In this document: positions 1 to 33,493 of the stretch, piece by piece
How the letters are laid out: every line of letters starts with the position of its first letter
Numbering within the stretch: the first letter of the stretch is position 1
Assembly (NCBI GenBank): GCA_018812485.1
Contig: JAHJDO010000130.1
Coordinates: forward strand, 1 to 33,493
Source of the DNA: a bacterium
GTDB lineage: Bacteria; JAHJDO01
Length of the DNA stretch: 33,493 nucleotides
Direction: 5' to 3'
Notes under the pieces: generated by a model
What the model was told of the DNA's origin: nothing
The model's input: only the letters and a program-made list of their open reading frames with translations
The model's database searches: none
Made by a program: the position numbers and the translations under genes

Positions 1-1
1 A

Positions 2-46
2 GTATATAAATTAAAAGAAGTTAACTTCAAGAAAAGTAGGAGGTAA
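2..46 (+). CDS. Possible 3' end of a truncated CDS at the window edge
   Basis: An open frame enters from the left edge and stops at TAA 44-46, giving the tail VYKLKEVNFKKSRR. It resembles, in a loose way, the tail of the small ORF at the other end of the window (YTKLKDEEINL). Only 14 codons are visible, so this may be chance. A 12-bp palindrome GAAGTTAACTTC lies at 17-28. Confidence 0.2.
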   Translation, partial: VYKLKEVNFKKSRR

Positions 47-125
47 ATTAAAAGACTATGGCGACAAAAGGTAAAACAAAACGAAATGCAATAAAACAAA
101 TAAATTGACATATAACACAAAATAC

Positions 126-154
126 TTGACATTAAATACAATATGTAGTATAAT
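126..154 (+). promoter_or_regulatory. Consensus sigma-70 promoter of the retron RNA
   Basis: TTGACA at 126-131, a 17-bp spacer, and TATAAT at 149-154 form a perfect consensus promoter. A second TTGACA lies at 105-110. Transcription should start near 161, immediately before the first hairpin of the structured leader. This promoter is of a different class from the TGTCTAA/GTTATAT promoters used from 6.36 kb onward. Confidence 0.8.
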
Positions 155-160
155 ATATAT

Positions 161-578
161 GATGGCCAACGATATATATGTGTTGGGAATGATCTTTGAT
201 AATCCTCTGAATTAGACGATAGTTATAATGATTGAAATTTAATTTTCAATCAACCGGTGAAATACGGTACTTTTGGCATGCAAATGCCGCAAAGGTGTGA
301 AAGCATCTTTGCTGTTTTACGAAGACAGCAACACTGACCCTTGTTTACACTATAAACACATTGTTAACTAAGCAATACAGCAATGAGGCAAGTATAACAA
401 AGTTCAATTGCTAAAAGCCTTTTATGTTAAACATAATGGTTTAACTAATAGAATTATGTTCTAGATTATTAAAGGGCTATTTAAAGAAAGTAGGGTTTAG
501 ATTCAGTATCCTTCCTTAAGAGTACTATCGGCTAAGGGCTCCGTGTAGTAAAATGCAGTGTAAGCTGCAAATCTTAGC
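161..578 (+). ncRNA. Structured leader RNA, candidate retron msr-msd
   Basis: No convincing protein is encoded between the promoter and the ORF at 599, but hairpins follow one another: 166-170/182-186, 230-237/244-251 (8 bp), 253-256/265-268, 275-279/284-288, 289-294/307-312, 342-347/353-358. A three-way junction is closed by 416-424/470-478 and holds hairpins 426-432/439-445 and 449-453/459-463. A long-range helix 212-223/524-535 (11 of 12 pairs) could be the a1/a2 stem that closes a retron RNA. It competes with a local hairpin 531-536/573-578 next to the ribosome binding site of the following ORF. The retron identity rests mainly on the RT gene downstream; I could not place the branching guanosine or the msd stem with confidence. 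Confidence 0.55.
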
Positions 579-598
579 GGGAAAGGAGGACTTAGACT

Positions 599-808
599 AT
601 GAGAAAATCTCATAAGTTATTAAGATCACTTGTTGTCAAGCTTAAGACAATGAGAAATTCAGGGATGCTGAATGGTCCTAATGAACGTTGTTTATGTGCT
701 CGGATAGAAGCAATAGCGCATGCGATATCTATTAGTGATAAGAAGCGTATGCTAGCAGAGATGGATAGATTAGCTGCTGATATCTTGAGTATTGTGAATG
801 GTGAGTAA
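599..808 (+). CDS. Small protein of unknown function in the retron locus
   Basis: 69 aa, preceded by a strong Shine-Dalgarno sequence (AAAGGAGG) at the end of the structured RNA. The product is basic at the N-terminus and helical, with the segment CLCARIEAIAHAISI in the middle. I do not recognise a family. Its place between the candidate ncRNA and the XRE gene suggests it belongs to the retron operon, perhaps as an accessory or effector, but that is inference. Confidence 0.6.
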   Translation: MRKSHKLLRSLVVKLKTMRNSGMLNGPNERCLCARIEAIAHAISISDKKRMLAEMDRLAADILSIVNGE

Positions 809-850
809 TTAGGACGCCTTACTTTTTTTTCAATTATAGGATTAATATAT

Positions 851-1123
851 ATGGGATCTGATTACGGTAAAGCTATACGAATAGTAAGATCAATAAAAGG
901 TATTACTCAGACAGAGTTGTGCAAAAGAGTAAAACCTAGAGAGATGGACAGCAGTTATTTGTCGAGGTTGGAGCAGGATGGTAAAATGAATCCTTCTCTT
1001 AAAACAATTAAAAAGATTGCTGAGGCTTTAGATATTCCTGTAAATGTACTTCATATGCTGGCATCCAGTAAAAGGGATCTAAAGGAAATAGGAAAAATAC
1101 TTATACAAGTCTCAGACGAGTAA
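851..1123 (+). CDS. XRE-family helix-turn-helix protein of the retron operon
   Basis: 90 aa. Residues about 7-66 form a Cro/C1-type HTH: IRIVRSIKGITQTELCKRV is the first two helices, SSYLSRLEQD the recognition helix, and IKKIAEALDIPVNVL the closing helices. The C-terminal 20 residues are extra. The stop codon lies 8 bp before the start of the reverse transcriptase gene, so the two are almost certainly co-transcribed. HTH proteins are known partners in one of the described retron classes; whether this one is a repressor, an antitoxin-like partner or an effector cannot be read from sequence. No good Shine-Dalgarno precedes the ATG. Confidence 0.85.
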   Translation: MGSDYGKAIRIVRSIKGITQTELCKRVKPREMDSSYLSRLEQDGKMNPSLKTIKKIAEALDIPVNVLHMLASSKRDLKEIGKILIQVSDE

Positions 1124-1131
1124 ATGGGAAA

Positions 1132-2151
1132 ATGACCAATGTAAAAAAATATAACCTAAAGTCCTCGAAAGCGCCGTTAATGTCAAGAAGAAAAATTGAG
1201 TCGTTGTTAGGGGAAAAAATAGAATATTTAGAGCATGTAGCAAGTAAAGTGGGGAATTATTACAAACCATTCGATATATACACACCTGGTAAAAAACCAA
1301 GACATATTGACAATCCAAATAGCGATCTAAAAAAGATACAAAAAAAAATTAAAAGCAGGGTGCTTGAGACAGTAATACTACCTGAAACAATGATGGGTGG
1401 TATAAAAGATAAATCACATAAAGATAATGCGTTACGGCATATCGATAAAAAGGTCGTAATTACCCTGGATCTGAAATCATATTTTCCTAAAACAAATAAC
1501 AGAAATATATATGATGTGTTTATAAATGTATTCGGGTGCAACAGAGAAACTGCGCATCTGTTTACTAAGCTTACATCATATCAAAGAAGGTTACCTCAAG
1601 GGGCTCCTTCAAGTACGTTACTGGCTAACATGTGTGTGCTGCCAATGCATAATGATTTACAAGAATTGTTTAACAGAAACGATATAACTTGGACATTTTA
1701 TATTGATGATATAGCGTTTTCCGGTGACAATGCAGATAAGGTTATAGATGAGGCAATAAAAATTATACAAAACCATGGCCAGGGGGTAAGCTGCAAGAAA
1801 AAGAAAATAATGTATGCTAATAATCGGCAAATGGTCACTAAGTTGTGTGTAAATAGGAAAGTTGGTATAAAAAAAGAAAAAATAAACAAGATTAGAGAAG
1901 ATATTATAAACCTGTCATGGCAACCGAATATCGATAACAGGAAGTTACAGGCAATAAAAGGAAGTATTAACTATGTAAAGAGCATATGTGCGGTCAGAGG
2001 GCAATCATTAGATAACTTATATAAAAAGATGTTGCCAGCTAAGACAGGTTTAATAGGTAAAAAGCCGAAGATAAAAACAACGTCATGCAAATGTTCAAAA
2101 AAACACAGAGAATATGTAAAAGGTGTAAGGAATATCAGTAATAAGGAATAA
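1132..2151 (+). CDS. Retron-type reverse transcriptase
   Basis: 339 aa, the usual length of retron RTs. Visible motifs in order: the retron-specific NAxxH motif (NALRH, residues 99-103); the first catalytic aspartate in ITLDLKSYF (D113); LPQGAPSS (154-161); the catalytic box FYIDDIAFSG with YIDD at 190-193; and the position of the retron VTG motif, here VTKL at 235-238, so the glycine is replaced by lysine. In known retrons these proteins copy part of an upstream ncRNA into multicopy single-stranded DNA bound to RNA, and most studied ones act in anti-phage defence. The gene follows an XRE gene after 8 bp and a long structured leader. A group II intron RT or DGR RT is unlikely: there is no maturase domain and no template/variable repeat seen. 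Confidence 0.92.
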   Translation: MTNVKKYNLKSSKAPLMSRRKIESLLGEKIEYLEHVASKVGNYYKPFDIYTPGKKPRHIDNPNSDLKKIQKKIKSRVLETVILPETMMGGIKDKSHKDNALRHIDKKVVITLDLKSYFPKTNNRNIYDVFINVFGCNRETAHLFTKLTSYQRRLPQGAPSSTLLANMCVLPMHNDLQELFNRNDITWTFYIDDIAFSGDNADKVIDEAIKIIQNHGQGVSCKKKKIMYANNRQMVTKLCVNRKVGIKKEKINKIREDIINLSWQPNIDNRKLQAIKGSINYVKSICAVRGQSLDNLYKKMLPAKTGLIGKKPKIKTTSCKCSKKHREYVKGVRNISNKE

Positions 2152-2162
2152 AGTAAACATAT

Positions 2163-2240
2163 TTGCATAGTTTAGGTATAATACTTGCTGCTCTTGGTGT
2201 AAGTTTAATTATTAATAGTTTATTCTTTAAAAAACAATAA
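2163..2240 (+). CDS. Possible 25-aa membrane peptide after the RT gene
   Basis: A TTG-initiated frame 11 bp after the RT stop reads MHSLGIILAALGVSLIINSL followed by FFKKQ, a single hydrophobic helix with a lysine-containing end. An AAGGAA sequence overlaps the RT stop codon. Small transmembrane proteins are effectors in some retrons. The start codon is weak and the frame is short, so I treat it as a candidate only. Confidence 0.25.
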   Translation: MHSLGIILAALGVSLIINSLFFKKQ

Positions 2241-2398
2241 AAACATAAAGACAATAAAGCAACATATAACAAATCACTACAGCGGAATTTACCTCCGGCA
2301 AATCAGGGTATTACCAAGAATCGTGTAAAAATGTGACTTAACGGTTCGAAAAACTACCTGTTTTATCGAACTTTAGTTAGCGAATTAAACATTACTTA

Positions 2399-3235
2399 TT
2401 AAATCCGCCCCAGTATCTTAATATATCTAAACAATATATAATCGTCAAACAGGCGATATATTCTACCTGCCTTATCAATGTCCTCAATATATTCGTGAGG
2501 GAAATCTTCCGTAGGTGTTTCATTAAGGGAAAAAACATAGAAAATAGTCTTCATGTTTTCTTCGTCTAATGTCGATTTTACAACCCTGTCCCACCTTTTT
2601 TTAATTTGTGGCTCTGCTGTAAATATAAAAACACTTGAAAAGTGACAGTTTGATGCTCCGGCCGTTGTAGAAATATATCTGTCTATTGTTTTTTGTATTC
2701 TTGCAGATTCTTTTATTGTATTTTCAAATTCAATCGCAATGGGCATAAAGTGGTTCCATGTTTCAGAATCAAAGCTTTTCATTAATACTGCATCTGGCCG
2801 AAAATCCAAATCTAGCCCGTCCCAAAACATTCTTAATATTCTCTCTGATAGCCAAACACAACTCTTAAAGTTTTTTTCGATATTAAGTCTAATATTTGTA
2901 AGGTCTATATAGTGATCAATGGTTGAAGCTGCAACAGGAAAATCCTTAACCGAAAATACAATATCTTCTGAAAAGGGAAATGGAAGATTTTGATATAAAA
3001 ACCTAATTCCTTCCCTGGTAATTTTATAATAATTAAAGTACCTAGTTAAAACTTTGGTTAGAAGATTTTTATTTACAAGTTTTCGCAAGACAACATATAT
3101 ATCATCATGTTTTACTTGTAATAAAGCCTTAGCATTTTGGGCAGTAATATATCTTTGTTCAAAAGTATACAAGAGAAGTTTTCGAATTCTCTTTTCCCCC
3201 AATTCTCTCTTAGTATTTTCTCTTTTTTTAATCAT
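2399..3235 (-). CDS. Replication-relaxation (Replic_Relax/MobC-like) family protein
   Basis: 278 aa on the minus strand, the only convincing minus-strand gene. Residues about 15-80 look like a winged helix (RKLLLYTFEQRYITAQNAKA, then the wing region and the KITREGIRFL segment). The second half has the family's typical RPDAVL segment and an acidic core IAIEFENTIKESARIQKTI followed by DRY, the pattern of the 'E-L-(E/D)...K...RY' nuclease-like fold of Replic_Relax proteins. Members are found on plasmids and conjugative elements and are linked with replication relaxation or mobilisation; the exact biochemical role is not established. It faces away from the 2-kb gene-free region, which fits a gene placed beside an origin. 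The assignment is from motif memory, so moderate confidence. Confidence 0.65.
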   Translation of the reverse strand: MIKKRENTKRELGEKRIRKLLLYTFEQRYITAQNAKALLQVKHDDIYVVLRKLVNKNLLTKVLTRYFNYYKITREGIRFLYQNLPFPFSEDIVFSVKDFPVAASTIDHYIDLTNIRLNIEKNFKSCVWLSERILRMFWDGLDLDFRPDAVLMKSFDSETWNHFMPIAIEFENTIKESARIQKTIDRYISTTAGASNCHFSSVFIFTAEPQIKKRWDRVVKSTLDEENMKTIFYVFSLNETPTEDFPHEYIEDIDKAGRIYRLFDDYILFRYIKILGRI

Positions 3236-3248
3236 AGTGATAATTTGT

Positions 3249-3289
3249 TTTATATCCTAGTTTGTATCCTAGTGGGACTAGAAAGTCAA
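3249..3289 (-). promoter_or_regulatory. Promoter and direct-repeat operator of the minus-strand gene
   Basis: On the minus strand TTGACT (3284-3289) and TACAAA (3261-3266) are 17 bp apart. Two copies of TATCCTAGT (plus strand 3253-3261 and 3265-3273), 12 bp apart, overlap the -10 region, which suggests binding of a regulator, perhaps the winged-helix product itself. Confidence 0.45.
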
Positions 3290-3620
3290 GCTCTTTTTTA
3301 AGTGTGAATATATGTCCCCATAACTCTTTATAAGATAGAGACTTACAAATCTACACTAATAGAGTTTCCGCAGCCTCTGCCTGCCAACACTAACCCTACT
3401 ATCACCTTACCACATTTTATTTATTAACATTACCCAAAATGCTTTATAAAATTTTATATTATCCTACTTATTACTCGGCTTAATTTTATCTATCTTTTAA
3501 CTATATTTGGTTTAAAATATTGAGTTTAATGTTAAGGAGTTTTTGCTTGTAGGTTTGTATTGTTTTATAATCTAATTTAGTAACTAGAATCTTGTTATTT
3601 ATATTCAAAAGGCCACGTTT
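3290..3620. other. Gene-free AT-rich stretch, nothing recognised
   Basis: I see no supportable gene, repeat or strong hairpin here. Short open frames exist on the minus strand but lack a ribosome binding site and continue through the hairpin repeats that follow. Confidence 0.4.
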
Positions 3621-3645
3621 TGCGCACGCATAAGTTCCGTGCGCA
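3621..3645. repeat. Hairpin repeat, copy 1
   Basis: Stem TGCGCACG/CGTGCGCA (8 bp) with the 9-nt loop CATAAGTTC. The central 21 bp (3623-3643) recur exactly at 3845-3865. Confidence 0.75.
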
Positions 3646-3779
3646 TTTGTGGTGAGGGCGTTAGAGCAACGTTCGGGGTGAAGGCATACTTTTACGGTAT
3701 GCAATGTATTATGGAGCATTAAGCAACCTTATGTTATTTTCCCACGTTTGAACAAGTCGAACACGTCTAACAAGCATTA

Positions 3780-3792
3780 CAGGCCTTGCCTG
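3780..3792. repeat. CAGG-N5-CCTG mini-hairpin 1
   Basis: CAGGCCTTGCCTG. One of five inverted repeats with a constant 5-nt centre between 3.78 and 6.18 kb. Confidence 0.55.
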
Positions 3793-3844
3793 TTTGAACA
3801 GGTGTAACAAGCTGAATAAGTCAGGACCTGTCTTGCCTTTTTTT

Positions 3845-3865
3845 CGCACGCATAAGTTCCGTGCG
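3845..3865. repeat. Hairpin repeat, copy 2
   Basis: Identical over 21 bp to 3623-3643: stem CGCACG/CGTGCG around loop CATAAGTTC. The outer two base pairs of copy 1 are not kept, so the conserved unit is the core hairpin. Confidence 0.75.
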
Positions 3866-4064
3866 TAATTGGCACTGAATGCAAAGTTTTATACTAGCTT
3901 GAACCTATCTTAACGCTTTCTACTGTCTTCAACCTGTCGAACAAACTTCGTTTGAACATATTGCCTGTCTGAACCTGTTTTAACCCGTTTTAAATGTGTG
4001 CAACGTAGATTTTTGTCCGTGTACTCATTTGAATCAGCTTAAAGAGGCATATTGCCCGTTTAAA

Positions 4065-4077
4065 CAGGTAATACCTG
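4065..4077. repeat. CAGG-N5-CCTG mini-hairpin 2
   Basis: CAGGTAATACCTG; same architecture as the copies at 3780, 4840, 4982 and 6164. Confidence 0.55.
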
Positions 4078-4253
4078 CACGTTCTACATGTGTTGTGATG
4101 TTCTTATAAGCAAACTTCGTTTGAACACGTCTAAAAGGGCTTAGCTGACTTATCCTGTAGTTCTTTTTTTTGCAGTAGTGTGAAGAAGCAACAACATAAG
4201 AAAGAATATAAGAAATTTCATTTCAAGGAATTACCCACCCAACCCCTTCAATC

Positions 4254-4447
4254 GCCGAGAGTTCAGGGATGCATTAATTGTTTTTTACTCAATCTTTATA
4301 AAAAAACAGCTTTAATAAAGATTCAGCAGGGTTTGCTTGATAGACTTTGCCTTTTTCAAAGTCAAAGACTACCACTTCTACCCTAAAGGTTTTCAGGGTA
4401 AAAGAGCGCAAACTAAAAAATAATTAAAAGCTGGAAGAACTCTCGGC
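4254..4447 (+). ncRNA. Candidate structured RNA closed by an 11-bp helix
   Basis: GCCGAGAGTTC (4254-4264) is perfectly complementary to GAACTCTCGGC (4437-4447). Inside lie three independent hairpins: AATCTTTAT/ATAAAGATT (4291-4299/4315-4323), GACTTTG/CAAAGTC (4343-4349/4357-4363) and TACCCT/AGGGTA (4379-4384/4395-4400). Together they make a multibranch fold of about 194 nt. The strand is a guess, since DNA inverted repeats are symmetric. A GTG-initiated open frame crosses the region but does not look like a protein. Confidence 0.5.
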
Positions 4448-4596
4448 TAGGAGCAGATCATATCGGGACCCGACTTTTATATTCCCCCTACCACCCATGT
4501 TTGCCTTTTATAACCCAGGCTTGACTACACAGAGATTTATTACTCATGTTTTAACAAGTAAAATTTTTTTAATGTAAAACATCAGCAAGGTTCGCT

Positions 4597-4640
4597 TGAT
4601 TAGTCCCTTCGGACTATTCCTGGGCCTTCGGGGCTAATCA
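4597..4640. other. Small branched inverted-repeat structure
   Basis: TGATTAG (4597-4603) pairs with CTAATCA (4634-4640) around two mini-hairpins, TCC-CTTC-GGA and CC-TTCG-GG. An alternative fold is TAGTCC/GGACTA (4601-4606/4611-4616). The preceding CAGCAAGGTTCGCTTGAT is a near copy of CAGCAGGGTTTGCTTGAT at about 4324-4341. Function unknown. Confidence 0.35.
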
Positions 4641-4725
4641 CTTCTATTGCTATTATTACTAACAGCAATAAAAGATAGCTCACTAACAAATCTCTGCTTG
4701 TTTCTAAAGAAGAAAGGCAAACATA

Positions 4726-4767
4726 CCCGTCCGTCCCCCAGAGGGGGACTCCACCAACCAACCTCCC
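4726..4767. repeat. CCCGTCC repeat element, copy 1
   Basis: Begins CCCGTCCGTCCCC and holds a 7-bp hairpin GTCCCCC-AGA-GGGGGAC (4733-4749), then AACCAACCTCCC. A closely similar element lies at 9687-9727, just upstream of the structured RNA there. Confidence 0.65.
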
Positions 4768-4839
4768 CAACGGATCACAGCAGAAGACACTCCCAAAGGA
4801 AGCCTTTTTCAAAGGGAATCCTTCTCAAAAAATCTTTTT

Positions 4840-4872
4840 CAGGCAAAGCCTGATGAAACAGCACAAAAAGAA
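4840..4872. repeat. CAGG-N5-CCTG mini-hairpin 3 with shared tail
   Basis: CAGGCAAAGCCTG (4840-4852) is followed by ACAGCACAAAAAGAA (4858-4872). The same 15 nt follow another hairpin at 18039-18074. Confidence 0.55.
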
Positions 4873-4939
4873 CTTTGAGCAAATAGACGTCCTGCAGATA
4901 CAATATAGCTAAAGAAAAAGTCTATAGAGAAAGCCGTTA

Positions 4940-4965
4940 TTTAAGAGAGAAAAACCTCTCTTAAA
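4940..4965. other. 10-bp hairpin in the gene-free region
   Basis: TTTAAGAGAG (4940-4949) pairs with CTCTCTTAAA (4956-4965). No T-tract follows, so I do not call it a terminator. Confidence 0.45.
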
Positions 4966-4981
4966 AATCTCTCCATTCTTC

Positions 4982-5027
4982 CAGGCATTACCTGCGAAGG
5001 CTGCACTGGTCTATTTTTTAGTTACTG
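4982..5027 (+). terminator. CAGG-N5-CCTG mini-hairpin 4 and possible terminator
   Basis: CAGGCATTACCTG (4982-4994) is a member of the mini-hairpin family. A wider pairing of CCAGGCA with TGCACTGG is followed by a run of six T (about 5015-5020), so the stretch could end a transcript from the 4.2-4.9 kb region. Confidence 0.35.
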
Positions 5028-5226
5028 ATGCCCCAGCTCCTTTCTTGTTTAACTTAATTTATGAGGTTCTTGTTTATTATTTTCATTGGCAAGCCCCTCC
5101 TGTTTTTGGAACCTGCCCTCTCACCGCCCCGAGTAAGTCAATCCCACCCTTTTTTTTAAAAAAACTTGAAGAATTCTCTAAAGAAGTAACTGCATAAAAT
5201 TTGTGAACATAAAACCCCGCCTAACA

Positions 5227-5256
5227 GTAACGCATTTCGCAAGCGAAATACGTTAC
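5227..5256. other. Long hairpin upstream of the sigma gene
   Basis: GTAACGCATTTCGC (5227-5240) pairs with GCGAAATACGTTAC (5243-5256), 13 of 14 bp, around a 2-nt centre. It is nearly a perfect palindrome, which fits a protein-binding site or an extruding cruciform better than a terminator. The remaining 4.87-5.44 kb is gene-free and otherwise unremarkable. Confidence 0.5.
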
Positions 5257-5441
5257 GATACTGCGAGATTTATCCTTCCAAAATTTTGAACTTTTTTTAA
5301 CCTGTTTGTCCCAAACCTAAAAAATGGCAGGAGTGACTGTCTATCTTGCTTACAACTCTATGGTCCAAAATTGCTCAATCAAACTTTAGTGGTGTGGGGC
5401 TTTTTGTGAAGAGGGCAGAACCACAAAAAAAGGAGGAACTC

Positions 5442-6149
5442 ATGAAAACAAAGAGCAAACAAGAACTAAAAAAGTCGAAAACAAAAAAGGAGAAGAAGAT
5501 GCAAACTAAAAAACAGCCCAGTGGAAAAGGGCAGGTCGAAAAAGCAGTCAATAATAACAAGAAAGGGGAAAAGATGAACAAGACACAAGACAAAAAACAG
5601 TTGGTTGACCTTGAATCTGCATTGAAAGGAATTGCAGTCAAATTAACAAGAGACGATTTATTACAAGATGAACTTGTACAAGAGGGACTTATTGCCATAT
5701 GGACTAAGCAAAAGAGAGACGGTAACTATAACGAGGCATATCTCAGACAGCATGCAAAGCATCGTATGTTTAATTATCTAAAATTAGGAAGTAGTTTAGA
5801 TAATGGATTTCGTGAGATTACACAGATTGACCTTGTAAATGCTAATACAGGCGAAACCGTCGATTTACCACATCCTGAAAGCTTTATGCACAGAATATAT
5901 GCAAGAGACCTGAAAAGTCTTATAAATAAGCATACATCGGGCATAACAAACATGATTTTTCATATGTTTTGTGATGGATATGATGAAAACGAGATTGCAG
6001 GGAAACTTAAAATCTCTCAAAAAAATGTTAGCCGTGAAAGAGAAGTTGTTCAAGACCTTGTGAAAAAACTTTACGGAAGAGGTAAAGTTGCTTTACGTAA
6101 AGTCAGAGACAAGAGCAATAAAAATCAGCTCATTTTCTGCATTACATAA
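5442..6149 (+). CDS. Sigma-70-family RNA polymerase sigma factor (ECF-like)
   Basis: 235 aa from the ATG at 5442, chosen because AAAGGAGG lies 6-8 bp upstream; a longer frame from 5346 has no such site. After a lysine-rich tail of about 50 residues, a region-2-like domain shows DLLQDELVQEGLIAIW (the sigma 'DLVQEGxxxLW' core) and AYLRQHAKHRMFNYLK. The C-terminal part has a region-4 helix-turn-helix, DGYDENEIAGKLKISQKNVS with RERE after it. I infer that it directs RNA polymerase to the TGTCTAA/GTTATAT promoters, the first of which starts 208 bp past its stop. Its own promoter does not show that motif. Two further in-frame ATGs (5500, 5574) are each preceded by purine-rich ribosome-site-like sequence and could give shorter forms. 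It could instead be a phage-type transcription regulator with a sigma-like fold. Confidence 0.8.
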   Translation: MKTKSKQELKKSKTKKEKKMQTKKQPSGKGQVEKAVNNNKKGEKMNKTQDKKQLVDLESALKGIAVKLTRDDLLQDELVQEGLIAIWTKQKRDGNYNEAYLRQHAKHRMFNYLKLGSSLDNGFREITQIDLVNANTGETVDLPHPESFMHRIYARDLKSLINKHTSGITNMIFHMFCDGYDENEIAGKLKISQKNVSREREVVQDLVKKLYGRGKVALRKVRDKSNKNQLIFCIT

Positions 6150-6163
6150 TTTAGTTGCTTTAA

Positions 6164-6213
6164 CAGGTATCACCTGAAAAAGATCCCTTGCTTTCGCAAG
6201 GGGTCTTTTTTTT
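6164..6213 (+). terminator. Rho-independent terminator after the sigma gene
   Basis: GATCCCTTGC (6182-6191) pairs with GCAAGGGGTC (6196-6205) over 10 bp, followed by eight T. It is preceded by CAGGTATCACCTG (6164-6176), mini-hairpin 5 of the CAGG-N5-CCTG family. It separates the sigma gene from the first promoter of the regulon. Confidence 0.9.
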
Positions 6214-6266
6214 GCCCTTGTGTAGCGAGGTTTTGGCAAAAAGGGTCGAAGGAAAATTTGAAACTG

Positions 6267-6291
6267 CTATTTTTTCTATGAGAAAAAATAG
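6267..6291. other. A/T-rich 10-bp hairpin upstream of promoter 1
   Basis: CTATTTTTTC (6267-6276) pairs with GAAAAAATAG (6282-6291). On the minus strand it would be T-rich; it may be a bidirectional terminator or an operator. Confidence 0.4.
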
Positions 6292-6356
6292 AATGGAAGG
6301 GCATGTTACTAATAGTTAAATTACGCCATGCCAACGCTGGATATCGAAAAATGCTC

Positions 6357-6386
6357 TGTCTAAATAGCTTATTTTTACTGTTATAT
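6357..6386 (+). promoter_or_regulatory. Element promoter 1 (TGTCTAA-N16-GTTATAT)
   Basis: TGTCTAA 6357-6363 and GTTATAT 6380-6386, followed by ATATAGAG. Serves the DUF2958-RadC group. First of 16 copies. Confidence 0.8.
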
Positions 6387-6421
6387 ATATAGAGAAGCAA
6401 ACAACATGGGAGAAAGTAAAA

Positions 6422-6727
6422 ATGAAGTTATTGACTGAGGAAATTAAAAATAAGTTTCCGGAAATATATGCAAATGAGAATAAAAAACCAGAGGATATTC
6501 CTGTTATCTGTAAATTTTTTGACCCGACAGGCTCATGGGCTTGGTATGCAACGGAATTTGACGGGATAGATACTTTTTTTGGCTGGGTGCATGGATATTT
6601 TCCTGAATTAGGAACTTTCTCATTGAGAGAGTTGCAGAGTGTAAAGTTTTCGTTTGGGTTGGGAATTGAAAGAGACCTGCATTTCGGAAAACATACTCTG
6701 GCGGAAGTTATGGAAAAGAGACTATAA
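6422..6727 (+). CDS. DUF2958 family protein
   Basis: 101 aa. The whole length fits DUF2958: an N-terminal LLTEEIKNKFPEIYANE, then CKFFDPTGSWAWYATEFDG, FFGWVHGYFPELGTFSLREL, and the C-terminal GLGIERDLHF. The family is common on plasmids and conjugative elements, often beside radC, ardC and large methylase-helicase genes, as here. Its biochemical role is unknown. It is the first gene behind element promoter 1, with GGGAG a short way before the ATG. Confidence 0.85.
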   Translation: MKLLTEEIKNKFPEIYANENKKPEDIPVICKFFDPTGSWAWYATEFDGIDTFFGWVHGYFPELGTFSLRELQSVKFSFGLGIERDLHFGKHTLAEVMEKRL

Positions 6728-6739
6728 GGGGGGCAAATA

Positions 6740-7177
6740 ATGAACATTAGAACACCAAAAATTAAGATTGCAAATCCCGCTGAAATAGCTGGGATTCTGA
6801 CCAAAGTCCTCAATGCCGAAGATGAAAATGACCAGAAAAAAGAGCATTGCTGGGTCATTGGGTTAAGGGCATCAAAAGTAATCGAATTCTTGGAACTGGT
6901 CAGTCTTGGGTCGCTAACTATGGGAATTGTGCATCCTAGAGAAGTATTTAGATTAGCAATCCTCAAAAGAGTAGATAAAATTATTCTAGGACATAATCAT
7001 CCTTCGGGCGTTTTAACTCCTTCTAAAGAAGATTTAGACGTTACGAGAGAGCTGATTAAGGCTGGGCAGATACTTAGCATTGAATTATTGGACCATATAA
7101 TAATTTCACTAAAGGGAGAATTTCACAGCTTCTTAAATAATAATTTAATCAATAAATTAAAAGAGAAGGAACTATAA
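6740..7177 (+). CDS. radC: RadC-like JAB/MPN domain protein
   Basis: 145 aa, the size of the RadC C-terminal domain without the N-terminal HhH part. The JAMM-type metal site is visible: FLELVSLGSL contains the upstream acidic residue, then HPREVFRLAI and the core GHNHPSGVLTPSKEDLD (residues about 84-100, HxHPSG-x-D). Mobile-element RadC proteins are often called DNA repair proteins, but the family's repair role is doubtful and the activity is unknown. GGGGGG precedes the ATG, and the next gene starts 3 bp after the stop, so it belongs to the operon of promoter 1. Confidence 0.9.
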   Translation: MNIRTPKIKIANPAEIAGILTKVLNAEDENDQKKEHCWVIGLRASKVIEFLELVSLGSLTMGIVHPREVFRLAILKRVDKIILGHNHPSGVLTPSKEDLDVTRELIKAGQILSIELLDHIIISLKGEFHSFLNNNLINKLKEKEL

Positions 7178-7179
7178 AG

Positions 7180-7401
7180 ATGGCAAAAATAAAAGATTTT
7201 GCTTGGGAAGAGGAGTTAATCAAGATAGTAGCGGATTATAAAGAAAAAGAGGGTTATGAGGTAGATGAGGCTCTTGACGGCGATGAAACAGAACGATTGG
7301 CAGGAATACTGCTTATAGAGTTGGACTTAATGGAAGGCAATATTACTCAGGAAGAATATCTGAAAAGATTGGAAAGGCTGGAAACAAAATGGAAAAAATA
7401 A
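7180..7401 (+). CDS. Small acidic hypothetical protein
   Basis: 73 aa, highly charged and probably all helical (DFAWEEELIKIVADYKEKEG, ending YLKRLERLETKWKK). Starts 3 bp after radC and overlaps the next gene by 13 bp, which supports real, coupled translation. No family recognised. Confidence 0.7.
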   Translation: MAKIKDFAWEEELIKIVADYKEKEGYEVDEALDGDETERLAGILLIELDLMEGNITQEEYLKRLERLETKWKK

Positions 7402-7790
7402 ACAAGAATAAAATATATTATTCCGAAGAAAACAATGGTTCATTCTGGCGGGTAAAAACATTAACAGAGAGAACCATTGAACTTGAACGGATAAAAGATG
7501 TAAATAATAACGCTGATGATATTGGAGTAGATTTTGATGAGATAACTTGTAAATGGGATAACCGTTGTAAACATCATATATCAATGGATGATGATGAGAG
7601 CTTTACAATATACCCATATAGGAATGGACAACCATTTTGCTTTCAACCTGCAACAATAGAGGATTGTAATATGGAAATTAAGAGCTGTAAAAAATGGGGA
7701 GTAAGTGAAAAATTTTATCAAGATATAAAAACAGAAATAAAGGAATCGTCTCTCAATAATATAAAAATTCCTTTTTTAATCGGTGTCTAA
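7389..7790 (+). CDS. Hypothetical protein, 133 aa
   Basis: Overlaps the previous gene by 13 bp. The middle has CKWDNRCKHHISMDDDES and later GQPFCFQPATIEDC, but the Cys/His spacing is not a zinc finger I recognise. It ends ...IGV with GTC-TAA, where the TAA is also the end of the -35 element of promoter 2, so the next promoter lies directly on its 3' end. Function unknown. Confidence 0.75.
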   Translation: MEKINKNKIYYSEENNGSFWRVKTLTERTIELERIKDVNNNADDIGVDFDEITCKWDNRCKHHISMDDDESFTIYPYRNGQPFCFQPATIEDCNMEIKSCKKWGVSEKFYQDIKTEIKESSLNNIKIPFLIGV

Positions 7791-7813
7791 CTTCCTTGTG
7801 TTTACTGTTATAT
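7784..7813 (+). promoter_or_regulatory. Element promoter 2
   Basis: TGTCTAA 7784-7790 (includes the stop codon of the preceding gene), 16 bp, GTTATAT 7807-7813, then ATACGAG. Confidence 0.8.
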
Positions 7814-7850
7814 ATACGAGGTAAACAAATAATAATAACAAGGGGACGGC

Positions 7851-8048
7851 ATGATAGTTAAAAACCTGATAAAACTATTAAAGACTTTAGACCAAAATGC
7901 AGTGATAGATATGTCGTCAGACGAAGAAGGTAACAGCTTCGGAGATATATCTGAGAATTATGCCGAATTAACGCTAAAAGACGGAAGAAAAGCTTATGGC
8001 TTATATCCTATGAATAGCGAAGAACCTGGATGTAGATATAAATTCTAA
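7851..8048 (+). CDS. Hypothetical protein, 65 aa
   Basis: Follows promoter 2 with AAGGGGA as ribosome binding site. The N-terminus MIVKNLIKLLKTLDQNAVID resembles the start of several short phage/plasmid proteins that begin with 'v.eLi..L...dpda.V', but no function is known. Confidence 0.7.
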   Translation: MIVKNLIKLLKTLDQNAVIDMSSDEEGNSFGDISENYAELTLKDGRKAYGLYPMNSEEPGCRYKF

Positions 8049-8061
8049 AAGGAGGATAGTT

Positions 8062-8478
8062 ATGGAAAAGGTTTATCAAGTAAACAAGCATGGAAGATTG
8101 GTTATCGAGGAGAAAGAAGAAGATATAAAAAGTCGGGTCCTAGAAATGTTGAAAGAAGATACCGATTATAAAGATGAGGAAGCATTTAATAAGCATTTGA
8201 AAGAAGAATATAATGCTTATGATGATGAACATCTGATCAATACAATCTTCGGCGCAGTTAGTGATATTGTATCTTACGATTATAACTCATCACCGGAGTT
8301 CGATTCTTATGGTGAAGTAAGTTATTTTAGCAGAACAATAAATAAAACTGTAATGCTTACTCAAGATGATAGCTTTTGGTATGAGACCTTAGATGAAATC
8401 ATCGAGGCAATCAAAGGCTACGAAGTAGAAGTAAAGCAAGTTGAATATAATATGAAACACAGAACACACTCCGTCTAA
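8062..8478 (+). CDS. Acidic hypothetical protein, 138 aa
   Basis: Strong AAAGGAGG ribosome site 13 bp after the previous stop. The product is acidic (EEKEEDIKSRVLEMLKEDTD, EEYNAYDDEH) with an aromatic middle and no signal peptide or membrane segment. It ends HSV with GTC-TAA, the stop lying in the -35 element of promoter 3. Unknown function. Confidence 0.75.
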   Translation: MEKVYQVNKHGRLVIEEKEEDIKSRVLEMLKEDTDYKDEEAFNKHLKEEYNAYDDEHLINTIFGAVSDIVSYDYNSSPEFDSYGEVSYFSRTINKTVMLTQDDSFWYETLDEIIEAIKGYEVEVKQVEYNMKHRTHSV

Positions 8479-8501
8479 ATAGTCTGGTTCTGCTGTTATA
8501 T
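8472..8501 (+). promoter_or_regulatory. Element promoter 3
   Basis: CGTCTAA 8472-8478 (contains the preceding stop codon), 16 bp, GTTATAT 8495-8501, then ATACGAG. Confidence 0.8.
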
Positions 8502-8541
8502 ATACGAGCAGGATAAACAACAATAACAAAAAGGGGGAAGC

Positions 8542-9039
8542 ATGAGCAACACGAATGGCAAGTCCAGGGAAATTGGAACAATAGAAAAGCGGGAACTTGC
8601 GAAGCTAATTGAAAATGAACATCAAAGAGCAATAGAGAGTGTAAAACAGCAATTAGGGCTGACAGAGACGGAAATACTCGAAAAAGCAAGGAAAAAGTTT
8701 GGCATAGAAATTATAGAGGGGAAAATATCCTCACTAAAAAAAGAGATAGACATGCTTGAAAAGAAGGAACAAGACCTTGGTTTTACTGGATATGACAATC
8801 AATTTAAAACAGTATATAAGGACAATGAAATGATTGTTGATATAAGGACACCAGCAGGGAAATTGTTTTATGGCGAAGTTGGGGAACGACAGAACGTGCA
8901 GAGTATGATTCGGCTTAAAGAGGAAAGATTAAAGAAACTCTGGCTGGAAACGGACAGGAATAAAATACTGAAAATCGTCAATCAAAAGATTGAAATGCCT
9001 ATGTTGGGAAGTAGGGAAACAAAAAGGATAGCTGCGTGA
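8542..9039 (+). CDS. Coiled-coil hypothetical protein, 165 aa
   Basis: Preceded by AAAGGGGG. Residues about 15-75 are long charged helices (ENEHQRAIESVKQQLGL, GKISSLKKEIDMLEKKEQDL), probably a coiled coil; a second helical stretch is at SMIRLKEERLKKLWLETDRN. No catalytic motif seen. It is alone behind promoter 3 and is followed by a terminator. Could be structural or an adaptor; function unknown. Confidence 0.8.
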   Translation: MSNTNGKSREIGTIEKRELAKLIENEHQRAIESVKQQLGLTETEILEKARKKFGIEIIEGKISSLKKEIDMLEKKEQDLGFTGYDNQFKTVYKDNEMIVDIRTPAGKLFYGEVGERQNVQSMIRLKEERLKKLWLETDRNKILKIVNQKIEMPMLGSRETKRIAA

Positions 9040-9050
9040 AAAGTGTATCT

Positions 9051-9084
9051 GACAGGGCGTATTTAATACGCCCTGTCTTCCTTT
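9051..9084 (+). terminator. Rho-independent terminator
   Basis: GACAGGGCGTATT (9051-9063) pairs perfectly with AATACGCCCTGTC (9065-9077), followed by TTCCTTTT. Ends the promoter-3 transcript 12 bp past its gene. Confidence 0.85.
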
Positions 9085-9115
9085 TGACAGAAAAAGACAA
9101 TAAAGGTTTTGCTGC

Positions 9116-9145
9116 TGTCTAAGTCTCTTAATTCTTCTGTTATAT
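9116..9145 (+). promoter_or_regulatory. Element promoter 4
   Basis: TGTCTAA 9116-9122, 16 bp, GTTATAT 9139-9145, then CTATGAG. Serves the SWIM-domain gene and perhaps the structured RNA beyond it. Confidence 0.8.
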
Positions 9146-9187
9146 CTATGAGAGACAATAAAAGAATAGGATGCGAGGGAAAATATT

Positions 9188-9640
9188 ATGAACTGGGTTA
9201 AAAAATGGGAAGTTGAGGGCAGCACAGGAAACATTTACACGGTTTCAATTGACAAGAATAATAACTACGGCTGTAGTTGTCCTGTCTGGAAATTTAGACG
9301 GCAGGAGTGTAAGCATATTGCACAGGTGAAACTTAATGGCGGGCAGGAAATTGAGAAACAAAAAATCCTCTTTGCAAAGGTAAGGCAAGTTCAGGTTAAA
9401 GATGATGCTATATTGGTCCCTTTGTGTCCTTTTGATGATGCGCATTTTTCTGCGACTATTGCCTATGATTTGGTAAAATTGGGCGTTTCCTCGCAGACGA
9501 TCAAAGACTATAACAATTGCGTGAAAGACAACTCTATAAAAGCAATTAAGGACTATATTGAGGCTCATGGGCGACGAATTTATGATAAATTAAGTTATAA
9601 GCCTGGGATTGCAACTACTTATAAGGTAGTGCCCGTATAA
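9188..9640 (+). CDS. SWIM zinc-finger protein
   Basis: 150 aa. Residues about 28-45 read CSCPVWKFRRQECKHI, the CxC-n-CxH signature of SWIM domains, which bind zinc and usually DNA or protein. Upstream are the expected short beta strands (GNIYTVSIDKNNNYG). The rest (residues 60-150) has no recognised domain. SWIM proteins occur in transposases, SNF2 helicase systems and plasmid hypotheticals; the element also encodes a SNF2-type helicase, but a link is only a guess. Confidence 0.75.
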   Translation: MNWVKKWEVEGSTGNIYTVSIDKNNNYGCSCPVWKFRRQECKHIAQVKLNGGQEIEKQKILFAKVRQVQVKDDAILVPLCPFDDAHFSATIAYDLVKLGVSSQTIKDYNNCVKDNSIKAIKDYIEAHGRRIYDKLSYKPGIATTYKVVPV

Positions 9641-9686
9641 AAAAACAATCCCCTACCTCCCTTTCAAAGAAGCTGAACGCTTATGT

Positions 9687-9727
9687 CCCGTCCGTCCCCA
9701 GAGGGGACTCCCCAAAACCAACCTCCC
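9687..9727. repeat. CCCGTCC repeat element, copy 2
   Basis: CCCGTCCGTCCCC, hairpin GTCCCC-AGA-GGGGAC (9694-9708), then AACCAACCTCCC. Same order and loop as the copy at 4726-4767. It ends 9 bp before the outer helix of the structured RNA. Confidence 0.65.
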
Positions 9728-9735
9728 ACATATAC

Positions 9736-9971
9736 GCAATTTTTAATCTTTTGGGAGAGCAAGTCAGGTGTCGGATTTTTTATTGCTGGACTGTGGAAAT
9801 TGTCTCTCTGTGGATAGTCCAATGGACTACCCACATCGTTTGGAAAACTATCTCAGGCAAAAAGTCCGGAAGTTTCCCACATTTCCCACAGCATTACTGA
9901 GGGGGCTCTCTCAAACAGCCCCCTTTAAATCAGCAATAAAAAATCCTCTGTCTACAAAGATCAAAAATTGC
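9736..9971 (+). ncRNA. Structured RNA with two nested 16-bp helices
   Basis: Helix P0: GCAATTTTTAATCTTT (9736-9751) with AAAGATCAAAAATTGC (9956-9971), 15 of 16 pairs. Helix P1: GGATTTTTTATTGCTG (9773-9788) with CAGCAATAAAAAATCC (9931-9946), 16 of 16. Inside P1: CTGTGGAAAT (9791-9800) with ATTTCCCACAG (9881-9891, one bulge), hairpin 9809-9820/9824-9835 (11 of 12 pairs), hairpin GGAAAACT/AGTTTCC (9842-9849/9871-9877) and GGGGGCT/AGCCCCC (9901-9907/9917-9923). The helices are mutually compatible, giving a rod with a multibranch head of about 236 nt. It matches no RNA family I can name; 6S RNA is also rod-like but has a different layout. The transcript probably continues to the terminator at 10030. 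The plus strand is assumed from gene direction. Confidence 0.7.
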
Positions 9972-10029
9972 TTGTGCTGATATCAAAGGTTATTGATCTG
10001 TTGAACATTGTTTTATGCCTGCTTTTTAT

Positions 10030-10055
10030 GCCCGGGCCAAATATCTCGGGCTTTT
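10030..10055 (+). terminator. Rho-independent terminator downstream of the structured RNA
   Basis: GCCCG (10030-10034) pairs with CGGGC (10047-10051), followed by TTTTGTTG. Lies between the structured RNA and promoter 5. Confidence 0.65.
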
Positions 10056-10113
10056 GTTGTTTAATAAAGGGGAAAAACAAAGTTTTTAAAAAAACAATGA
10101 AGATTTTAGGTGT

Positions 10114-10143
10114 TGTCTAAGTTTCTTGGTTCTCCTGTTATAT
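10114..10143 (+). promoter_or_regulatory. Element promoter 5
   Basis: TGTCTAA 10114-10120, 16 bp, GTTATAT 10137-10143, then CTATGAG. Confidence 0.8.
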
Positions 10144-10171
10144 CTATGAGATAAACAATAGCGAGGAAGAA

Positions 10172-10396
10172 ATGAAAGTTTTATTGATTGGAAAAGGGGG
10201 TTGCGGAAAGTGTAATCAAGCAAAAGACATGCTGAAAAAGAAAAACATTGAATACAAATATCTTGATGTTAATACTGTTGATGGCATGGCAGAACTAACA
10301 TATTACGGCGAAGATGGAAGGGTTTTACCTGTTATCGTGGTTAAGAATAAGGTTTTTAGAAGCGTAATAGAAGCTATTAAAACTATTCAAGGATAA
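10172..10396 (+). CDS. Glutaredoxin-like thiol protein
   Basis: 74 aa, thioredoxin fold of glutaredoxin size. The N-terminal strand KVLLIGKGG is followed by the redox motif CGKC (residues 12-15), a helix, then IEYKYLDVN and a cis-proline segment VLPVIVV. Such proteins reduce disulfides or a ribonucleotide reductase; no reductase gene is in the window. It shares promoter 5 with the ArdC-like gene 7 bp downstream. Confidence 0.85.
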   Translation: MKVLLIGKGGCGKCNQAKDMLKKKNIEYKYLDVNTVDGMAELTYYGEDGRVLPVIVVKNKVFRSVIEAIKTIQG

Positions 10397-10403
10397 AGCA
10401 ATA

Positions 10404-11189
10404 ATGGCAAAAGTAAATATAAAAGAAAAAGTCAGTGAAATATTAAAAAAGGCAGGGGAGATTGACTTAAAAGAATTCGCAAAAAAATTGGCGAATTTTC
10501 ATAATTACAGCTTATGTAACTGTTTTATGATAATGATTCAAAGGGCTAATGCTTCGCAGTGTGCGGGATTCCATGCGTGGAAAAAACTGGGCAGGTATAT
10601 CAAAAAGGGCGAAAAAGGAATTATGATCCTAGCTCCGAGAGAATATATCCCTAGAGAAATCAAGCAGGATGATACTCTTACAGACGAGCAAAAAAAAGAG
10701 CAAAAAAGAATTGGTTTTGTGTCTGCTTATGTTTTTGATATATCGCAGACAGACGGAAAGGAACTGCCTCCGACAACAGAAGTTGAAAAATGCGAGGTGT
10801 CTTATCAGAGTTTAAAAACAAAAGTAGAAAAGAAATATCCTGTTATTGAAAAAGCTATGGAGTATTTAAAAAGCGGGCAGACAAACGGAAAAGAAATCTT
10901 TTTAAATTCTATAAAAACAGAACAAGAAAAAGTGTGTGTATTATTGCATGAACTGGCACATATAGAGCTTGAACATGCAGGAATAAATAATCAGGTTAAA
11001 AATCCGTTGACGAAAGAGCAGAAAGAAACAGAGGCGGAATTACTGGCTTATATTACAGCATCTGGCATGGGAATTGAATACAAGGCAGAAAATTATCTTG
11101 CTTACTACAAGACAAAATTAAATTGGGATTTATTGAATAGACTGAATAAGGGTTATTTAAGAATGAAAAAGCTGGTAGCTGTTGTCTAA
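10404..11189 (+). CDS. ArdC-like protein: ssDNA-binding domain plus zinc metalloprotease
   Basis: 261 aa. Residues about 20-75 match the N-terminal domain of ArdC-type antirestriction proteins (FHNYSLCNCFMIMIQRANAS, HAWKKLGRYIKKGEKGIMIL, AP). The C-terminal half has the ImmA/IrrE-type zinc site LLHELAHIELEH at about residues 180-191, with a downstream ETEAELLAYI providing the third ligand region. Plasmid ArdC proteins bind single-stranded DNA and protect incoming DNA from restriction. It ends VV with GTC-TAA in the -35 element of promoter 6. Closely comparable proteins often accompany DUF2958 and RadC, as here. Confidence 0.85.
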   Translation: MAKVNIKEKVSEILKKAGEIDLKEFAKKLANFHNYSLCNCFMIMIQRANASQCAGFHAWKKLGRYIKKGEKGIMILAPREYIPREIKQDDTLTDEQKKEQKRIGFVSAYVFDISQTDGKELPPTTEVEKCEVSYQSLKTKVEKKYPVIEKAMEYLKSGQTNGKEIFLNSIKTEQEKVCVLLHELAHIELEHAGINNQVKNPLTKEQKETEAELLAYITASGMGIEYKAENYLAYYKTKLNWDLLNRLNKGYLRMKKLVAVV

Positions 11190-11212
11190 AGAGCATTGAT
11201 TATCTGTTATAT
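11183..11212 (+). promoter_or_regulatory. Element promoter 6
   Basis: TGTCTAA 11183-11189 (contains the stop codon of the ArdC-like gene), 16 bp, GTTATAT 11206-11212, then GTATAAGA. Confidence 0.8.
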
Positions 11213-11257
11213 GTATAAGAAAAAGAAAACTCAAAATAGCCGAAGGGGGTTTGGAAA

Positions 11258-11485
11258 ATGGACGCTTATTCAATTGACTTTCTTAAAAGTATGCTTAAGG
11301 CAAATTTTTGTGGAGTAAGAGCAATTGGTCGTAATACATGGGAAATTACTACAAATGAAGATAGAGGAATTGCTGATTATGACCATAGTCTTTTAGCGGA
11401 AAAACAATCATTAAAGCAATCAACAGATAAAATTATTAAGCTCAAAAATAAGCTCCGCAAAGAAAAAAAGGGACAATATGTATAA
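11258..11485 (+). CDS. Hypothetical protein, 75 aa
   Basis: GAAGGGGG ribosome site. Residues 1-40 are mixed, the tail is a lysine-rich helix (DKIIKLKNKLRKEKKGQY). Overlaps the next ORF by 8 bp. No family recognised. Confidence 0.65.
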   Translation: MDAYSIDFLKSMLKANFCGVRAIGRNTWEITTNEDRGIADYDHSLLAEKQSLKQSTDKIIKLKNKLRKEKKGQYV

Positions 11486-11666
11486 ATTTGAAGTGGGTGA
11501 TATGGCTAACGGAGTAAAAACAAGTAAAAAATACATGGAATCCTGTAATTACGTGACGGCTCTGGAAAGAGTGGTAGCAGACGCTAATCTTTATATTGAG
11601 CCCTGGGATGAAGAAGCAGAGAAACATATCAGAGGAGTTCAGGAAGTAAAATCAATAAAAATATAA
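11478..11666 (+). CDS. Hypothetical protein, 62 aa
   Basis: Starts inside the end of the preceding gene, suggesting coupled translation. Contains NYVTALERVVADANLYIEPW. Unknown function. Confidence 0.6.
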   Translation: MYKFEVGDMANGVKTSKKYMESCNYVTALERVVADANLYIEPWDEEAEKHIRGVQEVKSIKI

Positions 11667-11688
11667 AAACAAAAAAGCTAATAGCCAT

Positions 11689-11718
11689 TGTCTAAAGGCT
11701 TTGGATTATCTGTTATAT
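11689..11718 (+). promoter_or_regulatory. Element promoter 7
   Basis: TGTCTAA 11689-11695, 16 bp, GTTATAT 11712-11718, then GTATAGAAG. Confidence 0.8.
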
Positions 11719-11754
11719 GTATAGAAGATAAACAATTAAGGGAGAATAGATACA

Positions 11755-12045
11755 ATGGAAAAGACACTTGATGCAAGTATAAGTCTTCAGGTTAAAGACT
11801 TGAATCACTTAAAAACGTTAATACCAACTAAAACTGGTATATTTGCCGTAGCATTGAATTATGGGGTAAGGTCAACAAAGATTATTGCATACCATAAAGA
11901 GGTAGACAAATTTTATATTAGAAACCTTATAGACGAAAGCGAACAGTGTTTGAGTAGTGTCGAGATAATGGATAGTCAAAATACTATTATTGGAGACGCA
12001 ATCGAAAAAGGAGCTTTGTGGTTTGAGGAATATGTTGGCGAATAA
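11755..12045 (+). CDS. Hypothetical protein, 96 aa
   Basis: Preceded by GGGAG. Alternating strand pattern (TGIFAVALNYGVRSTKIIAY, HKEVDKFYIRNLID) suggests a small beta-rich domain. No family recognised. Shares promoter 7 with the next ORF. Confidence 0.7.
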   Translation: MEKTLDASISLQVKDLNHLKTLIPTKTGIFAVALNYGVRSTKIIAYHKEVDKFYIRNLIDESEQCLSSVEIMDSQNTIIGDAIEKGALWFEEYVGE

Positions 12046-12077
12046 AAGCTTGAGACTTTTATAAGAGGAGGAAAAGA

Positions 12078-12260
12078 ATGGGGGCTATATATAAAGTGTT
12101 AGAACTTGAAGGCAAACTTAGACAGTGTAAGGCAAAGAATTCGAGATGCAATACACAGATTAAAAAACTTAAAGAAAAAATAGAAAAATATAATAATTAT
12201 CTTGAGTTTACAGGTTGCAAGTCGGATTTTAATGATTATGTTGGAACAACAAGCTTATAA
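12078..12260 (+). CDS. Small coiled-coil protein, 60 aa
   Basis: AGAGGAGG ribosome site. Residues 5-45 form a charged helix (VLELEGKLRQCKAKNSRCNT, QIKKLKEKIEKYNN), probably a coiled coil, with two cysteines inside. Unknown function. Confidence 0.65.
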   Translation: MGAIYKVLELEGKLRQCKAKNSRCNTQIKKLKEKIEKYNNYLEFTGCKSDFNDYVGTTSL

Positions 12261-12276
12261 ACTGCTAATCAATGAC

Positions 12277-12292
12277 ATGCCTCACAAGGCAT
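12277..12292. other. Short hairpin after the promoter-7 operon
   Basis: ATGCCT-CACA-AGGCAT, 6 bp with a 4-nt loop and no T-tract. Confidence 0.4.
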
Positions 12293-12351
12293 AACCGCAC
12301 TTTCCTAAATTTAAAAAGATATTAAAAATTTCTATAGCCTATCTGGTCTTG

Positions 12352-12381
12352 TGTCTAACTTTGTTAATTTAACGGTTATAT
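12352..12381 (+). promoter_or_regulatory. Element promoter 8
   Basis: TGTCTAA 12352-12358, 16 bp, GTTATAT 12375-12381 (preceded by CG rather than CT), then GTATAGAG. Drives the operon that contains the hammerhead ribozyme. Confidence 0.8.
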
Positions 12382-12413
12382 GTATAGAGGTAAAACAAAA
12401 AGGAGTAAAAGCT

Positions 12414-12560
12414 ATGAGACATCAAAAGAACACGCTGGCACGAAAGAAAGTCATGCACAAGGATACCTTCAATCCGAAGGCAAAATCAAAGTATGCTAAG
12501 AAAAAAGTTCTGCAAAACAGGGGAATATATTTGATCAATTCTCCATTCTACGCTGGATAG
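12414..12560 (+). CDS. Small basic protein upstream of the hammerhead
   Basis: 48 aa from the ATG at 12414, preceded by AAGGAG; the open frame extends further left to 12351 but that part is the promoter. The product is strongly basic (HQKNTLARKKVMHKDTFNPK, then KSKYAKKKVLQNR), as in a small nucleic-acid-binding protein. Its last codons form one strand of stem I of the ribozyme. No family recognised. Confidence 0.65.
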   Translation: MRHQKNTLARKKVMHKDTFNPKAKSKYAKKKVLQNRGIYLINSPFYAG

Positions 12561-12628
12561 TCTAACTGATGAGGCCTGAATAGCCGAAACACCTTCGGGC
12601 GTCTTAGATAATAATAAAATAGGATGAG
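12541..12628 (+). ncRNA. Type I hammerhead ribozyme
   Basis: All core positions are present: CTGATGA (12566-12572), GAAA (12586-12589) and the cleavage triplet GTC (12601-12603), with cleavage expected after C12603. Stem II is GGC/GCC (12573-12575/12583-12585) with a 7-nt loop. Stem III is A89-U602, C90-G601, then an A-C mismatch, C92-G599 and C93-G598 (12589-12593/12598-12602) capped by TTCG. Stem I is TCTAA/TTAGA (12561-12565/12604-12608) and, beyond an internal loop, CATTCTA (12544-12550) with TAGGATG (12620-12626). The internal loop in stem I is what type I hammerheads use for loop-loop contact. The A-C mismatch in stem III is the one weakness. It lies between the first and second genes of the promoter-8 operon. 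Confidence 0.83.
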
Positions 12629-12636
12629 AATTTACA

Positions 12637-12846
12637 ATGTATGAAGAACAAGCGAAGCAATTTGCAATGACTGATTTGGGCTTAACAGAAGATGAGGCAG
12701 AGCAGGCGGTTGCAGACTTTTTGCCTGTAATTGATGGGGATTATTGTCAAGATTGCGGTTGCGAATTAATAGACGGAAAGAATTGTCAGGATAGTATTGA
12801 TGATGATTATTGCAATGACTGTTGGGCTAAGTATAAAAACAAATAA
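12637..12846 (+). CDS. Zinc-ribbon-like small protein
   Basis: 69 aa. The N-terminus is an acidic helical part (TDLGLTEDEAEQAVADFL); the C-terminal half has CQDCGCELIDGKNC and DDDYCNDCW, two CxxC knuckles about 20 residues apart, as in a zinc ribbon. Its AGGA ribosome site candidate (12621-12624) is paired inside stem I of the hammerhead, so the ribozyme may affect its translation. Confidence 0.7.
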   Translation: MYEEQAKQFAMTDLGLTEDEAEQAVADFLPVIDGDYCQDCGCELIDGKNCQDSIDDDYCNDCWAKYKNK

Positions 12847-12858
12847 GGGGAAATTGTT

Positions 12859-13011
12859 ATGGGAAAAACAAAGATACATATTTGGGCGCAGATTGGTAAG
12901 GAAATAACTGAGTTGGCGGGAGACATAAAAAAGATGAAAAGGTTATTGGGGTTTCTAAAGTTTCTTAATAATCCTGAACCTTTACTAAAAAACATTAAAA
13001 CGATGGGGTGA
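12859..13011 (+). CDS. Small hypothetical protein, 50 aa
   Basis: AAGGGG precedes the ATG. Amphipathic helices with basic face (IKKMKRLLGFLKFLNNPEPL). The next gene starts 4 bp after its stop. Unknown. Confidence 0.55.
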   Translation: MGKTKIHIWAQIGKEITELAGDIKKMKRLLGFLKFLNNPEPLLKNIKTMG

Positions 13012-13015
13012 ATAA

Positions 13016-13180
13016 ATGCAAGTGGAAACTAGAATAAAAGTATCTTATATAACGACATTAGGAGACCACTTTGATAGTGAAATTTCAGAAAAAGACAGAG
13101 AGGAATTAACAGAACAACACATAAGAGACTATTGCAAAGAATATGCTCTAAATAGAAATGATGTCAAAATTCTAAGTTAG
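13016..13180 (+). CDS. Small acidic hypothetical protein, 54 aa
   Basis: Reads MQVETRIKVSYITTLGDHFD and continues as a charged helix, SEKDREELTEQHIRDYCKE. It follows the previous stop by 4 bp with GGGGTGA as its only ribosome-site-like sequence. Unknown function. Confidence 0.5.
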   Translation: MQVETRIKVSYITTLGDHFDSEISEKDREELTEQHIRDYCKEYALNRNDVKILS

Positions 13181-13214
13181 GGAATAAAACAAATAAAATA
13201 AGAGGGAGAATAAC

Positions 13215-13385
13215 ATGTATATGATACTCAGGTGGCGAGACGACGATAGTTATTTAACGTGTCAAAAAAATAATGATGGCTCTATTATGCTTTTTAAAAC
13301 CCTCAAAGAAGCTGATAAGTATGCTAACGACCATCCTAAAACCAACGATATGAGAGTAATATCAATAGAGGCAGTGAAAGAATAA
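13215..13385 (+). CDS. Small hypothetical protein, 56 aa
   Basis: AGAGGGAG precedes the ATG. Sequence pattern MYMILRWRDDDSYLTCQKN, a strand-turn-strand, then FKTLKEADKYANDHP, a helix, then MRVISIEAV, a strand. Similar small beta-alpha-beta proteins are common on phages and plasmids without known function. Last gene behind promoter 8. Confidence 0.6.
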   Translation: MYMILRWRDDDSYLTCQKNNDGSIMLFKTLKEADKYANDHPKTNDMRVISIEAVKE

Positions 13386-13424
13386 GTTAAGGATGAAATA
13401 CTGGAAGAAGATTTATAAATAAGG

Positions 13425-13454
13425 TGTCTAAGTGGTTTATTGTTGCTGTTATAT
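13425..13454 (+). promoter_or_regulatory. Element promoter 9
   Basis: TGTCTAA 13425-13431, 16 bp, GTTATAT 13448-13454, then AAATAGAA. Confidence 0.8.
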
Positions 13455-13485
13455 AAATAGAAATTAAAAGAAAGGAAGTTTGATT

Positions 13486-13737
13486 ATGTATAAATATCTT
13501 GAAGAAACTTTTGATACATTTTATGAGGCTGTTCAGCAGTATCTAAAGTGGTGGGGTAATGGCGGGGGCTGTTACTCGCTGGAATGTCAGCTTAAGGATG
13601 TTGGTGATGAAAATATTACTAAAAAGGATTGGTTAAAACAGGCAAAAGATTTAATTAATGGATTAGATTATTGTTGCGCAGGTAAAGGAATTATGAGACT
13701 GCTGGATACAATAGATGTTGAAATTGTGGAAATTTGA
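13486..13737 (+). CDS. Hypothetical protein, 83 aa
   Basis: Start at ATG 13486 after AAAGGAAG; a TTG two codons upstream is less likely. Contains the aromatic stretch VQQYLKWWGNGGGCYSLEC and DYCCAGKGIMRLLD. Unknown function. Confidence 0.65.
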   Translation: MYKYLEETFDTFYEAVQQYLKWWGNGGGCYSLECQLKDVGDENITKKDWLKQAKDLINGLDYCCAGKGIMRLLDTIDVEIVEI

Positions 13738-13749
13738 AAGGGAAAGAAA

Positions 13750-13974
13750 ATGAATAATATAAAAAGCCTATTACCATCAGATGTAAGAGTTTTAAGGGCT
13801 ATTAATGCCACTGAAAACTATTTGGTTAATTGTAAGAACAAGCAGAAATTTACTAACTACGGATTGACTATTTATGGGTGTGAAAAAAGAAATTTGGGAG
13901 AATATAAAGAAATGCTTGGAAAAGATAAAAGAAAGTTAAACGGTAGATTGAGGGAGCTATATCTTTCAATATAA
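13750..13974 (+). CDS. Hypothetical protein, 74 aa
   Basis: Basic, with YGLTIYGCEKRNLGEYKEML and a lysine/arginine-rich C-terminal helix. Separated by 12 bp from the previous gene and 14 bp from the next, each with a purine-rich ribosome site. No family recognised. Confidence 0.65.
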   Translation: MNNIKSLLPSDVRVLRAINATENYLVNCKNKQKFTNYGLTIYGCEKRNLGEYKEMLGKDKRKLNGRLRELYLSI

Positions 13975-13988
13975 CAAAGGAAGGGAAA

Positions 13989-14342
13989 ATGAGTAAGGTA
14001 AAAAGATGTTGCAGAACCTGTAAATGCCTATTAAAGCAACACGATCAACATGTGTGTTATGAGGGCGGATTTTCCGAGATAGGTGATATTGATAGAAAGT
14101 TGACTATGAATGATTGTAATGCTTGGCAGGAAAAGAGTTTTAGTTTTTGGCTGTATGAGTATGCCTGTGATACTTGCCATTCAGTTTGGTATATGCAGGA
14201 AAAGATTAATAGACCATTAGATATTGACTTTGGATGTCCTCACGGTTGCGATGATGCAGGAAGATATGTTGGGAAAATGCAGGTTGAGAAATATAAATAT
14301 AAAACAAAGCCGTCTAAAAGCAGAAAACTTGCTGTTATATAA
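13989..14342 (+). CDS. Cysteine-rich protein, probably zinc-binding
   Basis: 117 aa. N-terminal CCRTCKCLLKQHDQHVC, then YACDTCHSVWYM and FGCPHGC, giving paired cysteines in at least three places and at least two likely zinc sites. The 3' end overlaps promoter 10: the codons GTT-ATA-TAA are the -10 element. Unknown function; possibly nucleic-acid binding. Confidence 0.7.
   Translation: MSKVKRCCRTCKCLLKQHDQHVCYEGGFSEIGDIDRKLTMNDCNAWQEKSFSFWLYEYACDTCHSVWYMQEKINRPLDIDFGCPHGCDDAGRYVGKMQVEKYKYKTKPSKSRKLAVI
14311..14340 (+). promoter_or_regulatory. Element promoter 10, inside the end of the preceding gene
   Basis: CGTCTAA 14311-14317, 16 bp, GTTATAT 14334-14340, then AAGTAGAA. Serves the membrane protein and dnaN. 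Confidence 0.78.
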
Positions 14343-14365
14343 GTAGAAACGAAAGGGGATATGTA

Positions 14366-14590
14366 ATGTGGATTATAACATGGAGTATGACTTTATTGAG
14401 TATTATTGGCGTAATTCTAAACATTAAAAAGAAAAGGATCTGTTTTGTTTTATGGTCAATAACAAATGTAAGCTGGTGCATTTATGACTTTACAATTCAA
14501 GCATATGCACAGAGCTTTTTGTTTCTTGTATATCTAGGATTGTCTATATGGGGAATCTTTGAATGGAAAAAGGAAAGAATAAAACAATAG
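14366..14590 (+). CDS. Small membrane protein, three helices (PnuC/SemiSWEET-like pattern)
   Basis: 74 aa, with hydrophobic segments MTLLSIIGVILNI, ICFVLWSITNVSWCIYDFTI and AQSFLFLVYLGLSIWGIFEW. The order 'lN...kk...W...N..W..Y' resembles small phage/plasmid membrane proteins related to PnuC nicotinamide-riboside transporters or SemiSWEETs. The substrate cannot be told. It is co-transcribed with dnaN, 12 bp downstream. Confidence 0.65.
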   Translation: MWIITWSMTLLSIIGVILNIKKKRICFVLWSITNVSWCIYDFTIQAYAQSFLFLVYLGLSIWGIFEWKKERIKQ

Positions 14591-14602
14591 GAGTAAAAAG
14601 CC

Positions 14603-15673
14603 ATGAAAATGACTGTAAAGAAAGAAAATCTAATTGATGCGCTTGCGTATTGTAGCGGAGCTGCAGGTAGCAAAAGGAATACTCTACCCGTTTTGGAATG
14701 CGTAAAGATGTCTGCAAAAGAGGGAAAACTGGAGTGTGTAACAACTGATCTTGAAATAACGCTGGGGAAAAGCGTTGAGTGTGAAGTAGAAAAAGAAGGG
14801 ACTATCCTTGTTTTACACAGAGATTTATTTGGCTTGGTAAAAGAGATTGATGTAGAAATGATCAGCCTTGAAGTAGAGAAAAAAGACACGGAAGAAGAAA
14901 AAGAAAAAACAGGTGTGCTTTTGCTAAAAACCGATAAGGGCAAGTATAGATTGCCGTTAGCAAAGGTTCAGGATTTCCCAAAGATTGAAAAAGTAGAAGC
15001 GAAAACAAGTCTGGAAATAGATATTAAAGAAGTGCTTCAGAAAACTATGTTTGCAGTGTCTAATGATGAAATAAGATATGCTCTAAACGGAGTGTTTTTT
15101 GATGGCGAAAATGCCGTTGCGACAAATGGGATTCGACTATCAGTAATACCCTGTAGTCTAATACCCTGTAGTCTAAGTGAAACAAGCTGTATTGTGCCTA
15201 CAAACGCCTGCAGGGAAATTGCGAAGATTGACGGAAAAGCAGAGGTGCAGATAACAGATAAAAATATCTTATTTAGAAATAATGGATCATATATTAAATC
15301 AAGGTTGGTAGAGGGGAAGTTCCCGGATTACAAGACGATAATTCCAAAAAACGATTGTAAAATAAAAATAAACAGCGAGGAATTGGTAAACGTACTTAAG
15401 AGAATGAAGCTGATCGATGAAAGCGCAGTAGAAATTGCTTTTGGAAAAGACAGTGTTGTATTTAAAAATGGGAAAGAAGGGAAAACAGCTAACGAAGAAA
15501 TGGTTATTAAAAATGAAGAAGAAAAGAAGTTTGCTATAAATCCTGTTTTCTTAATAGAAGTATTGAAAAGAGTAAGCGGAGAGGTTGTTTTTGAATTAGG
15601 GGAAGACGCAAATTCCCCAATTGTAATTAAAAAAGATGATTTTACCCATATCATAATGCCTGTCAAGCTTTGA
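14603..15673 (+). CDS. dnaN: DNA polymerase III beta subunit (sliding clamp)
   Basis: 356 aa, slightly short for a bacterial clamp of about 370. The three clamp domains are visible: the N-terminal MTVKKENLIDALAYCSGAAG...NTLPVLECVKM and VTTDLEI, the middle MFAVSNDEIRYALNGVFFD with ATNGIRLSV, and the C-terminal VNVLKRMKLID ending FTHIIMPVKL (the typical 'MPxRL' end). It encircles DNA and tethers polymerases and repair enzymes. A 15-bp tandem duplication (15146-15175) repeats IPCSL in the second domain. A plasmid-borne clamp implies that the element replaces or redirects the host replisome. GGAG precedes the start. A parS-like palindrome follows 4 bp after the stop. Confidence 0.93.
   Translation: MKMTVKKENLIDALAYCSGAAGSKRNTLPVLECVKMSAKEGKLECVTTDLEITLGKSVECEVEKEGTILVLHRDLFGLVKEIDVEMISLEVEKKDTEEEKEKTGVLLLKTDKGKYRLPLAKVQDFPKIEKVEAKTSLEIDIKEVLQKTMFAVSNDEIRYALNGVFFDGENAVATNGIRLSVIPCSLIPCSLSETSCIVPTNACREIAKIDGKAEVQITDKNILFRNNGSYIKSRLVEGKFPDYKTIIPKNDCKIKINSEELVNVLKRMKLIDESAVEIAFGKDSVVFKNGKEGKTANEEMVIKNEEEKKFAINPVFLIEVLKRVSGEVVFELGEDANSPIVIKKDDFTHIIMPVKL
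15146..15175 (+). repeat. 15-bp tandem duplication within dnaN
   Basis: ATACCCTGTAGTCTA occurs twice in tandem and encodes IPCSLIPCSL. It keeps the frame and looks like a recent slippage event. Confidence 0.9.
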
Positions 15674-15677
15674 TTAG

Positions 15678-15701
15678 AAAAGTTGAGCGCGCTCAACTTT
15701 T
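15678..15701. repeat. parS: parS-like palindrome, copy 1
   Basis: Perfect 24-bp palindrome around GTTGAGCGCGCTCAAC with AAAA/TTTT flanks and no loop. Three copies occur (15678, 24956, 31414), one upstream of parAB, and the core has the size and symmetry of ParB sites. As RNA it could also act as a weak terminator. Confidence 0.65.
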
Positions 15702-15722
15702 AAAAAACAAGTGTTTAATAGG

Positions 15723-15742
15723 GTCTCTGTGAGACTGCTTTT
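15723..15742 (+). terminator. Possible terminator after dnaN
   Basis: GTCTC-TGT-GAGAC (15723-15735) followed by TGCTTTTTG. Short stem, so moderate support. Confidence 0.5.
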
Positions 15743-15777
15743 TGTTTATAAGTAAGTCAGAAGTTTTTTAACAGTCC

Positions 15778-15807
15778 AGTCTAAAGTTTTTCCTAAAGCT
15801 GTTATAT
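15778..15807 (+). promoter_or_regulatory. Element promoter 11
   Basis: AGTCTAA 15778-15784, 16 bp, GTTATAT 15801-15807, then AAGTAGAAG. Confidence 0.78.
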
Positions 15808-15841
15808 AAGTAGAAGAACAAACAACAGAGGGAGTTTAGAT

Positions 15842-16030
15842 ATGGCATCAAAAGTAATTAAAAAACTAGAATCCAAAGACCAAGCATACGCCTTTTATAT
15901 CTTCCAGTTAAAAGAAAAACACAGACATCTTGAAGATATAGCAAACATAGGTAAAGACTTGAAAAAATTAGAGAAAGATTACGGGTTTAAAAAACCGAAT
16001 ATAAGTTTAGATTTCTATGTGGAGGTGTAA
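15842..16030 (+). CDS. Small helical hypothetical protein, 62 aa
   Basis: AGAGGGAG ribosome site. Helical and charged (KKLESKDQAYAFYIFQLKEK, IGKDLKKLEKDYG). Unknown function. Confidence 0.65.
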   Translation: MASKVIKKLESKDQAYAFYIFQLKEKHRHLEDIANIGKDLKKLEKDYGFKKPNISLDFYVEV

Positions 16031-16032
16031 AG

Positions 16033-16134
16033 ATGAGCAAATATCAAAGAATTTGGATCCATTTAATATGTATAGCTAAAGCCGGACATTTAGTTTGGCA
16101 CATTAAGGGCATATTGAGGGAATTCTTTGCCTAA
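16033..16134 (+). CDS. Very small hypothetical protein, 33 aa
   Basis: GGAGGTGTAAAG gives a good ribosome site over the end of the previous gene. The product MSKYQRIWIHLICIAKAGHL and VWHIKGILREFFA is a hydrophobic, aromatic helix, perhaps membrane-associated. Confidence 0.5.
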   Translation: MSKYQRIWIHLICIAKAGHLVWHIKGILREFFA

Positions 16135-16159
16135 AACTTTTTAAATAGGGGTTTTGAAA

Positions 16160-16573
16160 ATGGTTAATCAAATGGAATTGTTTAGAGAAAATAAGGTAAT
16201 GCCAGGCACAAATGGCGTGAGTTATGTTCCTGTTAAAGAAAAAAGCGCGGAGGACAAAGAGCTTTCTTATCTGAGTGATCTGGAAAAAGCTGAGTATCTG
16301 TGGGATATGAGGGCTTGGAAACAATACAAAGACCAGGCAGAAGTTGAGGATTACGTTAACGAGCCTACGAGCAAAAACAATGGCCATTCTATGTGGTGTG
16401 TGGAGAGATTAAAGGAGCTAGGTGTTGTAAAGAATAAAATAATCCAGGTAATAATGAAAAATCCTTATATCCAATACAAAAATCGGTTAGTCGCTTGTAT
16501 GGCGGGAGAAACCTGCCCAAAATTTGAGAAGTTTAAAAGTTACTCTGAATGTGGTTGTGAAAAATGTCAATAG
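16160..16573 (+). CDS. Hypothetical protein with C-terminal cysteine cluster
   Basis: 137 aa from ATG 16160; a TTG two codons earlier is less likely. The C-terminus holds ACMAGETCPKF and YSECGCEKCQ, six cysteines in about 25 residues, suggesting a metal-binding tail. The middle YLWDMRAWKQYKDQAEVEDY is helical. Unknown function. Confidence 0.7.
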   Translation: MVNQMELFRENKVMPGTNGVSYVPVKEKSAEDKELSYLSDLEKAEYLWDMRAWKQYKDQAEVEDYVNEPTSKNNGHSMWCVERLKELGVVKNKIIQVIMKNPYIQYKNRLVACMAGETCPKFEKFKSYSECGCEKCQ

Positions 16574-16578
16574 AAGAT

Positions 16579-16608
16579 TGTCTAACTTTTTCAGAAAAAC
16601 TGTTATAC
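16579..16608 (+). promoter_or_regulatory. Element promoter 12
   Basis: TGTCTAA 16579-16585, 16 bp, GTTATAC 16602-16608 (last base differs), then ATATAGAA. Confidence 0.75.
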
Positions 16609-16627
16609 ATATAGAAAGGGGGTCGTG

Positions 16628-16828
16628 ATGATTTGTATAGGAATTTTGGCTTTAATTATTCTGGGAATAGATATTTATTTAAACGATCAAGAGGATCTTG
16701 CTGAGTTGTGTCTTTGGATAAAACGAACTACTGGATCTTTGAAAGCAAAATTAAGAAGTCAAAAAAGAAGAAATATTAAGAAAACTATAAGAGGGAGTGC
16801 GATATGGCAATCACAGTTAAAGAAATAA
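16628..16828 (+). CDS. Small single-pass membrane protein
   Basis: 66 aa from ATG 16628 (a GTG one codon upstream is too near the GGGGG ribosome site). Hydrophobic helix MICIGILALIILGIDIYL at the N-terminus, then a strongly basic tail (KLRSQKRRNIKKTIRG). Overlaps the next gene by 25 bp. Unknown. Confidence 0.6.
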   Translation: MICIGILALIILGIDIYLNDQEDLAELCLWIKRTTGSLKAKLRSQKRRNIKKTIRGSAIWQSQLKK

Positions 16829-17088
16829 AAGAAGACGATATAAGTTTGGGACGTCATTTTGCAATCTGGAGTGGATGTGATTGCAGATTTATGGATTATG
16901 ATGGATTGGGTTTTTCAAGAGATAGCATAGAGGATTATGTTAAGAAAAATCCATTTCCGGAAGATGAATATTACAGCGAAGGTGACATGATTTGTGATTT
17001 TACAAGTGCAGATGGGAGTGTAACCTTGCGTTGCGAGAAGGAAGAAACGGCGGATTGGGTTGCTGATATGATCAATGCTTTGCTTTGA
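16804..17088 (+). CDS. Hypothetical protein, 94 aa
   Basis: GAGGGAG ribosome site inside the previous gene's end. Acidic and mixed alpha/beta, with a CDCRFMDYDGLG segment and a C-terminal WVADMINALL helix. Its TGA stop overlaps an ATG (TGATG) of a 35-codon ORF. Confidence 0.65.
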   Translation: MAITVKEIKEDDISLGRHFAIWSGCDCRFMDYDGLGFSRDSIEDYVKKNPFPEDEYYSEGDMICDFTSADGSVTLRCEKEETADWVADMINALL

Positions 17089-17195
17089 TGCTAAAAGGGT
17101 TAAAAAAGTATTTGCTAAGCAGGGGGAGTTGTTTGCATGAAAGCGACAAAAACCAGGTAATAAGAGATATAAAAACAAAAGGAAATGAGAGATGA
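17088..17195 (+). CDS. Translationally coupled 35-aa ORF
   Basis: Starts in a TGATG overlap with the previous stop and ends in an ATGA overlap with the next start, reading MLKGLKKYLLSRGSCLHESD. The double overlap supports translation, but the ORF is short and no family is recognised. Confidence 0.45.
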   Translation: MLKGLKKYLLSRGSCLHESDKNQVIRDIKTKGNER

Positions 17196-17464
17196 ATCGA
17201 ATAGATTTTACTGTCAGGCAAAAGGGGGAATATAATAGATATTGTTATTATAAAGGGTTTGATGGTGAAAAACATATGTGGACTAAAAAGTTAAAAGAAG
17301 CAGATTTATTTCTGGATGCAAATACAGCTTTTGATTTTAAAGATAAATTAAAATTTAATAGTCCTCGTGTTGTGGCAATAATTACAAATGGAGAAAGTAA
17401 GATTATAAAAGTATTTAAACCTACAAGAAAGAAATACTATGTTAAGCAATCGCAGAAAGATTAA
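17192..17464 (+). CDS. Basic hypothetical protein, 90 aa
   Basis: AAAGGAAATG precedes the start. Strand-rich and basic (RQKGEYNRYCYYKGFDGEKH, VVAIITNGESKIIKVFK). Unknown. Confidence 0.65.
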   Translation: MNRIDFTVRQKGEYNRYCYYKGFDGEKHMWTKKLKEADLFLDANTAFDFKDKLKFNSPRVVAIITNGESKIIKVFKPTRKKYYVKQSQKD

Positions 17465-17473
17465 AGGGTAAAA

Positions 17474-17743
17474 ATGAAAGGTGATAGCAAGGTGAAGATA
17501 GAAAACTATTCACCATATCCGGGGTTTTTAGACTTGAGAGACTATGAATTACCTAAAAGAGATTTTATGCGATGGTGGAAAGTTCAAGACATGCTGGCTC
17601 ATATGCAAAAAAGAGCGGAATATTTTAAGAAATACCATCCTGCCCAATGGCAAAAAGCACAAGAAATATCAGCGGAATATAACATGATAATTATGGACTT
17701 GAAAGTTAAAAGAAGACTAGGGCAGGGAGTGCTAGGAATATGA
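17474..17743 (+). CDS. Hypothetical protein, 89 aa
   Basis: Starts 9 bp after the previous stop and overlaps the next start by ATGA. Aromatic and helical (DFMRWWKVQDMLAHMQKRAE, YFKKYHPAQWQKAQEIS). Unknown function. Confidence 0.65.
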   Translation: MKGDSKVKIENYSPYPGFLDLRDYELPKRDFMRWWKVQDMLAHMQKRAEYFKKYHPAQWQKAQEISAEYNMIIMDLKVKRRLGQGVLGI

Positions 17744-18000
17744 GATATTGGGTTGATCTTAAATACAAAAAGTTCGACGTAGTTCGCTATAGTGATTATT
17801 TTTTACCGGGACTGATCCCTCAACACGTATTAGATATGATGCTGGCTGATTATGTTGATGAAGAACTGGGTTTGTGTGCAGCATGTGAGGAACTACATTG
17901 TAAATGTCATGTAATAGAGTGGGAGACGGGTAGAAAGTTCTGCCCAATTTTATTTCACGATGTTGTGAAACCTAAGTGGGCAATATCGGAGTTAGTGTGA
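17740..18000 (+). CDS. Hypothetical protein with small Cys/His cluster
   Basis: 86 aa, ATGA overlap with the preceding gene. CAACEELHCKCHVIEWETG and KFC make a likely single zinc site in the middle. Last gene behind promoter 12. Confidence 0.65.
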   Translation: MRYWVDLKYKKFDVVRYSDYFLPGLIPQHVLDMMLADYVDEELGLCAACEELHCKCHVIEWETGRKFCPILFHDVVKPKWAISELV

Positions 18001-18038
18001 TTTAAGGTAGTAATAATTAGCGGAGTGGATTGTTCTGT

Positions 18039-18074
18039 CCTGGCGTTTAGCCAGGTGATACAGCACAAAAAGAA
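18039..18074. repeat. Hairpin with shared ACAGCACAAAAAGAA tail
   Basis: CCTGGC-GTTTA-GCCAGG (18039-18055), then ACAGCACAAAAAGAA (18060-18074), the same 15 nt that follow a hairpin at 4840-4852. Confidence 0.5.
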
Positions 18075-18083
18075 AGCAGAAAA

Positions 18084-18118
18084 GGCAGGGTAAAATTTTA
18101 TTTATCTTGTCTTTTTTT
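18084..18118 (+). terminator. Probable terminator before promoter 13
   Basis: GGCAGG can pair with CTTGTC (with G-U pairs) and is followed by TTTTTTT. The segment TTGTCTTTTTTTATGTCTAA is nearly shared with the terminator-promoter junction at 25018-25041, suggesting copying of the whole terminator-promoter cassette. Confidence 0.5.
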
Positions 18119-18119
18119 A

Positions 18120-18149
18120 TGTCTAAAACTCGCCATTCTCCTGTTATAT
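18120..18149 (+). promoter_or_regulatory. Element promoter 13
   Basis: TGTCTAA 18120-18126, 16 bp, GTTATAT 18143-18149, then CTATAGAA. Confidence 0.8.
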
Positions 18150-18175
18150 CTATAGAAAAAGCAGAGGGGGGGAAC

Positions 18176-18694
18176 ATGCTTGTATTTGATTGTAAGGGCG
18201 GGAAGGGAATTAATATCAACGGGAAAGATTACTTTCTTATAAGAGGCTATACCAGAAATTACGATGATTTTATTTTTCTCCAGGTATCAGGAAACACGTC
18301 TCTTAGAAAAGAAGATCTACCAAACAAAGATTGGGATGTCTTTGTAACAAAAACCGCAGGGCAAAGAGTTTATACGGCATATAGAAAACCGTATTTTAAT
18401 TATGGGACAACAAAAGCAGACGTAACATTATGTTATATAGGCGCGTCTACACAAGGCAGCTACTTTATAGCGTTAAAAGATATCGCAAGAATATATAAAT
18501 TGGTAGTTAGTGACGAGGTGCTATTTGAGAGAGCTGGTTGTGAGGAAGTTGTAAATAGCCGGGGATTAGAAAAATTAAATGATAAGGGAATCTTAGACGT
18601 TGACGCAGTTACGGTGCGATATGACAACTGGTACATGAAAGAAAGCAGAGCTAAAGAGTTGATTTTTAGGGAAGAAGATACAAACGATGTCTAA
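18176..18694 (+). CDS. Hypothetical protein, 172 aa
   Basis: Start chosen at ATG 18176 after GAGGGGGG; the open frame extends left through the promoter and is not translated there. Mixed alpha/beta, with GGKGININGKDYFLIRGYTR at the start. No motif recognised. It ends NDV with GTC-TAA inside the -35 element of promoter 14. Confidence 0.72.
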   Translation: MLVFDCKGGKGININGKDYFLIRGYTRNYDDFIFLQVSGNTSLRKEDLPNKDWDVFVTKTAGQRVYTAYRKPYFNYGTTKADVTLCYIGASTQGSYFIALKDIARIYKLVVSDEVLFERAGCEEVVNSRGLEKLNDKGILDVDAVTVRYDNWYMKESRAKELIFREEDTNDV

Positions 18695-18717
18695 ATACGT
18701 TTGTTTTGCGGTTATAT
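18688..18717 (+). promoter_or_regulatory. Element promoter 14
   Basis: TGTCTAA 18688-18694 (contains the preceding stop codon), 16 bp, GTTATAT 18711-18717, then AGATAGAA. Confidence 0.8.
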
Positions 18718-18742
18718 AGATAGAAAAAAGGGAGTGTGAAAT

Positions 18743-21700
18743 ATGAGTGATTTGGCTGTATTAGAAAAAGAAAGTTTTACTGATGATGATTTGGGCTTTT
18801 CAGGAAGAAAGGCAAATAAAAATGTTGCCAGCTTTCATCTACTGGGAAAAAGTAAACATCAGCAGTACTTTACATCTTTAGGCTTGTCAGAGGCGATTTT
18901 CAAAGGGCTGTTGCCGGCTATTGATGAAGACAAAATTGAAAAAGTAAAAGTTCTAGATCCTACTTGTGGTTCGGGAAGATTGCTGGTTCCATGGAATAAG
19001 GCAGGAGCCAAAGTAATAGGCATAGAACTGGACAAAGAGGCTGGCACAGTAGCAAGAAGATTAATCGGCAAACAGAATGTAAGAATAGGGGACTTGCTGG
19101 ATTATAAAAGCCTTATTCGAAGTAATTTTGATGTTGTTGTTACTAATCCGCCTTTTGGCATTTATTGGGATATAGAGGGGAAAAACATTTCTTTCAATAC
19201 GGGCTGTTACGGCAATTCTATTGAAAGCCAATCAGCAACGCTTGAAATTGCAATAAACGCTTTAGACTCTCCGGGGCTTTTGGCAGCAATAGTGCCGAGT
19301 TCTATGTTTGAGAATCAAAAAGATAAGAAAATAAGAGACTATTTGTTCGAGCATTTAAACTTTCTATTAAAAGCAACGATAAGCAATAGCTTTAAGGCTG
19401 AATATGGGATTGATGTCAAGGTTGATCTCTTAATAGCCAAAAGAGAGTATCAATACGGCAATGAAAATGTGAACGATTGCAGAAAGGTTGAAGTAGATGT
19501 TAAGGAAAAACACTGGAAAGAGTATTTAATCGGACAAATACAAGGAGTGATAGGGGAGCGAGATATTAAAATAAATAACCCATACTCAGATAAAATTGAA
19601 ATACCATTTATAGAGAATGTAAAACCGATAGAAACCTCAAATAGATTAAGTATCACAAAAAGAGGGATAACAACTGATAATGCAAGCGCAGGAGCCCTGG
19701 GCGCTTTTTGCAATAAAGTATTAGAGGATTATTCGCCGGTTCTAGGTACCAATACGGGCATTCTTGATGCTTATGTATCAAAACCAGCTTTATTTGTGAG
19801 AGGAATTGACGAGGGAGAGGGAATTTTAAAACGGCTGGGATTTAATGTAGAGATAAAAAAGACTGATAGATTGCAAATTGCGAAAGAAAAAAAGAAATAC
19901 GATTTTTTAACAACACCAATTTACAGGCCGGAAGTACATCAGCTTTTAGGTTACTACTTAAACAAAGAATACAGGGCAAAAGAAACGATCAAGGACAAAG
20001 ACGGGAACGTAATATTTTTAAAAGATAAGAAATACAAGCTCTGGCCGGAATGGAAAAGAAACAAGGAATTAGTTAAGGTTGAGGGCGCCAGGGACAGTAA
20101 GGGAAAAGAATATAGTATAAAAACAGAACTTGACAGAGGATATCTGGCAATCTCTGTTGATACGGAACAGGGCAAAAGGACTTATAATGAGATAAACAAA
20201 GAAGAAATTAGCGAGTTTATAAAAGCATTCTCTCTTCCGGACATCCAGGATATAGAGGGGAAATACAGTAAACAATTAGAGGGCAATAAAAAGAAATTAG
20301 AAAAACAGGCGCCGTTCTTATTTGAATATCAAAAAGAGGATATAGCGCGCCTGGGTCTAAAGCCTTTCGGGTATCTTGGATATGATATGGGCGGCGGCAA
20401 GACAATATCTGCTGCAGCCTGGGCAAAATTAAGAGGATATAAACGGTGTTTAGTGGTTTGTCAAAGTTCGTTAGTGAGTAATTGGAAGAATGAGCTTGAA
20501 AAATTTGACTATAAAGTAATCAGGTTAATGACGCACAGAACAATAGACAAGCTCATAGCGGAAAAAAGAGCGGGAATAAAGCAGGAAGAAACAACTTTTT
20601 ATATTACAAGTTACGAATTTCTGTCTCTTGATACAAAAAGAGAATATGATCCGTGGGATTGCCTCGAATACGATAACGATGGGGATGTATACAGAGAGAC
20701 AAGGGGAATAACCTCTCATGTATGCCCTGATTGTCATAAAAAGTTCGCTGCAAAGATAAAGGAATGTCCAAAATGCAAAGAAGATGTTCTGTGGACAGGC
20801 AACGTTTGCAATAAGTGCGGATATGTTGCTTATTCTTACACGCCAGAACACAGAAGCTATCCGGCATATAAGCGGATAATAAAACTTTTTGAGGCAGTGA
20901 TTGTTGACGAGGCGCAGATGGCAAAAACAAAGAATTCAGGCAGAGGAAAAGCGGTCAGGGCATTAAAAAGCAAAGGAAAGCTAATTTTAACAGGTACGTT
21001 GATGAAAGGGTATATAACAGACATATTCTGGAATATAGGCTGGACTTTGGGATTTGATAATCCGTTATTCTATTATAAATATCGGGGCGGATCTAAAAAG
21101 TTTTTAAACGAATTCGGCACTTTTAAATTTGTAACCAAGCAGTTTGAAGATACGCTATCAGAGGGCAGAGCTAAAATAATTCCCGAGGTGAGCAATCTAA
21201 ACAGGTTTTGGCGGATAATGGCTCCTTTTATGGTCCGGCGGTTAAAAGACGAAATGGTGGAATTGCCGGAAAAGAATAAAAAGATTATTTTTCTGGATAT
21301 GGATAGAGAGCATGAGAACTTATACGGCGCGTTTGAAGAATGGGCCAGGGAGAGAATAAGAAAGGCTATGCTTATGGCAGGCGACGAGAAAGAGGTAAAT
21401 ATTGGCAAAATATCCGGTGCGTTATGGAAGCTGAGATTTGCGGCTACGGTCCCAACTGCTAAAAATTATCTTTTAGACGAAAGAGGACCAAATATGGTTT
21501 TGCCTGAATGGAGCAGCTGGAATAAGGTTGACAAGATTATTGAACTTGTAAAGGAAATTAAAAGAAAAGGGGAGAAGTGTATTATCTTTTCCGGATTACG
21601 GCCAATGGTGTCAGAAATCACAAAGAGGCTAAGAAGAGATTACATAAGACATATGGCAATATTAGCAAGTCACAGTACAAGCAAAAGGTTTGATATGATT

Positions 21701-22195
21701 CAGGACTTTGCTAACGACGAGGATAGTGTTGCGATTGTAGCAGGGTTAAACGTTTTAAATAGGGGATTCAATATTACGTGCGCAAATAATGTGATTATTG
21801 CAGATCTGGAATATAGCCCTGAAAGCACATTGCAAGCAGAGGATAGAGCGCACAGAACTGGCCAGGACAAGCCGGTGAATGTTTACTATCTTTTATCAAA
21901 GGGAACGATTGACGAGGATATGTTTGAAATAATAAGCAAAAAACAAGCAGCAATAGAAAATGCCATTGACGGAAAGGCGGTACATGCAGACGTTGCAAAG
22001 TTGCTTGAAAATGCAGGGGACGTTCGATTGAAGATTGCAAAGAGGCTTTTAGAAAAACCAAAAGCAATAAAAATCAAGGTTGCTGAAAAAATAGATGTAA
22101 CTGTTAAAGAGGAAAGGATTGAAGAAGAAGCAGAGAAAGAGGTTTTTATTGTGACAGGTGGTAAGCAAATGAGCTTCGGGTTTGCAAATGTCTAA
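18743..22195 (+). CDS. N6-adenine methylase fused to SNF2-type helicase (DarB-like)
   Basis: 1150 aa. N-terminal methylase: SAM motif I LDPTCGSGRLL (residues about 71-81) and catalytic TNPPFG (134-139). The helicase follows: FEYQKEDIARLGLKPFGYLG, Walker A DMGGGKT (about 549-555), a zinc-ribbon insertion with CPDCHKKF, CPKCKED and CNKCGY (about 660-695), Walker B VDEAQ (about 722), LTGTLM, and motif VI QAEDRAHRTGQ (about 1031). No nuclease domain is seen, unlike type ISP restriction enzymes. The methylase-helicase order recalls phage P1 DarB, which protects DNA from type I restriction, but this protein is about half as long. Together with the ArdC-like protein it suggests anti-restriction; a restriction or other defence role is the alternative. 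Alone behind promoter 14, and ends NV with the stop in promoter 15. Confidence 0.85.
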   Translation: MSDLAVLEKESFTDDDLGFSGRKANKNVASFHLLGKSKHQQYFTSLGLSEAIFKGLLPAIDEDKIEKVKVLDPTCGSGRLLVPWNKAGAKVIGIELDKEAGTVARRLIGKQNVRIGDLLDYKSLIRSNFDVVVTNPPFGIYWDIEGKNISFNTGCYGNSIESQSATLEIAINALDSPGLLAAIVPSSMFENQKDKKIRDYLFEHLNFLLKATISNSFKAEYGIDVKVDLLIAKREYQYGNENVNDCRKVEVDVKEKHWKEYLIGQIQGVIGERDIKINNPYSDKIEIPFIENVKPIETSNRLSITKRGITTDNASAGALGAFCNKVLEDYSPVLGTNTGILDAYVSKPALFVRGIDEGEGILKRLGFNVEIKKTDRLQIAKEKKKYDFLTTPIYRPEVHQLLGYYLNKEYRAKETIKDKDGNVIFLKDKKYKLWPEWKRNKELVKVEGARDSKGKEYSIKTELDRGYLAISVDTEQGKRTYNEINKEEISEFIKAFSLPDIQDIEGKYSKQLEGNKKKLEKQAPFLFEYQKEDIARLGLKPFGYLGYDMGGGKTISAAAWAKLRGYKRCLVVCQSSLVSNWKNELEKFDYKVIRLMTHRTIDKLIAEKRAGIKQEETTFYITSYEFLSLDTKREYDPWDCLEYDNDGDVYRETRGITSHVCPDCHKKFAAKIKECPKCKEDVLWTGNVCNKCGYVAYSYTPEHRSYPAYKRIIKLFEAVIVDEAQMAKTKNSGRGKAVRALKSKGKLILTGTLMKGYITDIFWNIGWTLGFDNPLFYYKYRGGSKKFLNEFGTFKFVTKQFEDTLSEGRAKIIPEVSNLNRFWRIMAPFMVRRLKDEMVELPEKNKKIIFLDMDREHENLYGAFEEWARERIRKAMLMAGDEKEVNIGKISGALWKLRFAATVPTAKNYLLDERGPNMVLPEWSSWNKVDKIIELVKEIKRKGEKCIIFSGLRPMVSEITKRLRRDYIRHMAILASHSTSKRFDMIQDFANDEDSVAIVAGLNVLNRGFNITCANNVIIADLEYSPESTLQAEDRAHRTGQDKPVNVYYLLSKGTIDEDMFEIISKKQAAIENAIDGKAVHADVAKLLENAGDVRLKIAKRLLEKPKAIKIKVAEKIDVTVKEERIEEEAEKEVFIVTGGKQMSFGFANV

Positions 22196-22218
22196 AATCA
22201 AAAGTTTATCTGTTATAT
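22189..22218 (+). promoter_or_regulatory. Element promoter 15
   Basis: TGTCTAA 22189-22195 (contains the stop codon of the methylase-helicase), 16 bp, GTTATAT 22212-22218, then AGGTGGAG. Confidence 0.78.
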
Positions 22219-22236
22219 AGGTGGAGAAACAAAATT

Positions 22237-22470
22237 ATGAGTAAATACGGAAAAGAATATCAGTTATATCTTGAACGATTAGTAAAGACAGCACGAAATG
22301 GAAGATGTCTCGCAAACACATACGGAAGTTGGCTAAAATCAACAGAGGGGAAACATTGTGTAAAACTTAGAAAAAATAAAGACAAAAAGCGAGATGAGAG
22401 ATGGCAAATAACATTGTCTAAATTAGATAAGCTAGATATAAAACACATGTTGGGGGAAAATGAAAATTGA
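22237..22470 (+). CDS. Basic hypothetical protein, 77 aa
   Basis: Lysine/arginine-rich (YQLYLERLVKTARNGRCLAN, KLRKNKDKKRDERWQ). Overlaps the next gene by 11 bp. Unknown; possibly nucleic-acid binding. Confidence 0.65.
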   Translation: MSKYGKEYQLYLERLVKTARNGRCLANTYGSWLKSTEGKHCVKLRKNKDKKRDERWQITLSKLDKLDIKHMLGENEN

Positions 22471-22771
22471 AGTTGCGGGAATAAGAGACAAGGAAAAGGG
22501 GTGTTTGCTTTATGTAAATGGGCGCAAAGTAATTCACCAGGCAAAACACTCTCCGACAGGTATGGAATGGGGCTATGGTGGTTCTGGTCCTGCAGATACA
22601 GCAAGAAGTGTTCTTATGATGGTCCTTCATGGAAACAAGGTAACTAATATGCTCTATCAACAATTTAAGTGGGATTTTGTGGCTAAGTGGCGAGGAGATA
22701 AGATTAAGGAGATAATAGATTTAGGGCAATGGCTAAAAGAGCAGAAACAAGGTCTTAATAGCAGTTTGTAA
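22460..22771 (+). CDS. DUF6166 family protein
   Basis: 103 aa. The hallmark HSPTGMEWGYGGSGPADTAR (residues about 31-50) matches the 'F-E-W-G-Y-x-G-S-G-P-x-x-L-A' core of DUF6166, followed by a hydrophobic helix and YQQFKWDFVAKW ('y..FK...v'). The family is frequent on plasmids and phages; no function is known. Its start lies within the previous gene after TTGGGGG. Confidence 0.75.
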   Translation: MKIEVAGIRDKEKGCLLYVNGRKVIHQAKHSPTGMEWGYGGSGPADTARSVLMMVLHGNKVTNMLYQQFKWDFVAKWRGDKIKEIIDLGQWLKEQKQGLNSSL

Positions 22772-22808
22772 AAACAAAATGTGTAACGGAGAAAGAGCAA
22801 ATTATTTA

Positions 22809-22837
22809 TTGACAGATAAAATTTAATGCATTACGAT
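22809..22837 (+). promoter_or_regulatory. Sigma-70-type promoter of the ATPase gene
   Basis: TTGACA 22809-22814, 17 bp, TACGAT 22832-22837. It overlaps a tandem repeat ACGATGAATGTCG (22833-22845 and 22848-22860), which may be an operator. Unlike the surrounding genes this one does not use the element promoter. Confidence 0.6.
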
Positions 22838-22875
22838 GAATGTCGTAACGATGAATGTCGGAAAGGAGACCGTTA

Positions 22876-23976
22876 ATGAACCCCTTTAGATTTGGCACTA
22901 TAGTAACAGGTACCTATTTTGTGAATAGAGTTGACGAGATAAAACAAATTACCTCTGATATAAAGGCGAATCAGCATATAATATTGATTAGTCCCCGTCG
23001 GTATGGTAAGAGTAGCCTTATAAATAGGGTTATAGAGGAGAACAAAATAACGTCATTCCATATTGATTTAGAACTAATTACGGACGAGATAGATCTTGCT
23101 AATTTCTATGTCAGAAAAGCATTGTCGTTAAGCCGATTCGAGAAAATGAAACATTATTTAAAAAACTTAAGAGTACAACCTTCTATCCAAATACAGCCGG
23201 AGAAAGACGAAATCTCTATATCATTCAGTGCCGAAGACAAGAATGTTTCCGCACTTTTATCGGATAGTCTTGAACTTCCTGAGATTATTGCTAAAAACAT
23301 GAAAAAAAAGATAGCAATAATATTTGATGAATTTCAGGAAATACGTAGGATTTCTCCTATGCTTGAAAAGAAAATGAGAGGAATATTTCAACACCATCAG
23401 AATGTAACATATATCTTTATAGGAAGCCAGGAAAGCATGATAAGAGAAATATTCCAGGATAGGAATAATCCCTTTTATAAATTTGGTCGCCAGATGGTCT
23501 TGAACAAGATCCCAGAGTCTGAATTTTTGGATTTTATCGTACAGCAGTTTAAGTTGCAACAAATTGATGCCGAAGGAATAGCAAAAGATATCTTGAGATT
23601 CACAGATTGTCATCCATATTATACTCAGCAACTATGTCATGAAATTTATATACTAAATGAAGATAAAACACTAAAAATAGAGATAATAGAGAAAGCGGTT
23701 AATCAAATCACAACAGAGCATCATTCAGATTATTCACAATGGTGGAATAATCTGGATAATACAGAACGAAAAGTTATTATTGGTATAGCCTCCGGCGAAC
23801 ACAACCATACATCACGAAATTTTATTAAAAAATACGGAATTAAATCATCGAGCACTTCGAGCAGCGCTGTGGGGAGATTAATTAATTCTGGGGTAATTGT
23901 GAAAAAAAGAGACGAGGGATTTGAAATAGAAGATCCTTTTTGGAGAGTATGGATTTTAAAAAATAGGGAGCAATAA
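22876..23976 (+). CDS. AAA-type ATPase of the archaeal-type/MSP family
   Basis: 366 aa from ATG 22876, chosen because the Shine-Dalgarno GGAAAGGAG lies inside the longer frame that begins at 22855. Opens with MNPFRFGTIVTGTYFVNRVD, typical of this family; Walker A SPRRYGKSSL (about 39-48), Walker B AIIFDEFQEI (about 145-155), sensor-like IFIGSQESM, and a C-terminal winged helix (RNFIKKYGIKSSSTSSSAVG, then FEIEDPFWRVWI). Such single-gene STAND-like ATPases are common, mobile and of largely unknown function; some are thought to act in defence or as toxins. It is cargo-like here, with its own promoter and operator repeats. Confidence 0.85.
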   Translation: MNPFRFGTIVTGTYFVNRVDEIKQITSDIKANQHIILISPRRYGKSSLINRVIEENKITSFHIDLELITDEIDLANFYVRKALSLSRFEKMKHYLKNLRVQPSIQIQPEKDEISISFSAEDKNVSALLSDSLELPEIIAKNMKKKIAIIFDEFQEIRRISPMLEKKMRGIFQHHQNVTYIFIGSQESMIREIFQDRNNPFYKFGRQMVLNKIPESEFLDFIVQQFKLQQIDAEGIAKDILRFTDCHPYYTQQLCHEIYILNEDKTLKIEIIEKAVNQITTEHHSDYSQWWNNLDNTERKVIIGIASGEHNHTSRNFIKKYGIKSSSTSSSAVGRLINSGVIVKKRDEGFEIEDPFWRVWILKNREQ

Positions 23977-24011
23977 AAAGTAGAAATTAAAAAATAAAGA
24001 AAGGAGAACCA

Positions 24012-24245
24012 ATGAAGGGGAAAACAGAAATTTTGTCAGAAGGGGATTATAAAATCCAAGCGATCTGCTATTGGGTTGTTACCTCTGTGTTTTTCATATT
24101 AGCATCAGTAAATATTTTATACTATAATTCAACACATGGAATGATTTGTCTCGCAATCGGTGCAATGTTCTATCTACGTTTGGGCACCCTTAAAGAGAAT
24201 TTCGTCATTTATAAAAAATTAAGCGAAATTGAAAAGGGAAAATAG
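24012..24245 (+). CDS. Small membrane protein, two helices
   Basis: 77 aa, AAAGGAG ribosome site. Two hydrophobic segments (AICYWVVTSVFFILASVNIL and MICLAIGAMFYLRLG) with a charged C-terminus. Probably transcribed from the ATPase promoter. No family recognised. Confidence 0.65.
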   Translation: MKGKTEILSEGDYKIQAICYWVVTSVFFILASVNILYYNSTHGMICLAIGAMFYLRLGTLKENFVIYKKLSEIEKGK

Positions 24246-24281
24246 AACTAAATTTTGACTTTTAGCAAAGGAGAGTAAGTT

Positions 24282-24791
24282 ATGCAAAGCGAAAAAAGCA
24301 AAAAAAGATATACGGTTATATTCCCAGCATTAATGTTAATAATAGGGATAACATTGGTATGTTGGATATTGTTTGGTCTCGAAGAGAAAAAACCTTTGGC
24401 GGTAGCAGAAGCCATAGAGACCTTGCAGTCGGCGGTGAATAGATATTATGTTGCAAATAACGTATGGCCTGCAGATATGGCAACCCTACAGGCTGCTGGG
24501 TATTTACCTGCCAGCTTTTTAAAGACTACCCCTTGGGGAGGAGTCTATTCTATTGGTGTGAATAGTGCTGATCCACAAAAATTTGATATTCGCCTTAGTC
24601 TCCCATCGTCTGCAGTAGCTAAGCTAACCACAGTACCTTTGGATAAGCGGTGGGAATCTACGACAGCATGGTGGCTCCCAGTAGCGCTTTTCTTGGGTAT
24701 GTGCTTTATGGGATATTTCCTGCTGATTTATCCAGGTGTCCTGAATTGTTGCTCGCGAGAAAGGAAGAAAAAAATACATAAGGAGTGCTAG
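24282..24791 (+). CDS. Pilin/T2SS-GspG-like membrane protein with extra C-terminal helix
   Basis: 169 aa. An N-terminal membrane helix (VIFPALMLIIGITLVCWILF) is followed by AEAIETLQSAVNRYYVANNV and WPADMATLQAAGYLPASF, the pattern of pseudopilin globular domains (helix, then 'P..l..L...gyl'), and TPWGGVYSIGV. A second helix, WWLPVALFLGMCFMGYFLLI, lies near the C-terminus, which normal pilins lack. The N-terminus has no clear prepilin peptidase site. It may be a membrane-anchored periplasmic protein derived from a pseudopilin fold. It sits in the cargo-like segment. Confidence 0.6.
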   Translation: MQSEKSKKRYTVIFPALMLIIGITLVCWILFGLEEKKPLAVAEAIETLQSAVNRYYVANNVWPADMATLQAAGYLPASFLKTTPWGGVYSIGVNSADPQKFDIRLSLPSSAVAKLTTVPLDKRWESTTAWWLPVALFLGMCFMGYFLLIYPGVLNCCSRERKKKIHKEC

Positions 24792-24795
24792 GGAT

Positions 24796-24948
24796 ATGGA
24801 ATTATTAAATGCAATACGTAAATTAGAAAAAGAAGGTTGGAAACGATTTTCAAATAACCGAGCACCTAATACTAAAAAAAATCTAAAAAAATATGATTTT
24901 TGTACTTATGGGATATTATTGTTTTATAGATTAAAAAACCAGGGATAA
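24796..24948 (+). CDS. Small basic hypothetical protein, 50 aa
   Basis: Starts 4 bp after the previous stop with AAGGAG 9-12 bp upstream. MELLNAIRKLEKEGWKRFSN and then a lysine-rich stretch, ending LLFYRLKNQG. Unknown; possibly a remnant. Confidence 0.45.
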   Translation: MELLNAIRKLEKEGWKRFSNNRAPNTKKNLKKYDFCTYGILLFYRLKNQG

Positions 24949-24955
24949 AATAGTG

Positions 24956-24975
24956 AAGTTGAGCGCGCTCAACTT
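24956..24975. repeat. parS: parS-like palindrome, copy 2
   Basis: 20-bp palindrome with the same GTTGAGCGCGCTCAAC core. Lies at the border between the cargo-like segment and the promoter-16 operon. Confidence 0.65.
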
Positions 24976-25005
24976 TTAATATAGGCTTTAAAACGAAGAG
25001 TGGAA

Positions 25006-25033
25006 GACAGGATAATTTGTCCTGTCTTTTTTT
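25006..25033 (+). terminator. Rho-independent terminator before promoter 16
   Basis: GACAGGA (25006-25012) pairs with TCCTGTC (25020-25026), followed by seven T. Insulates promoter 16 from the cargo-like genes. Confidence 0.88.
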
Positions 25034-25034
25034 A

Positions 25035-25063
25035 TGTCTAAATTTATTTTTCTACGGTTATAT
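25035..25063 (+). promoter_or_regulatory. Element promoter 16 (15-bp spacer variant)
   Basis: TGTCTAA 25035-25041, 15 bp, GTTATAT 25057-25063, then CAATAGAG. The only copy with a shorter gap. It begins the operon from 25104 to about 31406. Confidence 0.72.
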
Positions 25064-25103
25064 CAATAGAGAAAATTATTTTAATATAGAAGGAGGAGCT
25101 ATC

Positions 25104-25295
25104 GTGATTATAAGTCCAAGCAAGCTCAAGAAATACGCAAAGGAAATCAATCCTAATATGCGAATTTCAAAAAGATATATTATTGGGCTGGAGATATATC
25201 TCCAGGACAAAATAGAAGGTCATGTCAAGAGAAATAAGGGGAAAAAGACACTTTTAGATGATGTCTTTTTGGGATTACCGGCAAGAAAAAAATAA
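25104..25295 (+). CDS. Small histone-fold-like DNA-binding protein candidate
   Basis: 63 aa from GTG 25104 (AAGGAGG 8-10 bp upstream); the open frame to the left is the promoter. The order SPSKLKKYAKEIN (helix 1), MRIS (loop), a long helix YIIGLEIYLQDKIEGHVKRN, and GKKTLLDDVFLGL (loop 2 and helix 3) mirrors archaeal and bacterial single histones, where R-V-S opens helix 2 and R-K-T-x-x-x-x-D-[VI] opens helix 3. The long helix is about six residues shorter than in archaeal HMfB. The assignment is by pattern, not search; another small HTH protein is possible. Confidence 0.55.
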   Translation: MIISPSKLKKYAKEINPNMRISKRYIIGLEIYLQDKIEGHVKRNKGKKTLLDDVFLGLPARKK

Positions 25296-25313
25296 AAAGA
25301 GGAGGGATTTGAA

Positions 25314-26240
25314 ATGATGAAATGGTTTATATGCCCAGATGAGGGCAAAATAGAGCCTTGTGAGTGTCTAAAAGAAGGTGGGTGCCGTATGGGAGATCGT
25401 TGCGCTTCCAGGTCGACCTTGAAATTAGCAAGCAGGCAAAGAGAATGGAAGGGAACTCCTAGCACAACACAGATGATTAATGGAACAATGTTGGCTTTTC
25501 TGCAGTTAACTGTAGATTATGGGCTGTCTATAGATCAAATGGCATTCAGGTTGTTAGGAACAAGCTCCCATGCGAAATTGGAAGTAGAAGATGAACTTTC
25601 GTTGCTTGAGCAGAAGTTTGAGCAAGATGGGCAAAGTGGGATCGCGGATTTTGTAGAAACAGAAAATGGGCTGTCAATACTTGGGGATTATAAAACATCA
25701 GGAAGCTTTAAGGTCTCAAAGGCATTGGGTTTCTATAAAAAAACAATTTTCACAGGGGAATATTATAAGAGTGGAGAAAGAAAGGATGAGCCCAAGACAA
25801 AAAAGATTCTGGTCCAGGAACCAGATAAGGTTGACATGCGGGAATGGGAATTGCAGCTGAACAGATACCGTCTCTTTGTAGAAAGTAACGATATAAAAAT
25901 AAATCGCATAAAGATTGAGGCGATTGTTCGAGATGGTGGAACTATTGCAGCTAGAAGCAGGGGTGTGGATAAAAATCTTTATTATTTTGATGTAAAAATT
26001 CTACCTGATGAGGAGGTGAGAGAATATTTCAAACAGAAACGGGACGCGCTTTTAAAAGCATTGGCAGATGGGAAATGGGATGAGCCGTGCAAGGAAGAAG
26101 AAAGATGGGGAAACGGAGACAAGAAACCTCTAAGGTGTTTATTCTACTGCCCTGTAAACTTTGCGTGCCCCTTCTATAAGGAACTTGTTGTTGATAAGGA
26201 AGATGATGTGGAACAAGAGAAGATAGTCAAGGTGGCATAA
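25314..26240 (+). CDS. PD-(D/E)XK nuclease (RecB/Cas4-like)
   Basis: 308 aa; the ATG may be 25314 or 25317, both behind AGGAGG. The nuclease core is visible as GIADFVETENGLSILGDYKT (D ... DxK, about residues 104-123) followed by the QxxxY motif ELQLNRYRLFVE (about 179-190). Cysteines cluster at both ends (CECLKEGGCRMGDRC and CLFYCPVNFAC), the arrangement seen when a 4Fe-4S cluster braces RecB/Cas4-type nucleases. It probably processes DNA ends in recombination. It precedes a Gp3-like protein, a common phage and plasmid pairing. Confidence 0.78.
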   Translation: MMKWFICPDEGKIEPCECLKEGGCRMGDRCASRSTLKLASRQREWKGTPSTTQMINGTMLAFLQLTVDYGLSIDQMAFRLLGTSSHAKLEVEDELSLLEQKFEQDGQSGIADFVETENGLSILGDYKTSGSFKVSKALGFYKKTIFTGEYYKSGERKDEPKTKKILVQEPDKVDMREWELQLNRYRLFVESNDIKINRIKIEAIVRDGGTIAARSRGVDKNLYYFDVKILPDEEVREYFKQKRDALLKALADGKWDEPCKEEERWGNGDKKPLRCLFYCPVNFACPFYKELVVDKEDDVEQEKIVKVA

Positions 26241-26277
26241 AACAAGAAATATAATAAAAACAAAAGGAGGGTGTGTT

Positions 26278-27696
26278 ATGATCAAGGGAATAAGCGATGT
26301 AAGAAGGTGTCCGAGACTGGGTTATATTCGATTAGGGCTAAAAGGGAAGACCGAAAGTGGTAAGGAATATCCAAAAGAAGTAGATTATTTCATTTTAGAG
26401 CCTCATACGGGAAGCAAGACAGACGATAAAAGACTGCTGGAAGAATTTTATGCTCTATATGGAGAAAAACCGAAGTCTATCAATGTAATGTTCCCTCCAA
26501 CTGATAGAGATCGCTTTTTCCCGCAGTACTACAAGAGATATGGTACAAACGCAGGATTAAAGTGTAAAGGAGACGGAGAAAGAGCGGTATGTGTTTCAAG
26601 AGAGGATGCTGAGGGACTAGAGGTTATTGGTAAGTCAGATTTTGGGCAGTTAGTAGTAAAGTGTTTGGGGCCGGAATGCCCGTATCAAAAAGGGCCAAAA
26701 ACGTCTTGTAGAAGGTTGGCCTGTCTGCAAGTGCTATTGCCTGAGCTGTCAATGGGAGTGTTTCAGTTGAATACGTCCTCGTATCACTCTATTGTAAACG
26801 TAAATTCCGCTTTGGATTGGATACAGGGGTTGTGTGGCAGGTATTCTATGATTCCAATCGCGCTGAGAAGGGTGCCGCAGAAGATACAACATAGAGGGGC
26901 AATGAGAATACATTATATTTTAAAAATAGATCTCAACAAGAGCCTTTCAGAACTGCAAAAGCTGGGTCTTATTGCACCTGAAAAAGCAACGTTGTCATTT
27001 CCTGAAGTAGATGATAGAAAGGATACGGTTCTCTATACAGAGGCGAATAATGGAGAAGACGAGAATGGTGCTAAGAAAGCAGATACAATCTCCAAGGATG
27101 ACGTTAATAAGGCAGATAAGGCGGGCTCTCATTCTCAGACAGAACAAAATAATGGAGACCTAAAGTTGAATGACGTGTCTGACGTTAAAGAAGACAAACA
27201 AAAGATAAAAAACACCCAGGAACCCACAGTAGAAAAAGAGCAAAAAGAAAAACCTGATCAGGGGAAAAAGAAAGATAGCGAAAAAGAGGAGGTAGTTATT
27301 TCTGAAGATGTTCTTGACCAAAAATTAACTTTTGGAATTCATAACGGGAAAACATGGAAAGAAGTAGCAGAAATAGACCTGGGATATATTGACTACATTG
27401 CGAAGGGAAAAACAGACAACAGTGAGACAGCAAGAAAAGTGTTGGTGTTTCTTTCTAAAAAGGCGAATGGGCAAACTGAAGACAAAAAGATAGAGGTTGA
27501 AGAAAAAGATGTTAAATATGAAAGTTTGTTGACGAGAGTAAAGGGTTTTGAAAAGATACTTGGGAAGAGTGTTGCAGATGAAGCAAGAGAAGCGTTGCAT
27601 TATGGAGAAATAGAAACTTTGACGATGGATGAATTAATGAATTTGAATGGTGTTTTGGATAAATGTTCACAGCAAGAGAAACTTGTTGCCGCATAG
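26278..27696 (+). CDS. Gp3-like recombination-directionality-factor family protein
   Basis: 472 aa. The N-terminal half begins MIKGISDVRRCPRLGYIRLG and contains MFPPTDRDRFFPQYYKRYG and a Cys cluster CLGPECPYQKGPKTSCRRLA then CLQVLLPE, matching the group often annotated as recombination-directionality-factor-like or Gp3-like; they are thought to bind single-stranded DNA. A charged linker (about 255-345) leads to LTFGIHNGKTWKEVAEIDLG and YIDYIAKG, a DUF3820-type module. Following the PD-(D/E)XK gene it suggests a nuclease plus annealing/ssDNA protein pair. No integrase is present, so a true excision role is unlikely. Confidence 0.65.
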   Translation: MIKGISDVRRCPRLGYIRLGLKGKTESGKEYPKEVDYFILEPHTGSKTDDKRLLEEFYALYGEKPKSINVMFPPTDRDRFFPQYYKRYGTNAGLKCKGDGERAVCVSREDAEGLEVIGKSDFGQLVVKCLGPECPYQKGPKTSCRRLACLQVLLPELSMGVFQLNTSSYHSIVNVNSALDWIQGLCGRYSMIPIALRRVPQKIQHRGAMRIHYILKIDLNKSLSELQKLGLIAPEKATLSFPEVDDRKDTVLYTEANNGEDENGAKKADTISKDDVNKADKAGSHSQTEQNNGDLKLNDVSDVKEDKQKIKNTQEPTVEKEQKEKPDQGKKKDSEKEEVVISEDVLDQKLTFGIHNGKTWKEVAEIDLGYIDYIAKGKTDNSETARKVLVFLSKKANGQTEDKKIEVEEKDVKYESLLTRVKGFEKILGKSVADEAREALHYGEIETLTMDELMNLNGVLDKCSQQEKLVAA

Positions 27697-27745
27697 GGCC
27701 AAAAGACGGCTAAAAACATATAAGAAATATGGAGAATAGTAAAAA

Positions 27746-28057
27746 ATGGATGATAAATTTAAAAAAGAGGTTGATGACCTTGAAAAAGAAATTAATTTGA
27801 AGCATTTCGCAAAATGGATGACAAAGCATTTAGAAAAAGCAAAAAACGATATGATACCTATGCGCGATAAGTGGGGAAAGATGATTTCTTTTTGTTTGAG
27901 GTCAATGAAACGCTTGGCACTTTTATTTGAGGGGAAACTAGAAGATAAAAACGATGCAATGGTGGATGAACTGATAATAAAAGAAATCAAGCTGTTCGAA
28001 CGAGGCTTAAAAAACATTAAAAATCATATTAAGGATCCTAACAAAAAGAGGGGATGA
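27746..28057 (+). CDS. Charged helical hypothetical protein, 103 aa
   Basis: Almost entirely charged helix (FKKEVDDLEKEINLKHFAKW, ELIIKEIKLFERGLKNIKNH). The ribosome site is weak (GGAGAATAG). Its stop is 1 bp before the next start, so it is within the operon. Unknown function. Confidence 0.65.
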   Translation: MDDKFKKEVDDLEKEINLKHFAKWMTKHLEKAKNDMIPMRDKWGKMISFCLRSMKRLALLFEGKLEDKNDAMVDELIIKEIKLFERGLKNIKNHIKDPNKKRG

Positions 28058-28058
28058 G

Positions 28059-28553
28059 ATGAAACTGGAAACAGCCAAAAAAATAGCGCATGATTTTATG
28101 GAGCAGATATCCCCCTTTTGCTTGAGGACTGAAAGCGCAGGATCCGTAAGGAGAGGGGAGTTAGAAATTCAGGATATAGACATCTGCGCAATCCCGAAAG
28201 CCTTGTTTGGATTAAAAACCGTTATGGACCGGCAGCATTATATAAAGGGCAGATTCCCCTCAAGAAATTCTCAGATTAAATTTAAGGGTGAGAAGATAGA
28301 CATCTTCTGGTGTAGCCGGGAAAACTGGGGGAATACCTTCTTAATCCGGACCGGCCCGTGGGAATTTAGTAAATGGATCATGGGAACTAAAACCAGAGAA
28401 GTAGGACTGAGACAAAGAGAAGGTTATCTCTGGAGAGGGAATGAAAGATTGAGTTGTCCCAAGGAAGCTGATGTCTTCAAGTTATTGGAAATGGATTTTA
28501 TAGAGCCGAAAGATCGAGTTTTTGGAGAAATTACGAAACAAGGCTGCCTGTAA
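28059..28553 (+). CDS. DNA polymerase X-type nucleotidyltransferase (palm only)
   Basis: 164 aa. The PolX nucleotidyl-transfer motif AGSVRRGELEIQDIDIC places GS at 28-29 and catalytic aspartates at 39 and 41; the third is in KIDIFWC (D81). WGNTFLIRTGPWEFSKWIM and GLRQREGYLWRG are the thumb-like part. Full bacterial PolX enzymes are over 550 aa with an N-terminal 8-kDa domain and often a PHP domain, so this is a minimal, stand-alone version that may act in gap filling or end repair. Next to it lie the TopoVIA-like and UvrD genes. Confidence 0.82.
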   Translation: MKLETAKKIAHDFMEQISPFCLRTESAGSVRRGELEIQDIDICAIPKALFGLKTVMDRQHYIKGRFPSRNSQIKFKGEKIDIFWCSRENWGNTFLIRTGPWEFSKWIMGTKTREVGLRQREGYLWRGNERLSCPKEADVFKLLEMDFIEPKDRVFGEITKQGCL

Positions 28554-28574
28554 AATTATGAGAGGAGCTAGACA

Positions 28575-29468
28575 ATGACACGAGTAGCGTTTAGAGAGGA
28601 GCTTCATTTAAGCAAAGCCAATACGGCAAAGCTAGAAACAGTGAATGAAATAATTGAGGACTATGCACAGCAGGGATATAGACTTACTTTAAGACAATTA
28701 TATTATCAGCTTGTATCAAGAGATATTATCCCAAATGTCCAAGCTGAGTATGCAAAATTAAGCACTTTGCTTGTGAATGGTCGCATGTCAGGCGTTGTTG
28801 ATTGGGATGCTATTGAAGACAGAATTAGAATACCGTTTTTGCCATATTGGGTTGCTGGTATTGAAGGCGCTATAAATGATACAATTACACAATACAGACT
28901 GGATAGACAGAAAGAACAAAAAGTTTATATTGAGTTATGGGTTGAGAAAGATGCTTTAAGCGGGGTGCTAAAAAGAATTACCTCTCATTATCATATTAAA
29001 TTGATGGTTAATAGAGGATATAGTTCTTGCACAGCAATGCACGATGCTTACGAAAGATTAAGAAGATATGAAGATGAAGAAAAACAAACTTGTGTTTTAT
29101 ATCTTGGGGATCATGACCCTTCAGGGCTTGATATGATTAGAGATGTAAGAGAGCGATTAGAAGAATTTGGAGTTTATCCGGAGGTTAGGCATATAGGTTT
29201 AACAAAAGAGCAGATAGAAAAATTTAGCCCTCCTCCAAATCCAGCAAAGATAACAGATCCGCGCGCAGGTTGGTATATACAAAAGCATGGAAACTCTTCA
29301 TGGGAAGTTGATGCTCTTGATCCAAAAGTTTTACATCAATTAGTTAGAGAAAACGTTGAAGAGTTGATTGATATGGATTTATTCAAATCTCAGTTGAAAC
29401 AAGAAAGTCAAGATAAAAAGGCGTTGCGAGTAGCAGCAGAGAAAATTGTTAATGGACTAGACAGGTAG
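28575..29468 (+). CDS. Spo11/TopoVIA-like TOPRIM protein
   Basis: 297 aa. LTLRQLYYQLVSRDI (about residues 37-51) carries the double tyrosine of the DNA-cleaving winged helix of topoisomerase VI A/Spo11. The TOPRIM domain follows, with the glutamate in ELWVEKDALSG (about 120-130) and the DxD pair in YLGDHDPSGLDM (about 176-187). TopoVI A needs a B subunit ATPase, and none is visible here, so it may act alone, with another partner, or as a nuclease of the 'Mini-A' type known on plasmids and phages. It is within the operon with PolX and UvrD. Confidence 0.82.
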   Translation: MTRVAFREELHLSKANTAKLETVNEIIEDYAQQGYRLTLRQLYYQLVSRDIIPNVQAEYAKLSTLLVNGRMSGVVDWDAIEDRIRIPFLPYWVAGIEGAINDTITQYRLDRQKEQKVYIELWVEKDALSGVLKRITSHYHIKLMVNRGYSSCTAMHDAYERLRRYEDEEKQTCVLYLGDHDPSGLDMIRDVRERLEEFGVYPEVRHIGLTKEQIEKFSPPPNPAKITDPRAGWYIQKHGNSSWEVDALDPKVLHQLVRENVEELIDMDLFKSQLKQESQDKKALRVAAEKIVNGLDR

Positions 29469-29492
29469 GGCTATTTATGGAGAGAAAGGGAA

Positions 29493-31406
29493 ATGACACA
29501 TAAAAATTTAGAACTATTAAATTCCTCTCAAAGAGAAGCTGTTATATACAAAGACGGCCCTCTTTTGATAGTTGCCGGGGCGGGAAGCGGCAAAACAAGG
29601 GTTTTAACGCACCGTGTAGCATATCTAGTGGAAAGCGGCATTAAACCGTATAATATTCTCGCCTTAACATTCACAAATAAAGCTGCTGGGGAAATGAAAA
29701 ATAGAATTATATCTCTAGTGCCAGGGGTTTCATATAGCAGCTTTTGGTTAGGCACGTTTCACGGAATATGTCTCAGGATCTTAAAAGCTGAATCGAAATT
29801 ACTTGGGAGCTTTAAAAATTTTATTATTTATGATGAAACAGATCAGATAGCATTGATTAAAGAATGCATAAAGAATTTGAATTTAGACGAAAAGAAGTAC
29901 AAGTCAGGAATTGTTTGTGGAAAAATAAGCAGAGCAAAAGACGATTGTATTGGCCCAAAAGAGTATCTTGATATGGCTGATAATTTTTATCAGCAGCTCA
30001 TGGCCAAAATTTATAAGAAATACAATGAACGGCTGCGAGAAATAGGCGCTCTGGATTTTGGAGATCTTATTTCTCACACAATATTTCTTTTTAAGAAATA
30101 TCCTGACGTGCTTGAAAAGTACCGGAACAAATTTCAGCACGTACTTGTAGATGAGTACCAGGACACGAATCATGCGCAGTATATATTTTTGGAACTGTTA
30201 ACAGTGGGGAAAAAGAACATTGCTGTTGTTGGGGATCCTGACCAGTCAATTTTTGGCTGGCGGGGAGCGAATATTTCAAATATTATGAATTTCGAAAAGG
30301 ATTTCCCAAATGTAAAAACAATAAAGCTTGAAGAAAACTATCGCTCTACGCAGGCAATATTGTCATCAGCAAACAATATTATAAAAAACAATAGGGAAAG
30401 AAAAGAAAAAGTGCTCTGGACAAAAAACATACAAGGCGATATGCCGATATATTGTAATAATGAAGACGATCTTGAAGAAGCAGAATACGTTGCGGGGCAG
30501 ATAGAAGACTTCTTAAGTCAGGGGGGAACATGTAAGGACATTGCTGTCTTTTATCGCATTCATTCGCTATCAAGGGTAATTGAAGACGCGCTTAGGCGAA
30601 GAAGCATACCCTATGTGATAGTAGGGGGTGTGAGATTCTACGATCGCAAGGAAGTTAAGGATATACTGGCTTATTTGCGGGTTATCTCCAACCCAAATGA
30701 TGTCATAAGCTTAAAAAGAATTATCAATTTGCCCGCAAGAGGAATTGGGGATGTTTCGTTGAAAAAGATAGAGGATCGTTTGGATTCTCGGGGTGTATCT
30801 TTGTTTAATGCATTATCTGAATTAAACAACATAGATATCCCTATAAAGACGAAAGAAAAAATAAGCGCTTTTGTTGGCTTTATAAGAAAGCATCAGTGTT
30901 TTGAGGGCAGTTTGGCGGAAATGCTAAAGAAATTAATTGAAGATTTAGATTATTTTAATTATTTAAAAAGACAAGATTTACTTGGGACAGAAGAAAGAAT
31001 CGAGAATGTAAGGGAGCTTATATCGGCGATAGCGGAATATGAAGAAAACGGCGAGTCTCCTGCCCTGGCAGAGTTTTTAGAACAAGTTGCGCTCATTTCC
31101 GATATTGATAACTGGGATAATAAAAGCAATGCTGTAACATTGATGACGCTTCATAGCGCAAAGGGGCTGGAATTTCCGGTTTGCTTTATAATTGGTATGG
31201 AGGAGGATATATTGCCGCATAAGAAACTATCAACGGGCGAAAGCGATATAGAAGAGGAGCGAAGACTTTGTTATGTGGGTATGACAAGAGCACAGGAAAG
31301 ATTATATTGCTCTTCGGCAAAGAGAAGAAGGATCTATGGCCGCTGGCAGGATATGAAAACATCGCGATTTGTGGAAGAGATGAAAACAGTGGGAAAGATA
31401 AAGTGA
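29493..31406 (+). CDS. UvrD/PcrA/Rep-family superfamily 1A helicase
   Basis: 637 aa, slightly short of the usual 700. Motifs in order: Q motif and Walker A (LNSSQREAVIYKDGPLLIVA, then GAGSGKT), motif Ia LALTFTNKAAGEM, Walker B HVLVDEYQDTNHAQ, motif III VVGDPDQSIFGWRGA, motif IV NYRST, motif V VTLMTLHSAKGLEFP, motif VI RLCYVGMTRAQERLY. A 3'-5' DNA helicase, in the PcrA/Rep class used for plasmid replication and repair. It closes the operon of promoter 16; a parS-like palindrome follows. Confidence 0.93.
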   Translation: MTHKNLELLNSSQREAVIYKDGPLLIVAGAGSGKTRVLTHRVAYLVESGIKPYNILALTFTNKAAGEMKNRIISLVPGVSYSSFWLGTFHGICLRILKAESKLLGSFKNFIIYDETDQIALIKECIKNLNLDEKKYKSGIVCGKISRAKDDCIGPKEYLDMADNFYQQLMAKIYKKYNERLREIGALDFGDLISHTIFLFKKYPDVLEKYRNKFQHVLVDEYQDTNHAQYIFLELLTVGKKNIAVVGDPDQSIFGWRGANISNIMNFEKDFPNVKTIKLEENYRSTQAILSSANNIIKNNRERKEKVLWTKNIQGDMPIYCNNEDDLEEAEYVAGQIEDFLSQGGTCKDIAVFYRIHSLSRVIEDALRRRSIPYVIVGGVRFYDRKEVKDILAYLRVISNPNDVISLKRIINLPARGIGDVSLKKIEDRLDSRGVSLFNALSELNNIDIPIKTKEKISAFVGFIRKHQCFEGSLAEMLKKLIEDLDYFNYLKRQDLLGTEERIENVRELISAIAEYEENGESPALAEFLEQVALISDIDNWDNKSNAVTLMTLHSAKGLEFPVCFIIGMEEDILPHKKLSTGESDIEEERRLCYVGMTRAQERLYCSSAKRRRIYGRWQDMKTSRFVEEMKTVGKIK

Positions 31407-31413
31407 CCAACAA

Positions 31414-31435
31414 AAAGTTGAGCGCGCTCAACTTT
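31414..31435. repeat. parS: parS-like palindrome, copy 3, upstream of parAB
   Basis: 22-bp perfect palindrome with the GTTGAGCGCGCTCAAC core, 7 bp after the helicase stop and about 90 bp before the par promoter. The place next to parAB is the best support for calling the family parS. Confidence 0.7.
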
Positions 31436-31525
31436 CATTATAAGCTTAGAAACAAAAATGCTCTTTTCTCCTATTTAAAACAATAAAAGCTATACATAAA
31501 GACATATAAGCTTTTAAAATATCTC

Positions 31526-31554
31526 TTGACAAACAAAAAATGGTATATTAGTAT
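31526..31554 (+). promoter_or_regulatory. Sigma-70-type promoter of the par operon
   Basis: TTGACA 31526-31531, 17 bp, TAGTAT 31549-31554. Precedes the excisionase-like HTH gene. Confidence 0.65.
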
Positions 31555-31582
31555 TGTGTTCAGGTAAATATAGGAGTGCAAA

Positions 31583-31771
31583 ATGCAAAAAGACGGGATA
31601 GAATTAAATGCAGATGCTTATAAAGTAGATCAAGCTGCGAAGGTTTTAGATCTAGGAGAAGATACAATAAGGCGATATATACGAGAGGGAAAACTTGAAG
31701 CTAAGAAAGTAGGGAAAGAGTGGTATATATCGAGGCCTGCTTTGGAAAAACTCATTGGCCTGAAAAAATAA
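31583..31771 (+). CDS. Excisionase/MerR-type helix-turn-helix protein
   Basis: 62 aa. YKVDQAAKVLDLGEDTIRRY followed by IREGKLEAKKVGKEWYI is the compact winged HTH of the excisionase (HTH_17/AlpA-like) family. First gene of the par operon, 17 bp ahead of parA, so it is more likely a regulator of partition genes or copy control than an excisionase. Preceded by TAGGAG. Confidence 0.85.
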   Translation: MQKDGIELNADAYKVDQAAKVLDLGEDTIRRYIREGKLEAKKVGKEWYISRPALEKLIGLKK

Positions 31772-31788
31772 AACAAGGGACTAAAACA

Positions 31789-32541
31789 ATGAGAACCATT
31801 GCATTTGCTAACCAAAAGGGTGGCGTTGGTAAAACAACATCCACAGTTAATCTTGGGGCGGGCTTGGCTGAAAATGGGAAAAAGGTCCTATTGGTGGATC
31901 TGGATCCTCAAGCAAACTTAACTTATTCTCTCGGCATAAAGGGTCATGAACTAAAAGAAACAATTTATGATGTTTTTAAAAACGGGAAGGACATAGAAAA
32001 TATAATTATTAAAAGGAATAACTTTTTTGTGGCGCCAACAAGTATAGATCTTTCAGGGGCAGAAATAGAGTTGGTAAGCATTGCCGGGAGAGAGCTGCTT
32101 TTAAAAGATGCCCTAGAAGGTCTAGTTGGCTATGATTATATCTTGATAGACTGCCCACCATCTTTAGGCTTGCTTACGCTAAATGGGTTGGTTGCAGCAG
32201 AGGAGGTTTTTATAGCAATACAGACTGAATATCTAGCGCTCCAGGGTATGAGTAAGATGCTTGAGACGATTAATGTTGTTAAGCGACGGCTTAATAAAAG
32301 ACTTTCTATCTCTGGTGTAATTTGCACCCTATATGATGGAAGAAAAAATCTTCACAAAGAGGTTGCGGAAAAAGTAAAGGAGCATTTTAAAAATAAGGTG
32401 TTTAAAACTATTATTAGGGACAATATATCGCTTGCTGAGTCAACAAGTTATGGTCAAACGATTTTTGAGTATAAAGATAATAGCTATGGAGCTGAGGACT
32501 ATATGGAATTAGCAAGAGAAGTTGTAAAAATGGAGAGATAA
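31789..32541 (+). CDS. parA: ParA partition ATPase
   Basis: 250 aa from ATG 31789 (AAGGGA upstream); the longer frame from 31720 overlaps the preceding gene and is unlikely. Deviant Walker A at the N-terminus, FANQKGGVGKTTSTVNLGAG; Walker A' VDLDPQANLTYSLG; Walker B YDYILIDCPPSLGLLTLNG. The short form without an N-terminal HTH resembles chromosomal ParA/Soj and type Ib-like plasmid proteins. It moves ParB-parS complexes on the nucleoid using ATP. Its stop is 1 bp before parB. Confidence 0.95.
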   Translation: MRTIAFANQKGGVGKTTSTVNLGAGLAENGKKVLLVDLDPQANLTYSLGIKGHELKETIYDVFKNGKDIENIIIKRNNFFVAPTSIDLSGAEIELVSIAGRELLLKDALEGLVGYDYILIDCPPSLGLLTLNGLVAAEEVFIAIQTEYLALQGMSKMLETINVVKRRLNKRLSISGVICTLYDGRKNLHKEVAEKVKEHFKNKVFKTIIRDNISLAESTSYGQTIFEYKDNSYGAEDYMELAREVVKMER

Positions 32542-32542
32542 T

Positions 32543-33421
32543 ATGGCTAAAGAAAAGAAACTGAGATTGGGAAGAGATCCGCTGGATTGGGTTAAACCAA
32601 CTGTGCTTGAGGGCAAAAAAGAAGACGAATTGCGCGAGATACCTGTGGATAAAATTGTTTTTGATAAAAACCAACCTCGTGTTTATGGTAAAGACGCCGA
32701 AGATCTCGAGATAAAAGAATTGGCCGAAAGCATAAAATCTGTTGGCCTGCTAGAGCCTATCACTGTGTGCAAGCTTCCAGACGGTAATTTTTTAGTTAGG
32801 TTGGGTGAACGCAGAGCGAAGGCCTACATTACAACCGGGAAGAAGAAAATTACGGCAATCATTAAAGGCAAAGATGAGAGCCGCGAAGATGTTTATTTAA
32901 AACAGTTAATTGAAAACATTCAAAGAAAAAACCTAAATATCTATGAGGTCGGCATTGCCTATAGTAAGTTAAGTAAAGACTTTAATATGAAGCAGGATGC
33001 GATAGGGAAGCGAGTTGGAAAGACGAAGTCAGCAGTTAATAAGTATATTAATATATCTAAATTACCCAATGAAATAAAAGAAAAATGTGAGTGTGCACAT
33101 ATTAGCTCTTTTAGACTTTTGGATCCAATTGCAACAGCATATAATAAAAACCCTAATTCTGTACTAAAATATTTAGATAGTGTTATTAAATTGGGAAAGA
33201 AAGTAGAAAAAAGAGAAGATATTGAAACGGGATTAAAAAAAACAAGAAAGAAAGAAGAATATAAAAGAGAGAGATTTATGTTTAACAACGAGGAAGTTAC
33301 AGTTAATGTTGCTATAAAACAAAACTTAGTTAATATTAATATTAATAGAAAAAAGAAAGAAATAGATGGCGTTTATTTGGCTAGTATATTAAAGAAATTA
33401 AGTAGAAAATATGGGGAATAA
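32543..33421 (+). CDS. parB: ParB partition protein
   Basis: 292 aa. The ParB/Srx CTP-binding domain is visible: IPVDKIVFDKNQPRV, ELAESIKSVGLLEPITV, the GERRAKA box (family GERRxRA) and LIENIQRKNLN (family ENxQRxxL). The HTH follows: LSKDFNMKQDAIGKRVGKTK and SAVNKYINISKLP. It should load on parS sites and slide as a CTP clamp. I infer that GTTGAGCGCGCTCAAC is its site. Overlaps a 24-codon ORF at its end. Confidence 0.95.
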   Translation: MAKEKKLRLGRDPLDWVKPTVLEGKKEDELREIPVDKIVFDKNQPRVYGKDAEDLEIKELAESIKSVGLLEPITVCKLPDGNFLVRLGERRAKAYITTGKKKITAIIKGKDESREDVYLKQLIENIQRKNLNIYEVGIAYSKLSKDFNMKQDAIGKRVGKTKSAVNKYINISKLPNEIKEKCECAHISSFRLLDPIATAYNKNPNSVLKYLDSVIKLGKKVEKREDIETGLKKTRKKEEYKRERFMFNNEEVTVNVAIKQNLVNININRKKKEIDGVYLASILKKLSRKYGE

Positions 33422-33485
33422 ATTTAGTTGTAAGATAGGGAAAATTCTATATACTAAATTAAAAGATGAAGAAATTAATTTATAA
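33411..33485 (+). CDS. Possible 24-aa ORF overlapping the end of parB
   Basis: ATG at 33411 in another frame over the last codons of parB, reading MGNKFSCKIGKILYTKLKDE then EINL. Overlap could mean coupled translation. No ribosome site of its own, so low confidence. The last 8 bp of the window hold nothing recognisable. Confidence 0.25.
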   Translation: MGNKFSCKIGKILYTKLKDEEINL

Positions 33486-33493
33486 AATATTTA

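Follow-up and report, generated by a model that had tools for sequence, protein, structure and literature searches.

Does a sigma factor encoded by a plasmid-like element read a set of near-identical promoters repeated along the same DNA, so that most of the element is controlled as one unit? The question is raised by a stretch of 33,493 nucleotides (the window), which is contig C130 of a host assembly of 2.68 Mb in 172 contigs. The window contains an open reading frame at 5442 with the features of a sigma factor, and downstream of it a bipartite motif recurs in front of gene after gene.

A repeated bipartite motif preceding genes of the element

All 16 starts reported in the first-pass annotation were found, every copy being on the plus strand and strongly conserved; 15 have a spacer of N16 and one (25035) has N15. 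The sequence TGTCTAA-N16-GTTATAT was matched exactly by 11 of the 16, while sites 8472, 14311 and 15778 depart from it only in the first base and site 16579 ends in GTTATAC. Both boxes are real, but the motif is longer than had been described. Alignment of 15 sites generated the extended consensus tGTCTAA-N14-C(t/g)GTTATAT-nnrTAgA, in which GTCTAA, a spacer C and GTTATA are invariant. The final two bases of the spacer are this C followed by T or G, and rTAgA, previously given as ATAGA, begins 2 nt past GTTATAT. The spacing between the hexamers is 17 bp, which is the geometry of a -35/-10 promoter, as had been claimed. The remaining bases between the boxes are broadly unconserved, also as claimed, except in a five-member subclass (22189, two sites on contig C89, one on contig C125 and one in genome G001) that has nearly the whole spacer, AATCAAAAGTTTAT, in common.

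The motif is far more frequent than in shuffled sequence, with 26 window matches at up to three mismatches against a shuffle mean of 6.25 (shuffle maximum 11). With a 39-bp position weight matrix (PWM), 15 window sites scored between 33 and 46 (24-44 when each was left out in turn). Nothing in the window scored between 9 and 33, so the sites form a discrete class, and no PWM matches were found in eight third-order Markov-simulated windows. A start codon with a Shine-Dalgarno sequence follows 16/16 sites, at 17-46 nt beyond the motif end where 20-65 bp had been stated. At 7784, 8472, 11183, 18688 and 22189 the TAA of GTCTAA doubles as the stop codon of the upstream gene.

The locations of the sites and of the features of the sigma gene are shown in Table 1. 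The run after site 16 includes an exonuclease-like gene and a Gp3-like (recombination-directionality-factor-like) gene and continues through UvrD; the retron and parAB are without such a site. The genes downstream of the sites suggest a replication or transfer programme. The sole Rfam match in the window was sub-threshold and lay inside the UvrD gene.

Table 1. Positions of the sigma gene features and of the candidate promoter sites in the window
Feature	Coordinates	Strand	Context
Leader and N-terminal codons of sigma gene	4990..5545	+	nearly identical on C125, matches 86-95%
Element-encoded ECF-like sigma factor, 235 aa	5442..6149	+	Pfam, NCBIfam, AF2 model, fold matches
Terminator-like hairpin and T-run	6182..6212	+	sequence CCCTTGCTTTCGCAAGGGGTCTTTTTTTT; would end sigma transcription unit before regulon
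Promoter site 1	6357..6386	+	before DUF2958, RadC-like and two small genes (6422-7790)
Promoter site 2	7784..7813	+	before 7851 and 8062
Promoter site 3	8472..8501	+	before 8542
Promoter site 4	9116..9145	+	before SWIM-domain gene 9188
Promoter site 5	10114..10143	+	before glutaredoxin 10172, ArdC/M78 gene 10404
Promoter site 6	11183..11212	+	before 11258 and 11478
Promoter site 7	11689..11718	+	before 11755 and 12078
Promoter site 8	12352..12381	+	before 12414 and 12637
Promoter site 9	13425..13454	+	before 13486, 13750, 13989
Promoter site 10	14311..14340	+	before PnuC-like 14366, DnaN beta clamp 14603; kept in G004, spacer diverged
Promoter site 11	15778..15807	+	before 15842 and 16154; kept in G004
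Promoter site 12	16579..16608	+	before 16625-18000
Promoter site 13	18120..18149	+	before 18176
Promoter site 14	18688..18717	+	before 1150-aa methylase/SNF2 helicase gene 18743
Promoter site 15	22189..22218	+	before 22237, 22460; spacer common to sites on C89, C125, G001
Promoter site 16 (N15 spacer)	25035..25063	+	before 25104 and exonuclease-to-UvrD run 25314-31406

The sigma factor and its leader

The product of ORF 5442, which has a second good start at 5574 (residue 45), is the sole recognised promoter-specificity factor of the element. It had been said to carry sigma regions 2 and 4, and searches of Pfam and NCBIfam agree in placing it as a sigma-70-family protein with both. Region 2 was identified by a match to Pfam Sigma70_r2 (E 2e-5, 24.7 bits, gathering 24). 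The helix-turn-helix of region 4 was recognised from a match to TIGR02937 (sigma70-ECF) over residues 57-199, which is below the curated cutoff (E 7e-8), and from helices at 148-211 in the AF2 model. Confidence in this model is low (pLDDT 55, pTM 0.37); it has two helical domains, and region 3 was not seen in it. The best PDB fold matches were mostly ECF sigmas, the best having an E of 2e-3 and none being at or below 0.001. The protein resembles ECF sigmas (TIGR02937, TIGR02985) in its fold matches and in that a linker connects its regions 2 and 4, but differs from them in scoring below the curated NCBIfam cutoffs and in its lysine-rich N-terminal extension. Familiar ECF promoters have a -35 of the GGAAC type, and the -35 of the window is not of this type.

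A paralogue encoded on C125 is about 50-53% identical to ORF 5442. Identity between the two is 78% in region 2.3-2.4, which reads the -10 (AYLRQHAKHRMFN is shared at 13/13 positions), against 40% in region 2.1-2.2, the high value being consistent with a -10 element that has not changed. Identity is 55% in region 4 and 47% in its recognition helix, without special conservation; on this comparison region 4, which would be expected to read the invariant -35, adds no extra support for the link between sigma and sites and is a point against it.

The leader of the sigma gene, like that on C125, is predicted to fold into a long rod of RNA in which the Shine-Dalgarno of ORF 5442 is paired (fold z -2.46 in the window and -2.71 on C125). 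Given this pairing, translational control of the sigma through its leader is possible; owing to the near identity of the two leaders there is no covariation by which to judge the fold. Short matches to the leader in genomes G004 and G001 were rejected as A-rich chance hits. No motif site lies upstream of 5442, down to a PWM score of 9, and a promoter scan of the same region gave matches no more than in shuffles.

The sites could in principle be promoters of the host housekeeping sigma, with an extended -10-like TGnTATAt and an upstream box for an activator encoded by the element, in which case the regulon would be real and its reader would not be ORF 5442. T4 MotA middle promoters are the model for such an arrangement of sigma-70 and activator. 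TGTTATAT does resemble an extended -10, an upstream box at constant spacing would be suitable for an activator, and the functions of some window proteins are not known. However, a canonical sigma-70 -10 has T at its last position, whereas in 15/15 aligned sites TATAT is followed by A, C or G and never by T, and the invariant C before T/G is foreign to an extended -10. The small HTH protein encoded at 851 pairs with the retron RT, other activators were not recognised, and a dedicated sigma is encoded. We consider this alternative unlikely.

Distribution of the motif and of the sigma factor

When the host chromosome was scanned, the motif was found to occur only on a handful of contigs, small and for the most part plasmid-like, and not to be scattered along the chromosome, a result that leaves the proposal of an element-specific promoter class standing. 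Exact sites in the host assembly were listed only on C130, C89, C116 and C125. C89 (36.6 kb) encodes an RPA replication initiator and F-type conjugation genes (TrbI, TraC, TraG_N, TraU, TraH and a partial TrwC relaxase), together with secretin and T2SS/T4P-like genes; its two sites are located before traH and before a lipoprotein-like gene. On C125 (9.4 kb) the sigma paralogue adjoins a consensus site, a counterpart of window site 1 (6357) is found at 4498 (88% over 50 bp) and an ATPase is related to window gene 22855. C116 is an unassigned fragment of 4 kb with a minus-strand site before a relative of window ORF 27746. With parAB on C130 and the initiator and transfer genes on C89, these two contigs may be parts of one plasmid, though no contig-end overlaps of at least 15 bp were found among C130, C89, C116 and C125.

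Sites were also detected in two genomes of the same genus. The 5.4-kb contig JAUWOV010000096.1 of MAG CSMAG_2459 (G004) is syntenic with window 13977-16490 and retains sites 14311 and 15778. In its counterpart of 14311 about half of the 14-nt inner spacer is changed with both boxes kept, and the downstream AAGTAGA is kept too, apart from its first base. A single site was found in G001, within a short stretch that C125 also has; the contig that holds it is otherwise chromosome-like.

No sigma homologue was found in G004 or G001, as would be expected if the promoters belonged to an alternative sigma of the host that the element exploits, ORF 5442 having another role. These assemblies are, however, incomplete (90% and 62%) and contribute only fragments with sites, and in the host assembly, beyond the four contigs listed, no exact site is listed and matches to the pattern at two mismatches are fewer than those to the reversed control (588 vs 964). 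We rate a host sigma a less probable reader still than a host polymerase aided by an activator.

The least probable reading is that the repeats are signals in DNA or RNA other than promoters (gene-cassette recombination sites, iterons, processing sites or coding remnants), which would accommodate one site per gene cluster, a spacer common to five sites in largely unrelated surroundings and the 79% likeness of 11155-11217 to 11661-11723, suggesting that sites may spread by duplication, but which is opposed by an asymmetric bipartite motif of fixed spacing always shortly before a Shine-Dalgarno and start codon, by stops in the frames through several sites, by the divergence of the G004 spacer between fixed boxes and by the lack of a recognised integrase among the window proteins scanned.

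Motif scans of the viral_contigs and genome_contigs sets yielded a single site per contig and no clusters; these lone sites, the G004 contig excepted, look like chance. Relatives of the sigma were not found in viral_contigs, genome_contigs or phage and plasmid records, the phage records searched numbering 50,697. A sigma search of 385 genomes returned only G031, and this match was rejected as a regulon relative, being a chromosomal gene beside glycine-cleavage genes and without a repeated bipartite motif.

The proposed regulon and known sigma regulons

The reading we favour, with a probability of roughly four in five, is that the sigma encoded at 5442 reads these promoters, so that about 6.4-31.4 kb would constitute one regulon, extending in trans to the conjugation genes of C89. 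A sigma-driven regulon had been proposed in the first-pass annotation, and the sigma family, the promoter geometry, the confinement of the motif and the C125 paralogue beside it all argue for the proposal; recognition itself we infer from these. Host polymerase would make the sigma from a separate transcription unit closed by the terminator-like hairpin, and the sigma would join host core RNA polymerase and direct it to the 16 promoters by means of a -35 of tGTCTAA and a -10 of CtGTTATAT. Transcript starts would fall within the conserved rTAgA or close to it, some 7 nt downstream. With 16 promoters under one sigma, nearly all genes between 6.4 kb and about 31.4 kb would be switched on together once the sigma is made, while its own promoter, its terminator and a conserved structured leader would set the sigma gene apart from the regulon. 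Either this sigma or its C125 paralogue may also act in trans, within one cell, on the matching promoters of C89, C116 and C125. A wider form of this proposal is tentative and rather less likely than not to hold: a promoter code shared within one cell, in which two diverged sigmas (from C130 and C125) would read promoters on C130, C125, C116 and C89, and the sigma of one element would switch on the genes of another, among them those for transfer, with a structured-RNA leader in common.

No plasmid had been thought to be described with such a layout. This novelty does not stand, because the same layout has been mapped by experiment for SigN (ZpdN) of the Bacillus subtilis plasmid pBS32, where 17 promoters on the plasmid were mapped and a further 2 predicted (PMC6751061). 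SigN is plasmid-encoded and has been called weakly ECF-like (PMC6751061). A scan of pBS32 by the analysis used here gave 22 motif matches, all on the plus strand, with the same bipartite-repeat signal. In both cases a sigma gene and many near-identical -35/-10 promoters lie on the same element, the promoters being on one strand, restricted to the element and placed before small genes and DNA-metabolism genes. The differences are as marked. No homology between ORF 5442 and SigN was detectable (BLASTP E 4.0, hhalign probability 0.1), and the pBS32 motif is TTTACGT with GATATAA. SigN is under LexA control and activates its own gene, whereas the window sigma gene has no preceding site, suggesting that autoactivation of the SigN type is absent here. 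pBS32 carries phage structural genes, whereas the possible partner contig C89 carries conjugation genes. The element therefore appears to work in a SigN-like manner without demonstrated kinship.

These data would extend plasmid control of the SigN/pBS32 type to an uncultured lineage that branches deeply. Its sigma and motif are apparently unrelated to those of pBS32, suggesting that sigma regulons spanning a whole element evolved on more than one occasion. The plasmid-like DNA studied here can probably turn on the greater part of itself as a single block. The sigma and its sites are a candidate orthogonal sigma-promoter pair, the specificity of which is defined by 16 natural variants, and cross-activation between co-resident elements becomes a testable question.

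Phages 7-11 and phiEco32 also encode sigma factors that have promoter classes of their own (PMC4331800). The proposed regulon resembles these in that a sigma of the element would take over a temporal gene class via conserved, element-specific promoters, and differs in that no phage structural genes (capsid, terminase or tail) were recognised among the window proteins scanned. ORF 5442 gave a weak match to PHROG 1740 (E 9e-6).

Promoter sites with a common spacer

Nearly the entire spacer was common to five copies of the promoter motif, one in the window, three on other contigs of the host assembly (C89 and C125) and one in a metagenome-assembled genome of the same genus (G001), and the sequences surrounding these five were largely unrelated; the spacers of the other sites differ. 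Two promoter regions within the window (11155-11217 and 11661-11723) exhibited 79% similarity, which extended past the motif and included the 3' end of the upstream ArdC gene, and on this sequence likeness the promoters may therefore spread by local duplication.

Location of selected features
Feature	Location	Remark
HTH and reverse transcriptase genes	window 851-2151	PADLOC retron type VI match (E values: RT_VI 2e-70; HTH_VI 9e-19)
Perfect palindrome AAGTTGAGCGCGCTCAACTT, three copies	window 15680-15699, 24956-24975, 31415-31434	
Sites with common spacer	window 22189; C89 19159, 26929; C125 1829(-); G001:C25 2912	

Leader of the sigma gene

Comparison of window 4990-5545 with positions 5449-5916 of L014, the C125 locus carrying the sigma paralogue, demonstrated that the leader and N-terminal codons are much more similar between the paralogues than are the sigma domains. 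At both loci the leader region is predicted to fold into a long rod, in which the Shine-Dalgarno sequence would be paired; the same arm has two alternative pairing partners.

Palindromes and other similarities

AAGTTGAGCGCGCTCAACTT was absent from the rest of the host assembly when up to one mismatch was allowed. Two of its three copies lie 6-9 bp 3' of stop codons, those of dnaN and UvrD, and the latter copy is also upstream of parAB; the palindromes are candidate terminators or parS sites. A sub-threshold match to Rfam n00280, an sRNA that C. difficile carries inside a helicase gene, was located within the UvrD gene (31226-31321) and probably reflects conserved UvrD coding sequence.

The pilin region of C89 was similar to window 24423-24554. 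This one contig (L011, L012) combines F-type conjugation genes with secretin, PilB/PilC-like and pilin-like genes.

What the first reader, a model, noticed from the sequence alone, without database searches (positions are those of the whole stretch)
9736..9971. Large structured RNA with two nested 16-bp helices, no family recognised
Two long-range inverted repeats (15/16 and 16/16 bp) are nested around several compatible hairpins. Such agreement over 236 nt is very unlikely by chance even in AT-rich DNA. The region has no believable protein, sits between a gene and a terminator, and is preceded by a repeat element also found at 4726. It may be a regulatory or scaffold RNA of the element.
Basis: partly seen in the sequence, partly recalled or inferred. 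Interest (0 to 1): 0.78.

Follow-up and report, generated by a model that had tools for sequence, protein, structure and literature searches.

The report
DnaA-box foldback shared by jumping genes
A stretch of non-coding DNA on a plasmid-like element folds into a T-shaped single strand belonging to a previously unnamed family, found in eight bacterial genera mostly inside unrelated jumping genes, whose arms are built from the binding site of the replication starter protein DnaA, so these parasites may carry a plug-in for the host's replication machinery.

Summary
In detail: both 16-bp inverted repeats are at the stated coordinates, and no other repeats of that quality and spacing exist in the 33-kb window. 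The fold is far better than shuffled sequence, and better on the minus strand (z -9.6) than on the plus strand (z -6.0).

The two outer helices are private to this copy. The conserved part is the centre, 9790-9899 on the minus strand, a three-way junction. A covariance model found it in eight genera from eight families among 385 genomes. In 20 aligned copies, 97% of cells pair and 24 of 30 pairs show changes on both sides. It has no Rfam match and was not found in the viral or plasmid collections.

Most copies lie inside or beside insertion sequences of unrelated families (IS256, IS110, IS21, integrase-type, IS66-like). The element's 3' end faces the transposase in all but one. G-U pairs are rare (2.4%). 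The arms resemble each other, and the most over-represented 9-mer of 26,280 is TTATCCACA, the DnaA box.

Best reading (about 0.5): a foldback of single-stranded DNA presenting DnaA boxes, working like the A-site of the ABC primosome. An RNA reading is not excluded. The window copy is a solo, diverged copy on a conjugative-type element.

The parts
9790..9899 (-). conserved core: three-way junction (outer helix H1, hairpins H2 and H3, linkers T, AA and about 2 nt)
   Evidence: R1 hits cover model 73-182 = 9790-9899; R2 match 9785-9905, 88.7 bits, E 7e-20; fold z -5.3 on the minus strand against -3.3 on the plus strand
9790..9799 (-). H1 3' arm (TTTCCACAGT), pairs with 9883-9892
   Evidence: pairing probability 0.97; helix 1 covaries in 8 of 11 pairs over 20 copies
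9883..9892 (-). H1 5' arm (GCTGTGGGAA)
9842..9849 (-). H2 3' arm (AGTTTTCC), followed by the conserved AA linker
   Evidence: pairing probability 0.98; helix 2 covaries in 5 of 7 pairs
9871..9878 (-). H2 5' arm (GGGAAACT)
9809..9820 (-). H3 3' arm (GGACTATCCACA), containing the DnaA-box-like CTATCCACA at 9809-9817 (one mismatch to TTATCCACA)
   Evidence: pairing probability 1.0; box scan; helix 3 covaries in 11 of 12 pairs
9824..9835 (-). H3 5' arm (TGTGGGTAGTCC)
9773..9788 (-).
   Evidence: pairing probability 1.0; not matched in any homologue (R1 hits cover only model 73-182)
9931..9946 (-). P2 5' arm
9736..9751 (-). P1 3' arm of the outer 16-bp helix (pairs with 9956-9971; its one mismatch is a G-U pair on the minus strand)
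9956..9971 (-). P1 5' arm
9900..9924 (-). P3 hairpin AGGGGGCT...AGCCCCCT between P2 and the core
   Evidence: pairing probability 0.99
9713..10000 (-). extended minus-strand fold, with helices 9980-10000 / 9713-9731 outside P1
   Evidence: z -8.6 for 9690-10003
9188..9640 (+). SWIM zinc-finger gene upstream; the element lies behind its stop codon in antisense orientation
10030..10051 (+). intrinsic terminator behind the element
9687..9728 (+). repeat also at 4726-4767, with a small hairpin GTCCCC-AGA-GGGGAC

Best explanation
What it is (shown): a diverged solo copy of a family of T-shaped foldback elements of about 85-165 nt (three-way junction), read on the minus strand, framed here by two private 16-bp palindromes and one extra hairpin. 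Other copies sit mostly inside or beside insertion sequences of unrelated families. How it works (inferred): when this strand becomes single-stranded, as in conjugative transfer, replicative transposition or lagging-strand gaps, it folds into stems that present DnaA boxes as duplex DNA. The host DnaA protein binds there and helps load the replicative helicase DnaB and primase, so that the complementary strand is made. This would work like the A-site of the ABC primosome, a single-strand DNA hairpin with a DnaA box in its stem. DnaA exists in nearly all bacteria, which would explain why the same device is portable across unrelated mobile elements and hosts.
For: A conserved single-strand fold: 20 copies, 97.2% of cells paired, 24 of 30 pairs with double changes, 111 double-change cells against 29 in shuffles and at most 20 in slid controls. 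Strand-specific: 18 of 19 copies fold better on this strand; 13 G-U against 7 A-C cells, all seven A-C in two copies, L081 and L072. A GA/GA mismatch beside H3 is present in most copies and is replaced by full Watson-Crick pairing in four. G-U makes up only 2.4% of pairs, as expected if duplex DNA is the target. DnaA boxes: TTATCCACA ranks 1 of 26,280 9-mers without prior choice; 42 sites with at most one mismatch against 0.5 in pair-preserving shuffles; 15 of 16 copies have one, 9 exact. The densest box cluster of the window is 9792-9890. Setting: the genome also holds, on other contigs, an F-type transfer region with RepA and a 3' part of a TraI-like relaxase (read from the ORFs), and a truncated copy stands upstream of that RepA. 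A single DnaA-box hairpin on single-stranded DNA suffices to load DnaB in vitro (PMC6127211).
Against: The window copy has only one box with a single mismatch (CTATCCACA) and no exact one. Some helices in other copies keep pairing but lose the box (H2 of L083 and L087; H3 of L068, L069, L070). All copies are homologous, so box counts are not independent. The host DnaA could not be confirmed: only a 32-bit Bac_DnaA_C match in an 86-residue frame. No oriT or rep gene lies on the window contig, so the transferred strand is unknown. Nothing shows that unrelated insertion sequences need DnaA.
Confidence: 0.5

Rival explanations
1. RNA reading: the minus-strand transcript folds into the three-way junction and acts as a regulatory RNA or as a barrier in transcripts that run into the mobile element from outside.
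For: Strand-specific fold with G-U accepted and A-C nearly absent. Orientation rule: transcription entering an insertion sequence from outside reads the folding strand in every transposase context but one. Minus-strand RNA z -9.6. IS200 is known to make a structured 5' RNA (PMC12594629).
Against: G-U is only 2.4% of pairs, low for an RNA (own knowledge: usually 5% or more). No promoter-like site within 9640-10060 on either strand, and no U-tract behind H1 (sequences). In most insertion sequences the strand is antisense to and behind the transposase. It does not explain why all arms resemble the DnaA box.
Confidence: 0.25
2. Passive or self-mobile palindromic repeat of the REP type, tolerated behind genes, picked up by insertion sequences and spread by them.
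For: Position behind stop codons, as for REPs. Many copies have a GYMG tag (GTAG, GCAG or GTCG) near the 5' foot, as GTAG-tagged REPs do (PMC3733652). Hairpins are exchanged between otherwise near-identical copies in one genome (L080 against L083).
Against: 1-7 copies per genome rather than the high copy numbers of REPs; three-way junction of 85-165 nt against 20-40 bp; the window copy has GTAA; no tag in L068, L069, L079 or L081. Deep covariation across eight genera suggests function.
Confidence: 0.15
3. Double-strand DNA role of the same boxes: DnaA titration or activation, or part of a plasmid replication origin.
For: 3-8 boxes with at most two mismatches per copy. A truncated copy lies upstream of RepA on contig C89. 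A weak model match in G205 lies next to a true DnaA-box cluster (L074).
Against: Double-strand binding would not need base pairing in the box-free distal stems, nor strand-specific mismatches, yet both are conserved.
Confidence: 0.1

Closest known systems
A-site of the ABC primosome (DnaA-box hairpin on single-stranded DNA; Masai et al. 1990 as cited in PMC6127211)
   Same: hairpin of one strand with a DnaA box as duplex in the stem; found on mobile replicons
   Different: three-way junction with boxes in several arms, conserved linkers, sometimes nested copies; carried mainly by insertion sequences; activity untested
Frpo/ssi single-strand promoters of conjugative plasmids (PMC11541004)
   Same: folded single strand on a conjugative-type element, close to an ArdC-like gene
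   Different: no -35/-10 pair in the stem, and a terminator separates it from the next gene
GTAG/CGTC-tagged REP elements (PMC3733652)
   Same: palindromes behind genes; tag-like tetranucleotide at one foot in many copies
   Different: 3-5 times longer, three-way junction, few copies, window copy lacks the tag
IS-borne structured RNAs (IS110 bridge RNA, IS200 5'tnpA RNA; bridge RNA from own knowledge)
   Same: structured non-coding part of an insertion sequence
   Different: one family shared by unrelated insertion-sequence families; usually antisense to and behind the transposase; few G-U pairs
ROOL, GOLLD, OLE, 6S and other Rfam families
   Same: large structured sequence without an ORF
   Different: no match at or near any Rfam threshold

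Membership tests
ABC-primosome A-site / ssi | single-strand hairpin with a DnaA box in the duplex stem | tested here: met
   family: 15 of 16 copies have a box with at most one mismatch; window: CTATCCACA in H3, one mismatch
ABC-primosome A-site / ssi | DnaA-dependent DnaB loading and priming on SSB-coated ssDNA | not testable with these tools
   needs biochemistry
ABC-primosome A-site / ssi | location at a plasmid origin or transfer region | tested here: inconclusive
   a truncated copy is upstream of RepA on C89; no rep gene or oriT recognised on the window contig
Frpo single-strand promoter | -35 and -10 hexamers in the stem, upstream of a leading-region gene | tested here: not met
   no promoter-like site in the element; terminator at 10030-10051 before the next gene
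Rfam families incl. 6S, ROOL, GOLLD, OLE | covariance-model score at or above the gathering threshold | tested here: not met
   window; 19 homologous loci
GTAG-tagged REP | GTAG-type tag next to a 20-40 bp palindrome | tested here: not met
   85-165 nt three-way junction; GYMG tag in many copies but GTAA in the window and none in L068, L069, L079, L081
GTAG-tagged REP | RAYT (Y1) transposase in the genome | not tested
MITE | terminal inverted repeats with target duplication, several copies per genome | tested here: not met
   P1 and P2 are perfect or near-perfect inverted repeats, but single copy in the genome and without flanking duplications
retron msr-msd | adjacent retron reverse transcriptase | tested here: not met
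   the type VI-like retron RT is at 1132-2151, about 7.6 kb away

The most novel reading that the evidence does not exclude
Unrelated insertion sequences and plasmids in many bacterial groups carry one and the same folded single-strand module that presents DnaA boxes and so recruits the host replication initiator to single-stranded transposition or transfer intermediates: a shared replication plug-in of mobile DNA that has no name yet.
Probability: 0.35. Interest if true: 0.88.

Novelty: new variant of a known kind. Interest (0 to 1): 0.66.

Why it matters
If true, transposons of unrelated chemistries have repeatedly acquired the same cis element that couples them to the replication initiator of the host, which would make the long-discussed link between transposition and replication testable at one defined sequence. 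Even if the mechanism proves to be RNA, a covariation-proven structured family absent from Rfam and shared across insertion-sequence families is new material for annotation.

Tried and rejected
Direct blastn of the region in plasmids, phages, own genome and 96 other genomes: no homologue. A 21-mer shared with G046 was followed through 385 genomes and stayed unique; the model scores that locus at E about 0.9, so it is taken as chance. IMG/VR: the exact inner-helix pattern and a gapped core pattern gave nothing; 16 hits to a short core word were all chance, without the flanking arms. Neighbouring proteins (SWIM, ArdC-like, SNF2/methylase) gave only distant relatives, so synteny did not help. A 24-nt match in Pasteurellaceae plasmids (E 0.9) looks like a chance palindrome. 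Model hits G049 (a weak R1 hit not recovered with R2) and G170, G205, G313, G325 (E 0.001-0.01) were left out of the family. Considered and dropped: 6S, ROOL, GOLLD, retron RNA, Frpo, attC, simple MITE. No structure prediction was run because no protein belongs to the feature.

Full report
Observation. The 236 nt fold much better than shuffled sequence on both strands, more so on the minus strand: z -9.57 against -5.95. In a scan of the whole window the minus strand at 9721 stands out at z -10.2. The mismatch in the outer helix and the one in the central hairpin are G-U pairs on the minus strand and A-C on the plus strand. On the minus strand the fold extends to about 9713-10000. Rfam has nothing, at gathering or relaxed thresholds.

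Setting. The window (contig C130 of a 2.68-Mb draft genome; its phylum is represented by one genus in the held set) is plasmid-like: sigma factor, RadC, DUF2958, ArdC-like protein, a protein with the length and appearance of a beta clamp, SNF2/N6-methylase, UvrD helicase, ParA/ParB (the beta clamp and ParA were named from the ORF list only). Other contigs share its promoter motif. C89 has RepA and an F-type transfer region, and C116 has a piece that reads like a TraI C-terminus. The structure lies behind the stop codon of a SWIM gene, antisense to it, and before a terminator.

Homologues. Sequence searches failed. A covariance model from the single minus-strand sequence (R1) found the central part, model 73-182 = 9790-9899, in G003 (twice), G001 and G342 (E 3e-9 to 1e-14), and a truncated copy at the start of contig C89. 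The outer helices P1 and P2 were not matched in any of them. A model of five cores (R2) then found the family at E of 1e-6 or better in eight genera of eight families among 385 genomes, with seven copies in G042. No Rfam family matches these loci either. The family was not found in IMG/VR with a gapped pattern, nor in the plasmid and phage records with the members tested.

Structure. Five cores: 9 pairs with double changes, none of 500 shuffles as high, slid controls at most 3. Twenty copies: 97.2% of cells paired, 24 of 30 pairs with double changes, 111 double-change cells against 29 in shuffles. This alignment was fitted to the model, which favours pairing, but the slid controls and the freely aligned five-sequence set show the same. 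H1 closes a junction; H2 and H3 are hairpins; linkers are T, AA and about two nucleotides. Next to H3, GYGA faces GARC. In the standard copies Y and R covary (GTGA with GAAC, GCGA with GAGC) around a GA/GA mismatch, and in four copies the whole stretch is Watson-Crick paired. The complementary strand would have TC/TC there, so this strand is the one that folds. Eighteen of 19 copies fold better on it. In L071, L073, L080, L083 and L087 the H3 arm contains further nested stems of the same kind (sequences and folds).

RNA or DNA. G-U is only 13 of 549 standard pairs, with A-C in 7 cells, all in L081 and L072. The arms of H1, H2 and H3 resemble each other (TGTGGNNAAC). Without choosing a motif beforehand, the 9-mer with most sites at one mismatch or fewer is TTATCCACA, rank 1 of 26,280. 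There are 42 such sites in 16 copies against 0.5 in shuffles that keep the pairs, and 9 copies have an exact box. TTATCCACA is the DnaA box (established knowledge). A single-strand DNA hairpin with one DnaA box is the A-site on which DnaA loads DnaB in the ABC primosome (PMC6127211). This is why the DNA reading is preferred. The step from DnaA-like arms to DnaA binding, and from binding to priming, is inference.

Contexts. Transposases next to copies belong to IS256 (L091, L103), IS110 (L101, L102), IS21 (L105), integrase-type families (L088 and L089, L104, L099) and an IS66-like type (L092, L098 and the G042 copies). The 3' end of the element faces the transposase in all of these except L091. 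In integrase-type L088, L089 and L104 it lies before the gene in sense; otherwise behind the gene in antisense. Copies in G042 share the transposase end and 60-73 nt outside the element before the flanks diverge, so there the element is inside the insertion sequence. Copies without a recognised transposase (window, G342 L090, and L100 next to a group II intron piece) also lie behind a gene in antisense. Two near-identical insertion-sequence ends in G042 (L080, L083) differ by a complete exchange of H2, both arms at once.

Conclusion. A real, strand-specific, conserved foldback family has been identified. The window copy is a diverged solo member dressed with extra palindromes. The mechanism is proposed with moderate confidence as a DnaA-box foldback of single-stranded DNA; RNA function remains possible.

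Noticed in passing
window 6357-25063 and 5346-6149; contigs C89, C116, C125: About 16 copies of GTCTAA-N16-GTTATATnTATAGA, mostly in front of + strand genes, downstream of a sigma-70 region 2 protein; also on three other contigs of the genome. Looks like a dedicated sigma regulon of the mobile element.
   Followed up: partly
window 1-2151: Type VI-like retron: RT 1132-2151 and HTH 851-1123 (PADLOC RT_VI and HTH_VI); the region 121-600 folds better than shuffled and may be its ncRNA.
   Followed up: partly
window 15682, 24958, 31417: Palindrome GTTGAGCGCGCTCAAC three times, nowhere else in the genome, with ParA/ParB at 31720-33421: probable parS sites.
   Followed up: partly
window 4726-4767 and 9687-9728: Two-copy repeat with hairpin GTCCCC(C)-AGA-(G)GGGGAC; the stem is one pair longer in one copy, a compensating length change.
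   Followed up: partly
window 4940-5202; L028 5711-5956: Non-coding stretch upstream of the sigma gene is 86% identical to contig C125, more than the sigma gene itself (75%): candidate origin, leader or RNA.
   Followed up: no
window 4560-4780, minus strand: Second strongest structured region of the window (z -4.9 minus, -2.8 plus), next to the 4726 repeat.
   Followed up: no
L080 against L083 (contigs C15 and C51 of G042): Near-identical insertion-sequence ends differ by a whole-hairpin exchange of H2, both arms at once; L087 carries the second hairpin too.
   Followed up: no
L074 (G205:C365): Weak model match beside a dense cluster of exact TTATCCACA boxes, probably an origin.
   Followed up: no

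Follow-up and report, generated by a model that had tools for sequence, protein, structure and literature searches.

A divergent and probably weakened type I hammerhead between two small genes of a bacterial mobile element

Results

The window analysed here covers 33,493 nt of contig JAHJDO010000130.1 from the bacterial lineage JAHJDO01. Its genes include those for ArdC, RadC, a reverse transcriptase, a beta-clamp, a methyltransferase-SNF2 protein, UvrD and ParA/ParB, and the contig is therefore a mobile element, be it a plasmid, an integrative element or a phage-plasmid. The reverse transcriptase gene (1132-2151, + strand) matches RVT_1 (E 1.9e-15) and PHROG 2825; no obvious template/variable repeat pair was seen in a repeat search of positions 1-6500. 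Two 32-nt direct repeats (3618-3649 and 3840-3871) are 91% alike, each with a GCGCAC/GTGCG palindrome-like sequence. The clamp gene (14603-15673, + strand) encodes a complete DNA polymerase III beta-clamp homologue, with ~85% DNA identity in a related element of the congener G001. N6 DNA methyltransferase and SNF2/helicase domains are combined in a 1150-aa protein (18743-22195, + strand), which also weakly resembles DarB-like antirestriction proteins. Within the UvrD gene, 31226-31321 (+ strand) matches Rfam family n00280, a C. difficile sRNA in a helicase gene, at 53.5 bits; protein-coding similarity is the likeliest cause.

Between two small ORFs of this element lies a motif with the layout of a type I hammerhead (Table 1). 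The upstream ORF had no match in Pfam or PHROG. Searches of the + strand at 12240-12414 for a sigma-70-like promoter and of 12000-13800 for a terminator found none.

Table 1. Features of the hammerhead locus (positions in the window)
Feature	Position	Strand	Basis or remark
Upstream small basic ORF, 48 aa	12414-12560	+	Translation
Possible outer stem I	12537-12542 and 12544-12550 with 12620-12632	+	Covers AGGA 12621-12624
Type I hammerhead	12559-12611	+	R1 model, RF00163, comparison with 45 phage copies
Conserved A before stem I	A12559		
Stem I	12560-12565 with 12604-12609		
Stem I wobble	G12560•U12609		
Core CUGAUGA (DNA CTGATGA)	12566-12572		
Stem II	12573-12576 with 12582-12585		
Stem II mismatch	C12576•A12582	+	Paired in 121/122 pattern-matched viral copies among the matches listed
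Competing helix	12574-12580 with 12594-12600	+	7 pairs; excludes stems II and III
GAA	12586-12588		
Stem III	12589-12593 with 12598-12602		UUCG loop
A15.1-U16.1 pair	A12589-U12602		
Stem III mismatch	A12591•C12600	+	Paired in 45/45 same-length phage copies
C17	C12603		
Expected cut	Between C12603 and U12604		Predicted
Conserved AA after stem I	12610-12611		
Downstream small ORF, 69 aa, zinc-ribbon-like	12637-12846	+	Translation; paired CxxC motifs

The set of core residues (C3 U4 G5 A6 N7 G8 A9, G12 A13 A14, the A15.1-U16.1 pair and H17) is complete at 12566-12572, 12586-12589, U12602 and C12603. Core-adjoining pairs are possible in all three stems (A12565-U12604, G12573-C12585 and A12589-U12602), and the closing pairs of the UUCG loop of stem III are intact. 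The original prediction had placed a hammerhead here, and its core, cleavage site and coordinates agree with the sequence.

Of 150 dinucleotide-shuffled versions of the window, 5 also held a match to a lax descriptor of the motif, and we therefore trained a covariance model, R1, on 44 independent type I copies taken from viral contigs. R1 scored the window copy at 58.5 bits (E=4e-14 in the 33,493-nt window), with a runner-up of 14.8 bits. In the whole 2.68-Mb genome it was the sole strong copy (E=3.2e-12); a second match, on contig C137 (21.7 bits, E=0.13), was taken as chance. In the comparison with Rfam that had been proposed, RF00163 matches at the locus and nowhere else in the 2.68-Mb genome (24 bits, E=0.0021), but below its 34-bit cutoff. 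This cutoff is an unfair test here, because nearly all intact phage copies tested miss it; across six phage loci rich in intact hammerheads, only one match reached it.

A degenerate stem II pattern retrieved at least 120 stretches from IMG/VR, and the descriptor identified, among the matches listed, 199 type I hammerheads in 128 sequences, the window copy among them. Full pairing among these copies is partly selected, since stem II of the window copy itself supplied the fetching pattern and paired copies are favoured by the descriptor. Positions outside the pattern also match the phage copies, namely A12559, G12560, GUC and the AA at 12610-12611, and the C-G pair adjoining A-U in stem III is likewise common to both. 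Judged by its sequence, the motif is a type I hammerhead homologous to the phage copies. This homology supports the prediction of an intergenic hammerhead for which a cut after C12603 is expected.

With the type I hammerheads of phages and prophages (RF00163; PMC3088659) the window copy shares the core, type I topology, stem lengths of 6/4/5, a UNAAU loop II, the A before and AA after stem I, and an intergenic position. It differs from them in its two A•C mispairs, its G•U wobble, a strongly favoured alternative fold and its sub-cutoff Rfam score. R1 also detected unannotated members in Pelagibacter phages HTVC019P and HTVC131P and Flavobacterium phage elemoB_14-3B (48-52 bits). These have the same core, stem II and loop, conserved A/AA and place among small early-type genes, whereas their stems are better paired and their neighbouring genes unrelated. 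HHphage of haloviruses HF1/HF2 also lies just 5' of a start codon in a phage operon, but is a structural variant, 13 nt before a helicase gene and at the 5' end of a mapped transcript (PMC3088659). Viral contigs L119, L126, L054 and L106 each carry several type I hammerheads in series; L119 has about ten, or almost one for each small gene.

Prophage hammerheads that flank genes have already been described, in a study that showed self-cleavage for several of them and proposed processing into single-gene mRNAs (Perreault et al. 2011, PMC3088659); a later paper describes the reason for these gene associations as still unknown (PMC10085705). In the window, the upstream ORF ends in a TAG (12558-12560; offset -8 from the core) that runs into the beginning of stem I, and the downstream ATG lies 33 nt past the cut. 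Among the matches listed, 184 distinct type I copies were compared with 1180 points chosen at random in the contigs that carry them: a start codon preceded by a Shine-Dalgarno (SD) sequence follows within 50 nt of the cut in 98 copies, and is similarly placed at 147 random points. An SD-preceded start together with a stop within 10 nt of stem I is found in 76/184 of these copies and at 13/1180 control points. Note that the window copy is counted in both 184 and 76, and that the set contains some mutually related copies. For the longest ORF upstream, the usual end positions are +1 (the core's own TGA), -3 (TAA), -9 (TAA) and -8 (TAG), so that the window TAG occupies one of the four commonest registers. 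Overlap of the stop with stem I is partly built in, because the core itself contains UGA; the enrichment of start codons is not. An upstream stop at stem I with a ribosome site just after the ribozyme is the standard arrangement of the phage family. Since the TAG at -8 and the ATG 33 nt after the cut fit the family pattern, the gene context, which had been called unusual, is the norm.

We next compared pairing and folding with natural intact relatives. The A•C mispair of stem III had been noted as the only mismatch; a second A•C lies in stem II. Among the matches listed, 109 of 122 pattern-matched viral copies are mismatch-free and 6 of 122 have two or more mismatches. The window copy, with a single mispair in stem II and another in stem III, can be set beside the filter of Perreault et al. 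2011, which allowed no multiple mispairs in short stems; candidates rejected by this filter but in phage contexts were tested and sometimes active (PMC3088659). In a 66-nt frame the predicted energies are -6.8 kcal/mol for the hammerhead fold and -14.9 kcal/mol for the best fold; the resulting gap of 8.1 kcal/mol compares with 0 to 2.4 kcal/mol in 45 phage copies of the same length. Note that stability near the best fold, from which the window copy departs by this gap, is not a formal criterion of the family.

The pair probabilities of stems II and III in the window copy were ~0 in four frames, and its core-pair probability was among the lowest three of 183 copies (viral median 0.81). The competing helix was the minimum-energy fold in every frame tried, with a pair probability of 0.97-0.999, and already prevailed in nascent chains that reach only to 12601, when the 3' strand of stem I has yet to be transcribed. 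Given the three changes that weaken pairing, the window copy is most likely to fold mainly into the competing hairpin and would cleave slowly or not at all. Unlike the 45 same-length phage copies it strongly favours another fold, so that efficient cleavage appears doubtful. These energies describe secondary structure only and ignore Mg2+, tertiary contacts and fast co-transcriptional cleavage; because of this, and since natural hammerheads have been reported that are active despite weak stems II and III (PMC3088659), the window copy may still be active.

An outer extension of stem I over the AGGA had been proposed to set translation of the gene at 12637. Such a stem can be drawn: it has 13 pairs with one bulged C (-11.5 kcal/mol), one strand lies inside the upstream ORF, and it is stronger than 98% of mononucleotide shuffles. 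However, 7% of window positions with the same geometry reach its strength, and among 65 ORF starts it takes rank 5, behind four others with stronger stems. Masking of the ribosome site by the outer stem was rejected as lying within this background. The outer stem is rare among relatives in the family and is not a family feature.

Concerning the history of the locus, searches at the family, order, class and phylum levels all gave the same five genomes. The nearest related element, that of G001, has the gene at 12859 and the clamp region at ~78-87% identity; it carries neither the hammerhead nor the two flanking genes. Viral contigs hold four distant relatives of the zinc-ribbon gene, none of them close to a hammerhead. 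A search for the same locus in phages found none, nor was the zinc-ribbon gene locus found in genome contigs or the upstream-gene locus in viral contigs. The exact stem II sequence was absent from the viral contigs searched, and no close homologue of the window hammerhead was found in the genome and viral searches. Because the G001 element lacks the hammerhead and its flanking genes, and the viral zinc-ribbon relatives have no hammerhead, the ribozyme is, as far as these sequences indicate, an accessory part of a shuffled region of small genes.

Discussion

We read the window copy as a divergent phage-type intercistronic type I hammerhead that is weakened or decaying, with a probability of about 0.62. 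In the family, the motif occupies the gap between two co-directional genes and would cut the polycistronic RNA ~25-30 bases before the next start codon; the downstream mRNA would then begin with a 5'-hydroxyl and retain a short leader together with its ribosome site. The window copy probably arrived as part of a small-gene cassette of the mobile element. Its three pairing-weakening changes would then let the competing hairpin dominate, with slow or no cleavage. Weakening or decay is probable, although all core residues and core-adjoining pairs are intact, which pure decay need not preserve.

An alternative is a fully functional hammerhead, processing the operon mRNA as in other phages with its mismatches tolerated. 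Such a copy might be rescued by co-transcriptional folding and by tertiary contacts between loop II and the A/AA that flank stem I; besides the complete core, the flanking A/AA and the closing pairs of the UUCG loop, known active hammerheads tolerate weak stems (PMC3088659). We consider full function possible but rather unlikely, in view of the energy gap and of a competing helix that wins in nascent chains before stem I can be completed. Far less probable is that the region is a translational-coupling hairpin, in which the ribosome site of the 12637 gene stays covered by the outer stem unless ribosomes on the upstream gene open that stem, with the ribozyme remnant as no more than its loop. 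The duplex over the AGGA, with one strand in the upstream ORF, fits this idea; its strength is matched elsewhere in the window and at other ORF starts, and it does not recur as a feature in relatives. As for chance resemblance, shuffled windows can satisfy the lax descriptor and the RF00163 score is under its cutoff, but the independent R1 model (E=4e-14), which we regard as refuting, and the shared stop, ribozyme and ribosome-site position leave this explanation hardly any weight.

What hammerheads do in bacteria and phages is still given as unknown in the literature (PMC10085705). In the phage family, upstream stops keep to a small number of set positions within stem I or next to it, with the ribosome site after the cut. 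On a speculative and improbable reading, a terminating ribosome would for this reason block folding of the ribozyme, and cleavage, and through it the downstream mRNA, would be tied to upstream translation; the window copy, with its strong competing fold, would cut only if ribosomes or another factor remodel it.

In conclusion, the compact arrangement of stop codon, ribozyme and ribosome site is common in phage type I hammerheads, most of which are missed by the Rfam cutoff, and its frequency makes translation-tied mRNA processing testable in intact phage copies. The window copy is a genuine, though probably weakened, member of this already known and widespread family, standing in the family's normal position: a natural case of such weakening, in a mobile element from a bacterial lineage that has been poorly sampled.
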